From Sclerodactyla briareus (Eukaryota > Echinodermata > Holothuroidea > Dendrochirotida > Sclerodactylidae): a stretch of DNA of 64,000 nucleotides. The notes under the pieces were generated by a model. It had not been told where the DNA came from, did not search any database, and worked only from the letters and a program-made list of their open reading frames with translations. Of the stretch, positions 1-64,000 are shown in pieces (positions within the stretch are counted from its first letter, which is position 1; the number at the start of each line of letters is the position of its first letter). The position numbers and the translations under genes were made by a program. The stretch lies in the NCBI GenBank assembly GCA_026419785.1, contig JAODTK010002610.1:186001-250000 (forward strand). The letters run 5' to 3'.

Positions 1-929
1 TGAGTGATATTAATGAAATATTCTTATCGTACGGTAGTTTTGAATGGCAATTCGGTTTTGATATCGTTTAATACTACTTCCAAAGTGTATTCGTATAAGC
101 GATCAGTTGTTATTAACCCAAGATCCGAAGATTCCTATAGGTTTGAACACGAAGACGATACACTGTGTCATCAACATTCAACAGATACGCCCGGCGTACA
201 CAAAAGAGAGAGCTGGCAGAATGTTCCATACCACTATTCGTCTAGATACGGATGGGTAATCCGTAAAAAGAATATAAAGAGCTTTTGTCTAGGTTATCTT
301 ATTACTCAGCCTACAACGTTATTGCCCGTGCTACAGCAAAGCTCGTGCGTCTCAACTTAACGAAATGGCAAATGTTCGTGGCAGATGTATTACTAACAGA
401 AGACTGTTTCGGAAGGATGAGATTCTGTTCTGTTCTGACTGTTCGAGGCAAATAATATGTAGGTACAAAGTTAGGTGGTAGAGATAATGCGTACTGGCAT
501 ATATGATCTACATCATATTAATGGTCTACATATCTATATAATGTACTTCATGTTAACAGTTTCAATCTCTTCTTTGAACGCCCTGTTGCAATCGTGAGCT
601 ACATAAATGTCTCATACACTCACACGTCCTCTTTTAAAACCAGACATTCAGGTACTGGTTGGGTTTACTCGATAAAATGTTGATAGATAAGCCAGGGAGC
701 CCGCTACAAAGTATCAATTAGGTTAACTGATGTATCACAATGGCTTGTTTTATACTGGTCACTGATCGAACCTCGCAGATGAGAACTGTCATCTCCTGGC
801 TGAGATAATAATAATAATAATAATACAGTTATTGATAGCCGAAATTCACAACTAAGTCCCCCCACCCCTCCCCCAACCCGAAAAAAACAAGGAAGAAAAA
901 TAACAACAACATTACAACCGAAGAGAACA

Positions 930-1480
930 GGTGTGTCTTTAGCCTTATTTTGAAGGTGTTGACAGATGGAGCCGCTTTACAGCTTTAGCACTCTGGGAGG
1001 TATTCCAGAGGAGAGGAGCAGCATACTGGAATGCGCCTGACGTGAGGACCCTGGTACGAACAGTGTGTGTATCAGGAGAGACTCCATCCGAGACCTTAGG
1101 TGACGAGATGGTGTGTAGATAACTACATATGCAAAATGTTTCTCGAAGCTGGGAGCGATGCCATGCACGTATAAGTTAAATAACGAGAAAATGAATATAT
1201 GCGAACGTAACCAGTTGTGTCAGTGGAGGGCCATGAAGGATAGGAAAATATGAGTGGCGGGTTGGACAGTGGGACCAGTCTAGCAGCAGCGGTTTTGATC
1301 CGTTGCAATTGGCCCCAAGCATGTGAAGATGGTTGCTGCTCACTAACCTCACGGGTAAGGGACGTTTTGCTGTGTAAGATGCCAAAACTTGTACTGATCA
1401 AAACCTCGCAGATGATGATTTGTCATCCCTTAGCTGAGAGCCAGATGTATATTGTGGTTTGCGAAACAGGGTTGAGAGCC
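930..1480 (+). repeat. Interspersed repeat copy (family A)
   Basis: Contains 'ttttgaaggtgttgacagat' and 'ctgggaggtattccagagga', with spacing and wording echoed at 28.75 kb ('cacgttttgaaagaatctgt ... gggaggtcattgtaggc') and, less clearly, 58.1 kb. Frames on both strands across it are shadows. Probably a nonautonomous retroelement or the 3' part of a LINE. Confidence 0.45.
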
Positions 1481-1768
1481 ACCCCCTAATGTTGCGGTGG
1501 GCTCCCAGTGAAAGTTATGTAGGAGAGATATTATTTACACACGGGGACACGCACATCTCCTAACGTTGTCAGCAACCGGTCAATGGTCGGTGATTGATTT
1601 GATAGTGATGTGGTTAAAATTCCCTCTCATTCGCGAAATAACCAACCGGCTGTCATTTCATTAGAATTGGAAGAACCTGCATGAACAATCTGGCCATTCC
1701 AAGTGTCAGCAAACCTAGTTAGAAAGTCAACGTCGTAGTGGCGGGTATAGATGTGGGAGCCATTCAGA

Positions 1769-2125
1769 GTGGGTTTATACGCCCTCCATCCTTCTATGGC
1801 CTTTTTAGTATGTACCAGTGACACAGAAGTTATATCTCGTGTCGAGCAAGGACAAGATGTGTAAATATGGTGTAGAGCTTTAGATGTGGGTTTATACGCT
1901 CCATCCTTCTATGGCCTTTTTAGTATGTACCAGTGACACAGAAGTTATATCTCGTGTCGAGCAAGGACAAGATGTGTAAATATGGTGTAGAGCTTTAGAT
2001 GTGGGTTTATACGCTCCATCCTTCTATGGCCTTTTTAGTATGTACCAGTGACACAGAAGTTAATATCCCGTGTCGAGCAACAGACAGATGTGTAAATATG
2101 GTGTAGAGCTTTAGATGTGGTTTTA
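1769..2125 (+). repeat. Tandem repeat, unit 115-117 bp, about 3 copies
   Basis: The block 'gtgggtttatacgctccatc' recurs at 1769, 1886 and 2001, and starts again degraded at 2117. Copies include 'ttagtatgtaccagtgacac' and 'agatgtgtaaatatggtgta' and differ by single-base indels and a few substitutions. No coding role seen. Confidence 0.95.
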
Positions 2126-5047
2126 CCGCAACAGAGACTGTCCCATATTCCTGAATTGCTTGAGAAGACAGTTACCACATGTTTATGTTGTATATTCACA
2201 CAGGAGCAAAGTCATAGGACATCATATTACACAGCATTGTCAAAGGTTACGTGTACATGGGTGGTGAGTACAGGTACAAGATGACATAAACCTATCATAT
2301 TTTAGAAGTATGTAGTATCTGGCTGACGGTTCACAGGCAGTTTTGTGCTACGAAGCCACACGTCGGCGGCCCGATAGAGCAACATGTGCTGTTCTGAAAT
2401 CAGATGTCAGTCTATTAACTAGTCACGAGTCGTAAAAATAAAGTTATTGTGAGGAGTAGGACTTTTCATACGAGTCGCTTAGTCTCCTTTTCCTGATATT
2501 CCAGTGAAAGCGCACACCACTTAATAATTACGCATGCCGTTCCTCATAATGTGTTATATTAATGAGTTATTAACTGTTGTGGAGTACTCGATCTCTTCAA
2601 ATCAGTTCAACACATTTGGTAATGTTAAGAACATAACGAATTCAACGCAATTTTCCAATACAGCAGTGCATCAATAGCCCATTGAAGTCAATAGGGACAT
2701 CGTCCAGATGGCAGTCAAACATTTTCCAAGTACTACCACAACGTTGGTTCGTCTCTAAACGTTTGAATAAAATATTTACTCGATCACCAAACTTCAACCA
2801 AACAAAAAGATCCTCTCAACACCAGCCAAAATCAATGTTTGATTTATAAAAGACATCAATCATTAAATCTGCACCGATCATAAATTTCGCTGGGACTCTA
2901 GAAAGCCACATGAATATATACACCGGTAAGGTGTCATACTGAGGCTTGTCATTAGCTTCAGGTGTACAGCTGAAAGTTGGACCAGTATTCTGACACTCAG
3001 AGGTGGCGATTCCTAATGGGTCAATTTTCGTATCAAATGATCCGACAATTTAGTGTTGTCTTTCTGTGATCGTCACATTGAATGACCGGCGAGCAACGAA
3101 ACACTCGGCCGTTAAATATATCTGTCCTCGTACCGCAAAATTACACCTGACGAAGCATCAAAATGTCTGCGCTTTCTGCCTTTACCCACGCCTTTCCCCC
3201 CCCCCCCCCCCCCCTCCATGAACGAGGAAATACGTGTGTGAATATTGAAAACATATCTCTGATACGGTAGTCGGGTCATTCACCCATTGAAACCGTCATT
3301 GGCCTAACCGCTCTGCGTACGCTTCTGCTATCTCAGAAATGACGTGGACTGTATGAGTAAACACTCCATGTCTAATACGAATGGCAGGAGGAGCCCAGCC
3401 CATAGTCTTCGGGGCTGTTTGAAAAATTGCCGAAAAAATTGTCACAGATCTACCCATGCTAAAATGTGTTGGTATATCCTATATATTTCCTATTCTACTA
3501 CAGGCCATTACTGAATGATCGATTGAATACTTAAGAATTACAAAATTGCTTTGAATGTTTCTGTCTCCTGTCAGACGGTTTAGACAAATTCATCGCACTA
3601 GCAAATGTTTTACGATGCATTTTACAATAAACTTCCCATCCTTCCTTACAATATTGCTATTATTGCTTGGGATTAGGATAGTAATAATATGCCGTACTTT
3701 CTGCGTGTATGAGTTTGCCAAAGAGTTTTTTTTTTCCCCCCAATTACCCCCTTGGATCATTTGTCACATAGTGTTTATACCGACATTTAACTAGATATAT
3801 ATATAAATTTGAGCATGTAGGTTATAAACCTACAATTCATAGGCTTCACCACCCGTTATCAAGCATACAAAAACAAATTCTTAACCGAAATTCTTAACAA
3901 TACTGGCATATTTGGCACTCATGTTCGCATCAGTGTTAATAAAAAATTCGTTAAACCGTGGGACTTCTTAACGGAACAGTAAAACACCAATTCGATGTTA
4001 CTCTAATGTGTTAACTCTACCGAACATATGAGCTGGAGGCAAACGGTGGTGATTGGACAACGCTCGCCAGCAGCTAATTTCAGGCAGAGAACTTTTATTT
4101 AGGCTGGAGCAGGTTTAACGCCCCCATCAATCGTCGCCAGCAATCGTAGAACACTTTCAAATACGACATCGCGCGGTCACTAACTTGTGCTTGGATGGTA
4201 TATATTGCACTCCCGCCGCAGGCGCAACGTCTGAGGTGACGTCACTAAATGCCATATGCTATTGGGAGCCGTGTTGCGGTGCTCAAATTGCCGTGATTTC
4301 GATGTTATATTAAAACCGGTTTCGCTGTGAGCTAATGTATCCTTTACACATAGATAAGTCGTACGTGACTTCTCCGTAATTGCCCTTCCGAGGGTAGTTT
4401 TAATAACTTTGCTAGTTTATTGGCTGAATATTTATTGCACTTCTTTCTCTCAATTTCCATCATGATAAGGTGGAGTGGACGTCGAAAGAAGACCACATTG
4501 GCATACCAACGAATCAGGATACGATTTTAAATATGGAAACGAGAAGAGTACAGTACTGTGACTGCCCTGAGAACTGGCGATTACAAGTTGGAACAAAAGT
4601 TGGGGAACACGCTCCTCCAGCGAGGGATTGAATCGGTAAGAATTTCAGTTAACCCGAAATGACTATGCAGGAGCAGAAGCCCTGTGGCCGTCCGTAAACG
4701 TCAAGAACCTCGAGGTTCAATAACATTGAGTTCCTCAAGTGTTCCGAACCACATCACACTATTTTGTACACGAAAGGCATTGGCTATGTACAATATCAGC
4801 ACGTTTTACTAAGAAGAAAAAAATCGAGAACTCAGAACTAACCGGGGAGTGCATTTTGCGATTTCGGTATGCCATCTTGTTTACATAGGCCTGTGCTCTG
4901 AAAAAAGGTAAATATCCGTATACTGAATCCTGTACTACTCGGCTTTAGATATGTTATGACCGGTAATCAATGTGCGCACAGAGTTGGAACGGAAGAATGA
5001 CCTCTTGCCAACGGAAGATGAATAATTCTAACCTCAAAATTGAAATA
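2126..5047. other. No gene recognised
   Basis: AT-rich sequence with a poly(C) run at 3196-3214 and a T/C run near 3726-3750. Open frames are short and without conserved motifs. No exon pair with matching phases was seen. Confidence 0.6.
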
Positions 5048-5129
5048 CGCAGTGTAATCCCAGTGATTCAGTATCTGGGGGTTTATATAACGCAGTGTAA
5101 TCCCAGTGATTCCGTATCCGGGGGTTTAT
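5048..5129 (+). repeat. Direct duplication, 43-bp period
   Basis: 'cgcagtgtaatcccagtgat' followed by a G-run and 'tttat' occurs at 5048 and 5091 with two substitutions. Confidence 0.92.
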
Positions 5130-5875
5130 TGAAATACTGGTATGCCCCCACGGTATAGTTTATTTCGAATATTCTCTTCAAACTAAGTATTAATGAGTCG
5201 AAATAATACCAGAATACTGCAATCTAGTTACAATATTGTAGTATAAGATTTTCCGTTTTGTACGAACATTCACTAAAATGGTCCTAATGAGATTATTACT
5301 ATATGAAATGAATGCAATTATGTTTCCCTCTGGCTTCTTCTTTTTTAATTTTTCACTCATCCCACTCTCTTCCAGTGGATGAAAGACTTCAAAGAGGGAA
5401 GTGTTATATGAACAAAATAGTAATGCGTATAGAATAATATAATCCCTAACCTAACTACGTAGAGCTGCCTAGATGTATTGCGTTGAGACGACTACTGCCC
5501 GCAAAACGTTTGACGTCTTTTTTTTCTATAAAATCTCGAGCATCTAGTCAAATTTCGCAATTTTAGTCATTTGCTGCCCGAATCTCATTTCCAATTTTCC
5601 ACCTCCCCGATACAATTGAAAGGTGAGTAAGTGATTTCAACTACTTCGCACAGTGAATATTGCGCTTATTACGCTGCAGAGGTAACGCCTCGTCGCCCCC
5701 ACCACATCACAATACGCACTCCTCGTCATATTCACAAAGCAATAAGGTACACATATTTATTTCCAAATTGCGGAGAGAGGGCTACTATCTATCGGTCATG
5801 ACATGTATTGTCTGTCTACTGCATGTGAATGATATTACAATTGCAAGTGAAGCTGCGGTAATTTAACTGCGTTGT

Positions 5876-6115
5876 AAATAGCTGTAGGTGTAAAAGAGGC
5901 TCGTGAAAGCGGATGTAAGGTTTTACGAAGCAACACTAAACAACACATATTAGAGAAGTGTACAGCTAAATTCCAGAATTCTGAGATCACTAAAATGGTG
6001 TTCCAGGAGTTCATTTCCAAGTTTCGAAATGAGGACATCTTCGTGAAATGTCAGAATAAGCTGTTTAGAGTGAAATTCAAGTTTCCCCCATGTGAAGGAT
6101 ACATGGATAGTGCAT
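5876..6115 (+). other. Unidentified 80-codon open frame
   Basis: An open frame without an early ATG, from a stop at about 5873 to TAA at 6113-6115. It contains VKEARESGCKVLR, ILEKCTAKFQNSEITKMVFQ and FISKFRNEDIFVKCQNKLFR, ending PPCEGYMDSA. Lys/Phe/Cys-rich, no repeats. It could be a fragment of a retrogene or transposase, or chance. No splice sites were matched and no family is recognised. Confidence 0.25.
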
Positions 6116-6865
6116 AAATTAAACTGGAATACATTTTATGGTCCATACAACGTTCATGATGACTATTGTGAAGCTAAAAAAAATCGAAGCAAACCACTTT
6201 AATAATTCCCCAGTTATTAAAGAGCTACGTATTGCGATTTTGGCGGTAATAATCGTTCCTGGGCTGTCCCACGTTTGACTGAATACGCGGAAACATGAAT
6301 TAGAAATTTGCAGATTCGTTTTCTAGCAAGGTGCAGGTTGGCTAAGCCCGCATATGAAAGCCAGATGGAGGTATATAATCCTGAGCCGGAATGGCATTCA
6401 AACAAGCGCTTTTTCATCGGGAGATAGGGGACATGGAAAGTCGTCTCTCAACCATCGAAATTACCACACATTTACCACAATTTCTCCCATTATCTAGTTG
6501 TCGTTCGAAAATGGACATGCACGTTTAACAATGGAACCAAGTTTTGTTAAGTTCGCGCACTCAAATGTGGAAATCGAGTGTACCGGCAGACAATACTTGT
6601 AATATATAATAATATTAATGATAATGACAATAATGAATTAACTCAATCTGTAGATAGTCTTGTTTTGCTCTTTTAGATCTCACCAGTGCAGCTCAGAGTG
6701 TGATTCGCGACTGAAATACAAACTGCACAAGCGAAACCTGCCCAGTCCTACCTTTCACAAAGACGCATTGTCTATGAATTTCAGAGTGCACAAGCGTGGG
6801 AGCGTGCGATGCGCCATGCAAATAGAACTACTAACAACACTACTAAACAATGCGCTGGCAAGAAA

Positions 6866-6899
<34 letters not shown>

Positions 6900-6929
6900 A
6901 AATTAGAACAGTGGAGAGGAGACGAGGGA

Positions 6930-6981
<52 letters not shown>
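6866..6981 (+). repeat. Poly(A) run and (TAA)n microsatellite
   Basis: About 31 A residues, a 32-bp spacer, then about 17 units of ATA. Could be the tail of a retrocopy, but nothing recognisable lies upstream. Confidence 0.9.
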
Positions 6982-6999
6982 CGGGAATGCAAAATTTAT

Positions 7000-9900
7000 A
7001 GCGCCTCATCCATATAATGCTCAAACGTGGTTTACTAATAAGCATAACAAAATCTAAGAAGTTAGAGTCCATAGTCGGCAGTGAAGTGAGACTCTAACAT
7101 AACTTGGAAAAACCCACCATCGTAACTTACTGGGAAAAGTATTCCACAGTGACCTCGGAGATCCTGAAGATTTACGAAAACCCCTCTCCCAAATATAAAC
7201 GTCCATATTCGACAACCCCGGACACGCTGAGGGCTAAATATTCTGACACTGAAGAGGGTCATCATTAGATCAATGTCAGTATATATGTTACTCTTCAAGT
7301 ATTTTATGTTAGAATATTTAGGACGAGAGGATGGATGGGAGCGTGTTTACCAGAGAAGAAAAAAGCTTGTGTGCTCTATCAAATGTTTATGATGCAACAA
7401 AAAAAAAGAGGAGGAGTTCGAGAACTACAAGCCAATTAGGTTCCTATTACCTAACGTTGAAGGGCATGCGCAAAAAAACGTGAACCTTCTCGAACAACTG
7501 CGGGCAAAATACGCAATTAATGTTGATAAATCGATCTCTTTAATGATTTGGATTACATGGTATGGCCTCAACAGGTTTGCTATATGATTACAATATCACT
7601 TTACTTAATAAAACTTTAGTGATATTTATACAAATTAACTGATAATGCCAGCCTTCTAGTGACCTTGGTTAATTTGCTAAATACTATTATACTATTATCC
7701 AGTTAATGTACCGATCAAGTAAAAATCCAGGTGAGGTGAGGAATATATTAAACATAAAACAAACAGAGAAACATATACCATGTTGGCCAACATTTATTTC
7801 AGTAAAAGATTCTCATCTTTATTCCCTTCTGCAACCTTGAACGAATTCACCGAGGTTCACTGAGGGTCAGGTCAATTCATAATAAATATTTCGCAGACCG
7901 TGTTATACCTGTTCGTTATTAATATGGGATGTAATAGTTTGAATAATCGTCTATATACGCGATACCGAGACGTTCTCATGTACGCTAGGTACTGTGGACC
8001 TTTGTCAAGTTGTTTGACAACCTTCGACCAACCAATCCTTTATGCAACTAATGGTCGCACATAAGCTGCCCAGTGGGGTTAGATACAGAGGATGGCAGAA
8101 ACTAGTCTATTCCCATTACTTTCGTAAAGTACAAAGCCATGATACGATTTAATTCTATTGAAGTTGTGACAGAATTCAGGGTATTATGGCTTATTTTCAG
8201 TAATGAGCTCAACTGGAATACCCACGTGGATGATATGATATTGAATGTCAAACAAAGGTTATATTGTATTGGGGGCTGCGGGTCGGATTAGATTTCGAGA
8301 GGCAGCTGGGTGTTACAGTGAAATGATATGTCACTAATCAGAATATTGTGCCCAGTCACTTATCCTCTTGTGTAAAGGTCGGATCGACTGCTGAATAGAA
8401 TTTCAAGAATATTCTGATATTACTGATGATACATTAGCAAATGTATATTGAGTGGCTAGTGGAATATTATGGGATAGTGATCACCTTCTTTCTGACTATT
8501 ATAATAAGTCACGCAGACACTGCCTTTTGCCACGAGAGAACAGGACGCTCTTGACATTCCTACTTGCCATGAAGTATCAAACTGCTGAAGGATGGCCTAC
8601 AGTGATAATCTATTATTTTTCATCATCTTTTACTGTGAGCTTTGTAGCCCAGTTTTTAAATTGTAATTTTTCGTGAGATCTCGAAACAAAACAAAAGCAT
8701 GCCATCTCTGTTTATTTGTTCCGTAGATACTTCACAAGGAATTTACCTGATCTGAAATAAGAAATCCCGGGACCAATCGAAAACCTGGTTGAAAATCACA
8801 GTATCGATGGCAACTGTTACATCTAGCAGCTAAACTGGGTTGACGGATTGCCGTGAAGTGTCATTGAAAATAAGGCGCAGGTAAGCAATTGTTACAGATC
8901 AAATGGTATCACGTATTGATGGGAATTCAATTAGCATCCATCTCCCCATACTTCGTATATAACATGTTCGTCGTCGGCGTGCGCCTATAAATTTCCACCC
9001 AGCGCATGTGTTATTATAACCAACGAAAAGGTTATATTAGGATTACGGTTCGGTTAGCTGTCCCAGAACGAACAGACATCATCAGTCCTCGTTAGAATGG
9101 CTAAAAATTAACTTTTGAGTGGCACCCCGTACGAATACTAGTGTATGACGATTTGAACCATTTGGCAGAAGAAATAAGGCATACCTTGTGCAAAGGGTGC
9201 TGTGGCTCTGGATTTTCAAGCTTAACCGTGGTTGCTCCCATAATTTAAGTTTCCGTTTTCCACCACGGCAATACCACCGGTGCGGTCTCAAGAACCAAAA
9301 CAGGGGCTCAGACTGCCGGCTATATCCTTTATTCCACGCAGAATGTACCAATAATTGGTGCCATCGAATCGAAATAGCCGTTAATCACTTCGAACAAATC
9401 TATCCCGTTCTCCAATCTCAAAGCAAATAACCCCGTCAAACGTTGCATAGCTGAGTGACAATCACGACCGATGATGTATTGCATTCGTCACCATCATCAA
9501 ATTACACTCCCCGCCGTTATCTCCCCCATCTGACGCCGTATCAGAAATTATTAGCAGAATATGTTTTGTTTTAACACTCCCGATGATAAACTAGGGCATG
9601 CTTTCAAACCCCCGTCCAACTTAGCCTCTAATTGACACCGCTCCTCTAAATAACAGGTTTGGGTAATCTCTGTATCATGACTGATGGAACTCGGAAGAGT
9701 TGTATGAGGGATGGAAAGATGGGGACCCAACTCGATTCAAGCGGGTACTTTAATTAACCAACGTATATGTCATACCTAATATTTAACTATCGTATTGGTA
9801 GTTGCGACACGGTGGGTATGGGCTCTCGTGTACGCATGCGACAAAGCCGAGGGATGACAGCACGTGTTCGTTCCCGGGTGTATGTACGTCTAAGTGTGCG

Positions 9901-12900
9901 CGCACACATCCTGTTCGCGCATTTCGTGTGCTCCGCGTGGGTGTGCGTATTGACTGTGTGCTTTTCCTTGTCATTAGGTGAGGCTTTTAGCAGTTTTGGG
10001 GAGTAAATCTTCCCTGGGACTCGAGTTTATTCAGGTCAAATAACACTGTGATTTCGATTTGTATGTATGTGCGCGCAAGTCGCGTGTGTTCATGCGTGGA
10101 TCCGTGTGTGAGTAGCACATAGGATGCTCCGCACCGTTGCAGCCTCCTTCTATAACAAACGTATATTCCAGAAGTCCTGACATCCTAATTTGTCCCTGAT
10201 TATGGAACACATAAGTTGCCCATAACCTACACCTGTTAATGTGTTTTTAATTTTCAACAGGTGTGGATGAATCTAGTTTCACTTCTTATTAACATAAATT
10301 ACCTAGAATTTGCAAGAGCCGCTCCCCTTGCCGATCCTTTTGTAAATAAGTTAGGGTGTGCGGTCATTTTTTAATTACTTAATAAATGGCGCGATATTAG
10401 CGAGCATGGACTGGCATTGGTTTAAAATCACTCATCCGCTAAAGCAAATATTGGCGCCACTTCTGAGCCTGCTTCGTAGGTGGACTGAAGCAATGTAAAC
10501 AAACATTATTTATTGCTGAAGGTTCCATCTTATCGTTAATTCCGCAACCGTGCCTTTGCACGTCACTGTCCGCACACAGGTTCGGCAACCGAGTTTAATA
10601 AGGAAATGAATTGTTTATTTTCAAGGTTTAATTAGTTTTCACACGGTTTCTTGGAAACACTATATGATTCGAACTTTTCATTCAGTATTTTCTGACTTAA
10701 AAATCACGTGCGAATATGGAGAATGAACATGAATCTATTGTTTCATAATTCGGGATAACGCAATTAAAAAGATCGCTGCCAAGATTCTGGAGGGGGCTCA
10801 ACTAGACAATCAAACACAACTGGTGTGGTGTCATACAGTTCTGACAAGCCCAGGGAATAAAAACATCCCAATCAAACGATAGGTGCCTAAATGATCAATC
10901 ATGCCGGTATGGTGACACGGCTCATTTGGCGGGAACGACAATCAACTAATCAACGTAATGATTTGATCGCCTATAGCCAACATGCTTTAAGCTTATAAGG
11001 TGGCCCCTTGCGCTAATCAATTGATAGCAGTGTCAATAACAGCATGGGATTCTACATTCCGCCAGTCAGTCTAGTCATTACCTTTTTCACCAGACGTTTT
11101 GTTTTTACTCCGTCAATGCTTTGAACTCATGATTGGGAAAACTCAGCTAAAGCAACACCATTTTGCTCACACCTCACCTATTAAGTTGTTTTCTACAGTC
11201 ACGTAACGAACTGTTTTCCAACGAACGGTTTCCGTCACGGGTGTTGTATGCAATCGCTATACGCAGTTTGGCTTCACAAGTCCCCGCTTATGCCTGACCT
11301 GCACTCAGATAATCAATCATTTTCCTCAACACTCGCTCGAACATTTTTCTCCAAGTACAACGAGCACGTTTTGACAGAACGTTTTTGCAGGGGAGTATGG
11401 GATTTATGTACGATGTGGCTATCCTAAGGATGGTGCTCAATTCCATCCCTATGTGACCTGCATTATTGTGTTTCTCATAATGGGGCACTTTCGATTTCGG
11501 AGGGCGTGAACATTACTAGTGTGCCGCCTGGAAGGGTGCATCTAGAGCGATGAACATTCCACCCCCTAGTTATCACTAGATTCCACAAAGTCATATACGC
11601 CTTTCACAGCGAAAGCGAAAACAGGAGAGTGGCGGTTAGCAAGAAACCGCCCAAACAATCGAGGTAGAAATTGGACACTGCCCCGCCACATTTGCAGGGT
11701 TGCTGACCCCCGGACAGCTCACCAACCCCTCCCCCCACCCCCCCACCTATGCCTCATGTGACAAGAACTTAACCTCGAAAACACCAATTGGAGGTGTGCA
11801 GAGTGCTACATGACGGCGCACTTTCCTTGGGGTCCCGACCTCACCCACCCCTCCCACTGAAAGATCTCTCTGTACGGCCACTGCGCATAGGTAATGGCGA
11901 ACAGGCTTAGTGACACGACACATTAGACGAAAACGCACTTAACACAACTGTTTCTCAAGTAATTGCCAAGTTAATTGCCAAACATGCCCCAGCAGTATTC
12001 TTAGTTGCACCATAATTGGATAGCGAGCCCACAACAACCCCCTCGTTCACAAATTATTAACGCGCAGCGCATCAACCACAATTCAATTAACGAGGTCACC
12101 TGTGTTTACAACGGATTCCCCTGTCACATGTGATTACGAGTGAGTGATCGTGATGACGCGCACGTCATCAGGCAGGGCGAGTTGAATCGAAGGACCGCGG
12201 TGTATTTATAATACTTTCGTACTGTCTGCTGCTTCCAATGGTTTGACTGCATGGAGACCATTCCTGTGAATGTGGTAGCAGGTGCTGCATGTCGCGGGAA
12301 ACATATCAGTTCTTACTTATTCATGGATCCCATGTTTTAACTCTCTTGCTGTGTAGATTCTTATCACTATCGGCGTACCACTGATGAGCCCAAAATATTA
12401 ATGAGGGCAGAAACTATTAAACAAACGTTACCGAATACGACGGAGAATTAGTCGAAAAATGAAATAGGATGTGAAAAGTAAACGTACATTCCTGTCAAAT
12501 CATGAAAGAAAACGGGGCTGAGTGTGGGGGGGGAAACTGTCTGAAGCTACATCGTCATTCGAGCTAGCAACCCTCGCATATGTACTGTACTGCAACTACA
12601 CCAATTATGTTACGATTACCCGCGAAATTACCGCACTCGCTTTGCATCTTGGTATGTAACAAACGAACATACTAGGTCACGTTAGCCTTAAACGAGTGAT
12701 CTTGATCCGCGTTGCGTTCACATCCTTTTTTGATTACGGGTTGATGACGCGAAGTGGATCTTTATGAGTCGACGGCCCGTGATCCTGTCACGTGGAGCGC
12801 ATCTGGATGAACTCTTCTGTTCACACCCACTTTTTGATGGACGAGTTTCCACCTTCCTTTATATATGACGCGTGCGTATCATATGTGGAACCAAGTCACC

Positions 12901-13719
12901 GAGCGCGGGAGGCCGCTACTAACTTCCACTGTCAGCATTGCTCTTTTTATCGCGAAGTTATATATGGCGGATCTGAGATATCTTCGCCCTGCGTCAATGA
13001 CTTACTTACGAATAATGCCTGCACTCATTGATGAAAATTCGGATAATCATTTTTTCCTACAGCAAGCAATATGATTTATTTAGGTAAACGGGATTGTTTT
13101 AAGGAAAGGGTCCATAAATGATAATCAGGTTTAATTGGCTTACTAATGATCGGGCATCCGCTATTGATTCACCCTGTCAATTACCTGTTTAATAGACAAT
13201 TTGTACAACAGCCAAGCAAACAATATGCCTTTTTAACAGAGGACGTATCATTTCTGATGGTATGTTCTTGGGGGTTGTAAAACTTGTAGAGAAGTAGTAA
13301 TTAGTACCTAACAACAAGTAACTTCTCGGCAAATTATTTAAAGAAGCACTATCGTCGGGTACAGCTGGCGAAAAGCAGACGACGGCCTTGCCCTGACGTC
13401 AAACGAAAGCGTCATAGCACACTTCGATATTAATTACGGAATTCGTCCCTATGATATGTCAATACAATATTATTTCGATTTACCGTGGGACGCTTTTATC
13501 GTCGTGACGTCATGTAAACGGCGCTGTCATGAGTCGCCGGGCGTTGCGAGAAGACAATGGCAGAGTCTTTAAATTGATGCTGTTATGTTATGCAGATTCC
13601 GACATATATGGTAGGTATATAACTAAATCTTGCCCAAACAGCATACGTCGATCATGGATATTCCATTACTATGCTATTGTGTAGCATGGACGAAGTCATT
13701 ATTTATACTGCAATATTGG
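7000..13719. other. No gene recognised
   Basis: Nearly 7 kb without a supportable exon. GT-rich stretches at 9.82-9.98 and 10.06-10.13 kb, a C-rich patch at 11.7-11.75 kb. Frames at 9082-9430, 11288-11938 and 12792-13074 lack recognisable domains. The missing TRPA1 5' exons could lie here or at 13.8-16.4 kb but were not identified. Confidence 0.55.
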
Positions 13720-13792
13720 TATTAGCAGTAGTATCAGATTAGTATTAGTATTAGTATTAGTATAGTATTAGTATTAGTATTAGTATTAGAAT
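13720..13792 (+). repeat. (TTAGTA)n microsatellite
   Basis: Repeated 'attagt' units with one shortened unit ('tagtatagtatt'). Confidence 0.9.
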
Positions 13793-16374
13793 TATGGAGG
13801 CGGGGGAACGGTGAACCTGAGTGGCAGTATGGTCAGGTGGTAAGATTTCATGGAAAGGGGCACAGATGTTATCATGACATGTTAGGCTATTAGCTTTATA
13901 AAAAATGAAAGAACGCGCCGTCAATAAAAGTGGCGGGCAATTACTTGATATTATTTCAACTGTTAGTAAATCAAATGCCTCGAATTTTGGTACGTTTATT
14001 CGAATTTCACTGATGCCGAGGGTAGTTCTCCAACGCATGACGTTCACCAGTCTTTGCACTTATTACGACTATGTTCTGCATGCTTATTTTGAAATTTCGT
14101 TTTCTCAATGTTTATTTAAAAACACATAGGCCTGTTATGAATATTTTTTTTTATATTTCGACGAGAGAGATAGTAATTAAGTCGTACAAAATCGGGTGCG
14201 AACATTAGAACAATGGCCTCATCTCAACTTTCATAATACAAATGTCCTCGACTGTTGTAAGCAAATTTTACGAGTGCCTCGCTTTCTAGAAAAAGAAAAA
14301 GCATGGATATTAGAAGCATCTATACATGTAATATGACTTATCCAGTTGGCCTAATGTGTAAATACCGCGAGAGAATAAGAGATTTATTACTTCTTAGCAC
14401 AAAGAGGGTAAGTACTCATGAGTACCCATCCCTGGCATCTCTTTGAAATATGCGTATATTGCCAGAACATTAAGATTGGTTATTAAAGAGACATTATCGT
14501 CTCACATTACCCAGCGAAAATACCTGGCCCATGCTCAGCTGGAGATGGATGCAATTTGCAGCATTGGACACAGTTAGCAATGAATTAGAGTTGTCTCTGT
14601 TTCATTGAAAAAAAATGGAGTCTGAGGAATTACCACATGCCGTATTTTGCTGTAGGGAAATATTAGCGCCATCTCTTATGGGAAGTTCTTAATGGGTGGA
14701 TATGGAAATTCGTTAAAAAAAAAAAATTGTTGAATTCGACAAAACGCTGACATTACAGCGATAAATTAAAAACAGTAATAGCGTACCTTTTTCACGAATG
14801 CCCAAGAAAAAGTTGAATAGACTTTCACAGCTTCCAGGAGCACGCACTGACGTGGATGTGTGATTAACTTACGCCTGGGACCACGCAATACGGTTTTCAC
14901 AACTTTTCGATTTTTGCCCGCATGGCTTAGGCCTATAGTGTTACTTACGTTTCTAATTTGCTGGAGTTATTCCTCGCCAATCGTTTAAATTTAGAGGAGG
15001 TATATATCGCAAATTTACGAGGCCCTGGGTTAATTTTGAGGTAATCTCCTAATAATTGCATGTTGATGACTGCGATTGACTGGCCCGCTGGCTTAACATG
15101 CCTGATTGGACTACTTCAGATGGGCGGCAAAAGTCCAACAATTTGCTTCAACTTTTGCATGACAGATGACCATTCATTCTTCAGCTAGAGACCGGTGAGT
15201 GAGGCGCCATGGTACTACCAAGTACTTTGAAAAGTTATCACGTTTTGCTTCCTCCACCAATTTCTGTGGCCCATGACAGAATCAAGACTGAATGAGCGAT
15301 GCCATGTGCTTAGCCCGATAACTTTTTCTTATGTAATTTGTTTTTAGTCCTAGATGGGCCGGGACACCGAATAATACATGTAGTTGTTACGTGGGCTACT
15401 GATGCTACCTTGCCCTGACAAAGCGTCACAATTAAGAGGATCTCCACGATATTGGCGGATGAATGCCCAGAATTGTACTAACAAGTATTTGCCGTCGAAT
15501 TTGTCTGCCATGTCTGTTCAGCCCGGGTTCATAACGTTGGGCTATAGTTGTGTGATGACGGCGTGTTGGGCACAGTTTTCCCAAAAATAGGAACCATGAT
15601 TAATATCTCTCATGGAATTACTCGAAAACACCGAGAGACAGTCTAGGATATTTGTGTTGTCTGCGATGACGTTCGCCTGGTTATGCAGAATTACGTGGCT
15701 CCTGCAAGGTCGTGCAACAAATGTGAGAATAATAGCTCGATCAGGAAATGATCAACGATCGGCAAGAATTAGAAATATCCCGGCAGAGATATTGCATATG
15801 CTGAAATTCTATACGTTGTTCTTTCGTAGATAAGTGGCAGAAGATCGCACTTCGCGCCAGTAACATATTTCCTATCTCTACACTGCAAAACGTCTCACAC
15901 ACTATATACACTGATCACATGATGATAGGGGTTGAACGACCTAGTCGACAACCTGCATTCTACTCATTATCTGCTTGAACTTATAGCATCTCTGTTACGA
16001 CGTTTCTCTCGATATTGCCAAAATCTGAATAATGGGTCAGCCGTCAATGTTTGCAAGATTGGTAGTTATGAAACTGCGCAGACAAACTAAAAATGAATGG
16101 TCAGCCAGTTTTGGTTTTAAAAATTAATATATTTATGGTTTTTGTAAGCCCTTGCGTCGAGCATTCTTCCAAATAATAAAAAATGTTTCGGAGCAGACAC
16201 GAGTCGTAAAAACAGTTTTTTCAAAAATGTTTTTGATCTTCAACCCAGGACGTTATATAATATGTATTATTTCGCTGAACCTTTATCAACCACCAATCTG
16301 CGCGTGTGCGGAGCGGAGACTATATGACGCAGGAAATTCATACAAGTAAAAGTGGCAGTCATCACCAATTTAAT
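13793..16374. other. No confirmed gene
   Basis: Contains only the doubtful minus-strand start at 15.5 kb. Frames at 13905-14129 and 15384-15833 show no known motif. The stretch just precedes the LINE. Confidence 0.5.
15414..15511 (-). other. Possible first exon, lipid-binding-protein-like start
   Basis: On the minus strand an ATG at 15511 opens MADKFDGKYLLVQFWAFIRQ. MADKFDGKYLLV resembles the N-terminus of fatty-acid-binding proteins (MADxFxGxWKLV). Similarity stops after about 13 residues; the usual intron position near codon 24 has no GT, and the next GT donor ('gtagca') is at about codon 33. No second exon was found to the left. Could be chance. Confidence 0.2.
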
Positions 16375-16515
16375 TTATAATTTATAATTAATTAATTAAT
16401 TAAGGAATTATTTATTTAGTTTATTTATTTATTATTTATTTATTTTATTTATTATTAGTGATGTATTTAATTATGTTATTTTTTTTAGCATTTTTTTTAT
16501 TTATTATTTAATTTA
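16375..16515. repeat. AT-rich TTTA/TTAA simple repeat (LINE 3' tail)
   Basis: Nearly pure A/T with TTTATTTATTTATT and TAATTAATTAATTAA units. It sits at the 3' end of the minus-strand LINE and is probably its tail plus local expansion. Confidence 0.8.
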
Positions 16516-16929
16516 CATTCATGAATGATGGGTTAAAGACTCGGGTAGCAAGTGGCTAATCTAACCCGAGGCCCAAATAAGACACCAGTCAACATATGGG
16601 AAAGTACATATAAGAATCCTCATAAAGAGGTAAATATGAGATAAGTAACAGTAGTAACATGACACGTAATGAGAGCAACATTCATAGAGGTCCTCCATTA
16701 ATAAAAAAGTTCAGAAAAACGGTACAAAACGAAAAAGTTTGGGGGAATCAAATGAGATAATCATAACAGGATTATAAACATGTCTAATGAGACTCCTTTG
16801 TCAGATGGAAACCATGTGAAATGAAAAAGTCATAAAATACCTAATATCCATCATAAAATCTTCAAAAATCCTTTCAACAATATATATTAGCTTCATAAAA
16901 ATTCAATATCCGGAATTAAAGGTGTAAAA

Positions 16930-17600
16930 CTGCTAAGGATTTGCGCCTCCATACAGTTTGGGGGTATTAGTTATTCCAGTTTCTAGCAGCATTGTATGAA
17001 AAGCGTCGTAGTTTGTGGTATTCGGTCCTTCCACCGTTAATAAATAGTCCATTTGACGTAGATGATTCTTAGACACATGTGAGTGCGTATCTTCGGGGTG
17101 AATTGGAATAACCTCGAGAATTAATCGGGAAAAGAGTCCTCCATTGAGACATTTATATAGAATGTTAAGACGCTTTCTGAATACGCTTACGATTGCCTTC
17201 CATCCCAGTCTGTGTATCAGCAATTAATTCAGAACTTAATTGGGAAGTCAGGATCGCTAAATATCCTCTGGGCCGCGATTTTTTTGCATCGGTTAACTTT
17301 TTGCAGATCGCCCCTCTACATACCCCATATGGTACTACAGTAGTATAACAGCGGCATAATATACCCTTGATACTACCGTTTACAGGTAGCTGAGTCAATA
17401 AATGGCTTTATTCTCCTTATAAAAGAGGCAATTCTCCCCTTGTGAAAAGCTGCAAAGATATCACATGTACATTCCAAAGATAATGTTTTGATCAATATGC
17501 AACACCAGTAGTTTTCGTGGGGTACATTTTCCAGAATGCAGTTGTTTACATGTACAGAGAGGCTTTTCCCTAATTCATCTGGTCTCGACAATTTCTGCGG
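16930..17600 (-). pseudogene. LINE ORF2: C-terminal region
   Basis: Minus-strand fragments VHVNNCILENVP and RRIKPFIDSATCK (17540-17375), then LGWKAIVSVFRKRLNILYKC (near 17210-17150), match the conserved post-RT part of CR1/L2-like ORF2 ('..HI......G.L.RI..FL.......LY' and 'LGWKPLxxRRxxxxL..MYK'). Not one continuous frame. Confidence 0.75.
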
Positions 17601-18300
17601 GAGTCATCAACATTAGTTGTAGTTTTAAATGCGGATTTCATCGCATTCTGTTTACCTAACCACTCACTTATTTTACACATGTCAGCAGGTTAATTTTTAT
17701 CAGTTATATCTGTTATAGTTTAACAGGACATAAAAGTGGTATCGTCAGCATACATGTCGCACGTACTATGTTCTAAAGAGAGACCCATATCATTTATATA
17801 TAGTATGAATAACAATGGTTCTAGAATAGATCCCTGAGGGACGCCACATACAACCGGATCGGGATCAGAAAGAGCACAAGTAATCTGACTTCGCTGGGTT
17901 CTACCAGCAAGGTAAGACGACATCCAAGAACATGACTTTCCGAAAACCCATTACGACCCAACTTGCGTATTAGAAATGTCATGAGCGACCAGATCAAAAG
18001 CTTCTTAGATCAGGAATACTGTGCCTACAAATTACCCTTAGTCGATGCTTCAATCCATCCGTCTGTGTGACTTTTAGGAGAGCTGTCTCGCAGAGGCATT
18101 TCCCTAAATCCTGACTGCGCTGCTTCAAGTAGATCAAATTCATTTCAGGTATTTATCAGGGCATATGTAGTTGCTTCTCAATAATCTTGGCTAACACTGT
18201 AGCAATAGATATAGGCCGATAAGTGGAAAACGTCAAGGCTTGAACCGCTTTGAATATATTGGGGTCACTCTAGCTTGTTTCCAGCTAGTGAGAAAAACAT
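17600..18300 (-). pseudogene. LINE ORF2: reverse transcriptase domain
   Basis: Minus-strand motifs in order: YRPISIATVLAKIIEKQL (about 18220-18150, fingers), AFDLVAHDISNTQ (about 17995-17950, the D-containing motif A), then GVPQGSILEPLLFILYINDM and CDMYADDTTF (about 17850-17730), the motif B and YADD catalytic box. The order and wording are typical of CR1/L2/jockey-type LINEs. Frames change between blocks. Confidence 0.9.
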
Positions 18301-19099
18301 TTGTTGAAATTACGTAAATTTATAATGTGAGTAATACTTTAACAAATAACGCCTGCATTGCTCTTTAGATTTAGCCACTAATTCCATCTAGACCAGTTGA
18401 CGTTATTGGGTCTCCAACGAACCGTAAATACCGCATCACTGAAATCTTGTGAAGACAAGCCCCGTTATTATGTCAAAGCGGGTACCGACGGGGAGCTTTA
18501 TTTAGATATTACCTTGTTAGTTCATCAAAGTACTGTGGACCTGCAACGAGGCCCGCACCCGGGTTTTGATTACAGAGAAAGTGAACAGTGTTAAATGCAT
18601 TCGCCAACGTCCTGGGTACGTCAATATCTCTAGCATCGACATAACGAAAACTAAGGTGATTGTTGCACTTCATGTCAGGTTGTTTGATTGACATTGCGTA
18701 GGAGCATTCAAATAGCTTTCGAGTTTCCTTGGTCAATTATGGCAAATCATGGAAATAGTTTTTGCTCGCCGTGTGATCTGACTGTAACTGTATTTATATA
18801 TTTTTGTACAGTGAGGATCAGACTCTTAGCCCTGTTCTTCTCTTAATTTGCATCATTAATTCGTCATTAAACAATCCGGTTGAAATTTTCTTTAATCCTC
18901 TTTTCATTTAAAAGGGGCATGTTGATCAGGTACAAAAAATACATTTTGCCACGCGGCTAAAGATTTATCTGGATCGTCTATATTAAACACGTCGGGCGGC
19001 CATAAACAGCCCTCTAAGTAGGTCTCTCCCAAAATCATGTTGGTTTATATTATCAACCTTTCGGTTATACTTTATAGACTGTGTGAGTGGTTAATTCTC

Positions 19100-19700
19100 A
19101 AGCTAACATGCTGCCATGTAAATAATATATTGGATAATGATAGCTATTGTAACATGAGGCACAATGAGATTGTTAACTCGACTTTCATTTGTGGTGTTTA
19201 CATGGTCGGTCAAGGTTGAAGAATTTTCGGTTCCCCTGGTAGCAATTGTAACCAATGTTTCAATCCCAGTAGTAATTCGAATCTGACCCCAATTACATTT
19301 TCGCATTTATAAATTGATATTAAAATCACCCATTACAACGATACCAAAAGCAGAATGACACGGGTTCGTTAGATCTCTGAAATATATCTGTCCATCACTT
19401 GTGCAAAATGGCGTCGGATATATAAAAACACGTAATACATTTCTAACATTTTTCAAAGGGAATTCTACCCAAAATGCTTTCGATGATCAACCTCATATAA
19501 TATCGCCTGACACAAGGTATGTAGTGTTTCACATACCAGCAACCAACCTCCTTGTCTCCCTTCTCTATCGGCGAAACAAACATAACCGGGTATATGATTC
19601 ATGGTCATTAAGGAATCATAGAGAAAGTGTCTCGTTCAAACCAAAAATGGGCAGTAGCAAGTTATTATTTCGTCCGTATATTACTGCTTGTAGTGGTCTA
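19100..19700 (-). pseudogene. LINE ORF2: AP endonuclease domain fragment
   Basis: On the minus strand a shifted reading contains IVVMGDFNIN near 19340-19310, the catalytic GDFN of APE-type LINE endonucleases, followed by TRGTENSSTLTDHVNTTNES at about 19235-19175, equivalent to the terminal 'S.LIDHIFTN' and SDH region. Upstream fragments (GGWLLVCETLHT, HFGIEFPLKNV) look like the preceding strands. Several frameshifts and stops. Confidence 0.72.
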
Positions 19701-19906
19701 CTTTATTGAGAAGGCGATGATGTTAAGGAAGGCGAGTTCAATTTATTTTGGCACAGTAAAATTCTTTGTCGTTCATGACTAGCCTGTGTCGTGCTATGAA
19801 CTATGGAACAGTAGGTCTATTGACGGTTCCATTATGCAAAGTAGAATGTAGGGGGGGGGTAGGGTCACGTAAGGGGCATAGGCCATAATAGTTATTTTTA
19901 TTAAAA

Positions 19907-20231
19907 TTAGATAAGCTTCAAATCAGAGTCAAGTATTGAAACAGTTATTACGTTCGCGTACTGTAGTGAACCGGTCCATTTGAGATAGGGGCAAGTTATG
20001 GCGGCGCCCTCGTCCTCCTGGCCTGCACTGCAAACCTCGTAAGATGGTTCACGTGTGTTGGCACATTTTAGCCTTGTGGCCTCGGCGTCCGCATGCGCTG
20101 CACTGAATGGGGTGGTCAAATCGGCACATTTTGCGAGTGTTCTGCTCTCCACAGTTGTAACACCCTCGATTGCTGTGTTGGGCCTCGACTCTATTTATTA
20201 TTAACGCTTTATTTATTGAACTCTTTATCAT
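19907..20231 (-). pseudogene. LINE ORF1 fragment with CCHC zinc knuckles
   Basis: Minus-strand frames at 20231-20049 give CYNCGEQNTRKMCRFDHP, then CSACGRRGHKAKMC. These are two zinc-knuckle-like clusters, the second a clean CX2CX4HX4C. An overlapping frame runs on to a stop near 19907. Such knuckles bind RNA in LINE ORF1 and gag proteins. It lies just upstream of the endonuclease, as ORF1 should. The N-terminal part is missing, so the copy looks 5'-truncated. Confidence 0.65.
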
Positions 20232-20326
20232 CTATTTATTTATTTAACTATTATTCAATATTTATTCATCTATTTATCTATTATCTATTTATTCATCCGT
20301 CATCTTGAACCGATGTGATGCCACAG

Positions 20327-20494
20327 GACGAAGAGTTGTGCCAATGCACGCCTCTTCACTGTTGCGGTGGAGGAGGGGGATACCGAAGCTGTCATCGACA
20401 TCCTGATAGCGAATGGAGCGACGTGAATCTATACTGTGCTGGTGAGGCGTACCCCTGCATGTAGCGTGCTACCTGAACCGCCCAAGCTGTAGAG
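20327..20494 (+). CDS. TRPA1: TRPA1 exon: N-terminal ankyrin repeats
   Basis: First recognised exon, preceded by a 'ccacag' acceptor and followed by 'gtgggt'. It opens in phase 0 with DEELCQCTPLH, continues after a one-base shift as AVEEGDTEAVIDILIANGA, and after two more shifts as DVNLY and YPLHVACYLNRP. These are two ankyrin helix pairs (TPLH...AV and YPLHVA) and correspond to the repeats starting 'NTPLHCAVEKN' in vertebrate TRPA1. The shifts sit at a TT and a CCCC run. Because the match begins well inside the ankyrin domain, one or more upstream exons, including the start codon, are missing. A minus-strand LINE ends less than 100 bp upstream. Confidence 0.8.
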
Positions 20495-21161
20495 GTGGGT
20501 ATATCCAAAGAGATCTGTGGAGGGCCGGTGTCGTGTGCACTTTCAATAAACATTGTCAGAACATTTAAGAGCGAGAGAATCGGTGACTGAATGGTGGCGT
20601 GGACGCGGAGTGAGTGTAAGGAAGCATGAAAGAGTGGGTGAATGGGTTTGTGTGTGAGCGGGTAAGTGGACAAATAAGTACATATTTGGTATGTGCGTGT
20701 TGTGGTGTAGGTGGGGGGTGTGTGTGTATGTGCGGTGTGTGTGGATGTTGTATGTAGAGCTCTCAGGTAAGTGCGTGCATTAGAGAAGAGTAAGCAAGTG
20801 ACTGGTGTGGACGTGTACGAGTAATGGTGTGCGTAAGTGGAAGGATGCGGGGGGGAGTGAGGAGGGCGTTGATTGGTGTTAGGAAGGGTATGAGGGGGCA
20901 AGAAAGGGAGCGAATAGTCAAGCCGGCAGAACATCGTTGGTGGTCGGTTCGGAGGAAAAATTGGAGTGCCCAAGGACAACTAAAGATGAAAGTTAAACAG
21001 GTAGAGATTATGTCCTGGTACTGGTTGTAAATTCGTTACGCTTTACCAAACTGGAAGTCGGAAAATAAGGCGGTGCGTGCATGGCACTCTAAATCAGTGT
21101 TGAACAATTGAACAGTTGTTCACTAAACATGTTCAACAAGTAAACAGTATACAGCTTTATT

Positions 21162-21475
21162 GGGGATTCGGGTAGCTCGGTAGTTAAAGCTTTGACTGGT
21201 GATGGTGGGAAAGGTTGCGAGTTCGACTCCCAAAGGACCGATCAACTTTCCGATGTACCCTTGGCAAGGTACTTTGTCTCCATTGCCTCGCCCCACCCAG
21301 GCGATGATTGGGTACATGTGAGGAATTTCGTACAACCTGTGCCTACAAATGGGCAGGAACTTATACTCTCCGGGATTGTTGGAGAGCGCACCGGTCCTGT
21401 GATCGATGTAAATCTGTGGAGCGCTTGAGTATGGGACGTTGGAAAACGCGATAAGAATGCGGGATTTTCCAAACA
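21162..21475 (+). mobile_element. tRNA-derived SINE
   Basis: Starts with a tRNA-like head: A box 'gggtagctcggtagttaaag', B box 'ggttgcgagttcgactccc'. A body follows with 'cccttggcaaggtactttgt' and 'gcctcgccccacccaggcg', and near the end 'tggagcgcttgagtatggga'. This arrangement is common in SINEs of marine invertebrates. It lies in the intron before TRPA1 exon 21632. A true tRNA is excluded by the unpaired stem and the 240-bp body. Confidence 0.82.
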
Positions 21476-21631
21476 TTATTTGAAGCATTATATCATTCCT
21501 TCATTTTCTATAATAAACAGGAATGTGACAGTGGGACAAATCTAGGAGAGAAGGAAATGGAGGATAGGCAAAAAGTAAAAGAAAAACAGCCCCAAAAATC
21601 TGTGAAATGTACTCACACTGTGTTCGTCTAG

Positions 21632-21734
21632 CTCCGGTAGGTTTGCGCCCGTCAACATCCGAGGCGGGGATAAGTGGCCAGACTCCGACGCATTACTGTG
21701 CCCTCAGTGACAGCTACGAGGCCGCTAGAAACTT
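21632..21734 (+). CDS. TRPA1: TRPA1 exon: ankyrin repeat
   Basis: Reads GAPVNIRGGDK, then after a one-base shift SGQTPTHYCALSDSYEAARNL, ending at a strong 'gtgagt' donor. The acceptor is 'gtctag' (exon start 21632) or 'cggtag' (start 21641). The GADVNxR loop followed by G.TP.H.CA is an ankyrin repeat boundary. It corresponds to the vertebrate TRPA1 repeat just before the 'KWGCFPIHQAA' repeat, and the next exon supplies that repeat. Confidence 0.75.
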
Positions 21735-22340
21735 GTGAGTTACCCCACAATCCGAACAGAGACTTTTTTTTTACTTGACAAGTTCACACTGCCTAATTGT
21801 TCACGTGATGTGATTTGAATTTGATTGATTGTGAAAACAATTTCTTCATTCAAACCTGATTAAACGAAGTGGCCTGGCCACGTGCTTGTATATGAATTGC
21901 CAAAGAAATAACAAAAATCCCTCAGTTACAGGAACAAAATAATTCAATGGAATTTCCCAATCCCTACACTAACCTCTAACGTGGAGCAGTAGTAAAATTT
22001 GAGATAACAAAGAGCTCTGATTAAGAAACACATGTATATTCACGCCAACCGAAAGCAAGACTACGAACGTTTTTTATTTGGAAGGGACAAAGGCATAATA
22101 GATGCCGTTTCTCATTGCAGTCAGGTGAAGCACAATTTCTGCACTTCTCTGAGCAAAGGGGTACACAATTCGTGGCATATTGAAAGAAAATTCGGATTTT
22201 TTTATTCCTCTTGTAATTTCTCTGCCCAATTGTTTGTCATGCCACGTTTGATTGGTTACTATGCGTTATGACTCACTATAGTACACCTCCTCAATTGTGC
22301 TAACAACATTAGTTGGGTAGGTTTGTTGCTTGTTTTTTAG

Positions 22341-22457
22341 TCTTCAAGATTGAATCAAGCCAGCGCTCTGCCATTCCGACAAGTACGGGATTTCCCCAAT
22401 CCACTGCGCCGCTTACACACGCATCAAGGAGGGTTCTTGACCTACTGTTAACAGAGG
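22341..22457 (+). CDS. TRPA1: TRPA1 exon: ankyrin repeat (SPIHCAAY)
   Basis: The acceptor is 'tgttttttag' and the donor 'gtaaga'. The frame KPALCHSDKYGISPIHCAAY is followed, after a one-base shift at a GGG run, by VLDLLLTE. It parallels the vertebrate TRPA1 stretch with 'NKWGCFPIHQAAFSG' and 'CMEIIL'. A further shift lies near the 5' end. The exon ends in phase 1, which fits the start of the next exon at 25291. Confidence 0.85.
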
Positions 22458-24239
22458 GTAAGATCGCCTCTTCTCGCAACACACTTTATACTCCCCGTGA
22501 TCCATCGACTTTGGCCCAACCGCTTTCCTCCCCCGCTTCTACACCGCCATCGTCATTGTCCCTGACAATGGAAGTATACTGCCATTACCTAAACCAAAAC
22601 AGAAAGTATTCCTTTTGGCCCAGCAGTGTATAGGGTTTGTATTTACTCTGTACTATATTATTGTGTTTTACTCTACTGTGCGTGGTATATTGTTATTATG
22701 CTCCATAAGCATGGTATGGCCATGTTTTTCCAATAATTTCGCCGAGGGAACAGTGATGCATTGTTCTTTTTTGTCAAAGAATGGAATTTCTACAATACCT
22801 CAAGATGCCAGTTTATGTTTTCCAAGCGGGACTGATTGAGACAGAGATTCACATTATTCTTCATAGGCCCCTCTTCAACGAACAACACAGGTATTAGCCC
22901 CTTTCCTCTTCCAAGTGCGCACCCATTCAGACCAATCGGATCAATGAATATTTACCTGTTGCTCCATGGGCCAGGCTAAAACTTGTAAAAGAGTGGTGCG
23001 ATCTTTTCCATATCTCTTGTGGTGTTTAATGCTGGCTTATATCGGTTGAGACCGCACGATCTTTAAACAGCCCGGCTATCTGGGCTTCGGTCGCCCTGCT
23101 TAAAACCGCTTTTCTCTCCAGTAGTGGAAATACCAACGTCCTGGAGAATGTAAAAGAATGGAACCGCGCGGGGTATGAACTGGCTCTCCCACGGAGTGAG
23201 GGACTTGTTCATTCGCATTGACATTTGTCTGTTCTCTTAATGTAAAGAGCTCGTACACGTCAAATATATGAATACTACACATTCAGCGAACTGGAATATT
23301 CAGGTACGTGCCACGGGTTCCAGCCTCCTCTCGGATGAATTGGTAGCCAGGTACCATTTCACTATATGCACTGGACTGATTTGCCCGTAGCAACAGTCGC
23401 TATGGTACCATAGTGGGTGTTAAGAACTCCATGAGGGGTAAACCTATTGTGGGGTAAACCCATGGTTGCCGGGTGAATCCTAGCATGAGGAGCACTCGCC
23501 TAGACAGTGTCCGCCCAATACCTGGGCCGTCCATTCTCTGATTCTACTGGATTACATATTCACGGATAAATAGGGTGGTCGGAGAAAAGGCTTTTTTTGT
23601 GTAGCTGCTGCATTATATGTTGGAATTCCCTTTCACAAGAATTATGGAAAGTAAGACTTCTATGCATGTTTTTTTCTAGAGAAGAACCTAAAATCGCACC
23701 TTTTCGTGTAAGTCGTTCGTCTGGTAGGAAGGTTTTTGTTGTAGCTACCTGTAGCTACCTGTCCGTTAGTGTGTTTTTTGTTTTGGTTTTTTCTCGATAT
23801 TTTTAAGCTTTGCTCTGTTCTGCGCTCAGAACTGCGTATAAGACAGGATATATGTATGGCGTGAGCATCATCCTCTTATGACTGAAGTAACTAGACTCTG
23901 TGTTCAGCACAAATCGGAGACGATCGTTGGGTGTCTCGGTATAGCAGTGCTCGCACGAGGCTAAAAACGAGCCGCGGATCAAGAGTCGCAGAGTCTTGAC
24001 AAGACTACTTCGCAGGTATATTGGGTAATCTGGGGAGCAGGTTATACCATTACCAGGTCGCTTGCCAGACCGAGGCTTAGGAAGGATCGGAAGCGATAAA
24101 TGGACGTGGATTGGTGCCTTCCGAAACATGCGTGATAAAGTGAGGGTGAGAGGGTGAGGTCTGTTTAGCGTAAGATTAGATTAAGATTCGGGTTTATAGT
24201 CTTGTATCAAGGCAGCGCCTCGATATCTTCACACGACTA
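22458..24239. other. TRPA1 intron without further features
   Basis: No exon seen. Sequence at 22.99-23.52 kb has the flavour of an interspersed repeat ('gggtaaacccatggttgccg') but no family was identified. Confidence 0.5.
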
Positions 24240-24536
24240 GCGACTTAATCCCCCCTGGTCATTGGTAACTTGATGAAGACCTTGCCTGCACCACCCAGGA
24301 TGCACGTTCGCTCACGACCTACTACACCCCTGGCAGCCAACGCAGCGGCGCCTACTTCCGTTACCTCACAGGTACCCATTTTTACACGTGGGTGGCGTGA
24401 GGACATTCGAGGAGACATGCCTTGTCTAACAGCACTGCGGAAAAGCCCTCGGGCTTCCAATGGGATTCGAACTCGCAATCTCTTGATCTGAACGTTCCGG
24501 AGCTCTACCGACTGAGCTAATCCGCCCTCCTGCCGT
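24240..24536 (-). mobile_element. tRNA-derived SINE, minus strand
   Basis: Read on the minus strand from 24536: 'gggcggattagctcagtcgg' with 'tagagctccgga' (A box) and 'gcgagttcgaatcccattgg' (B box), then a body unlike that of the SINE at 21.2 kb. The head resembles the tRNA-like fragment at 32.4 kb, suggesting one family with several copies here. Confidence 0.78.
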
Positions 24537-24721
24537 TAATCGACCACTACTGCCTTCCATACAGGGGCCTTACAAGTCTGCATGTCACATTTACATTGTC
24601 TGTGCTTTGAGGGCAGATAGGTCAGAGAAACAATTGTATGTAGAGTTAGCTAAACGTTGTGTTAGAATATTCCCCTTGTATAAAATAAACTCGACGATCG
24701 TTGTCTACACTGTGAAAAAAT

Positions 24722-24868
24722 GAGGTGTTGAAACAACACTTTCCGAGTTGGCTGAGGGACAATTCCTCTGAAGTGTTAAAATTCCACAATAGAAACTACC
24801 GTAACTCACTTATAACACCTCCGGGAAATTGTCCCTTGGCCAACCAGGAAAATGTTGTTTTATCACTT
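24722..24868. mobile_element. Foldback (MITE-like) element, long inverted repeat
   Basis: Arms at 24722-24779 and 24811-24868 are inverted copies of each other with a loop of about 31 bp. Shared blocks include 'gttggc', 'gagggacaatt'/'aagggacaatt' and 'aaacaaca'. The transcript could fold into a hairpin of nearly 60 bp with scattered mismatches. No coding capacity. Lies in the TRPA1 intron 22458-25290. Confidence 0.8.
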
Positions 24869-25290
24869 AGTGTGTGTATAAAACAAAGAGTTCCAACTAA
24901 CAACTGAGAGAGTTATACTCATTACGCATTCATGAAGTTCATTTATAATTTTGTGAGCGTTCATCAACTGCAATTTTCAGGATAATATGAATGATGTTCT
25001 TTGACTGCCACAAATTCCTAAACCACATGAAGTATCATTGGGTTATTATTTAATACCAACCTTCAGCGACGCCACAATCCAATTAACTTCCAAATCTCTG
25101 GGAATATACATGTCGCGTTTTGAGGGAAAGGTCAAATTTACTTATGAATCAGTTCATGTGGATTTTTTTGTTTTGAGACTATATATGTCAAGCTAAGGTC
25201 TGAAAGGGGGTGCCTATTTCCGATGCCCTACAAGGCTTGGATCACCAGCATCGGGATTACAAACTTATTCCAGTTAATCATATTTTTCAG

Positions 25291-25435
25291 CCGGAAAGTG
25301 TGGGTACACTCGAGCACAGCTTCTATCTTTTACGACAAAGAGGACAACAACTCCCTTGCACGCGGCAGTCAATAGCGGCTGTCTTCCAAGCGTCCAGGTC
25401 TGCCTCGAATTCGGAGCGCACTAGATGTTCAGAGC
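25291..25435 (+). CDS. TRPA1: TRPA1 exon: ankyrin repeat (TPLHAAV)
   Basis: After 'tatttttcag' the frame reads GKCGYTRAQLL, TTTPLHAAVNSGC and VQVCLEFGA, then after a single-base shift LDVQS, before a 'gtgagt' donor. Vertebrate TRPA1 has 'EEHGYSRQLHI...ATPLHLAVQNGD...CLDNGAQID' at this point, including the unusual GYxRxQL insert between ankyrin repeats. That insert makes the match specific to TRPA1 and not to ankyrin proteins in general. The start phase (CC completing a G from the previous exon) fits exon 22341-22457. Confidence 0.88.
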
Positions 25436-25465
25436 GTGAGTACACATAGGTTGTCGCCTACCATA

Positions 25466-25632
25466 TTATTTATTATTTTATTTATTATTGTATTATATAT
25501 TATGATTATTATTTTATTATATTATTATTAATTAATACTACCTCTCTACTACTACTATAATTACTACTACTACTAAGACTACTACTATACTATACTAATA
25601 ATACTACTTAATACTACAATATTACTACTAGA
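25466..25632 (+). repeat. (TAT)n and (ACT)n compound microsatellite
   Basis: TTATTATTTTATT units pass into CTACTACTACT and ATACTA units. Begins about 30 bp after TRPA1 exon 25291-25435. Confidence 0.85.
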
Positions 25633-27051
25633 GATTCTCAGAAATAAGGGGGATACCTATCTTCATGCATTTTTGAATGAGAGTCCCGGGGGGCAACTAG
25701 CAGCATAGCAATTAGAATTGAAAAACAACTTGTATCCTGCTAATATTAAGTTCGTGTGTGAATACCAATAATGGAAATGATGAAAACACATTTAAACCAG
25801 CCCGCCTGGATGGGACTATCGCAAAAAAGTCGTGTTATTTATAACGAGGCAGGAAGCAACAAATGTTTACTGGAACGCTTCCACAAAATTGCTTTTTTTA
25901 AAGTAGAATTGATGTTGTGATCCTGGTACAAAGGGCTTCCGGGAGGTACGACGATAACACTAATAGTACACGACCCTAGTTTATAGGGAGTGTAGGTGAC
26001 ACCGCGGAATCACGACGTCTAAAGTAAATGGCAAGTCGGATCCGGAATCAATTAAACTATATTCCATCAAACAGTTTGTATCATTCACATCCACACAAAA
26101 AATGTACATAGGAGCCGCACTCAAATTAGTTGTGAAGGGCATGACCCATTACTTTTGAAAGACATCCGGAAAGTAGCTATTATATTTGACGATTCGCTCT
26201 AAATTCAGAGATCAGTATAAATAGACCTACAATATTCATAAAATGAGGAGAAACTGTGTAGATAATATCATGTGTTGTATCGTTGGTTTATAGATTTCGG
26301 TTAGGAGAACGATGTTACTTACGTACGTCTATCACTTTGTACGTTAGTTACGAATATATCAGGACGAAGTATTAATATCAATTACATGGCCCATTGGATA
26401 ATATAGTTTTGGGAGACCAATTTCTGTCGATGCACAAGCATATATTATCTGCTTGAATAACATAGAAAGCATATTGGTCTAATCGAAGAGTCGGAAACTG
26501 GTCTGCTTAATTATCTGATACTGATATAACAGTGGGGTGTGCTTCTAGTTGTTGGCGGTATAGTACGACGACTCTTTGCTTACCAGCCTCCTTCACAAAA
26601 CGTATGACCGTAATGACGTCAAACCTTCACTGAACGTATATTTACAGATCCAATCAATATTATTATAACACCACACCGATTAGGCCGTACACAATAGGGC
26701 AATCACCACTGTACAAATTGCTCCTCTGAATAACATGGATAGAATTGCATTGAGAATCAATAAATTCTCCTCATCAGGGTTCCACTTTCCGTTCCGCCAT
26801 TTCCTAATTTCAAGAAGTTCGGAAATCATGTGTTTTGCATCAATTACCCAATCTTTCAATCAATTAGAAAACATTGAACATCATAAATAAGATTCTGTAC
26901 AGTAATAAACGATGAAACGCCATGGACGACTTGGGGAATTGGATGACGGCCATCGGAACATTGCACACCGATACCATAGCCCCCATCAGTAACGGCTAAT
27001 GAATACTGATCATACAGCAATTTGGGAAGCACTAGGCGCGTAACCGAGAGA

Positions 27052-27286
27052 TTTATTGGGGGGGAGGGGGGGGGGGGTTTTGAGGTCGAGACCCAAGAGA
27101 CGTGCGCCCCTCAATAAATGGCCTCCCTCCTATGGGAAATAAGGTACAATTTGGGCCCTAACACATTACTGCTGCAATATCTCTAAAAAAAGGTTCTGTG
27201 TTGAAAATTTGTGATCACTTGGGTCAAGGAGGGTTTTTGACCCCCCCACCCCCCCCGTGGGTACGCCACCGCGCGTCACTAACTAC
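27052..27286. mobile_element. Poly(G/C)-edged nonautonomous element
   Basis: A G-run with 'gttttgaggtcgagaccc' at 27060-27095 and an inverted C-run ending 'cccccccgtgggtacgccac' at 27240-27283 enclose 235 bp without coding capacity. The 'gtggcgtacccac' edge recurs at 36.2 and 53.7 kb. Confidence 0.6.
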
Positions 27287-27376
27287 TGTTGTTTGTGTAG
27301 TTCGACAAGGCGGTGAGTCCGCCATTATGAGTAGCGTGGGGAGGACGGTGGTAAAGCCGCGGGTCACCAATGTAAG

Positions 27377-27915
27377 TTAACTAAAACGATAACGATAACG
27401 TTAAGATTGGGGCAGTCACACCTAGTGCAGCTTGCAATCACGATAGCATTCAGCCGGAGGGGCTAGGAAGCTGGATAAGGAATGACGTAACATGTAAACT
27501 TCTCCTGATTGGTCAACAACAGTATCGTTCAAGTGTATTTATGGCGTGCGTTTTGATCGACTGTTAGTGTAGATATTACGTCCTAGACACAATGAGGGCC
27601 TGATTGGCTGACGAGTCATCAGGCGACACCAACATCATCTACAGCGCAACAGTCCCAAGGGACTGATAGTTAGCCACCGCCCACTGCTAGCACTGATTTC
27701 ATATACAAAATTACGTCCTCCTGGACAACACATGCTGATTACTGATCACGTGACTCTTTTGCGTTCGAGTCGCCTTGCAAAGAATTGTCTATCACTAAGA
27801 GTCGACAAAAACGCACCCTCGTGCCTAACGTTATCGTTGATGTACGTTCACGTGTGTTGGCGCCAAAAAAGTTTGTGTGTGAGCAATAAATTTTAAATGT
27901 TATCGTTATCGTTAA
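27377..27915. mobile_element. TTAA-bounded inverted-repeat element (MITE)
   Basis: The left end reads TTAACTAAAACGATAACGAT and the right end, on the opposite strand, TTAACGATAACGATAACATT. The 539-bp interior has no coding frame and contains another 'aacgttatcgttga' block at 27827-27840. TTAA at both edges would fit piggyBac- or Kolobok-type target duplications; that assignment is inference. Confidence 0.72.
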
Positions 27916-28689
27916 TAGTCAGCGCCCTTAAACTGGCGATGACTCTTACAACTCAACAAGCGTGAAAATAGAATGAGTAGGGAGACTTATTCAAATATTA
28001 ACTAAGTAAAACTATCGAACCCTGGGGAAACATCGGAGCCCTTATTAAAATACGGCTAGCATCGGCGATAAGGAAGACGATTGTATTAATAGGGTCGCTC
28101 ATGCCATTTTTCGAGATGGGCTTGCCTAAATGATTCGAATGAATTTTTCGGCTTATTTCGAATATGCTGAATCCAAAAATTGAGGGTTCCTTTTATCGAC
28201 ATGATCATGGCGGCTATTTGGGAATTTCAAAATGGCCGCCCTCTGGCTGATACATTCTCGTTGACCGTGCCTTATATTAACGACATTCATAATCAAATAG
28301 GCCTACTAATTATAAGATCCCCGTTCACTTGTATATCTCTACTTGATTCATACTCTCGCTCAGGTCACCCGGGAACACACGCAGACATGTACTTCCCGGT
28401 ACAATGTATGTAGAGAACAATTTTGGGAAATCCATCATGAACATACCTACACTTACTCATACGGAAAGCTTTCCAAATATTCTCCATAGTACCATAGCCG
28501 GGGATAGGGAGTATTTGATTCGTATCGAAAGAGTTATAACAATTTCGGTTTCAGTGAGAGCATGCGCCTTTCGACCATGCCCTAATTGTATTACTGGTCA
28601 CCAAAGTATACGTTAAAAGTGGTTACACAGGAGGAAGACATGTAGTATGACTTTGAATTTAATTACATACATATACAATACATACACTG

Positions 28690-28990
28690 AGCATATTCAT
28701 ACAACGCTTTGCCCACTAAGCTCAAAGCGCTTCACAGAAAAGAAGAAAAAAATTAGAAAATGAACAACTGAGTCTTAGAGGCACGTTTTGAAAGAATCTG
28801 TATAAGGGGAGTCACGTATGCTACGTGGGAGGTCATTGTAGGCAAAAATAGCAAACGAACAGTCGCCAACACTAACACGTCTAGAATATGAAGAAGTTGG
28901 TCATTCGGACATAAGACTTGGGATCTAGATATGACGCGACCGGATCTTTCACATAGAAGATAGTTAGTTAGGCCTCTTCGAGATTCGACC
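28690..28990 (+). repeat. Interspersed repeat copy (family A)
   Basis: Opens with 'gctttgcccactaagctcaa' and 'agcgcttcacagaaaagaag', then a block like that at 930-1060. Located in the TRPA1 intron before exon 29354. Confidence 0.45.
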
Positions 28991-29353
28991 GCTTTTCTAA
29001 TAGTTCTCTTGTCTCGGTATATTTTAGCGTGGGTGTCACCTCAATGCGATATGCAATACAACGTATCATGTCGGGAAATATGGAACCCTCGATTCTTGGA
29101 TTCAGCATATTCGAAATATCCGGAAAATGCAATGAAATCAATCTACACAAGCCCATCTCTATGAATTACAATAGCGACCCTACTAACGCCTTGATATCAG
29201 AACTCTGGGATTTCAACATTTATGTGTTTTCCCCTCTATAGTAAATTTATTCAAAAGTCAATATCTATGGCGCAGAAAGCGCTGAAGAAATCCCTGTAAT
29301 TAATAATCGAACCAAACATTGTGATATGCGTTGTGATTCCTTCCCCTCTGTAG

Positions 29354-29487
29354 TCGTCGAAGTGTACGCCGATGCACCTAGCCTGTTCCCAGGGAGCGTT
29401 GGACATCGTGCGGATGATGCTGAAAATGAGCAAGTCACCGAACACACTGAGCATGCGTGATAGGGATCACATGACACCACTACACAG
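29354..29487 (+). CDS. TRPA1: TRPA1 exon: ankyrin repeat (TPMHLACSQGA)
   Basis: Intact exon with no frameshift: acceptor 'cccctctgtag', donor 'gtcagt'. It reads SSKCTPMHLACSQGALDIVR and ends ...RDHMTPLH, with the last codon split AG|A across the intron to the next exon at 31423. It matches vertebrate TRPA1 'GRCTAIHFAATQGATEIVKLM ... ETMLHRA'. The 134-nt length is phase 0 to phase 2, exactly what its neighbours need. Confidence 0.9.
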
Positions 29488-31422
29488 GTCAGTATTAGGA
29501 AGCAATCCCGAAATATCCACACTTCCGGAAATGTTGAGCGAGTAGCTATACAACAACACAATATCATGAAAAAAACTCTGACAATCCGTTCCAATGAGCC
29601 ATTTCGTAGATGGCTCGTGCCTCATGCGCATGCGTCATTGTCCTCAACTCTGCCAAGTTCAACATCCATAGTAGTTCTAGAGAATTACAGCGGACTGTGG
29701 AAACTTATCACAGGGGAATCGATCTGTTTCGAAGTAGGGGGACGAGGTTGGGGCGAGGTTGACTGAAAATGACTACCGAAGCGGAGCAACACCAAATATT
29801 GACTTATCATACCTCCCAGATCGCCAAACCCCTTTACTTTCAGTCATTGAAATGTTACCGACAAAGTAACGAAATAAATCGACAAATACTGTTACGCCAT
29901 CCATTGGGAACTATGGCCAATGGTGTTGGGGTATCTCAATAGAGTGCCACTATTGCTTGGCACGTATCAATGAGACAATTTCGTAAGAAATGGTTCACTC
30001 AGATTGAAACTAAACAAAACGTTATCATGGTGGTGGAAATCATTTGCAAGTATTACATTTAAAAAAACCTACAATAAAATCCACCTTAAAAAACTCATCA
30101 GACACATCCGAACAATTATATATGTTTATGTATGACGTTTCAGGATAAGAGTGGTCCAACCAGGAATAGGCTACTGAAATCCAACTTGCTGGATTCTCCG
30201 TGTAATTGAGGAGAACTAGACCAAGAAAATATGCAATCCAGACTTTTACTTATGGTCTACAACTCCTAGACAGAGCCAAGTAGGAATTCCTACCAGTTTC
30301 ACCCGATCACGGGAGATTGTTACCCCAATATTTTACCTCACTCAGTCGCAGCTAAAGTGGGGGCGCCCCCCCCCTCCCTCACCCCTAGAATATCACAACG
30401 CCTCTAAACTTGAAACATGCTTACCGGATAGGCCTATTTCCATGCACTTGAGACAGTTTGGTCAGAATCCCCAGGTATTGCCCGATTAACATTGTAACGC
30501 TCGGGCAATGACTGAATTCTTACGACGAACTCACTTATTATAAGACATATGATCAACCCGAGATTTGCATTGTGGTCGTTCGATTTGTTCTATCTAACTT
30601 TATAGATTGCTGAATCAACACCTGCCCAAACTCTCAATTTGCTGAACCTTTCAATAGCAGGCCCGTAGGAACAGATGTGGACGGGGGGGTATTCTTCCCA
30701 AGATTGTGGAGATTCTCCAAATATGGGCTTCTTTGATTCCTCGATCCCTTGTCCAACATGGCAACCATGAAATAGTGCCGTTCCATTGAAAACTATGGTA
30801 AACAACCAGGTGATATAAATGAGAAAGAGAATGATCGTGCTGGACTGATCTGAATTTTTGAATTTCTGGAATCAGATCGGGATAATTTCATATTATCTGA
30901 CTTTTGGTATACATGGTATAGGGGCTAGGAAAGCGGAACTTAGGGGTGGGTCGTTCGAACCCCACCCCCCCATCCTCCCTGGCTAAGGGCCTGAACAGTG
31001 CACCGAGTTGGTTCATATTGTCATATGTCGTCTGCTTATTAAACCATCTGGGAGGGGCTGCGTAATAAGTCAATATCACACATATTCTTTAGAGAACCAA
31101 GTAGTAGACTTAGAATAGAATCCTCGAGATTATTGAAGACTGTCCAGAGAGAGTATAGAAGGGGACGTCCTGGTTAAACCCTGGTTAAACCCATACCCTC
31201 ACTGAATGTGTATTGTTAAATCATGAACATGTTTGAAATCATCATGCTACTTACAACACTCCGTTAACCACACCTTGGCGACACAATGTGCTATTGGATT
31301 CGTGTATGATTGGAGAGCTTAGGGGGAAACTCCAAATAACATTGTAATGCTGTGTACCCCTGAACGAATCACTGATATGAAGCGCAAACTAATCGTAGGT
31401 TGTTTGTTTTTCGTTCCCACAG

Positions 31423-31471
31423 AGCTGCCATGTTCGATCACATAGAGATAGTCAACCTGTTGCTAGACGAG
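31423..31471 (+). CDS. TRPA1: TRPA1 exon: short ankyrin exon (AAMFDHIEIVNLLLDE)
   Basis: A 49-nt intact exon with acceptor 'ttcccacag' and donor 'gtaact'. It encodes AAMFDHIEIVNLLLDE and ends in phase 0. Vertebrate TRPA1 has 'HRASLFDHHELADYLI' here. The LFDH/MFDH core is typical of TRPA1. The first base completes the arginine codon begun in exon 29354-29487. Confidence 0.88.
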
Positions 31472-31849
31472 GTAACTTTCATTTATTCGTGATTTTATTC
31501 ATTTATTCATTTCCCAGTAGACCTACTTATAATGACAATGATAATGTCAAATTCTTATTATGCGGATTTACCACGAAATGCTCAAAGCGAGTACATTGTT
31601 TTGGGCTGTATCCGCCGCTGTCTCCGCCGCCGCCGGAAAATTTAGACGTTAGCGCAATTTTAACTCTTTGCCGTTTCTTCCGATTGATCTGAAACTTAAT
31701 GCACATCTCCGCCCTATAGTAAAATCTCGGAGGCGTTTGAAGTGGGCAGTTCTGCAGTCTGCTGCCCTATATTTGCAGTTTTGGTGAAATTTCCGATTAC
31801 ACGAACATGTCGAATGGGGGGAAAAAGTTCGGCCCCCGAGACAAATTTT

Positions 31850-32060
31850 CAAGATCAACGGAGGTCGAATTTGTAGGGTTTTTCCAAGGTCATTTCAAGG
31901 TCACATGAGATCTATTTCATAATTTAGTTTTTCTGACTTTGTCGTATCTAAACGCAATCTTGGAGGAATGTGGAATACAGTTCCTCCCTGAACAAACAGG
32001 TAGGTCATTTCAAAGTCACCGGAGGTCAAATGGACATGATCGATGAGTTTTCCCTGAATG
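31850..32060 (+). repeat. GGTCA-rich repeat (family C)
   Basis: Recurring 'aggtcatttcaaggtcac', 'ggaggtcgaattt', 'ggtcatttcaaagtcaccgg' and 'aggtcaaatgg'. Similar wording occurs at 59.33-59.72 kb. Confidence 0.55.
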
Positions 32061-32383
32061 AGGTCCACAGAGGTAATTTCTGAGAGGATATATAACGCCT
32101 GCACAAGTCAGTTATGTGAACAACAAAATGACGATAATACGAGCGATAAACATGTCTATCCAGTTATACCCAGCAACTAGTGCAGTATGCGTATTACCAG
32201 ACCACCATAGCCTGTAGTGCTGATCATGAAAGGCTGGACAAATAGGTTCAGTCTCGCATGAGGGGTCGACGACACGTCATTTGAGTGAATCATCTGAATG
32301 ATTTGTTTTCTCTGTTTAACGTTGAAAAGCTATATCGCAAGTTTTAGAATGATTCAAGACTCTACTAGAAATGATCGTAGAGA

Positions 32384-32450
32384 GGCGGACTAGTTCAGTC
32401 GGTTAGAGCTCCGGACTGCAAACGAAGACCACTCTATCAGGCGTCATATC
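32384..32450 (+). mobile_element. tRNA-like head fragment (SINE remnant)
   Basis: 'gaggcggactagttcagtcg' followed by 'gttagagctccggactgcaa' is close to the head of the minus-strand SINE at 24.5 kb. No good B box follows, so this is a truncated or diverged SINE and not a tRNA gene. Confidence 0.55.
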
Positions 32451-32837
32451 ATGAACACACAACTGTATATTATTTCATCCAATCGCATTACGCCGCTATC
32501 ACATGCCTATGTAAATGTTAGGTCAGGGGCGGCACAAGTCGGAGTGTTGCGATGTTTATTGGGGCAAAATAGACGTGTTCTCTGCATGGTGTCGCGCATA
32601 AAATGGCGAAATGAATTCCTTTTCTGCTCGAATCCAGTGCCGTTGATCCCAGCTAAGTAGTACGCCTGTTTCTATATAAACTATGTCATGGACTCATCAG
32701 ATTCAACCACACCTTGACAATACTGAAAACACGGTACGACGTGGCCAAACGTGCGACATAGGACTTCGCATTCTTTTGATTAAACGAAATTTCAGTGGAG
32801 ATAACAGAATATTTACGACGCTGTTTTACACTTCAAG

Positions 32838-33025
32838 GGTGCTGACATAGCTGCTATTGATAGCGATCATCGCACACCTCTTTTGCTGGAGTCGTCGAGG
32901 TCAGCTTGGCACGCCACGGTTGGCCTTAATTAGGCGGGGAGCCGACATAAAGGCCAAGGAATGCAGAAGACAAGAACGTATTACACCTGGCTGTCCAGGT
33001 GGAGGGAACCTCGATGCCATACGCA
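32838..33025 (+). CDS. TRPA1: TRPA1 exon: ankyrin repeats (GADIAAIDSDHRTPLLL)
   Basis: Acceptor 'cacttcaag', probable donor 'gtaaca'. It starts in phase 0 with GADIAAIDSDHRTPLLL, then SSRSAWHATVGL, and after shifts RRGADIKAK, NAEDKNVLHLAVQ and GGNLDAIR. Vertebrate TRPA1 has 'GADINKIDSEGRSPLILATASASWNIVNLLLSKGA' and 'NFLHLTVQ', including the SxSW motif. About three one-base shifts are needed to keep the frame. Confidence 0.87.
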
Positions 33026-33677
33026 GTAACAGCTGTCAAGATTTAGGATGGGAGCTAGGATAATGGGTGCAACTAAATCATGGGGCATGCGGATGGGAGG
33101 GGGGGTGCCAATATGTTTACGGAAGAAGTAAGCAGTCACGCATATGTGTGCACGATATCTAACGAACGAAAGCCTGCCTGTGACGAGTTGAACTAGAATT
33201 GGTGCTGGATTAATTGCACGTTTAACCAGGAAGTATTTCTATTGGGTTCGTATGGAGGAATTGGTCATGGTCACGAGCGAGATCGTTTAACAAGGAAAAC
33301 CAGTACGAATCCGAAGAAGGTAAACATGCATATAATTCAACCCCGCAAACGAGTATTTCCTTCGGTTTTCGTGGTGAATAAATTTCTTCTAATTCAACCA
33401 GAGAAAACGCTCTTTAATTCAATGCTAAGAGGCCTAGATATTCTCGTTGCAGGGGGAAACGAATTCCTACAAGTGAGAAATGGTATTTAAATTTGTTACT
33501 TAGTGGTGGGGAGACGATAATAAGGAACTAGACTGAAATGAAATATTATTTAAGGGAAATATCCTTAACATACCTCTTGTTGAAATGCAATTGTTATTAG
33601 AAGGAACTGATTGAAACGGATGAAATACTAGAGATGAAATTGGAAGAATATTTCTTTCCCGTTCCTTTCTTTCACAG

Positions 33678-33846
33678 ACGACAGTCTTTGTTCACCTGTT
33701 GAACGAGACAGACATGCACGGTGCACACCTATCCACTACGCGACAGAGGGCGGTAACATCAAGTCCGTACAAGGGTTAATCGACCTCGGTGCTGTCGTCA
33801 ATATTCGAGATAAGAAGAAACAGTCTCCCCTACATTTTGCCGCAAG
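33678..33846 (+). CDS. TRPA1: TRPA1 exon: ankyrin repeats (CTPIHYATEGG)
   Basis: Intact 169-nt exon, acceptor 'ctttcacag', donor 'gtagtt'. It reads RCTPIHYATEGGNIKSVQGL, then IDLGAVVNIRDKKKQSPLHF and AA. It is equivalent to vertebrate TRPA1 'GCTPLHYACRQGGPGSVNNLL...KSKDKKSPLHFAAS'. The DKKxSPLHFAA motif is very close to the vertebrate protein. No frameshift is needed. Confidence 0.93.
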
Positions 33847-33914
33847 GTAGTTATAGAGTATCAGAAACTGGTTTGCCTACATACCACTCCGAGCAAAGTT
33901 TCCATACATTACAG

Positions 33915-33973
33915 TCCTTAAAGGACAACTGCGGCTTGGACTTGGATACCGAAGTGGTAATTAACTCGCGGAG
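33915..33973 (+). CDS. TRPA1: TRPA1 exon: ankyrin repeat end (probable)
   Basis: Follows 'acattacag' after an intron of only 68 bp. It reads KDNCGLDLDTEVVINSR, which fits the TRPA1 segment 'YGRINTCQRLLQDISDTRLLNEG' between SPLHFAA and the next repeat, and leads naturally into DFTGQTPMHL of the exon at 37769. No clear GT donor follows the expected end; the nearest GTs are inside the match ('gtaatt') or 20 bp later. The end coordinate is therefore approximate, and an indel at the donor is possible. Confidence 0.55.
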
Positions 33974-36171
33974 AATGGAAAACTGCATTATAGGTCCAAA
34001 CCTTTGTGGAGTTATTGGCCTTCAAAGTTTGGTCCATTATGCAGAGAATTCGGGGGAGGGGAGATCACAATGCGCACGAACGCATGACGTCACACTTGGA
34101 CAACCCGGGAAGTTATGTTACATATTTCATTGTTTTCTTTTGTTGAATAAGTCAACATTAGCAGAAGTTTCGATGTCTTTCTCTCAGCAATTTAACCATC
34201 AACACCTTCCAAAACCCACTTACATCAATCCTCTCTTTTCGAAGTGAAAAAAATGTGTGAATTTCAACAGGAAACAAAGAATGTCTTGCAGGGTTGTGCA
34301 AGTACTGACATCATGTATTATTGCACGATGGGATGCTTTTTATTTGCGCAATACCATATGCACAACTTCAAAGGCAGTAAACTCCGTAACAGAGAGTGTA
34401 TGAACTTAGGTTTGGGACTGAACCCATTCAGTTTTCTCCAGCTAATATCAAGCCTCTTTAAAATTCATCCTGCAGTTGTCCTTTAATTGCTGTCCGTAAA
34501 ATGATTTTTTTTCACTTGTGTTAAAGAGGCACAACACCCGGGAAATGATGCGTGTGTTCGTGAAGTTCAAAATAACACTCGAGATGTCAGCAAACTGCTT
34601 CGAACGTACCTATGTGAAAATCGTAATCTATAACACTAAACCCAAAATTTGGCAGAGTTCACAATCATCCCGGCTTGTGTTGTTCACATTTGAACAGGCA
34701 ATATCTTGTCTCAGCCCACAACGAATAATGGGCGGAAAATGGCCATAAATGTCCAAGAATTCGCTGCTCAAGCACACCTAGCAATGCAACATAACAATCA
34801 ACGAAACCAGGCGCTAATGCCACCGTCCCGTGAGGCAGTTATATGGAGCCAAATCATTGTCCGATCGCCAATCTTTTATTTGTTCCAGTCAAGTGGATTT
34901 ATTCTTTATTCTTTAATTTCTTTTTCTTCTCAAACTTGCGCACAGTTACCACCTTTTGTGAACACAATCGTATATACACGTATTTCACGTGGGGTTTCTG
35001 GGTTCGATGTTTGCGGTTGTCTGGAACCCCCCAAGTATTGCCCGAATGCCGAACTATGTATAGGCTTGGAAGTCTATAGGACGCCTAAAATTTTGCCACG
35101 TTGTGATGAAAATATTCAGAGGATTACTATGCGATTTTGAACTGACCAAAATTTTCAGAGCAATTTTGTTGTAACGCAAATTAGTTTTTGTATAACCAAA
35201 CGTTGTACCCAACCAATGCGCGATTCATTCTTCTCATGACACGATTCGAGAATAATCCTGCCTACCATCTCTTTCATACGCGTACCTATAATGAAACCCA
35301 GAGACCCAATACGGGTGAACTATACGAGATCCCTCAAAAGCCCTTATGTATACGCCTATATTGTCAAATAATTCACACGCATTTCTGTCTTGGTGAGCTA
35401 CCAGTGGGATATTATCTTTGGTTTATGCGGTGATACAGGATCTTCCTACTTCAAGCTTGTTCAACTTAAAGTGATTATTCGCCCAGCCGATCTTATAACT
35501 CGCCGCAATCACAGCGTCGTTAAGAAGAAGTCCTCCTTCAGGGATAAATAAGAAATTTCGTTAGACTGAGTGAAGGGTGTTCAGGACTAATAGTGTTAGG
35601 ATAGACGCACGCAGGCCAATTCATCGTACTGAATTTAAAGGAGGACACCATCGTCACCCGATGTGAGATAATAGGTTGAACGTACGCCTGGATCGGAGAC
35701 AAGACGTTTCGGAAAGACGTTTCTCGCTACACCCACTCTCAAAAAATGTTGTGTAACTAGCACACCTATTATGGTGTCGTGTAACCAATTACACAATCAT
35801 TTTGTATAATCTTCAAAATTCGCGTTCATTTTCACACCAACCTTTACCACACAACATTTGTAAAGCTAAGGCCTCCGGGGTGATTACATTAAATACGATT
35901 AACAGCCTGCTAGATCGATCCTGCTGGCAATAGATCATCGGTTGTATTGCATGGCGTCATTGTTGCAAACGTGACGTGGTTTCAAATTGAGCATGTTATA
36001 TTTTATGGATGCAAAAATTGATTTCCAAAGCTCGTTTGGAAAGTCGACAATGTTATTATATAGGGCATGAGGTAGTCGTTTGAAAAAAATGGATACCATG
36101 ATAATTAAGCATATTTAATTGATAATTATTTTTTGTCTACTTTACTTATCTTCCGCCACAGCTCTAGTATT
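33974..36171. other. TRPA1 intron; only a small inverted repeat
   Basis: Open frames at 33789-34748 and 34706-35433 show no family. A small inverted pair ('aaatgttgtgt' at 35746, 'acacaacattt' at 35855) suggests a roughly 120-bp foldback remnant. Confidence 0.45.
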
Positions 36172-36225
36172 AGTGCAGTGGCGTACCCACGGGGGTTTTG
36201 GGTTCCGACCCCCCCCCCCCCCTCC
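36172..36225 (+). mobile_element. Poly(G/C)-edged element fragment
   Basis: 'gtgcagtggcgtacccacgg' then 'gggttttgggttccgacccc' and a C-run: one edge of the family seen complete at 53.7 kb. Confidence 0.55.
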
Positions 36226-36904
36226 AAGGCAAATGCTCTCAGGGACGCGCCCGTTTAGTGACTAATGTACCTTTGTGTAATACACCCATCATATATGGGT
36301 TCGAACAATCACCAAATATGTCAATCATAATACAGCTACTGGGAGTGAGAGTGGTGCAGGAGAAGTGTCCTCCGATACTAACGTTTATACCTCGATACTT
36401 TCCCCACAAGCGAATGTACTCAGTCATATTTTGTCATCGCAGAGAGTAGCAGAAATACCCCCTGTGATCCCCAGAAGAAGGCTAACCGTACAGGAGAGTA
36501 TCTAGATATTTTATAAGGCATTTCCGATGTCCCTCTCCTCTCGCAAGATACGGAGATATTACTTCCTGTAGAAGCTGCTCATAGTACCCATAGGGATACC
36601 AGATTATCAACGGACACTGACAGCAAAGGACGACACCGCCAGACACATGGCCGCGATGAAACGGCAATAAAAAGGTCCGTCTCTGCTCATATCGCGTGGA
36701 GCCCTATTACCACAGGTAACGGACTTTTGGATAGGTTTCAAGCGACTTTTCTACAACATATCAGCGATTCGTCCGGAATAGATATGGCTATTAAAACGCA
36801 TGTGGTGTTCCACAGAAGTCCATACAGCGTACACTTCTTCATTCTTACCTCTACATGGTGGTAGACCTATAAAACGTCTGGATCACAATAAAGAATTGGG
36901 CGGT

Positions 36905-37230
36905 TTTCTTTCTTTTTCACTTTCTTTATTTCTTCTTTCTTTCTTTCTTTCTTTTTCATTTCTTTCTTCTTTCTTTCTTTCTTTCGTTCTTTCTTTCTTC
37001 TTTCTTTCTTGTCGCTTTATTGCTATTGCTTCCATTGCTTCCGTGCATTCGTGCTTTCTGGTTTTCTTTCTTTCATGCCTTCCTTGATTTCTTGATACGT
37101 CTTGCGTTCTTGCTTTCTTGCTCTCGTTCTTTCTTGCTTCCTTGCTTTCTTGTTTTTGCTTCCTGCTTTCTCGCTTTCTGCTTTATTCTTCTTGCTTTCT
37201 TCCTTGCTTTCTTTACTTTTTTTCTCCCTT
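36905..37230 (+). repeat. (TTTC)n polypyrimidine tract
   Basis: About 320 bp of almost pure TTTC/TTTCT on the + strand, degrading to CTTGC units. Lys/Glu-rich frames on the minus strand are artefacts of it. Can adopt triplex structures. Confidence 0.93.
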
Positions 37231-37768
37231 TCTGCCATTTGTATAGCTGTATTTCAAGTTCATAGTTAGAGTACCTCAAGTTGACTTGGCAGCCAGTGAA
37301 TCCTAGCCCAAGGCTATAATTCCCTAGATGTAGATGCGGTGTGTAAGGTATAAATGTGAAACCTCTCGTCTTTGTGAGAAAGGATGATTTTAAGGACAGA
37401 ATTGTATTGTGAGGTACGAGGGCTATAAAAATTTAGCATCCCATATAAAAGCCGTCAAATTGCTTCAAAATCAGAATTCCATGGAAAGCCATATTGTTAC
37501 ACATGGTTTCTTTTGCCTAGTAACGCCCTCCTCAGTGCTCGTTCCATTATATATGCAAGAGTTTTTCCGCTATAGGTAACATGAACATGCGCCCGTCCTT
37601 CTATCTCTGTAAACCAATTGACTTCTATATGACACGTTTTTTTTGTACTCCTGGTGATCCTCCGCATTTTCTGCTATGGCCGCCTATGGGCTCAATAACC
37701 CTTCGAGACTCGTATCGTGTGTCCTGAAATAAAGAGAGTCCGGACACGTTCCCCCTATTTTACTGCAG

Positions 37769-37886
37769 AGACTTCACTGGACAGACCCCGATGCATCTCG
37801 TCGCCGCTCGGAATTGGCTAACCAGACACGATGAGACTGCTGTTCTCAACTCATACCTTCCTTCTGGCCCAACAGATGACGATGGG
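37769..37886 (+). CDS. TRPA1: TRPA1 exon: ankyrin repeat (DFTGQTPMHLVAARN)
   Basis: Acceptor 'tttactgcag', donor 'gtaagg'. Open throughout: DFTGQTPMHLVAARNW, then HDETAVLNSYL and TDDDG. Vertebrate TRPA1 has 'DLHGMTPLHLAAKNGHDKVVQLLL' and, one repeat later, 'DRLDEDG|NTALHFAAREG'. The exon ends in phase 0 after DDDG and the next exon starts NSPIMCA, so the two join cleanly. One ankyrin unit present in vertebrate TRPA1 seems to be absent or compressed here. Confidence 0.82.
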
Positions 37887-38363
37887 GTAAGGGTATGACG
37901 TAACCCAGAACACCACAGGATAGGGGGGGATAAGGTGGCGGGACACTCCCAAGGATGAATAGATGAAATTGATAGGGAAGAGATTCAAAGTGATGACCTT
38001 CTACTGTTGCCCGAATTATTGACATAGCTACTATGCACATCACATGGCGAAACATCACCTTTCTTAATTTGCCCCCCTACTTTGCCCCCTTTTTAAGTTA
38101 AAAGGTATTGTTATATCAAGGCAACTCTCATAAATGACTTAGGGATCGAGTCTTTCTGGTGTTATGTTATGGATTTGCGTCACATATAGTTAGTAGCTTC
38201 GAACCCATACAATCACAAAGTATATAAATGGCCTAATTATTGAAGTGGCCTATTATGCTTATCTCTTGTGCCCCAACCTGACCCTGTTCATCATCCATCA
38301 CCAGCCACCACGCGCGATGGTCGTATAATGGGTGCATCGTTATTGCGATATTCCTTTTTTCAG

Positions 38364-38533
38364 AATTCTCCGATAATGTGTGCCTGCTAGGGAAGGAACA
38401 GGTTTCTTCCGTCAAGTTCCTGATGGGTCTTGGGGTCAGCCTTTACGGTCAACAAGAACGGCGGAAGACATCATGGCATCGTCTTCAGTACCAGGGGAAC
38501 GAATGTCGCTCTGGCCATTGTTGCCCACGACAG
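38364..38533 (+). CDS. TRPA1: TRPA1 exon: last ankyrin repeats
   Basis: Acceptor 'cctttttttcag', donor 'gtgacc'. The reading moves through all three frames: NSPIMCA, then AREG, then QVSSVKFLMGLGVSLYG and ERRKTS, then back to the first frame for TNVALAIVAHD. Vertebrate TRPA1 has 'NTALHFAAREGHAKAVALLLSHNADI' and 'KEVVLTIIRSKRW'. Three one-base changes cancel out, so the 170-nt length still gives the right exit phase (AG|G TGG, Arg-Trp) into the exon at 42058. Confidence 0.85.
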
Positions 38534-38911
38534 GTGACCCTCGTCAAATCAATCTATGTAATATGTTAGAAAGTGTGACAGGTGTGTAAAAACCCCAAGT
38601 ATTGTTATAGTAGCGTGCACCTTCATAAAACACTACCTTGGAAGTACTACATTTGCTAGGGCGAAAGGCGAGCACCGGTGGTCGATTTTGCAGTAAGGTT
38701 TCTGAGACATGTTTTATATAGAGCTGGGGAAGCTGGGGGGTCACGGCTTCGAGTGACTGAAGCGCCTGCGGCGAAGTCCAGTGGGAGTGCGCCCTGGGCA
38801 CCCACGCGGTTAAGAATGAATGGTTTGAGGGGCGCCTTCCGAGGCGAGAGTCGGACGTTGCTTAACGAGTATTCCAAGTACGGCGTTAGGAGTGGTTTGT
38901 GATTGCGCGTT

Positions 38912-39012
38912 TGCGTCGTATGTATGTATGTATGTAGGTAGATGTATGTATGTAGGTAGTATGATGTATTCATGTATTGTATTGTATGTATGTATGTATG
39001 TATGTATGTTGT
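38912..39012 (+). repeat. (GTAT)n microsatellite, first copy
   Basis: GTAT/GTAG units followed by 'agtgtggaaaaaaacgggca' and 'ccacactaacaatggc'; duplicated at 39.2-39.38 kb. Confidence 0.9.
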
Positions 39013-39204
39013 TCTAGGGTCCATAAAGTGTGGAAAAAAACGGGCAAGGTTTTGCCACACTAACAATGGCAACATACGAAAGCCATGGATTTGCATTTCT
39101 TTGTAACGTCACTTTCAAAAAAGCATTATATTGGCATCATATGTATCCGCTTGTAGGTATCTGTCAGTATTGTTCCTTACTGTGGTAAATGCAATAAACA
39201 GGGA

Positions 39205-39383
39205 CACTATGTAGATGTATGTAGGTAGGTATGTATGTCTGTATGTATGTATGTATGATGTATGTATGTATGTATGATGTCTGATGTAGGTATGTTCTAT
39301 TGGGTCCAGTAAGTGTGGAAAAAAACGGGCGAGGAGCTTTTTGGCCACACTAACAATGGCTAATATACGAAGCCATGGATTAA
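39205..39383 (+). repeat. (GTAT)n microsatellite with flank, second copy
   Basis: Repeats the 38.9-39.09 kb arrangement: GTAT units, then 'agtgtggaaaaaaacgggcg', 'ccacactaacaatggc' and 'gaagccatggatt'. The LINE fragment follows directly. Confidence 0.88.
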
Positions 39384-40800
39384 TACGTCGAGTCACTGAA
39401 TCGGAGGTGCTCTCTGCCACTAAAATCCCTGCCAGCTCTAAAAGTACACCCGGGCACGACCGCAGATGATTTTGGGGAGTACCAGTCCGGCCGCAGACGT
39501 CAATACATCCCATATCTAGGGTTGGCGATCTTCAACACCTGCCTCACGAACGGTAACATTCCTGCCGATTGGAAGAGGTCAACCATTCGACTGATTCCGA
39601 AGGCGAGTCATGAGTCTGTTGACCTTTCTGACTGGAGACCAATATCGGCCGATGCTCCCGACCATCTATAAACTGTTAATGAAGTTATTGTCTCAGGCGA
39701 AACTATCCCATGGATAATGAAAACGTACAATAATAGATTCCACCTAAACAAAAGGTCAGTACCACGTAATGGATTAAGAACACGTATTCTGTCTGAAAGT
39801 ATTTGCTTGTATTTGTGACGTCCGTCACAGACAGGACAGGAAGTGTATGTAACAATTTGCGGCGATTTGGACGATGCGTTTGGCAGTACACCCAGAGTTT
39901 ATGATGAAACATCTCAAGGTATTTCGGGTCCCCCACAATGATGTGATTGATTGTAAAAAGGGACATTTAAAACAACTCTTTCTTTAAAGTTGAGTCCAGC
40001 ACTGGTTATACAGATTACTCCATAAAAAAGGGGGATATTAAAGGGTGCCCTCTTTCGGTTTTGTCTTTGAGCAGGGAATCGATTCTGTGGTTAAGATGGC
40101 CTGATTGTTGGTGGTACGATGTCGTTGGCATTCCTAATCCTGTCCAAGGAATGTGACACATCGCCATATGTGGAACTCATGAACAGAATATTTCCGCAAT
40201 TGTAATAGGGCCAGCTCTTTTGTTACTGCGACCGGAATGAACATCAAACATAGGAAAGTTGGTCCTCCATGGCCAGAGGTCTGGGAACAATTGGAGCAAA
40301 AGAGACGACACGTTGGCTTCTCAGTTTTATATGCAAAATGAGCCAATCCCTAAACTAGGTAAAACAAGTAAATATACCTCTGGGGTTACGACATAAGCTT
40401 AGATGGTTAAAGCCCTATGATGCACAACGATATCTATTGTTGAAGAGGTCAAATGACACACTCAAACAAGATCCACGAGGTCTGTTGCTTGTCTCTGCCA
40501 AAAAATTCAAGTATTAATGAAATGGCTATGTCGGAAACTGAACTTCTTTTTCAGGCAAGATCAGCTCCCCTTAAAAACCTTAGGCAATGGAGGGACGACT
40601 TGTTAATATATCCTTGATGGTTGCACTTAAACAAATCTTCTAACAGAGATGGAATTTCATCCATCTGTCGGCAAGGGAGGCTGGGGTTATTGATCCTTCG
40701 ACAATGTATGTTGCAAAAAAAATTATCCTTCTGCTCAGTCCCTCAATTCCGATGATCCCCCAGAACAAGGTTCAGCGACCGTCTATTCCAACTTCATTAG
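39380..40800 (+). mobile_element. R2/NeSL-like LINE reverse transcriptase fragment, decayed
   Basis: Plus-strand fragments in shifting frames: LAIFNTCLTNGNIPADWKRS and TIRLIPKA, DLSDWRPIS, PTIYKLLMKLLSQ (39510-39700), then GDLDDAFGSTP (about 39860-39893, RT motif A as in 'LDLRNAFGSVPH') with FMMKHLKVFRVP, then IKGCPLSVL (about 40038-40064, motif B). This wording is typical of R2/NeSL/CRE-type LINEs. The YADD box is not visible and the copy has many stops. The 5' side abuts a (GTAT) microsatellite. The open frame at 40816-41157 may be its tail but has no recognised domain. Confidence 0.75.
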
Positions 40801-42057
40801 GACCAAGAGGAAGCGGTGCCACACGCCGGGAGAGAGGGATTACCTTGTTTGGGGGTATGTGAAGTGGATGATGTTGGAGAATCATCAAAAGGGGTAAAGT
40901 TAATTGGCCAAAATCTTATGGTGGGAAATTCAATGAAAATGCCATTCGTGAGGGCCTGGAATGGAATTCAGAATGGACAGTATGCCCTGATCGCTGATCA
41001 GGGGCCAGGGTATAACCATTGGCTTTGTTCACACGTGGCATTGCTAGGTATCTCAAACACCAGCATATCTCCAGTAGGGTTATTAGGCTGTTGCACTCTC
41101 GGATACAGGGACGGAATTTTTAGCATGGACAACTATCAAGCCCTTTCTTCCTCGTAAGTCTAATTCTCGTTGAAGTGATGAACTTGTCCGTTTCAACTTC
41201 AAGTACAGAATGCAATTGTTGGAGTGTAATTTCCTACTACTACATAAATACTATCCTCACATAACCGAAAAAATTTAATATTGGTAATAACCCCCTCATG
41301 ATACTAGGTTGTCTCAATAACCAACGGATGCATGAACTTTAGGAATAACTATGTATCCAGACACAACAGAATGGTCAACTAGTTGGTGTAACGCAATTAG
41401 GGTATAGGCCATCATAATGCTGTATTTTACAAGACAGATAATTAAGGGTGATATTGCTAGACCGTCAAGCTGACTTCTAGCTGCGTTCAGATAGACAAAC
41501 CCGATCTCTTAATCTGTGATCGCTTGGCCAAAAAGCCTCATTGTTGGAATATCCTGCCCGTTTGACACTTGCTATAACACCAAATCAACATTTACCACCC
41601 CTTGAACTGAGCTGAGAAGTGTGGATACACCGTTAGAAAAACACTTGTTACTTAATTGGTAGTCTGGGATGTGTCCTTGATCGGGTTGTCCCAGGACTGA
41701 AAAAAATGGGCCTGAGTATAAGAGAGTAAGGGTTTTTGGCTAAATACCTCAGTCAGTGTGCCGCTATTGGTCCCACATCGTTGTGGGAGGAAACGTGCCC
41801 GGATTTATGGCCACCTCACTGACGATTGAGGTCCCTATTTCAAGGAGGTCTGTCAAGTGTTTTTATGGTAACATCCACCGAATTTAAAGTCTTCATTTAA
41901 GTATATTTATTGCATTCCATTAATGTAAACAGCTTGTAATTATGGACTTCGACTGTGGTCGAAATATGCAATAAACGTCCAAATATGTATGTATGTAAGC
42001 GTTATGAATTCACTCCAGTCCCGTTTTATTTTTTTATATATTTTCGCCGCTCCTTAG

Positions 42058-42140
42058 GTGGCAGAGGTTTTGCTGCCACCAAACGATGCCCAACGGTCAC
42101 CGATCGGACGCTGTTGAACTCATGCCCGAGGTATACCATG
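42058..42140 (+). CDS. TRPA1: TRPA1 exon: post-ankyrin linker (AVELMPEVYH)
   Basis: Acceptor 'gctccttag', donor 'gtaaga'. It begins by completing Arg and then Trp (G|TGG), followed by QRFCCHQTMPNGHRSDAVE and LMPEVYH. Vertebrate TRPA1 reads 'SKRWDECLKIF...CPITEMIEYLPECMKVLLD'. The entry phase, the tryptophan, and the MPEVxxKVLD junction with the next exon support the call. Sequence similarity is weaker here than in the ankyrin exons, as is normal for this linker. Confidence 0.72.
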
Positions 42141-42800
42141 GTAAGATATGTCGTATTTGGATTTCCGAACGCAGCAAGTTCGTGACAATCAAATTTTGCA
42201 AGGGATTTTGAGTAATGTGGCCATGAATACAACGATTCTATTTTCCGCCTTTCTCATATTTCGGATGGATTAGAGCTGCGATAAAAGCTAAGACCGTGAA
42301 GTAGAGATCAAGATCCTCCCATCGCTAACCGCCAAGTACATCCAATAGAGGAAAGTCCGGTGACTCCTGGAATGCGAACACGGACATGCGGCTTGCAAAG
42401 CGTCACTGATTACAACTATTTCCGGCCCCTCTCCCCCGGATTCTATTCGTACTGCCAAATTTTCGGCTGGGACAGCACTTTAGTAGAACAAGCCACCAAG
42501 CACACCCCCTTCCCCCTCCCTCACCCATTCCCAATGTCGGGGAGATGTTCTTAGGATAGAATGACACTAATCGAACTTCAACATGAATGAGGGTGGGGTC
42601 TGTTCCGCAGGGGTTTTGTCTAACTACTTTGTGTGCGAATTTTAATCCCGGACTAGATTTGCGTTACGGAATTTGACATTCTGAATGATGAAACTCCATC
42701 TAGTTGTCTGTCTATGGCCTATGTCCGAATGTCGTGATGTTTGCGTGTTTGTGTAAGCCGGAGTGTGCTAACGAGTCCTTCTCGTCTTTCACATTCACAG

Positions 42801-42862
42801 AAAGTACTGGACGGGAGCATGACCAAAGCAGACATGGACCAGCAGCAGGCCAGAGTATTTGG
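42801..42862 (+). CDS. TRPA1: TRPA1 exon: linker (KVLDGSMTKADMD)
   Basis: A 62-nt exon with strong borders ('cacattcacag' and 'gtaagt'). It encodes KVLDGSMTKADMDQQQARVF, parallel to vertebrate TRPA1 'KVLLDFCMLHSTEDKSCRDYY'. Phases with the flanking exons disagree by a base or two, so an indel here or in a neighbour is likely. Confidence 0.72.
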
Positions 42863-43245
42863 GTAAGTCTATAATGGGACCATGGCGTTTAAAACTACCT
42901 GGGGGCATTAGGGCCGTACCTGCCTGGGCGATGATCCGATCATGCAAGTCATTAGGCATCACTCGTTGAAAGCTTCACTGAGTCCTATTATCCTAGACGG
43001 TTGGCTAATGCTTATGAGGGATCCTGAAAAAGACACCCCTTCATTAGACATCATTCACTGAAACGAGTTGAAAATGCAAAATTAATTTCAAACAGAGTGG
43101 AAAGCTCAAACGTGTGCAGTAAAAATACATCGACGGTGACTTAATTGACGGGAGGAGGGGGGTTAATTCAAGTAAATGCAGGACCCAGATACCGAATAAA
43201 GGCTTTAATTCTAGCTGCCAAAATTATTGCCTAGTTTAGAGCACA

Positions 43246-43290
43246 GGCGCGGATACAAGGAGGGGGGGGGGGTTCCGGCCTTCACCCCCC
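43246..43290 (+). repeat. Poly(G)-edged element fragment
   Basis: 'aggcgcggatacaaggaggg' followed by a G-run and 'gttccggccttcaccccc', a diverged edge of the same repeat class. Confidence 0.45.
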
Positions 43291-43487
43291 TTTCAGCAGA
43301 TATGCCATTTTTCACGTGTTGCAAACACTCCACTCGCCCTTGTGGTATGGGACCGGTGAATTTGATCGACTTGATCAAACTATCCCTTTCAACTTTTAGA
43401 TTATCTAGTTTTCAGGATTCTTTGCACTTATGACGGGTCTGGGTAGACCTGTGCTGATTTCAACTCGATAGGACGTCCTGTTCAGTG

Positions 43488-43842
43488 ATGCACAGAATTA
43501 TATGAATCGTCTGATAATTTTCTAGAATCTCGGCAACCCGAAATTCCGATGAGATGTTCCCAAATAAGGGCCTCAGATTGCGTAGAGGGCATCTCGAATC
43601 CTACAGCTCCCAGGCCCTAAGGAGGCGGGCCCGAAGACGCCGTGAGTACGCCGCGCACAGGGGTCTTGTTCTGTGGTATGGCAACACAGAAGTTGCCACG
43701 CACATCATAAGGGAGACAAGCTATACTATGACTAGTAGAATTTCAAAACGTCTATTTATGAGCTACAGAATTATATGAATCGGTACTGACCATTGTCTAG
43801 AATTATGTTGTGAACCAAAATCATGGAAATGTTTCCAAAATT
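43488..43842 (+). repeat. Pair of diverged direct repeats
   Basis: About 70-80 bp starting 'cagaattatatgaatcg' and containing 'tctagaat' and 'atgtttcc/atgttccc' occur at 43492-43558 and 43764-43842, about 270 bp apart. Confidence 0.6.
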
Positions 43843-43865
43843 ACATCAGATTGTACAGAGAATAT

Positions 43866-43910
43866 CCGGTCCCCCCCCCCGCCCCCCCCCTAGGAAAACC
43901 TGGATCCGTG
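43866..43910 (-). repeat. Poly(C)-edged element fragment
   Basis: C-runs followed by 'taggaaaacctggatccgtg' resemble, in inverse orientation, the 'gtggcgtacc..ggggg' edges. Confidence 0.4.
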
Positions 43911-45572
43911 GCCTTAGAACATTTACAAAATAAAAAATAAGAAAAAAAAAAAAGCATGCCATGTTTGACCAAAAATTTTGAGGAGAATTTTGGAAGCTGT
44001 AAGGCCACTCGGAGCTGCCCAGTAAATAATCCACCAAGACCCCCTCCAGATGAAAAGGTTAACATTTCCAAAAGGACAGGGTGTTGAGAGTGTCTATGTT
44101 GCACCCCCACCCTCTGCATTTCCAGGCAATTTGGTACAATAAAGCACAACTATCGTTTCTATTCAAGGTCAGAAGATGCAGACTTGGGATACTGTTTCCT
44201 CTCGTTTATATAATCTCCATAATAATATACGGTAGAATACGTACAGAGCAATTGATTATTAATATTTACACAATAAAAAACAAAAGCAAGCAAAGTTGGC
44301 TAGATGTATAAGTATTGAAATATAAACTACATATCCTCAGTCCGGATTCGTTTGACATACAGCTTTAAAAATGGCGTCAAATTAACTAATTGCTATATAT
44401 TACGAGGAGCCCACACTAACCAAAGTCGTCTGAAAATGGATTTGGAATTTTGATTTTGTGATCACAGTCGTTGGAAACTATGCGAACAAGTGTAACTTAT
44501 TGGAAGCCATATAAAAATATTTCCAAGATAAGTGGAAAGTATTGGACCCAGACCTGGATACTGCACCTATTGTCATATGCGAACCCACCAAAAGTGACGG
44601 CAACTACAAATGCCTACCCCCTCGTTGTCCCGGTCCATCCCTTGTGGAGCGTCCAGCGAGAAGCAACAGGACCCATTTTTGAAGTCTTTGTATGACCGAC
44701 AAGGAAGCAAAACCCCCGGTATCACGGGGGACGCCGACGCGCGACCTACCAGCTGTGCAACCACTCGGTTGAAAAGGGGTTGAATCACCACCAGTGTGAA
44801 TAAACTCGGTACTTTCACTGATTTATAGGAAGTAATTTGGGTGCCCCGAGTCACCAATGTTCAGCCCTTTCTCCCAGCTCCTTTCTACGCAAGGGTGCGC
44901 CCTTCTAATGTAAAACGGACAGTTTTTGGTTGTCAACCTCGTTAATTTGTTTCAGTCGATCACCGATATACAAAGCCTAAGTTATACTCAGGATTGTCGG
45001 ACAAGTATCGTAATCACAATTCAGTACCAGCACCGGTGATAGGTCTGGCCTGAAAGATTTTGCATTTTGCGTGACTGCCCACTTCAACGGACGGCTAACT
45101 GGACCGCATTTAACACAGATTTAGGGACCCTAAGCGAGGATTCACGGAAAATTTTGAAACACCAGTGGGTAGGGCCAGTAACAATTTGGGTCGAATGTAG
45201 TGGCAAGAGGGGTATCAGGAGGTACAAATATCGAAACTTCAGTGTTTACACATGTAGACAACTTATAGGAGGTTACGTGAAACGCGTCACGAAACCTTAT
45301 TCCAATGATGGGGCACCATCGATAAGGACATATTAGTAATAGCATTGTGGGTAATCGCAATTAGAGGCAAAAATGGTTACACTCGCTATTATGAATATGC
45401 ATCAATTATCCATAATAACAGCACCACGAAGAGTATTTGGGACTATTCATCAATGACGGCTTCTATATTATATCATCAATCTTTTGATGTTATCGAACGG
45501 CTACCATACGAACCCCCCGAAACAACCCTCACATGCAAATCGTATGAATGTTAACTTTCCTCCGAATATAAG

Positions 45573-45668
45573 TACAAATACAACTTCGATATCTCCAGCC
45601 GACTGTCGAAGAGAGAGGGAAAAAAAATGGAATATGTAAGCCGACGTCCCATTCTTGCCTGCCATGAC
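45573..45668 (+). CDS. TRPA1: TRPA1 exon: linker (YKYNFDISSRL)
   Basis: A 32-codon open exon ending at 'gtgagt'. It reads YKYNFDISSRLSKREGKKM and ends RRPILACHD. Vertebrate TRPA1 has 'DYYIEYNFKYLQCPLEF' and 'YEPLTALNAM' in this segment. It exits in phase 0 and joins IMVYYNRVDLL of the next exon in frame. The acceptor ('ccgaatataag') is not strong, so the start is less certain than the end. Confidence 0.68.
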
Positions 45669-46401
45669 GTGAGTACATTGACAGGCATGGTCGATAACGA
45701 CCATGATTTCCAAACGTGTTTAATTGCAGCTCCCCCCCCCCCCCCAAGAAAACAAAAAACAAAAACAGGTCGATTAATCTTGAAGTGAGGGAAAAGATGA
45801 GTGAGATGGAGCAAGTACACTTCAATATATTTATAACGGTTATAAATGTTTATCAAGGATCCATTAGACCAATATACGTCTAAGATAAGAATTCGACATA
45901 GTGCATTCAGGAATTCGACATTTTTGCATTCAAACGCGTTTGGATTAATGTTATAAATAGTGGTTTGGAAAGTTTTATTTCCCAAGCACTGTTTTTAGAG
46001 TGACATCTCTACTCAACACGATTATTCGATTATTGGGTCCATTTTGCAGGTCGATGATGGTTATTCCGGTTTCATTTCATTTGGAATTTTACCTTCCACC
46101 TTAACTGTTGGCGTTCTACTGGCCCATAGTCAGGCCATTTTTTCTTCCTCCCGTATAGAGCTGAATGGGCATTGATAAAGGGTATGCTATTACCCCGATT
46201 GTAGTAGCTGCTCAGCATATGATGACGGTCGCCTTTGCCATGATAATGGTGACCTGACTACATGATAGCCAGAGAAACTGTCGAAAAGTTGCGTTGAGCT
46301 CATAGAAGAGCTTTTTGAGCGGTTCCGTCTCTCCATGTCTATCACCATTTGAGATCGATAATAGAAGTCGAACTCCTCCAGGTTCGGATATTCTCTCTAT
46401 T

Positions 46402-46582
46402 GTTTATGGGTGTTTGCTATGGGTGTATTGCTATGGGTGTATTGCTATGGGTGTATTGCTATGGGTGTATTGCTATGGGTGTATTGCTATGGGTGTATTG
46501 CTATGGGTGTATTGCTATGGGTGTATTGCTATGGTGTATTGCTATGGGTGTATTGCTATGGGTGTATTGCTATGGTGTATTG
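46402..46582 (+). repeat. 14-bp minisatellite, about 13 copies
   Basis: Unit 'gggtgtattgctat'. At least two copies lack one G and the first is imperfect. The Gly/Cys/Tyr-rich frames here are artefacts of a 14-bp unit cycling through three frames. Lies in the TRPA1 intron before exon 47090. Confidence 0.97.
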
Positions 46583-47089
46583 TTGATAAATCCTAGCTGA
46601 GGGATGAATCAGTCACTGAATGGCATTCTCGTGCTACTGAGCTGCCGAGTTGAATACGATAAATATTCGGGTTTCACAAAGTCACTTCCGACTCAGCGGA
46701 TCGAGCAACGAGTTGTGTTGTGTGCCAAAACATTTGAAACGGGGCATAGGACTTGCATCCCCACCCCGCTAGTTCCCAAAATACGAAAGGTTGTGGTGGA
46801 ACACAGGAAGCCACCACCACACTACAGTTTTGAATATAAAAGGACACTGAAATTGAACATCTCGACTAATAACCAGCAACAGCGTTCGACGGGAACGAAT
46901 CGTGAGACCGCGAGACGGGACCTCTGATCTCGCGCACGCGCCTGCCTCTCATCATTACCCCCAAACATCATGAACATCGGTTCGAACAATATATCGTCTC
47001 CCAGCACCATGGAATCAGGGGAGCAGAATTTAGTTGACCGTTGAGTCATTTTTAATTGAAGAAAAAAAAATATTTCGTTCTCTCCCAAG

Positions 47090-47159
47090 ATCATGGTCTA
47101 TTACAACAGAGTAGACCTTCTCTCTCACCCGGTGTGGGAAAGTATCTCGAGATGAAGTG
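47090..47159 (+). CDS. TRPA1: TRPA1 exon: pre-S1 (MVYYNRVDLLSHPV)
   Basis: Acceptor 'gttctctcccaag', donor 'gtaagt'. It reads IMVYYNRVDLLSHPV, then after one lost base beside a GGGAAA run YLEMKW, with Trp split TG|G. Vertebrate TRPA1 has 'AMVQNNRIELLNHPVCKEYLLMKW'. This signature just before S1 identifies the family strongly. In vertebrate TRPA1 this pre-S1 region contains the cysteines and lysine that electrophiles modify; none can be placed with confidence here because of the frameshift. Confidence 0.92.
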
Positions 47160-47214
47160 GTAAGTGTGACGTACACTTGTGAACCAATTCCTGTATAATT
47201 ATACAGTCAACTTA

Positions 47215-47405
47215 GATACTGGCAACGCTGCTGCCAGTAACGATTGGACAGTTTACAGTACACTACTGTTGATTTCAGTAAACGTGGGTTTTATCATTTT
47301 AAACGAAAATTTTTATTGTAGTTCACTGCAAAATTTACGATAAATAAATATTGCAGTAAAGTTGTCACTATATTAACTGTAAATCACTACAATAAATTGT
47401 TAACA
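47215..47405. repeat. Hairpin-rich AT element (MITE-like)
   Basis: Contains a perfect hairpin (TACTGGCA-loop-TGCCAGTA, 47218-47240) and GTTTAC/GTAAAC inverted pairs, with further TTTACGA/TAACTGTAAA blocks to 47400. Resembles small nonautonomous DNA elements; ends not defined. Starts about 55 bp after TRPA1 exon 47090-47159. Confidence 0.5.
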
Positions 47406-48109
47406 GTGAAGAGGTGGCGTAAAAGATGGTCAGGCGATTCATCTCCTCGAACGTTGCTTGTGCTTGAATAGATATTTTCACCGATAGATACTCACTTCTA
47501 GCAAGGAGGAAAAACTGTCAATTATCCGAATAAGAATAGAAATTACTGGGAGGCCTATCCAGAATCGTCAGTAGACTCACTAATAAAAATCAGTTAGGGG
47601 CCTGCCAATGTAAAACCAACGCGTAATTGAATATTTGAATTTGTCACTCGAGAATGGAAACTCACAGAATTTAGGCAGTCATCAACGTGGGAGAAAATGA
47701 AGGAATAAAGAATTAGTAATCATTGTGTAGCAGTATATACTTTGTTCCGTCTGTGACGTCACTGGTCACAAATAATGAAATCATGTATAGAACATGAAAA
47801 ACCTCGCGGCATTCCCAGCCTTGGCAGCGATACTGCCACAGATTTCGGTATTAGCGGAGTCAGTCGGAGAACGAACCTTCTCAGAATCAGAAGTATCGAT
47901 TGGCCAAGGTATAACTTGTTTGGGGGAAAAAAAAAAGACGATTGGTGACCATTAGTGGTGCCGCGCGTGCCTGGAAGTCCCCAGGGGATACGATAATAGA
48001 GCGACACATTCAAATGTTACGTCGGGCGTGAAAGTTAAGCTGTGTGTATACTCATACATAGTAGTACGGGTCCGACCAGTCACTGATGGTTCCCGTAAAG
48101 CACTGTATT

Positions 48110-48111
<2 letters not shown>

Positions 48112-48159
<48 letters not shown>
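48112..48159. repeat. (AT)n microsatellite
   Basis: 24 uninterrupted AT units. Confidence 0.97.
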
Positions 48160-48161
<2 letters not shown>

Positions 48162-48438
48162 AAACTATATATATTTTTCCCTCAGTTGCGCGCAGATGAA
48201 GTTCACGCGCCCAATAATACCAGTGAGCTCGTTCAGCAGGACTGGCTTATTTTCCTACGTACAGCTTATAAATGTAATTTTGCAAACGTTTCTTTCCAAC
48301 ATTATGTCCAAATGCTACAAGGTTAAACCATAACATGTATCATGCATATTCAAGACAAACTCCTTTCATCCATCCGTTCTCCCTCGCAGTTCCTCTAACA
48401 TGACTATATCTATGTTCTCTCCGTTCTCCAGTCTCCAG

Positions 48439-48606
48439 GCGAGCGTACCGGTTTCTAAGTCCACATGAGGCAACTCGCCTTGTACCTTTCTTTCCTGGGG
48501 ATTTACACGTACTTCATCTGTTCGCTGCAGGGGTATCATTCCTCTACCTTGAGATGAACTGCACCTCAAATATTCAGAAAGTCGGCGTGTGGAAAGGACT
48601 GTTATG
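48439..48606 (+). CDS. TRPA1: TRPA1 exon: S1 transmembrane segment
   Basis: Acceptor 'cagtctccag', donor 'gtaagg'. The first base completes the Trp codon from exon 47090-47159. It reads RAY, then after shifts GF and KVHMRQLALYLSFLGIYTYF, a clear hydrophobic S1 helix, continuing ICSLQGYH and, after another shift, FLYLEMNCTSNIQKVG, the extracellular S1-S2 loop with an NCT glycosylation sequon. Vertebrate TRPA1 has 'WLAYGFRAHMMNLGSYCLGLI'. The minus-strand frame over this exon is a shadow. Confidence 0.82.
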
Positions 48607-49854
48607 GTAAGGTTTATTTCAGTGTATTATAGTAATGCCAACAATCTGAAGTCAGAATCCATCATTAATTCGAGAGGTCATACGCTGACATATCAGTATA
48701 CTCCCAGGAGTTAACATGGAAAGAAGAACATACACGATGAAATGAAAAGGACAATAGTATAGTGGTTAAGACTCGATAGCTGTCATGAAAACGCTCGAGA
48801 GTTAAACAGTGCTAATATGAGGCTAAGAGGCAGCTTGTCCCACGTCCCAACGATATATACAATGAACCATTTCTCATGGAGGGCATATTTACTCATGTTG
48901 TTGGCGGAGCCAGGAGGGTTGAGTGATGCATCTTAAAGTCCGGACAATTACAAGAACATATCTTGCTCAACAGACAAGCACAAAGATTATGCTGGAACTG
49001 AGTTTCCACGCATTTGAAACATATAGCAGGACTTTGAAACGCATGTGGTTGTATTTGTATCTTTAAGTAGGTTAATTCTTTTCAATGTCACACATTAATA
49101 TAAGGTATACAGCAGAGTGAGCTGCTGACGATATGTAACATTGTTTGCAGCCAGGGTTATGTTACCGGCAAATATCGCTCGTGTTCCAAATTCCGTACCT
49201 CCCCTATCTAGAGTGCTTAGAACAAACAAAACGTATTGTTACGGTAACTTTTGCGTGAAGTTCTCAACCTGTCACGGATGTAATCAAAACGTGAGACGAG
49301 GAGTGGTCCCGAGTGAGAGACGCCGTGCAGAAGGGTATGATGTGTTCCAGTACAAAAATCTACTCATTAATAGGTCTAGACTGTTGTCCTACAAAAAAAA
49401 GATGTGGATACTCCCTCGTGTACTGGAAAACAGAAAACTAAACGTGATAGAGCATGTTGGACACTCCCACCATTGAAGGGACACCACCACGCCCACCCTT
49501 TAACCTACAGGACGTTCGCAAACCCAATGCCTAGCCCGTCAAACATTAGGGAGTCTCTGAACGGAAGGGGCGAAAATACGTCACCGCCATGTTGTGGTTA
49601 GATTGGGGTAAATGGATTGCCACACAATACGAAAACAAACAGTGATATTTTTCCAATCGACCCGAATGAGCCGCAACTACCCTGGAAGAACCAGCGCTTC
49701 ACGATTATAACATTTCAGTCGAAATACATACCCTCCCATACATAAGTATATATTACTTACATTGGGGTGTGCCGTCGACGTAGCCGGATATTGCCTCATA
49801 TGCTACCAAGCTTGCCACGTGACTGGTTTCTCATGAATTCCCTTCCTATCACAG

Positions 49855-49941
49855 AATCTGTGGCAGACGATTTTCCCTCTTCTTCGTCCTGGATTCGGAA
49901 CACTCGGCATCATCAAAGAAAATAATTCAACTTTTCGCCAG
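49855..49941 (+). CDS. TRPA1: TRPA1 exon: end of S2
   Basis: Acceptor 'cctatcacag', donor 'gtaagg'. The frames give FSLFFVLD, then LGIIKE, then IIQLFA, separated by one-base shifts. Together they fit the end of S2 and the KE..QxFQQ motif of TRPA1 ('YCKEAGQIFQQKRNY'). The exon is short and broken into three frames, so the call rests partly on position between S1 and S3-S4. Confidence 0.65.
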
Positions 49942-49984
49942 GTAAGGACTATCACCCACTCTGAAACACCCGGTCGAGTCATTC

Positions 49985-50115
49985 AGGCGGTATGCAGGAT
50001 TTCTCAACCCGGGAGGGGCGGTCATATCTGAGCTGAGCGCCCCACGCCCCCGAAAATTTTGAGGTTTTAACATCTCCCAGATCGCCGGAAATGCCCCTCG
50101 GGAGCATGAGAGGGA
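49985..50115. repeat. Dispersed repeat copy (family B)
   Basis: 'gagctgagcgccccacgccc' then 'gaaaattttgaggttttaac' then 'cagatcgccggaaatgcccc'. A diverged copy lies at 50.83-50.98 kb, with weaker hits at 29.8 and 51.4 kb. Confidence 0.6.
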
Positions 50116-50819
50116 CCGTGGTCAAATAACCACACATCGCGTAAGAACAAAGGCCTTTCTTGTGGGAATTACATGCTGAAAACAAAATGATCTTTGCACT
50201 CATACTGACATATATTGAATCTAAATATAAGGGCTGGGTCCCTTGCAACATAATATTCCACACATTCAACAACGCAATACGAGTAGTGAATGCATTGATT
50301 CCTCTGACGTAAAGCCCATACAGTATATGCCAGACACTAAACAAAAATTTCATTCATGGTCATTGATATGATTACAGTGCCGTATATGTTACCTTGTTTA
50401 ACCTGTAGAAAACGAGCTGGAGAGAAAAAAGTGACAATCGGTTCTTATGAATAACTGATTGGAAGTGTATTGACATGCATTTTCTGATCAGGCTGAGATC
50501 ACTGAGGGCACATTCGAAACGGCCTTATCCGGTCCGGGAATGAGGCGAACTGCATCGGGCTTTGGGGGGTGCGGCTGCAGCTGAGGGGGAACTGGCGCTC
50601 CAATGCATGAACGAACCATCGCCTGGAATCATGCATGATTTGCCAGGAGCAGTGGCACCGTTCGCAAACGCCCCCACCTCCGTGCTTTGATATATAAGGG
50701 TTTTACTTGGCAGCTTGATCTGTTGAGTTCCTTGCAGAAAGTTTCGATATGTGGTTATTTAGCCCATTCTCTCTGTAGTTTCTTCCTAACAGGTCTCTGG
50801 ATGCAAATCAGGGCCATCA

Positions 50820-50985
50820 ATCCGTTTCGTAAGAGTGGGGGGGTGGGGGAATGTGACTGCAAGTACTGCAGTGGACTGCCAATAATCGAGCGGAGCGCTA
50901 TGGTTGGAGCGTAGCGCACCTGAAAATTTTGGCTTTTTATACCTCAAGATCGCCGGAAATGGCACTGCCGGGGCTTTGCAAAAAT
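50820..50985. repeat. Dispersed repeat copy (family B)
   Basis: 'gcggagcgctatggttggag', 'gcgcacctgaaaattttggc' and 'aagatcgccggaaatggcac' repeat the order seen at 49.99-50.11 kb. Confidence 0.6.
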
Positions 50986-53067
50986 CTGGATGCGCAATTT
51001 CAGTAAGAAAGAAGAATGTTGAAGAAGAGGTTTCACTCTGCAGAATATAGGCGAGAATATAGCAACACAGCATCTACGGTCTCTATGCTCTTAGAAAGAA
51101 TACGTCAGCACGTGAGTTCAAACTAAATAAAAAACATACTTACAAATTTAACAATTTACGTGAGTATCTAAAGGAGCCCAATCATGCTTGGCACGACTCG
51201 TTGAGAAAGTTTCGAGAGCAATAGATCACTCAGATCGCAGGAAAATGTAGAGCTACTTTCCGTACTTGACTCGGGCGCAGCTACTAGGATTTTTTTGCAG
51301 GGGGAGGCGCTGGAGGAGGGAGGAGATAGAGCAGCGTGGGTTCGCCGACTTTTCGTCTTGGATGGACGGGGCACAGGGGGAACGAGAAACTATCTGAGCT
51401 CCGCGCCACCATGTGTTGGCGCGGGAGCTCCCACGAAAATTGTTGATTGTGCAAGCCTCCAGATGGGGGCTAAATGGCCTTCCCGCGTTTTAATGATCAA
51501 TTTTGTGATCAAAATTTTTTGTAATCGTTGAACATTTTGACTTTTATGCCAGACCTCTCGGTCCTAATCGTTTCCCCGGCTTTAACTTTCCAGCCGAATG
51601 TTTCAACAATGCTATTGCCTTGCTGCGCCATACTCACTATCCACAGCCCTATTTTTCTCATATTTCCATAGCACATCTGAGAAAATCATAATCCCAGCAG
51701 AATTTTAGTACATTTAGTCAACTTCACTCTACTGTCCCAATCATGATATAAACGCTTATGCCCTAAGAGCAGGCAACTTCCGAGTTGTAGTTCCCTGGAG
51801 CAACACGCGCTGAAAATTCAAGCATTCGGATAGCCTAGGATACGCAGTTCAAAATTGAACGTGGTTGAGAGAGGAAAGAAACGAACAAGAGTCTAAAGGG
51901 TTTAGTAATCCAAGATGTTGATTGTAGTTTTCAAGTTCCATGAGATTGTTGCTGTTATTATTTTCCCCACTCACAGATATGTACAAAGCTAGGGCCCGAT
52001 GATGAAGAAATTTCCCTATAGAGCTCGCAGAGATTTCGGGAGACGGAAGCACGGGACGGAATCCCACCACTATGACCGACGCGCGAAGCACGAACGTAGT
52101 TACTTACTTTTAAGCATTGGAGGCAAATTTGGCACATTTAGGCTACTGCCTTTCCTTGTCATGGAAAACAAACAAATCAGCTAGGTCTATATCCAAGGTC
52201 TTCGAATAATGACTACCGAATTTTTTTTTCTCTAAACTACTAATTTCATTGAGGGGAACAGGGGGGAGGGGCACATGGTTTCAAGATTGCTCGTGCCCCC
52301 CCGCCATTGCGACGCTACTGGGCTAGAGTACTTCAATGGTCGTTGATTCAAATATCTGATCGGAAGAGACACATCGTTTTGTTAGTATTTTCATGAATTT
52401 CGGGCTATAGGCCTCCCGATGTTATAGAATGCACCTCACATATTCCCTTATCTTTTTCACAATTAACAGCCTCAGTTTTTTGTAGGGGCGCTAGACAATT
52501 GAAATGGTGAGCTTGATTATATCCGAATATCAGATTATCCGGATATAATTACGCAAATCTCAAAAGGTTGCCAAAATTCCATTGAATTGACAAGGACCAC
52601 CATTTTTTTTTTTTTGTGTAAACATTTCACATTTGCTTCACCCCGCTCTTAATTCTCCCTTCTTTCTTCGCCCACTTTTGCCTACTCGATCTCACACTTG
52701 GACTATATGTACTGCCATCGTTGCTGTGACATGGTGTTGGCCCTGGCAGATTATTGTCAATCGTCCGACAAAGGGTCAACATAATTTAATGTCGAAATTG
52801 AGTTCAACTCATGCCTATATAGCGGTATTGGCGGATCCACCGAATCATTGTTAAAAACCCCATGACGTTTTCCCCCTGATATCGGTAGTGGGTGGTGGGG
52901 GGGGGGGGGGAGCTTCCGGCCCGATCCGATATTTTATCATCCGGGATACTTGGAACTGATGTAACACTGATTAGACAGCGAGGAGGGGGACTAGTGCTAA
53001 AATTGTGGAAACATTTTTTTCGACAAGTTTTAATATGACTAAATAGCCCTACGTCACTATTAGATTT
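50986..53067. other. TRPA1 intron, repeat-derived
   Basis: No exon seen. 'gagctccgcgccaccatgtg' and 'gcgcgggagctcccacgaaa' (51.39-51.44 kb) recall family B; G-runs at 52.26 and 52.89-52.91 kb belong to the poly(G/C) class. Confidence 0.45.
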
Positions 53068-53282
53068 TATTGTTTCTTCTGTTATTTTTTTTCCCACTTC
53101 GCCCGCCCCTACTCACTCCCCCCCCCCTTTCTCCTATTCCTCTCCACTTCTTCTCCTTTTCTTTCCCTTCTCCCTTCCTCCTTTTTCTCATCGTCCCTCT
53201 ACTTTTTGTCCTTTTTTCTCCCCTTCCCCTTTTTCTCTTCTTTTCCCCCCTTTTTATTTTTTTCCCCTCTTTCTCTTACCCG
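53068..53282 (+). repeat. C/T-rich polypyrimidine tract
   Basis: More than 200 bp of C/T with few purines (CTTTCTCC, CCCTTCTCC units). Phe/Pro-rich frames across it are artefacts. Confidence 0.92.
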
Positions 53283-53332
53283 GGGGGGCGCGCCCCCAAA
53301 GCCCCCCCCCCCTGGATACGCGCCTGTCATTG
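53282..53332 (-). repeat. Poly(C)-edged element fragment
   Basis: 'cccccccctggatacgcgcc' with an adjacent G-run; an inverted edge similar to the one at 43.25 kb. It immediately follows the polypyrimidine tract. Confidence 0.45.
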
Positions 53333-53447
53333 ATATACTGGCCAGGCACAAAGAAATGGGATAGAGACTGCACTCACTGGTCCAATCTACGGCGTTAGAT
53401 TCTAGGTCCCTGGATTGTTGTTGTTTTGTTTAGTCTTTATATCTAGT

Positions 53448-53500
53448 TTTATTCATTCATTCATTCATTCATTCATTCATTCATTCTTCATTCATCTAGT
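53448..53500 (+). repeat. (ATTC)n microsatellite
   Basis: About 11 ATTC units with one slip. Confidence 0.93.
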
Positions 53501-53737
53501 TGTTCAGTTGTTTATTAACAATACGTGGAAACGTGGGGTTGAGAAGACATCTTCTGAACAAATATCCGGGGAAGTACGCAGAGACTTGAAATGGCACTGA
53601 TGCTGCTCCATATACGACGATGTTAATACATAGATCCGAGCCCTCACAACAGCTGACATCTACCTTATACATCTGTCATCGAATCAATTAAATTAAAAAA
53701 TGTACTAATCTATCCTGGTCTACTACTCAGTGGACCA

Positions 53738-54022
53738 GTGGCGTACGCATGGGGGGTTGAGGTCAGAACCCCCCATGATCCAAGTGATCAATATATTGTT
53801 ACCCCACTTGCAACTAGTTTTTACCAGTTCTACAGTCGAAGTTTTTGCCAGCTTCATTTTCAGCAAATATTAACAGCAGCATGTGTCTAGAGCCCATAAA
53901 ATCGTACTTATTGGGCATATGAGGAGGGCGGGAGGCCACTATGAGACACTTCCCTTGGGTTCCCGACTCAACTCCCCCCCCCCTCTCCCCCCCCCCCCTC
54001 CCCCCATGCGTACGCTACAGCA
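53738..54022. mobile_element. Poly(G/C)-edged inverted-repeat element
   Basis: The left end 'cagtggcgtacgcatggggg', followed by 'ttgaggtcagaacccccc', is mirrored at the right end by 'cccgactcaactcccccc', a long C-run, and 'ccccatgcgtacgctacag'. About 285 bp in total, no coding capacity. It is the clearest complete copy of this family in the window. Confidence 0.72.
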
Positions 54023-54658
54023 TTGGACACTCACAGTTTTCGCTTGTCATGAACATTATTTTTTACAATTGATATGCACTGAGTCGGAGGGTATTTCCGA
54101 TTAGCTATTATCTTGTCTTGTAGCTCTTATAGTCTTTGTTGAGTGCTTGGGATTGGGGTTAGTGATTAGAATAAGTGTGTAACTAATCACAGAAATTCTT
54201 CCGAGACAATGCCCATCGGCCCAAAGTTTATGAAACCCTAATCAGAGGAAACGTCGGCTTTCAGGTGTTATGTTTAGGAGTTATTTCATTGGGCAAGGTC
54301 TTAATGTCCTTTGTTCTCCATGGTAGTGAGGTTGTATAGAATGAATAATGAAACAATGATTAGCTACAAGCTGATGCGAAAATTTTGCAATTTACAATCG
54401 ACACCAGTAATATCCACGTGGTGTTCATGAAGCACTATAATATGATCGATATACGATAAAAACGCAACATTACATATAAAAATCCTTGATGTCGTGGAAC
54501 CAGGCACGGCCGGACAAAATGGGGACAATCCAGCAGAAACTCTGTTGCTGTAATTGCCTAGCGTACGTTGTGTTCAGGCTCCTTGCGAGTCCCCAATAAA
54601 CACTTGAAATGTCCAAAATATGATATGACGCATGATTTTTTTTTGTCTTTCTTCCCAG

Positions 54659-54822
54659 GGCATCACTATTTCCTGGGCCGTGAATTACACCGAGTGGACT
54701 CTCTACGTCACCACGGTACTGTTCGGCATCCACTTTATTTTCCCGAGTGTGCCGTCATTTTGGAATCTCGGAGCTATCGCTGTCTTCGCCTCTTGGTTCA
54801 ACCTAATGTTGTATCTGCGTAG
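54659..54822 (+). CDS. TRPA1: TRPA1 exon: S3 and S4
   Basis: Acceptor 'tctttcttcccag', donor 'gtaggt'. After a short out-of-frame HHYFLG it reads VNYTEWTLYVTTVLFGIHFI (S3), then FPSVPSFWNLGAIAVFASWF and NLMLYLRR (S4). Vertebrate TRPA1 has 'ISNVLEWIIYTTGIIFVLP' and 'QWQCGAIAVYFYWMNFLLYLQRF'. The GAIAVxxxWxNxxLYLxR pattern is diagnostic of the family. The last codon is split before the Phe of the next exon. Confidence 0.95.
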
Positions 54823-56197
54823 GTAGGTCTGGTCTAAGAAGTTTTGGGATATAGAATCATAATAAACCCAGTTTGAAAACGGATGTCAAAATACCGTTTG
54901 TTATCAGCCAAGCCTTTGGGAAAACACAAATAAACTGACCAATGTTTACCATTTCCTATGAAAAACGTTTCGGCTAATGAAAAAAAACAGTGTTAACTGG
55001 GCATCCGAAATGTGTATTCCTGGTTAGCATTAGGCAACGGACTCTCCGCATCTTCTGTACAAATTGGCTATGAAAGACATGCCAATCCCGGCTGCCATTC
55101 TCCAGAGAAAATGCGTTAATACTGTGGTACTGTAATACTGGACACAAGAAATATATTCTGCCATGCCTGGCCCAGGCAGCATTGAGCCATGCACAAAGAA
55201 TGCGAGCTTTACTGTACCGAATTAGGTGTGACGTTTTCCCTTGGCCCTTGCTATCTCGCTCTGATTTTGCATGGGTTTGGTTTGATCATCTACACCGAAC
55301 GCATATGATTAGAGTTATCATGGTTATGGGAAAGGTGTGAAATTTCATTGGATTGGCTCTACATTGGCAAGAGACTTTTGTGCATTCCCCGAAGAACGTA
55401 TCCTTCGGTGCAACTGAGCTTCAGAAACGCGTTTTCTCGGGGGGATATAAAATAACAAGAAATTGTACCCCCATATTTTACAAAATATTTGTTGTGTAAT
55501 CCAGCAAATTTCCCTCAGATATACGCTTAGTTTACACCCTATATATCATTACATAGTGGTGCATGGGGTTCAACAATTAACTCACATTTCTTTGGAGATA
55601 AGTCCATTGACAGATGTATGTTCTCAAGCTTAGCCTATTTCTGCGCATTAAGTTAAATCATCATCTTTTTTTGAATGGCCCAACAAGCCAAAGAGCTTCG
55701 TGATTCTCGGACAGATGTGCAAATTTCTTCCTAACTATGCTACGCATTCTCGATTTCTGAGTTTACACCTGGGACCTAGTGTTGACCCAGATTTGAGCGA
55801 TATGGGAAAACACATAAAAATGTATGAACCTCATGCATCCTCGCTGTGGTGCGTTATCGTTTTACAAGCAGGTGTAACATACGTAGATTCAATACAAAAG
55901 TTGAACATCAATAACACCTAACTTGTACTGACACGAACTCGCCATTGTTAGCATAACCAAAGACCTACTGTTGACCAAACAAATGACCATATTGTCCGTA
56001 GTCGATGACCAACCAACTGAAGTTGAAAGACACCGGCTGTAAGCTGCAAACATGTTGCATGACTGCGTAGGTTCCTCAAATACATCAATATATCAATAAA
56101 AATGGAATAACTCAAAACACAGAAAAGGGCAGTTATGATGTGCATGTGAGAGTTTCTTGTGGAAAGAAAATCCTTTGATTCTCGTCCATCGTTCCAG

Positions 56198-56324
56198 ATT
56201 TACGCTGTCGGTAATATAAGTTATGTTATTGAGATCTCAAGACAATATGGTCCACGTTGCTGAATGTCTTTCTGGTCCTTATCATCGCCTTGCTATGGCC
56301 TTCTTAGTATGATGTCTATTGCAA
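56198..56324 (+). CDS. TRPA1: TRPA1 exon: S4-S5 linker and S5
   Basis: Acceptor 'catcgttccag', donor 'gtaagt'. It starts (R)FTLSVI, then VMLL, then after shifts EIS and TIWSTLLNVFLVLIIA, AMAFLV and MMSIA. Vertebrate TRPA1 has 'RFENCGIFIVMLEVILKTLLRSTVVFIFLLLAFGLSFYILL'. At least four one-base shifts are needed, making this one of the most disrupted exons, yet each fragment matches in order. Confidence 0.83.
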
Positions 56325-56402
56325 GTAAGTACTCGCAAAAAAGCATGAATGATGCTTGAGATGATTATGTAACAAGATCCTCGTGGAGGGAACTCGCGGA
56401 AT

Positions 56403-56482
56403 ACATTTGGAAGGGTTTAACGGAAGCTGGGAACAGCAGTACCAACCATTTGGAAGGGCTTAACGGCAAGCTAGGGAAAATC
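56403..56482 (+). repeat. Imperfect direct duplication
   Basis: 'catttggaagggtttaacgg' at 56404 and 'catttggaagggcttaacgg' at 56448, each followed by 'aagctgggaa/aagctaggga'. Confidence 0.75.
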
Positions 56483-56559
56483 GTCCCGTGACTACATAAG
56501 CAAAGATTTAACCTGCTTGATGAGGATGAGAAATATCAGAACTTATTATGTCATTAGAA

Positions 56560-56665
56560 AATAGAAGACAAAATAATGGCCGGGGTAGGACCCTGAACCC
56601 ACGACCTTAAAGTTGGGAACCGCGGTGATAAAACATTGATCAAACCAGTGTTCAGAAAGGTTTGA
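56560..56665 (-). mobile_element. Possible degenerate tRNA-derived SINE
   Basis: On the minus strand 'aaggtcgtgggttcagggtc' is a B-box-like block about 40 bp after 'gtttgatcaatgttttatca', a weak A-box candidate. The body is not recognised. Confidence 0.35.
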
Positions 56666-56746
56666 GAGAATGAGATGGATTTCGCAACGCCGAACCATTA
56701 CAGTGGAATCATCCATCACGGGGAATCCTTGAGTTATTATTTACAG

Positions 56747-56939
56747 GAGAACGAGGCGTTAAGTACTGGCCCTTGTCTATATTCGCGTGATCCCCATGAG
56801 TGGCGGGCGAGCTAGACTTCATGAATTCCGTCTGGAGCCTGCGACGATGGAGACCCAAACACTATCAAGTATTCGCCCATCTGCTCTTCTTCCTCGTCCA
56901 TGGCTCATTATCTGATCCAGATCCTCTGATGAATCGCTG
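56747..56939 (+). CDS. TRPA1: TRPA1 exon: pore loop and S6
   Basis: Acceptor 'ttatttacag', donor 'gtaaga'. The sense frame reads VKYWPLSIF, then after paired shifts VIPM and GELDFMNSVWSLRR, then HYQVFAHLLFFL and, shifted, MAHYLIQIL and LMN. GELDF is the TRPA1 selectivity-filter motif (insects GELDF/GELEF, vertebrates GDINY). The end fits S6 'FVPIVLMNLLIGLAVGDI'. The exon ends in phase 0 before IGLAVGDI of the next exon. Confidence 0.85.
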
Positions 56940-57127
56940 GTAAGAATCAGTCATGGCAGTGTAATCTATGTCGGTTAACAATTCAGCTCACTGCCGACAA
57001 AGGCCGGCGATCCTCTTTCAAAATCGGTTTCTGTAACGGCCCCTGTAGTCTGAGGGCGCTAAAGGACTTCTTTTTTCCTTCCTTTTTCAATATTGCCAGG
57101 CGCTCATTCTCGCAGAGCGCCGTAAAA

Positions 57128-57246
57128 ATATAAAATTTTTTTTTTTTTAATATTATTAGTAGTATTAGTAATATTAGTTATAGATTATTATTATTATTAT
57201 TATTATATTATTATTATATATTATATTTTATTATAGTATATATACA
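57128..57246 (+). repeat. AT-rich (TTA)n repeat
   Basis: Poly(T) followed by TTATTATTATTA and TATATATTATATTTTATT. Confidence 0.88.
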
Positions 57247-57537
57247 TAATAACTTGTGATGGAAAAGTTAGCTTCTATAATTATTATTACAGTTTCCGAG
57301 AGGAAGATGGGTAAGCAGTGGCATACTCTTCGGTTTCGTCAGAACCAAACGTTGGATCGTAGTCCAAAGAACAGGGTGGGATTTCAGGCTGCAAACCAGA
57401 CTCTGATATTCTCTATTGGCACTCGTCGAAAGCGAACAGTGGTCATGTTGGCCCGCGATCTCTTAGTATACGGCTAAAGACAGGTCCATAGATATACGTG
57501 ACTCGCAAACCCGATACGTCGGGTACCGATTGATATT

Positions 57538-57563
57538 CGGGGGGGGGGGGGGGGGGGGGGGGG
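57538..57563 (+). repeat. Poly(G) run
   Basis: About 26 consecutive G residues, next to 'ccctttctgtgatcctttag'. May mark a decayed poly(G/C)-edged element. Confidence 0.85.
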
Positions 57564-58119
57564 CCCTTTCTGTGATCCTTTAGCATGGTGTTCCCAAAAC
57601 AGAGGTCGGAGGATAGGGGCGTTCCTAATGGGGTATGAGCCGGGTCTGGGGGGGACATGTCAACTCTACTCGGCCGACGACCGGATCGTGATCGCGCGGC
57701 CAGATCTGAATCTTGGCGGAAGTTTCAGTTCAGTGTGATTCTGTGTCGGTAAGTAATTTGGGATTAAATCTAGTATTAAGGAGCGGTGTGATTAATGATC
57801 AATAATAAATAACAAATTAGAAAATTCAATGTGCACGGAGAGGCACTCATCAGACGTCTAAGTCGGAGAATACTTTTGAAAATGGTATTATTATGTTACT
57901 GAATGGAACGGAGCTTTGTATTCATATGCCTAAAGGAATTGACCATAACATTAGTGTTATATTAGCAATGTTGTGTTGTACAGCGGGACGTAACATTAGG
58001 CCTTTGTGACAGTTGAGTGTGACCTTGTGTGCATGGATCAGCCATAGATATCAGGTACAGAGGCCTCTTCAAATCTTAGCCATCCATTTTGATATCGAAC
58101 AGCGTCAATGTGTTAGAAA

Positions 58120-58420
58120 CTATATGCGTAGGCTGACACTATGACAGTGTGTTCCAAAGTTTAGAGAACCGGGGTGATACGCGACGTCATAACCGAATAG
58201 CAACGTATAACAAAGGCTCTGAATTTTATCGCGGAACTGGTGCCCGGCAAGAACTCGGAGTACTGCATGTACGCGATACGGCTGGGATTTCGATTTAGGC
58301 CACTGACGTTCTCTTGCGAATGAACCTAACTCCTGGAGAGGGGCGGAGAACCATACAATCACTGCGTACTCACAAGGGGTCTTGAGGGGGAAGTTCCATG
58401 CAAAACATGAAGGCACAAAT
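58120..58420. repeat. Interspersed repeat copy (possible family A relative)
   Basis: 'cagtgtgttccaaagtttag' and 'tgcccggcaagaactcggag' follow the pattern of family A. The minus-strand frame across it has no recognised domain. Confidence 0.35.
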
Positions 58421-59324
58421 TACAAGTCGATGGGTGTATATATGATATAAATATTGATGTGTGTTTTATCGATAGTAGCCTAACGTTCAACCGCGATTAT
58501 ATAACAATGCACCAGAGTACAACAGTGAACCAGAGGCGATACCGTGTGGATGGTGGTTGCGAACCCTCTGCGAAATCGTGCTGTCGTCAGAACTTCTCAT
58601 GTTGGGGATTCAGTGGCTTTACACGAGGCACTGCCAATGTCGCAGATCCAGGAATCCAGGATTTCATCTGGGGAAGGATACCTCAAGGCAAAGCCGAAGA
58701 GATCAAGGAGGGTGAACAGTATGCAATTTGAAATGCCTCAAATCACAACATCATCTTTTAGTAATTGTTTTTCCATGTACTGTGAGAATTTGGAATGGAC
58801 TGCCCCAGGATGTAGTGATGTCAAAAGAATCATGCGATATCAGAGGGACATTTTGTGCCTACTTGAATTTTAGCGTTAGCAATTAATGAATTTGACAGCC
58901 ACTCTAGTGACCTCCTAGTTAGGCTCCCTCGTGGAAGATTCAGTCAGGAGGCAAACCAGCAAAGTACAAATTACAAAGTAATATGATTCAAATACACTCA
59001 CCAGCATGACCCTAGCCCAATGGCTTCCACCCTATTCTCTATTTATTCATATTCTGAATTTATTGCACTCATCTTTGTCTCGCCTGAATGAAATTCAGGA
59101 AAAGACTTAATGGTCACTTTGGCGCGTGTGTTGTGTTATGTGTGTGTATGTCACACTTCCTTGTTAGCAAGGATTTCTCACAAAACCATGAGGCCGAAAT
59201 TACGGTATTTCATTACATTCGTTTGGGGATTAGGCTTATTTGAGTAATTTCATTGTTTAAGAACTCGTTCGCAAGATTTACGTACGCAAGAACTGTGTGC
59301 TACAGTGCATGTAGGTTGCATGTA

Positions 59325-59725
59325 GGACCTGGATGACAGGTGACCTAATTAGATTTTCACCTAAATTAATGCAATTAAGGGGTCTATTTGGCATAATTTA
59401 ATGCGAAGTTTTTCAAAGTTTGTTGGATTATCACGAAACTTTGGTGTATGTGGTCTACCATGGTTCCCCAAGAAATTGGAGAAGTGAAGTCGGGGGTCAC
59501 TTGATGGTCATTTTTAACATTTCTAATTTTGCCTATTTTAATTGCAATTTTTGAAAGTTTTGTTTGAATTTCCCTTTCCTTCCTTTCCACCACACCTTTG
59601 GTAGCTGTGATCCCACCTTTGATCCTGATCATTTTGACTGTACAGCTGGGGGGGGGTCAGTAGAGGTCATTCATTTATGTGCCTAATTTGCATAATTATT
59701 TCCAAATTTCCCACTTTGATAAAGA
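59325..59725 (+). repeat. GGTCA-rich repeat (family C)
   Basis: 'gggtcacttgatggtcattt', 'gtcagtagaggtcattcatt', 'tttggcataattt' and 'cctaatttgcataattattt'. Same vocabulary as 31.85-32.06 kb; a diverged interspersed repeat. Confidence 0.5.
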
Positions 59726-60084
59726 ATTTCGCCCAACTCAGTAATGTATGGTTCCGCTAAAAAAAAAAACAGATTTTCTGGAATCTGATGTGTTTGATTT
59801 TCATAAATTTCTTAAATTCCTCACATAATAAACTTCTGTTTTAGAATGAAAGCCACAGCACTGAGGATTAGTAAACATACGCGTAGCACCCTGTGAACAA
59901 TTTTAACTTTAAAAAACTAACTGTCTGTTCTAAACAGCGCCGCACAAGCAAACCCAAAAACCCCTCTCTTAACCCTAAACCCAACCAATTTGATTAGGTT
60001 GATAAGCACCAAAAATACTGTAACATTTTTCTTTCCATTTTCCTTTTTTTTTTCTTCTTGCCTCTCATCCTTCCTCGTCTTCTT

Positions 60085-60240
60085 AACCTGTGGCTGACAC
60101 CCAACCCCAAAAACCCCAAAAAAACAAAAAAAAAAAAACGCACCCCCCCACCCCCAAAAAACAAAAAAACACAAAAAAAAACCCCAAAAAAAAAAAACCC
60201 CACCAAACAAAAAAAACACCCCCCCCCCTCCCGGATATGT
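60085..60240 (+). repeat. A/C-rich low-complexity tract
   Basis: Alternating A-runs and C-runs (CCCCAAAAAAAC units), ending 'cccccctcccggatatgtgc'. Confidence 0.9.
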
Positions 60241-60384
60241 GCCTGGAATTGCAACCCATTTTTCCCCTTCCTTTTTAGTTTGTGACATAATCTGTCATCA
60301 CCTATGTTTGTTTCTTCACGGCCTTGTACTTTTAAATGGTAAATGTTGGGAGGTTTCCTACGAGAAATATTTTTTTTGGGACAC

Positions 60385-60512
60385 AGTAAGGAAGGAGGGG
60401 GGGGGGAGGAGAAAGAAAAAAAAAGGGGAAAGAGGGAGGAAAGAAAAGGGGAGAAAGGAAGAAGGAAAAGAGGAAGAGAAAGATAAAAAAAATGGGAAGG
60501 AAGGAGTCCAAG
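60385..60512 (+). repeat. A/G-rich polypurine tract
   Basis: About 120 bp of almost pure purine on the + strand, including a G-run and an A-run. Confidence 0.92.
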
Positions 60513-61978
60513 GGAGGCGGTAGTTTACATAGCCACAGCCCGGTGCATCTGTCTCATAACTCAGTTTTGTTGCGGTTTGTTGGGGGGACCGAGGTGGGGA
60601 GGAGTGTGTCCCACCTTCCTTGCTGCCGCCTTTGCTGCCACCTCCCTGCGCAGTCGTAGCTTCATTTCTGCGCATACTCATTGGACAAACAACAAACAGG
60701 CATATGAATAATAAGGAATTTCGATTTAAAGCAAGAAGCCTGGCTGCTAGGGGATTTAGAACATTCAAGTTGGATTTGGGTCAATAACTTAGTTGACTGA
60801 GTCGATAAAACCTTTTTTTAAATGGGTATTTCTGGAGAGAAGATTTTTGAGGGGGGGGGGGGCATAATAGAAAAAAAACATTATGGGACTTTTGTATTAA
60901 GAGTCAAACTTATTGTCTTTATTTAAGGATTTTATTCCATTGAGTGGCGGCGCGCGGGGCCGTGATCTCGACCAATCCGAAAGTCACATTGGGTCTACCC
61001 GATACACGTTTTGCATAAATTAGTTAATGGATTATTTCCATTAGGTCAAGGGCAGTGACTCGACGAATCAGAAAGTCGCATTTGGCCCACGTGGAACACG
61101 TTCCGCTGAATTATTGACAGGTCAGCCCCCATTTCGGAACTTTCATCGCTCTTTTGAACATCAATACTGGGGGGTGAGATTAACTTTTCACCCCCCTCCC
61201 ACGTTTCATTTTTCATCGCCGCCACTGGGGCTCAGCATTTCTGGAGTCAAAACCCATGGAGCGAAGCGACCCTATCAGGAGTGATTAACCAATCAAGAGA
61301 GGGTGTTGTTCTCCCGCTTCTCATCCATGTTCTTGTTGGCAATTTTACCTCGCATTGAGGCGATCTATGACACTGTACTGGAATTTTCTGGAATAATTAT
61401 AGATTCACAACACCTTAGTTTTTCACTTCCAAAGATGACAACTTAATTTTAGCATCCGATCGCGCTGCTGGTTAGCCTAGCTATAGGCCTGAAGATCATG
61501 CGTCAGGCAGTAACGGTATTCATAATTTCCCTTCTCCGAAGTTCTGTCACGGGGCAATGGGACCACGCACAGGACTTAACATTCTGTCTCGTAGCCCCCT
61601 GCTTTCTGTGAAACAGCTCATATAATTGTGGGTGGAGGCCCGTTTTCCTCATGGGGCAAATAATGCAAAATATTGCGCTTTGCAGGCGTTCTAGAGAATA
61701 AATTAAATTCGCCAGGCGGGGATATGAGCCCTCGACAGCCTCTTGCAGAGTTTGCGCTGAGGCGCTTCTTGCACCTGGCATTCAGACTGGTACTGTGGAC
61801 TCCACTGGAAGCCAATGGTCAATGTATATTATGACTTTTAGTACTTTCCCTTCATTAATTCATATGACAATCGAAACTTCAGCCCGAATTTCCCCAATTT
61901 CCCCAAAGTATCCGAACCGTGGCGTAAGCTACAGGTGTGGGGTTCCCTCCCCTGCGCTCCTCCGCTGAAAATTTATTT

Positions 61979-62010
<32 letters not shown>
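61979..62010 (+). repeat. Poly(T) run
   Basis: About 30 T residues following 'aaatttatttg'. On the minus strand this could be the poly(A) tail of a retroelement whose body is not recognised. Confidence 0.88.
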
Positions 62011-62891
62011 TTTCATTTGTGAAGAAAATTCTCACAAATCCTCTCACAATACGAGTCATGTGTACATGTGAACACAAAGTGAATTTTGACATGCGGCAGA
62101 ACTAACGCGCTTGAGATTGGGGCAATTCATGCCCACCATTTTAATGACGAAATGACGATGCCACTGCATCTCCTCCTTGATATAGGTCGGAAGGGCCATT
62201 CCTGCCATCTGGAGGCCTATTTGCGAACTTCTTGTACCCCCGAGGGGATGGGAAGCCGAGTAGGATCGGACAACTATCTAAAAGTATTAAATCGGCCGAC
62301 CGAATCGTGCAATGGTGACCACTCTTGCCTAGAGGCGCGATCGCCGCTCGAATCGGGCGACTCACAATAATCGGCCGAATGAGAATAATCGGGCAGTGTG
62401 ACCACGGCTTTAGTCGAACTGTGTCAGGTTTTCAAATATAAGAAAAGAAGGGAGAATCGCCGGAAGATTCCTTCGTTGGTGTAAACCCAGAAGAATATTG
62501 TAATGTTGGATTTGAACTTTAGTGTGTCCTCCATCGTCTGTCATATATTATGGTCTCCATTATGTATACTCGCCGAAAAATGAAACTTTGAAGAAAAAAT
62601 ATTGAATTTTATTCTTGTTGTTGCCCCACTGAGCTTATTGAAGCCCCATTCAAAAGCGAGTTGTCTGACTTTTCAATTTAAACCTCATTACTATAACTGT
62701 AAATAAGTTGATAGACAACAGACACATGACACTGCAGACTTAACACGGAACCAATGTACAATTAGATGTTTGAATCCTGCAGATGCATTTAAATAAGCAA
62801 TTAGGTCTATGGTGAAAGCGATAACCGTTATATGATATCTATCTACGAACAGGGGTCTGATTCTCTATCAAGATATCTTCGTCCACTTCAG

Positions 62892-63072
62892 ATCGGTCTC
62901 GCTGTCGGCGACATCGCCAGTGTTTTCAGAAGGACGCCCAGCTCAAACGGGATGGCTATGCAGTTGGAACTCACACGGAGCTGGAAGGCCGCTACCGTTC
63001 TGGTTCTGCGTCGAATCGACAAACCTTCCATGACTATATATCCTAACAAATATGTGTGTTTACCAATGGAAG
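62892..63072 (+). CDS. TRPA1: TRPA1 exon: post-S6 segment (IGLAVGDIA)
   Basis: Intact exon after 'cgtccacttcag'. It reads IGLAVGDIASVFRRT, then MAMQLELTRSWKAA, then RRIDKPSMTIYPNKYVC. Vertebrate TRPA1 has 'IGLAVGDIAEVQKHASLKRIAMQVELHTSLEKKLPLWFLRKVDQKSTIVYPNK'. The match is nearly residue for residue at GLAVGDIA, the AMQxEL helix and the YPNK end. The donor is weak ('gtctcg' after 63072). Reading on gives a stop at 63087-63089, but known family members have a further coiled-coil tail, so a splice is more likely. Confidence 0.95.
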
Positions 63073-63223
63073 GTCTCGAATGTCACTAGTATACATGCAC
63101 TGTTACCATTTGAGCACAAGATAAAATTTGTCATAATTGGCTTGAGTGGCAACCAACATGTGGAACCACTCACGGAAGCGGAAGAACCATGTCTCGCTTA
63201 GCACCCTTCTTGCTGTGAACCGT

Positions 63224-63380
63224 GCCCCGGACAAATCACCCACCGGACAATTCCCACCAGGTCAATTCCCCTCAACTGAATGTTTTTTGTGGTCAGAATT
63301 AGGGTTAGGGACTAAAGTTAGGGTCACGTTTGGTGGGAATTGTCCGGGTGGGAATTGTCCGGGTGGGAGATGTCCAGACC
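63224..63380. mobile_element. Inverted-repeat element with internal subrepeats
   Basis: The left arm 'ccggacaaatcacccaccgg' and 'acaattcccaccaggtcaat' is mirrored by 'tggtgggaattgtccgggtg', 'ggaattgtccgggtgggaga' and 'tgtccagacc' on the right. The centre holds 'agggttagggactaaagtta'. About 155 bp, no real coding frame. Lies shortly after TRPA1 exon 62892-63072. Confidence 0.68.
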
Positions 63381-63748
63381 TCGTGAATAACTAGTCTATT
63401 AACATGTCAACAGAGGGATTGTGTCAACGCTATAATTCCTGCATGCCCGTACACATAACATGCAGAGAGACTGCTTTTTAATGCCCTTGTAGCAAAACCC
63501 GAAAACTTTCCCAAATACACTGGCAGCAGTGGGATATTTATTCGAAATAGCTTAGGTCTTGATATAATATCCAAAAGATAGGTATTTGGTAATAAGTGTA
63601 ATGGATAGTAAACGGCCAGCATTTATGTATGAATTAAGGTTTTATGGGTTCATAGTTTTCCTTCCTAATTCTTACAGTCATGGTTGTATCTGAAACAAAA
63701 AGCTGGTCTCTCTGACAGTGAAGTTTGATAGATTCGCCATCGACGCAG

Positions 63749-63790
63749 ATTGCGCGAAAAGATGGCCGACTTCGATAAAATGAGATCAAG
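63749..63790 (+). CDS. Possible TRPA1 C-terminal coiled-coil exon
   Basis: A 42-nt segment between 'catcgacgcag' and a strong 'gtgagt' donor. One frame reads LREKMADFDKMRSR, a charged amphipathic stretch of the kind found in the TRPA1 C-terminal coiled coil. The phase does not fit directly to exon 62892-63072, so at least one exon between them would be unseen. The evidence is the splice borders and composition only. Confidence 0.38.
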
Positions 63791-64000
63791 GTGAGTGATT
63801 TCTTGAAGTTTGAATAGGCGAACAACATGACCCGGGCAAGCTCTGACATTCTATCCCCTCCCTCTTCGTCTGACTGACTTCCATGCCCAGTTCATCCATC
63901 ATCAATTGATTATTACAAAAAAATATTTAAAAAAATCCGAACTGTTCACATACGGCAACTCCCGTGTTCTATGTCATATTTTTTTATTACGATGAATTTG
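63791..64000. other. Right edge, no feature seen
   Basis: AT-rich, no exon recognised. The TRPA1 3' end is expected beyond this edge. Confidence 0.5.

Follow-up and report, generated by a model that had tools for sequence, protein, structure and literature searches.

The 64,000-nucleotide stretch of Sclerodactyla briareus DNA analyzed in this study (hereafter the window; part of contig C2081) carries a gene that is a further member of the already known TRPA1 family. When Drosophila TRPA1 was aligned with the window plus 30 kb of downstream sequence by a splice- and frameshift-aware method, a score of 816 was obtained, whereas the reverse strand scored 217 and a shuffled protein 207. Human TRPA1 as the query scored 735, and its controls scored 198-211; the whole-gene scores were 3.5 to 3.8 times those of the controls. 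Shuffled controls comprised one protein at the whole-gene level, six in interval tests, and 20 in single-segment tests. Both the + strand and the exon order, from the ankyrin repeats to the C-terminus, matched TRPA1. The colinear exons that a preliminary description had read in the window were upheld in part by this alignment, which places them on the + strand, and its assignment of the gene to TRPA1-type channels was correct. The frameshift-tolerant protein-to-genome alignment that it had proposed as a check yielded a TRPA1 match far above the controls.

Thirteen segments, including one outside the window, were supported when tested singly; the 21 exons counted earlier were not reproduced. 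All 13 exceeded the best of 20 shuffled versions of fly TRPA1, some narrowly, and 12 of the 13 exceeded the best of 20 shuffled versions of human TRPA1. Identities pooled over the tested segments were 250/500 with the fly protein and 225/484 with the human protein. Tested alone, three segments (fly) or two (human) preferred an ankyrin repeat other than the colinear one. When the pieces were joined and compared with PDB, the best 8 rows were all TRPA1 chains (E = 1.4e-114 for human and 6.4e-106 for fly), human TRPA1 (PDB 7or0 and others) being the top match of these human-guided pieces; when the joined query was still shorter, fly TRPA1 came after a designed ankyrin protein and Ankyrin-1. Because human TRPA1 guided the joining, the main weight is placed on the reverse and shuffle controls rather than on the PDB list.

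The ankyrin segments span fly model positions of about 122-514 (7ykr chain residue minus 65). Segment scores are given below against the best of 20 shuffles unless an interval test is named. A possible, weak N-terminal ankyrin exon lies at 20336..20466 (+), where the acceptor tested at 20334 was poor. In an interval test of this N-terminal stretch, human TRPA1 1-165 scored 74 (six shuffles, 49-68) and fly TRPA1 55 (48-54), the fly run being placed elsewhere than 20336..20466; the start near 20.3 kb proposed in the preliminary description is thus marginal. The ankyrin exon at 21664..21734 was weak alone (46 vs 42 with fly, 34 vs 33 with human) and in a non-colinear register for both proteins; its donor ranked in the top 3.4%, and its acceptor was poor. 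The exon at 22349..22457 scored 60 vs 40 with human TRPA1 in the colinear register and 47 vs 38 with fly TRPA1 in another register (donor top 0.9%). Ankyrin exons were also found at 25291..25435 (fly model positions 183-231; 89 vs 50; donor top 6%), at 29354..29487, which is free of frameshifts (106 vs 43; acceptor top 0.6%, donor top 0.9%), and, as a short exon, at 31423..31471 (50 vs 36; acceptor top 0.1%, donor top 1.4%). The exon at 32838..32998 (121 vs 37) was identical to fly TRPA1 at 30 of 53 positions; its 3′ end is uncertain, falling at 33034 or 33066 in other runs, and both tested donors were poor. The exon at 33678..33846, which encodes SPLHFAA, scored 145 vs 44, and its acceptor was among the best in the window (top 0.000 after rounding). 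The ankyrin exon at 36548..36715 contains several frameshifts and scored 72 vs 43 with human TRPA1 (colinear) and 53 vs 39 with fly TRPA1 (other register), with an acceptor in the top 1.9% and a donor in the top 1.4%. The exon at 37769..37886 scored 67 vs 36 with fly TRPA1 (colinear; acceptor top 0.3%, donor top 0.8%) and 43 vs 44, below the best shuffle, with human TRPA1. A possible last ankyrin exon at 38364..38533 has good splice sites but is weak: it was chained with fly TRPA1 alone and was absent from the combined-profile chain and from the interval test's choice. All of these segments lie on the + strand, as do those that follow.

Downstream of the ankyrin region, the pre-S1 exon (NRVDLLSHPV ... 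KYLEMKW) was located at 47090..47160 (71 vs 41; 14/23 identical to fly), followed by GTAAGT. No exon was established in the S1-S3 interval by the interval alignment test. The S4-region exon (GAIAVFASWFNLMLYL) at 54659..54822 scored 105 vs 38 with human and 91 vs 45 with fly TRPA1, with an acceptor in the top 0.1% and a donor in the top 1.0%. A possible S5 exon at 56198..56328, chained in some whole-gene runs, and a possible pore plus S6 exon at 56756..56940, recognized by the GELDF motif string and with its end read by eye, are both unproven; splice sites at the tested ends of the latter were poor. All five landmark motifs of the preliminary description exist as strings, but the S5-pore-S6 interval with GELDF aligned at chance level (six shuffles; fly scored 43 and its shuffles 38-51, human 42 and its shuffles 43-64). 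The post-S6 exon (IGLAVGDIA ... IDK ... YPNK) at 62892..63055 scored 117 vs 38 with fly and 136 vs 40 with human TRPA1. The C-terminal exon with QKMEI (89 vs 43) lies outside the window, at C2081:250870-250977 (L007:870-977), 870 bases beyond the window end, and the gene end formerly set at 63790 was therefore too early. The gene would extend from roughly 20-22 kb in the window to 0.98 kb past its end, a predicted length of about 43-45 kb with long introns on the + strand of contig C2081.

Splice sites were ranked with weights that are our own approximation, in alignments that required GT and AG; on this scale, 10 of 16 donor ends ranked within the best 6% of all GT dinucleotides in the window, and 12 of 18 acceptor ends had good surroundings. 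In Pfam searches of the ankyrin open reading frames, 29354-29542 matched Ank_4 (E = 1e-9) and 33638-33847 matched Ank (E = 5.5e-7), both above the curated cut-off and without a frameshift, and the third, 25278-25421, fell below the curated ankyrin cut-off. The S4 and post-S6 open reading frames matched no Pfam family. A whole-genome search for Ion_trans gave six matches, none inside the window. No tRNA was found in the window (searched with the bacterial code), and no Rfam match there reached the gathering score. Searches for COX1 and for Crust_neurohorm gave 0 matches; the control run alongside Crust_neurohorm was equally silent, and that negative carries no weight as a sign of absence. An alignment exon at 39314-39443 was rejected: its splice sites were poor, and it overlaps an open reading frame with a motif that we take to resemble retrotransposon reverse transcriptase, where Pfam found no reverse transcriptase. 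Segments that varied with the settings are not claimed; these lay at 9.8-18.4, 33.1, 39.7, 41.2, 43.6, 48.5-48.8, 50.8, 54.1, 56.7, 57.1, 57.7, 58.4, 59.6, and 61.9 kb, among others, and downstream at 64.2 and 73.4 kb.

According to the accessible portion of PMC5050203, the ankyrin array at the N-terminus of TRPA1 channels is long, with 14-16 repeats. The gene shares with Drosophila TRPA1 (PDB 7ykr) the ankyrin order, the pre-S1 motif, the S4 region, the post-S6 IGLAVGDI, and the C-terminal QKMEI; human TRPA1 scored below fly TRPA1 in most ankyrin segments. Its identity to the fly protein is under that of fly and silkworm TRPA1 (70%) and near that of fly TRPA1 and Varroa TRPA1L (48%), as given in the same portion of PMC5050203.

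The supported segments of the window gene contain 16 frameshifts in 1,494 nt (10.7/kb). Elsewhere in this assembly, genes for actin, tubulin, HSP70, and HCN gave 118 frameshifts in 12,258 nt (9.6/kb), with a range of 0-21.8/kb over 16 rows, three of them with 0. Frameshift counts vary with alignment settings. The control count leaves out the second exon at L041 and L043 (low in identity), the first at L053 and L035, the last at L034 and L036, and beta-tubulin runs at alpha-tubulin loci and vice versa; the overlapping L040 and L042 were counted once, and stops within inserted codons were left uncounted. Some control copies may be pseudogenes (for example, L049 at 21.8/kb), and the second HCN exon had moderate identity (18/39). 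The noise is uneven, some control exons being clean. Among the channel loci L001 and L003-L006, which were outside the aligner runs, L001, L003, and L006 appeared intact or nearly so, as judged by eye and not by count. Frameshifts are not specific to the window gene; conserved genes of the same assembly carry them too. They are best read as assembly errors, small insertions and deletions, and the gene most likely looks broken because the assembly is full of them.

These counts bear directly on whether the locus is a decaying TRPA1-type pseudogene, in which the frameshifts would be real mutations and the absent transmembrane exons would have been lost. Most exons are indeed frameshifted, clean exons exist in some other genes of the assembly, and stops appear once the stop penalty is made cheap (7-13 stops and 14-34 frameshifts over 2,361-2,912 nt in four whole-chain runs, weak exons included). 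Moreover, since S1-S3, S5-S6, and the N-terminal part were not established, a partly deleted gene is possible. Against decay, the control genes together show a similar frameshift density, protein identity is maintained between frameshifts, the 13 segments contain one stop (fly) or none (human), the sole stop being in an out-of-register segment, and the splice sites are mostly well preserved. Given the conserved-gene controls, we judge a pseudogene unlikely. It is still more improbable that the exons come from two or more adjacent ankyrin or TRP genes, or from chance plus repeats. Ankyrin repeats are common, some segments alone matched other repeats better, and the first PDB query placed other ankyrin proteins above TRPA1; however, TRPA1 order and strand were held throughout, at scores several-fold above the controls, and two paralogues in the genome show the same arrangement of pieces. 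Taken together, these data argue that the TRPA1-type channel gene on the + strand is, very probably, genuine and made up of many exons, and that its frameshifts are mostly base-level assembly errors and not decay. By analogy with its family, it would encode a cation channel with ankyrin repeats that belongs to a sensory cell.

The genome contains three or more genes of the TRPA1 type: the window gene, a second on C2081 in the opposite orientation about 135 kb away, and a third on contig C33. By search and alignment, ankyrin pieces are followed in both paralogues by pre-S1 and then post-S6 pieces; two of the pieces had weak search E-values (0.017 and 0.66) and were then confirmed by alignment. 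The three genes are divergent from one another, with some exon borders alike, and the window gene would be one of at least three old paralogues. With this number of genes, orthology between the window gene and insect TRPA1 cannot be taken for granted. Decapods have several TRPA1 or TRPA1-like genes beside an insect-type TRPA1, according to the accessible portions of PMC10795286 and PMC7067487, whose TRPA1-1, TRPA1-like1, and TRPA1-like2 are likened by description to the multiple TRPA1-type genes seen here. We tentatively propose, as a reading that could prove wrong, that the window gene is a lineage-specific paralogue, paired by an old local duplication with the opposite copy on C2081, and that the insect-type TRPA1 is the gene on C33.

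It is reasonable to expect that the window gene might be overlooked or divided by automatic annotation. Even tubulin and actin are partly frame-broken in this assembly, which calls for caution; because conserved genes are affected, gene predictions and pseudogene calls made from it need an error-tolerant method. If the proposed history is true, an old local duplication gave this lineage additional TRPA1-type channels.

A purpose-written protein-to-genome aligner, in which GT-AG introns and frameshifts were permitted, was employed with two references, human TRPA1 and Drosophila TRPA1; the fly sequence was compared with PDB chain 7ykr, the alignment end excepted. The assembly searched comprised 319 Mb in 3,171 contigs, and the contig carrying the window (C2081:186001-250000) was 311,946 bases long. 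When fly TRPA1 was aligned with the window plus 30 kb downstream, a score of 816 was obtained, compared with 217 for the reverse complement and 207 for the shuffled protein; human TRPA1 scored 735, and its controls gave 211 on the reverse complement, 207 with the protein reversed, and 198 with it shuffled. A combined profile, which had no control of its own, scored 663.5. Thirteen segments were also examined singly against 20 shuffles of each reference, and the best shuffle was exceeded by all 13 with fly TRPA1 and by 12 of 13 with human TRPA1. The best lone placement fell on a non-colinear ankyrin repeat for three segments with fly and two with human TRPA1; such misplacement is expected because ankyrin segments are repeats, yet it makes these segments weaker evidence singly. 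Pooled over the 13 segments, identities numbered 250/500 with fly TRPA1 and 225/484 with the human protein. By its sequence, a TRPA1-type gene is present in the window, as the preliminary description had claimed.

Each region of the gene was then scored with fly and human TRPA1 against six shuffles. The post-S6 and C-terminal region scored 173 (shuffles, 38-50) and 177 (37-52), respectively, and the region from pre-S1 to S4 scored 88 (33-48) and 78 (34-50). The pre-S1 exon alone accounted for 71 (fly) and 67 (human); most of the latter region's score thus came from this exon, and S1-S3 are not established by it. Scores were 55 (48-54) and 74 (49-68) for the N-terminal part, and 42 (31-48) and 57 (38-52) from the last ankyrin exon to pre-S1. 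The GELDF string, previously proposed as a pore landmark, was found in the window sequence, but the S5-pore-S6 interval scored within or below its shuffles (43 against 38-51 with fly; 42 against 43-64 with human). The frames around GELDF can be read by eye as a putative pore and S6, which is not proof. The post-S6 exon was located at 62892-63055, and the next recognisable exon, a C-terminal segment containing QKMEI, lay 0.87 kb past the window, at positions 870-977 of the adjoining 3′ DNA (L007). The gene end formerly placed at 63790 is therefore too early; a total of 21 exons was not reproduced. A 14-base tandem array (window:46405-46582; 12.9 copies, 97% matches) lay between two recognised exons. 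The ORF at window:39384-39668 looks, by a motif in it, like part of a retrotransposon reverse transcriptase, for which Pfam gave no support.

Of three ankyrin ORFs submitted to Pfam, two (at 29354 and 33638) passed a curated ankyrin cut-off without frameshift, and the third (at 25278) fell below it. The S4 and post-S6 ORFs matched no Pfam family, and a whole-genome search for the Ion_trans family matched six places, none inside the window. In a first joined PDB query, a designed ankyrin protein and Ankyrin-1 ranked above fly TRPA1; in a second, whose joining was guided by human TRPA1, TRPA1 chains were on top. Ranked among all AG, 12 of 18 acceptors came in the top 10%; ranked among all GT, 10 of 16 donors came in the top 6%. 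Where two ends had been tried, the better one was used. Acceptors at 22349, 32838, 36548, 47090, and 62873 ended in AAG rather than the usual pyrimidine-AG, as did the weak or rejected acceptors at 20334 and 39314; these ends are perhaps a further trace of base insertions.

The TRPA segments of the window gene contained 16 frameshifts in 1,494 nt (10.7 per kb) and one stop, which could reflect either decay of the gene or errors of the assembly. In control rows produced with the same aligner and assembly (six actin, five tubulin, four HSP70, and one HCN; L034-L043, L049-L054, and L002), 118 frameshifts and three stops were found in 12,258 nt (9.6 per kb; range 0-21.8, with no frameshifts in 3 of 16 rows). 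Because decay of so many housekeeping genes is unlikely, the frameshifts are best explained by indel errors in the assembly. The channel loci L001, L003, and L006, outside this count, were clean or almost so when judged by eye; base-level quality varies strongly from place to place. When the whole chain was run four times with other costs, weak exons included, frameshifts numbered 14-34 and stops 7-13 over 2,361-2,912 nt, so the exact frameshift count depends on the settings.

In genome searches, nine matches were listed when the transmembrane and C-terminal pieces served as queries and six when an ankyrin piece did. They belonged to the window gene and to two other genes, and none of the matches listed came from a near-identical duplicate of the window gene. 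The second gene (C2081:29494-71485, minus strand; L057-L059, L062, and L063) is oriented oppositely to the window gene, the outermost recognised pieces of the two being about 135 kb apart. Its ankyrin pieces lie at 69.6 and 71.4 kb, and its pre-S1, post-S6, and C-terminal pieces at 52.7, 33.4, and 29.5 kb, respectively. The third, on another contig (C33:134396-205893, plus strand; L056, L060, L061, and L064), is represented by an ankyrin piece (134.4 kb), a pre-S1 piece (193.9 kb; E 0.66 in the search), and a post-S6 piece (205.8 kb); the matches listed included none from its C-terminus. Local alignments supported all pieces of both genes as TRPA1-type, and some of the exon borders were alike. 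In two ankyrin exons, 25/44 and 21/47 residues were identical between the window gene and its neighbour on C2081. Against fly TRPA1, the post-S6 pieces, of unequal length, scored 147 (C33), 118 (window), and 91 (neighbour).

Fly TRPA1 is 70% identical to silkworm TRPA1 and 48% to Varroa TRPA1L (PMC5050203); on these figures, the 50% identity of the window gene to fly is consistent with either an old paralogue or an orthologue in an arthropod other than an insect. The crab Portunus is described as having two TRPA1 genes, one seemingly crustacean-only, and two TRPA1-like genes (PMC10795286), and TRPA1-like1 and TRPA1-like2 were reported in four decapods, without insect homologues (PMC7067487). 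Several TRPA1-type genes are reported in decapods, comparable with the three found here, a likeness of published descriptions rather than of sequences.

Taken together, the window gene is a real, ordinary TRPA1-type gene within an error-rich assembly, and its family is already known. Ankyrin, pre-S1, S4, post-S6, and C-terminal segments were recognised in it. In the TRPA1 family, four subunits form one cation channel, whose pore is gated chemically or thermally through the ankyrin array and pre-S1 linker. The product of the window gene would likewise be predicted to form a tetramer with a gated pore, and may have a sensory role.
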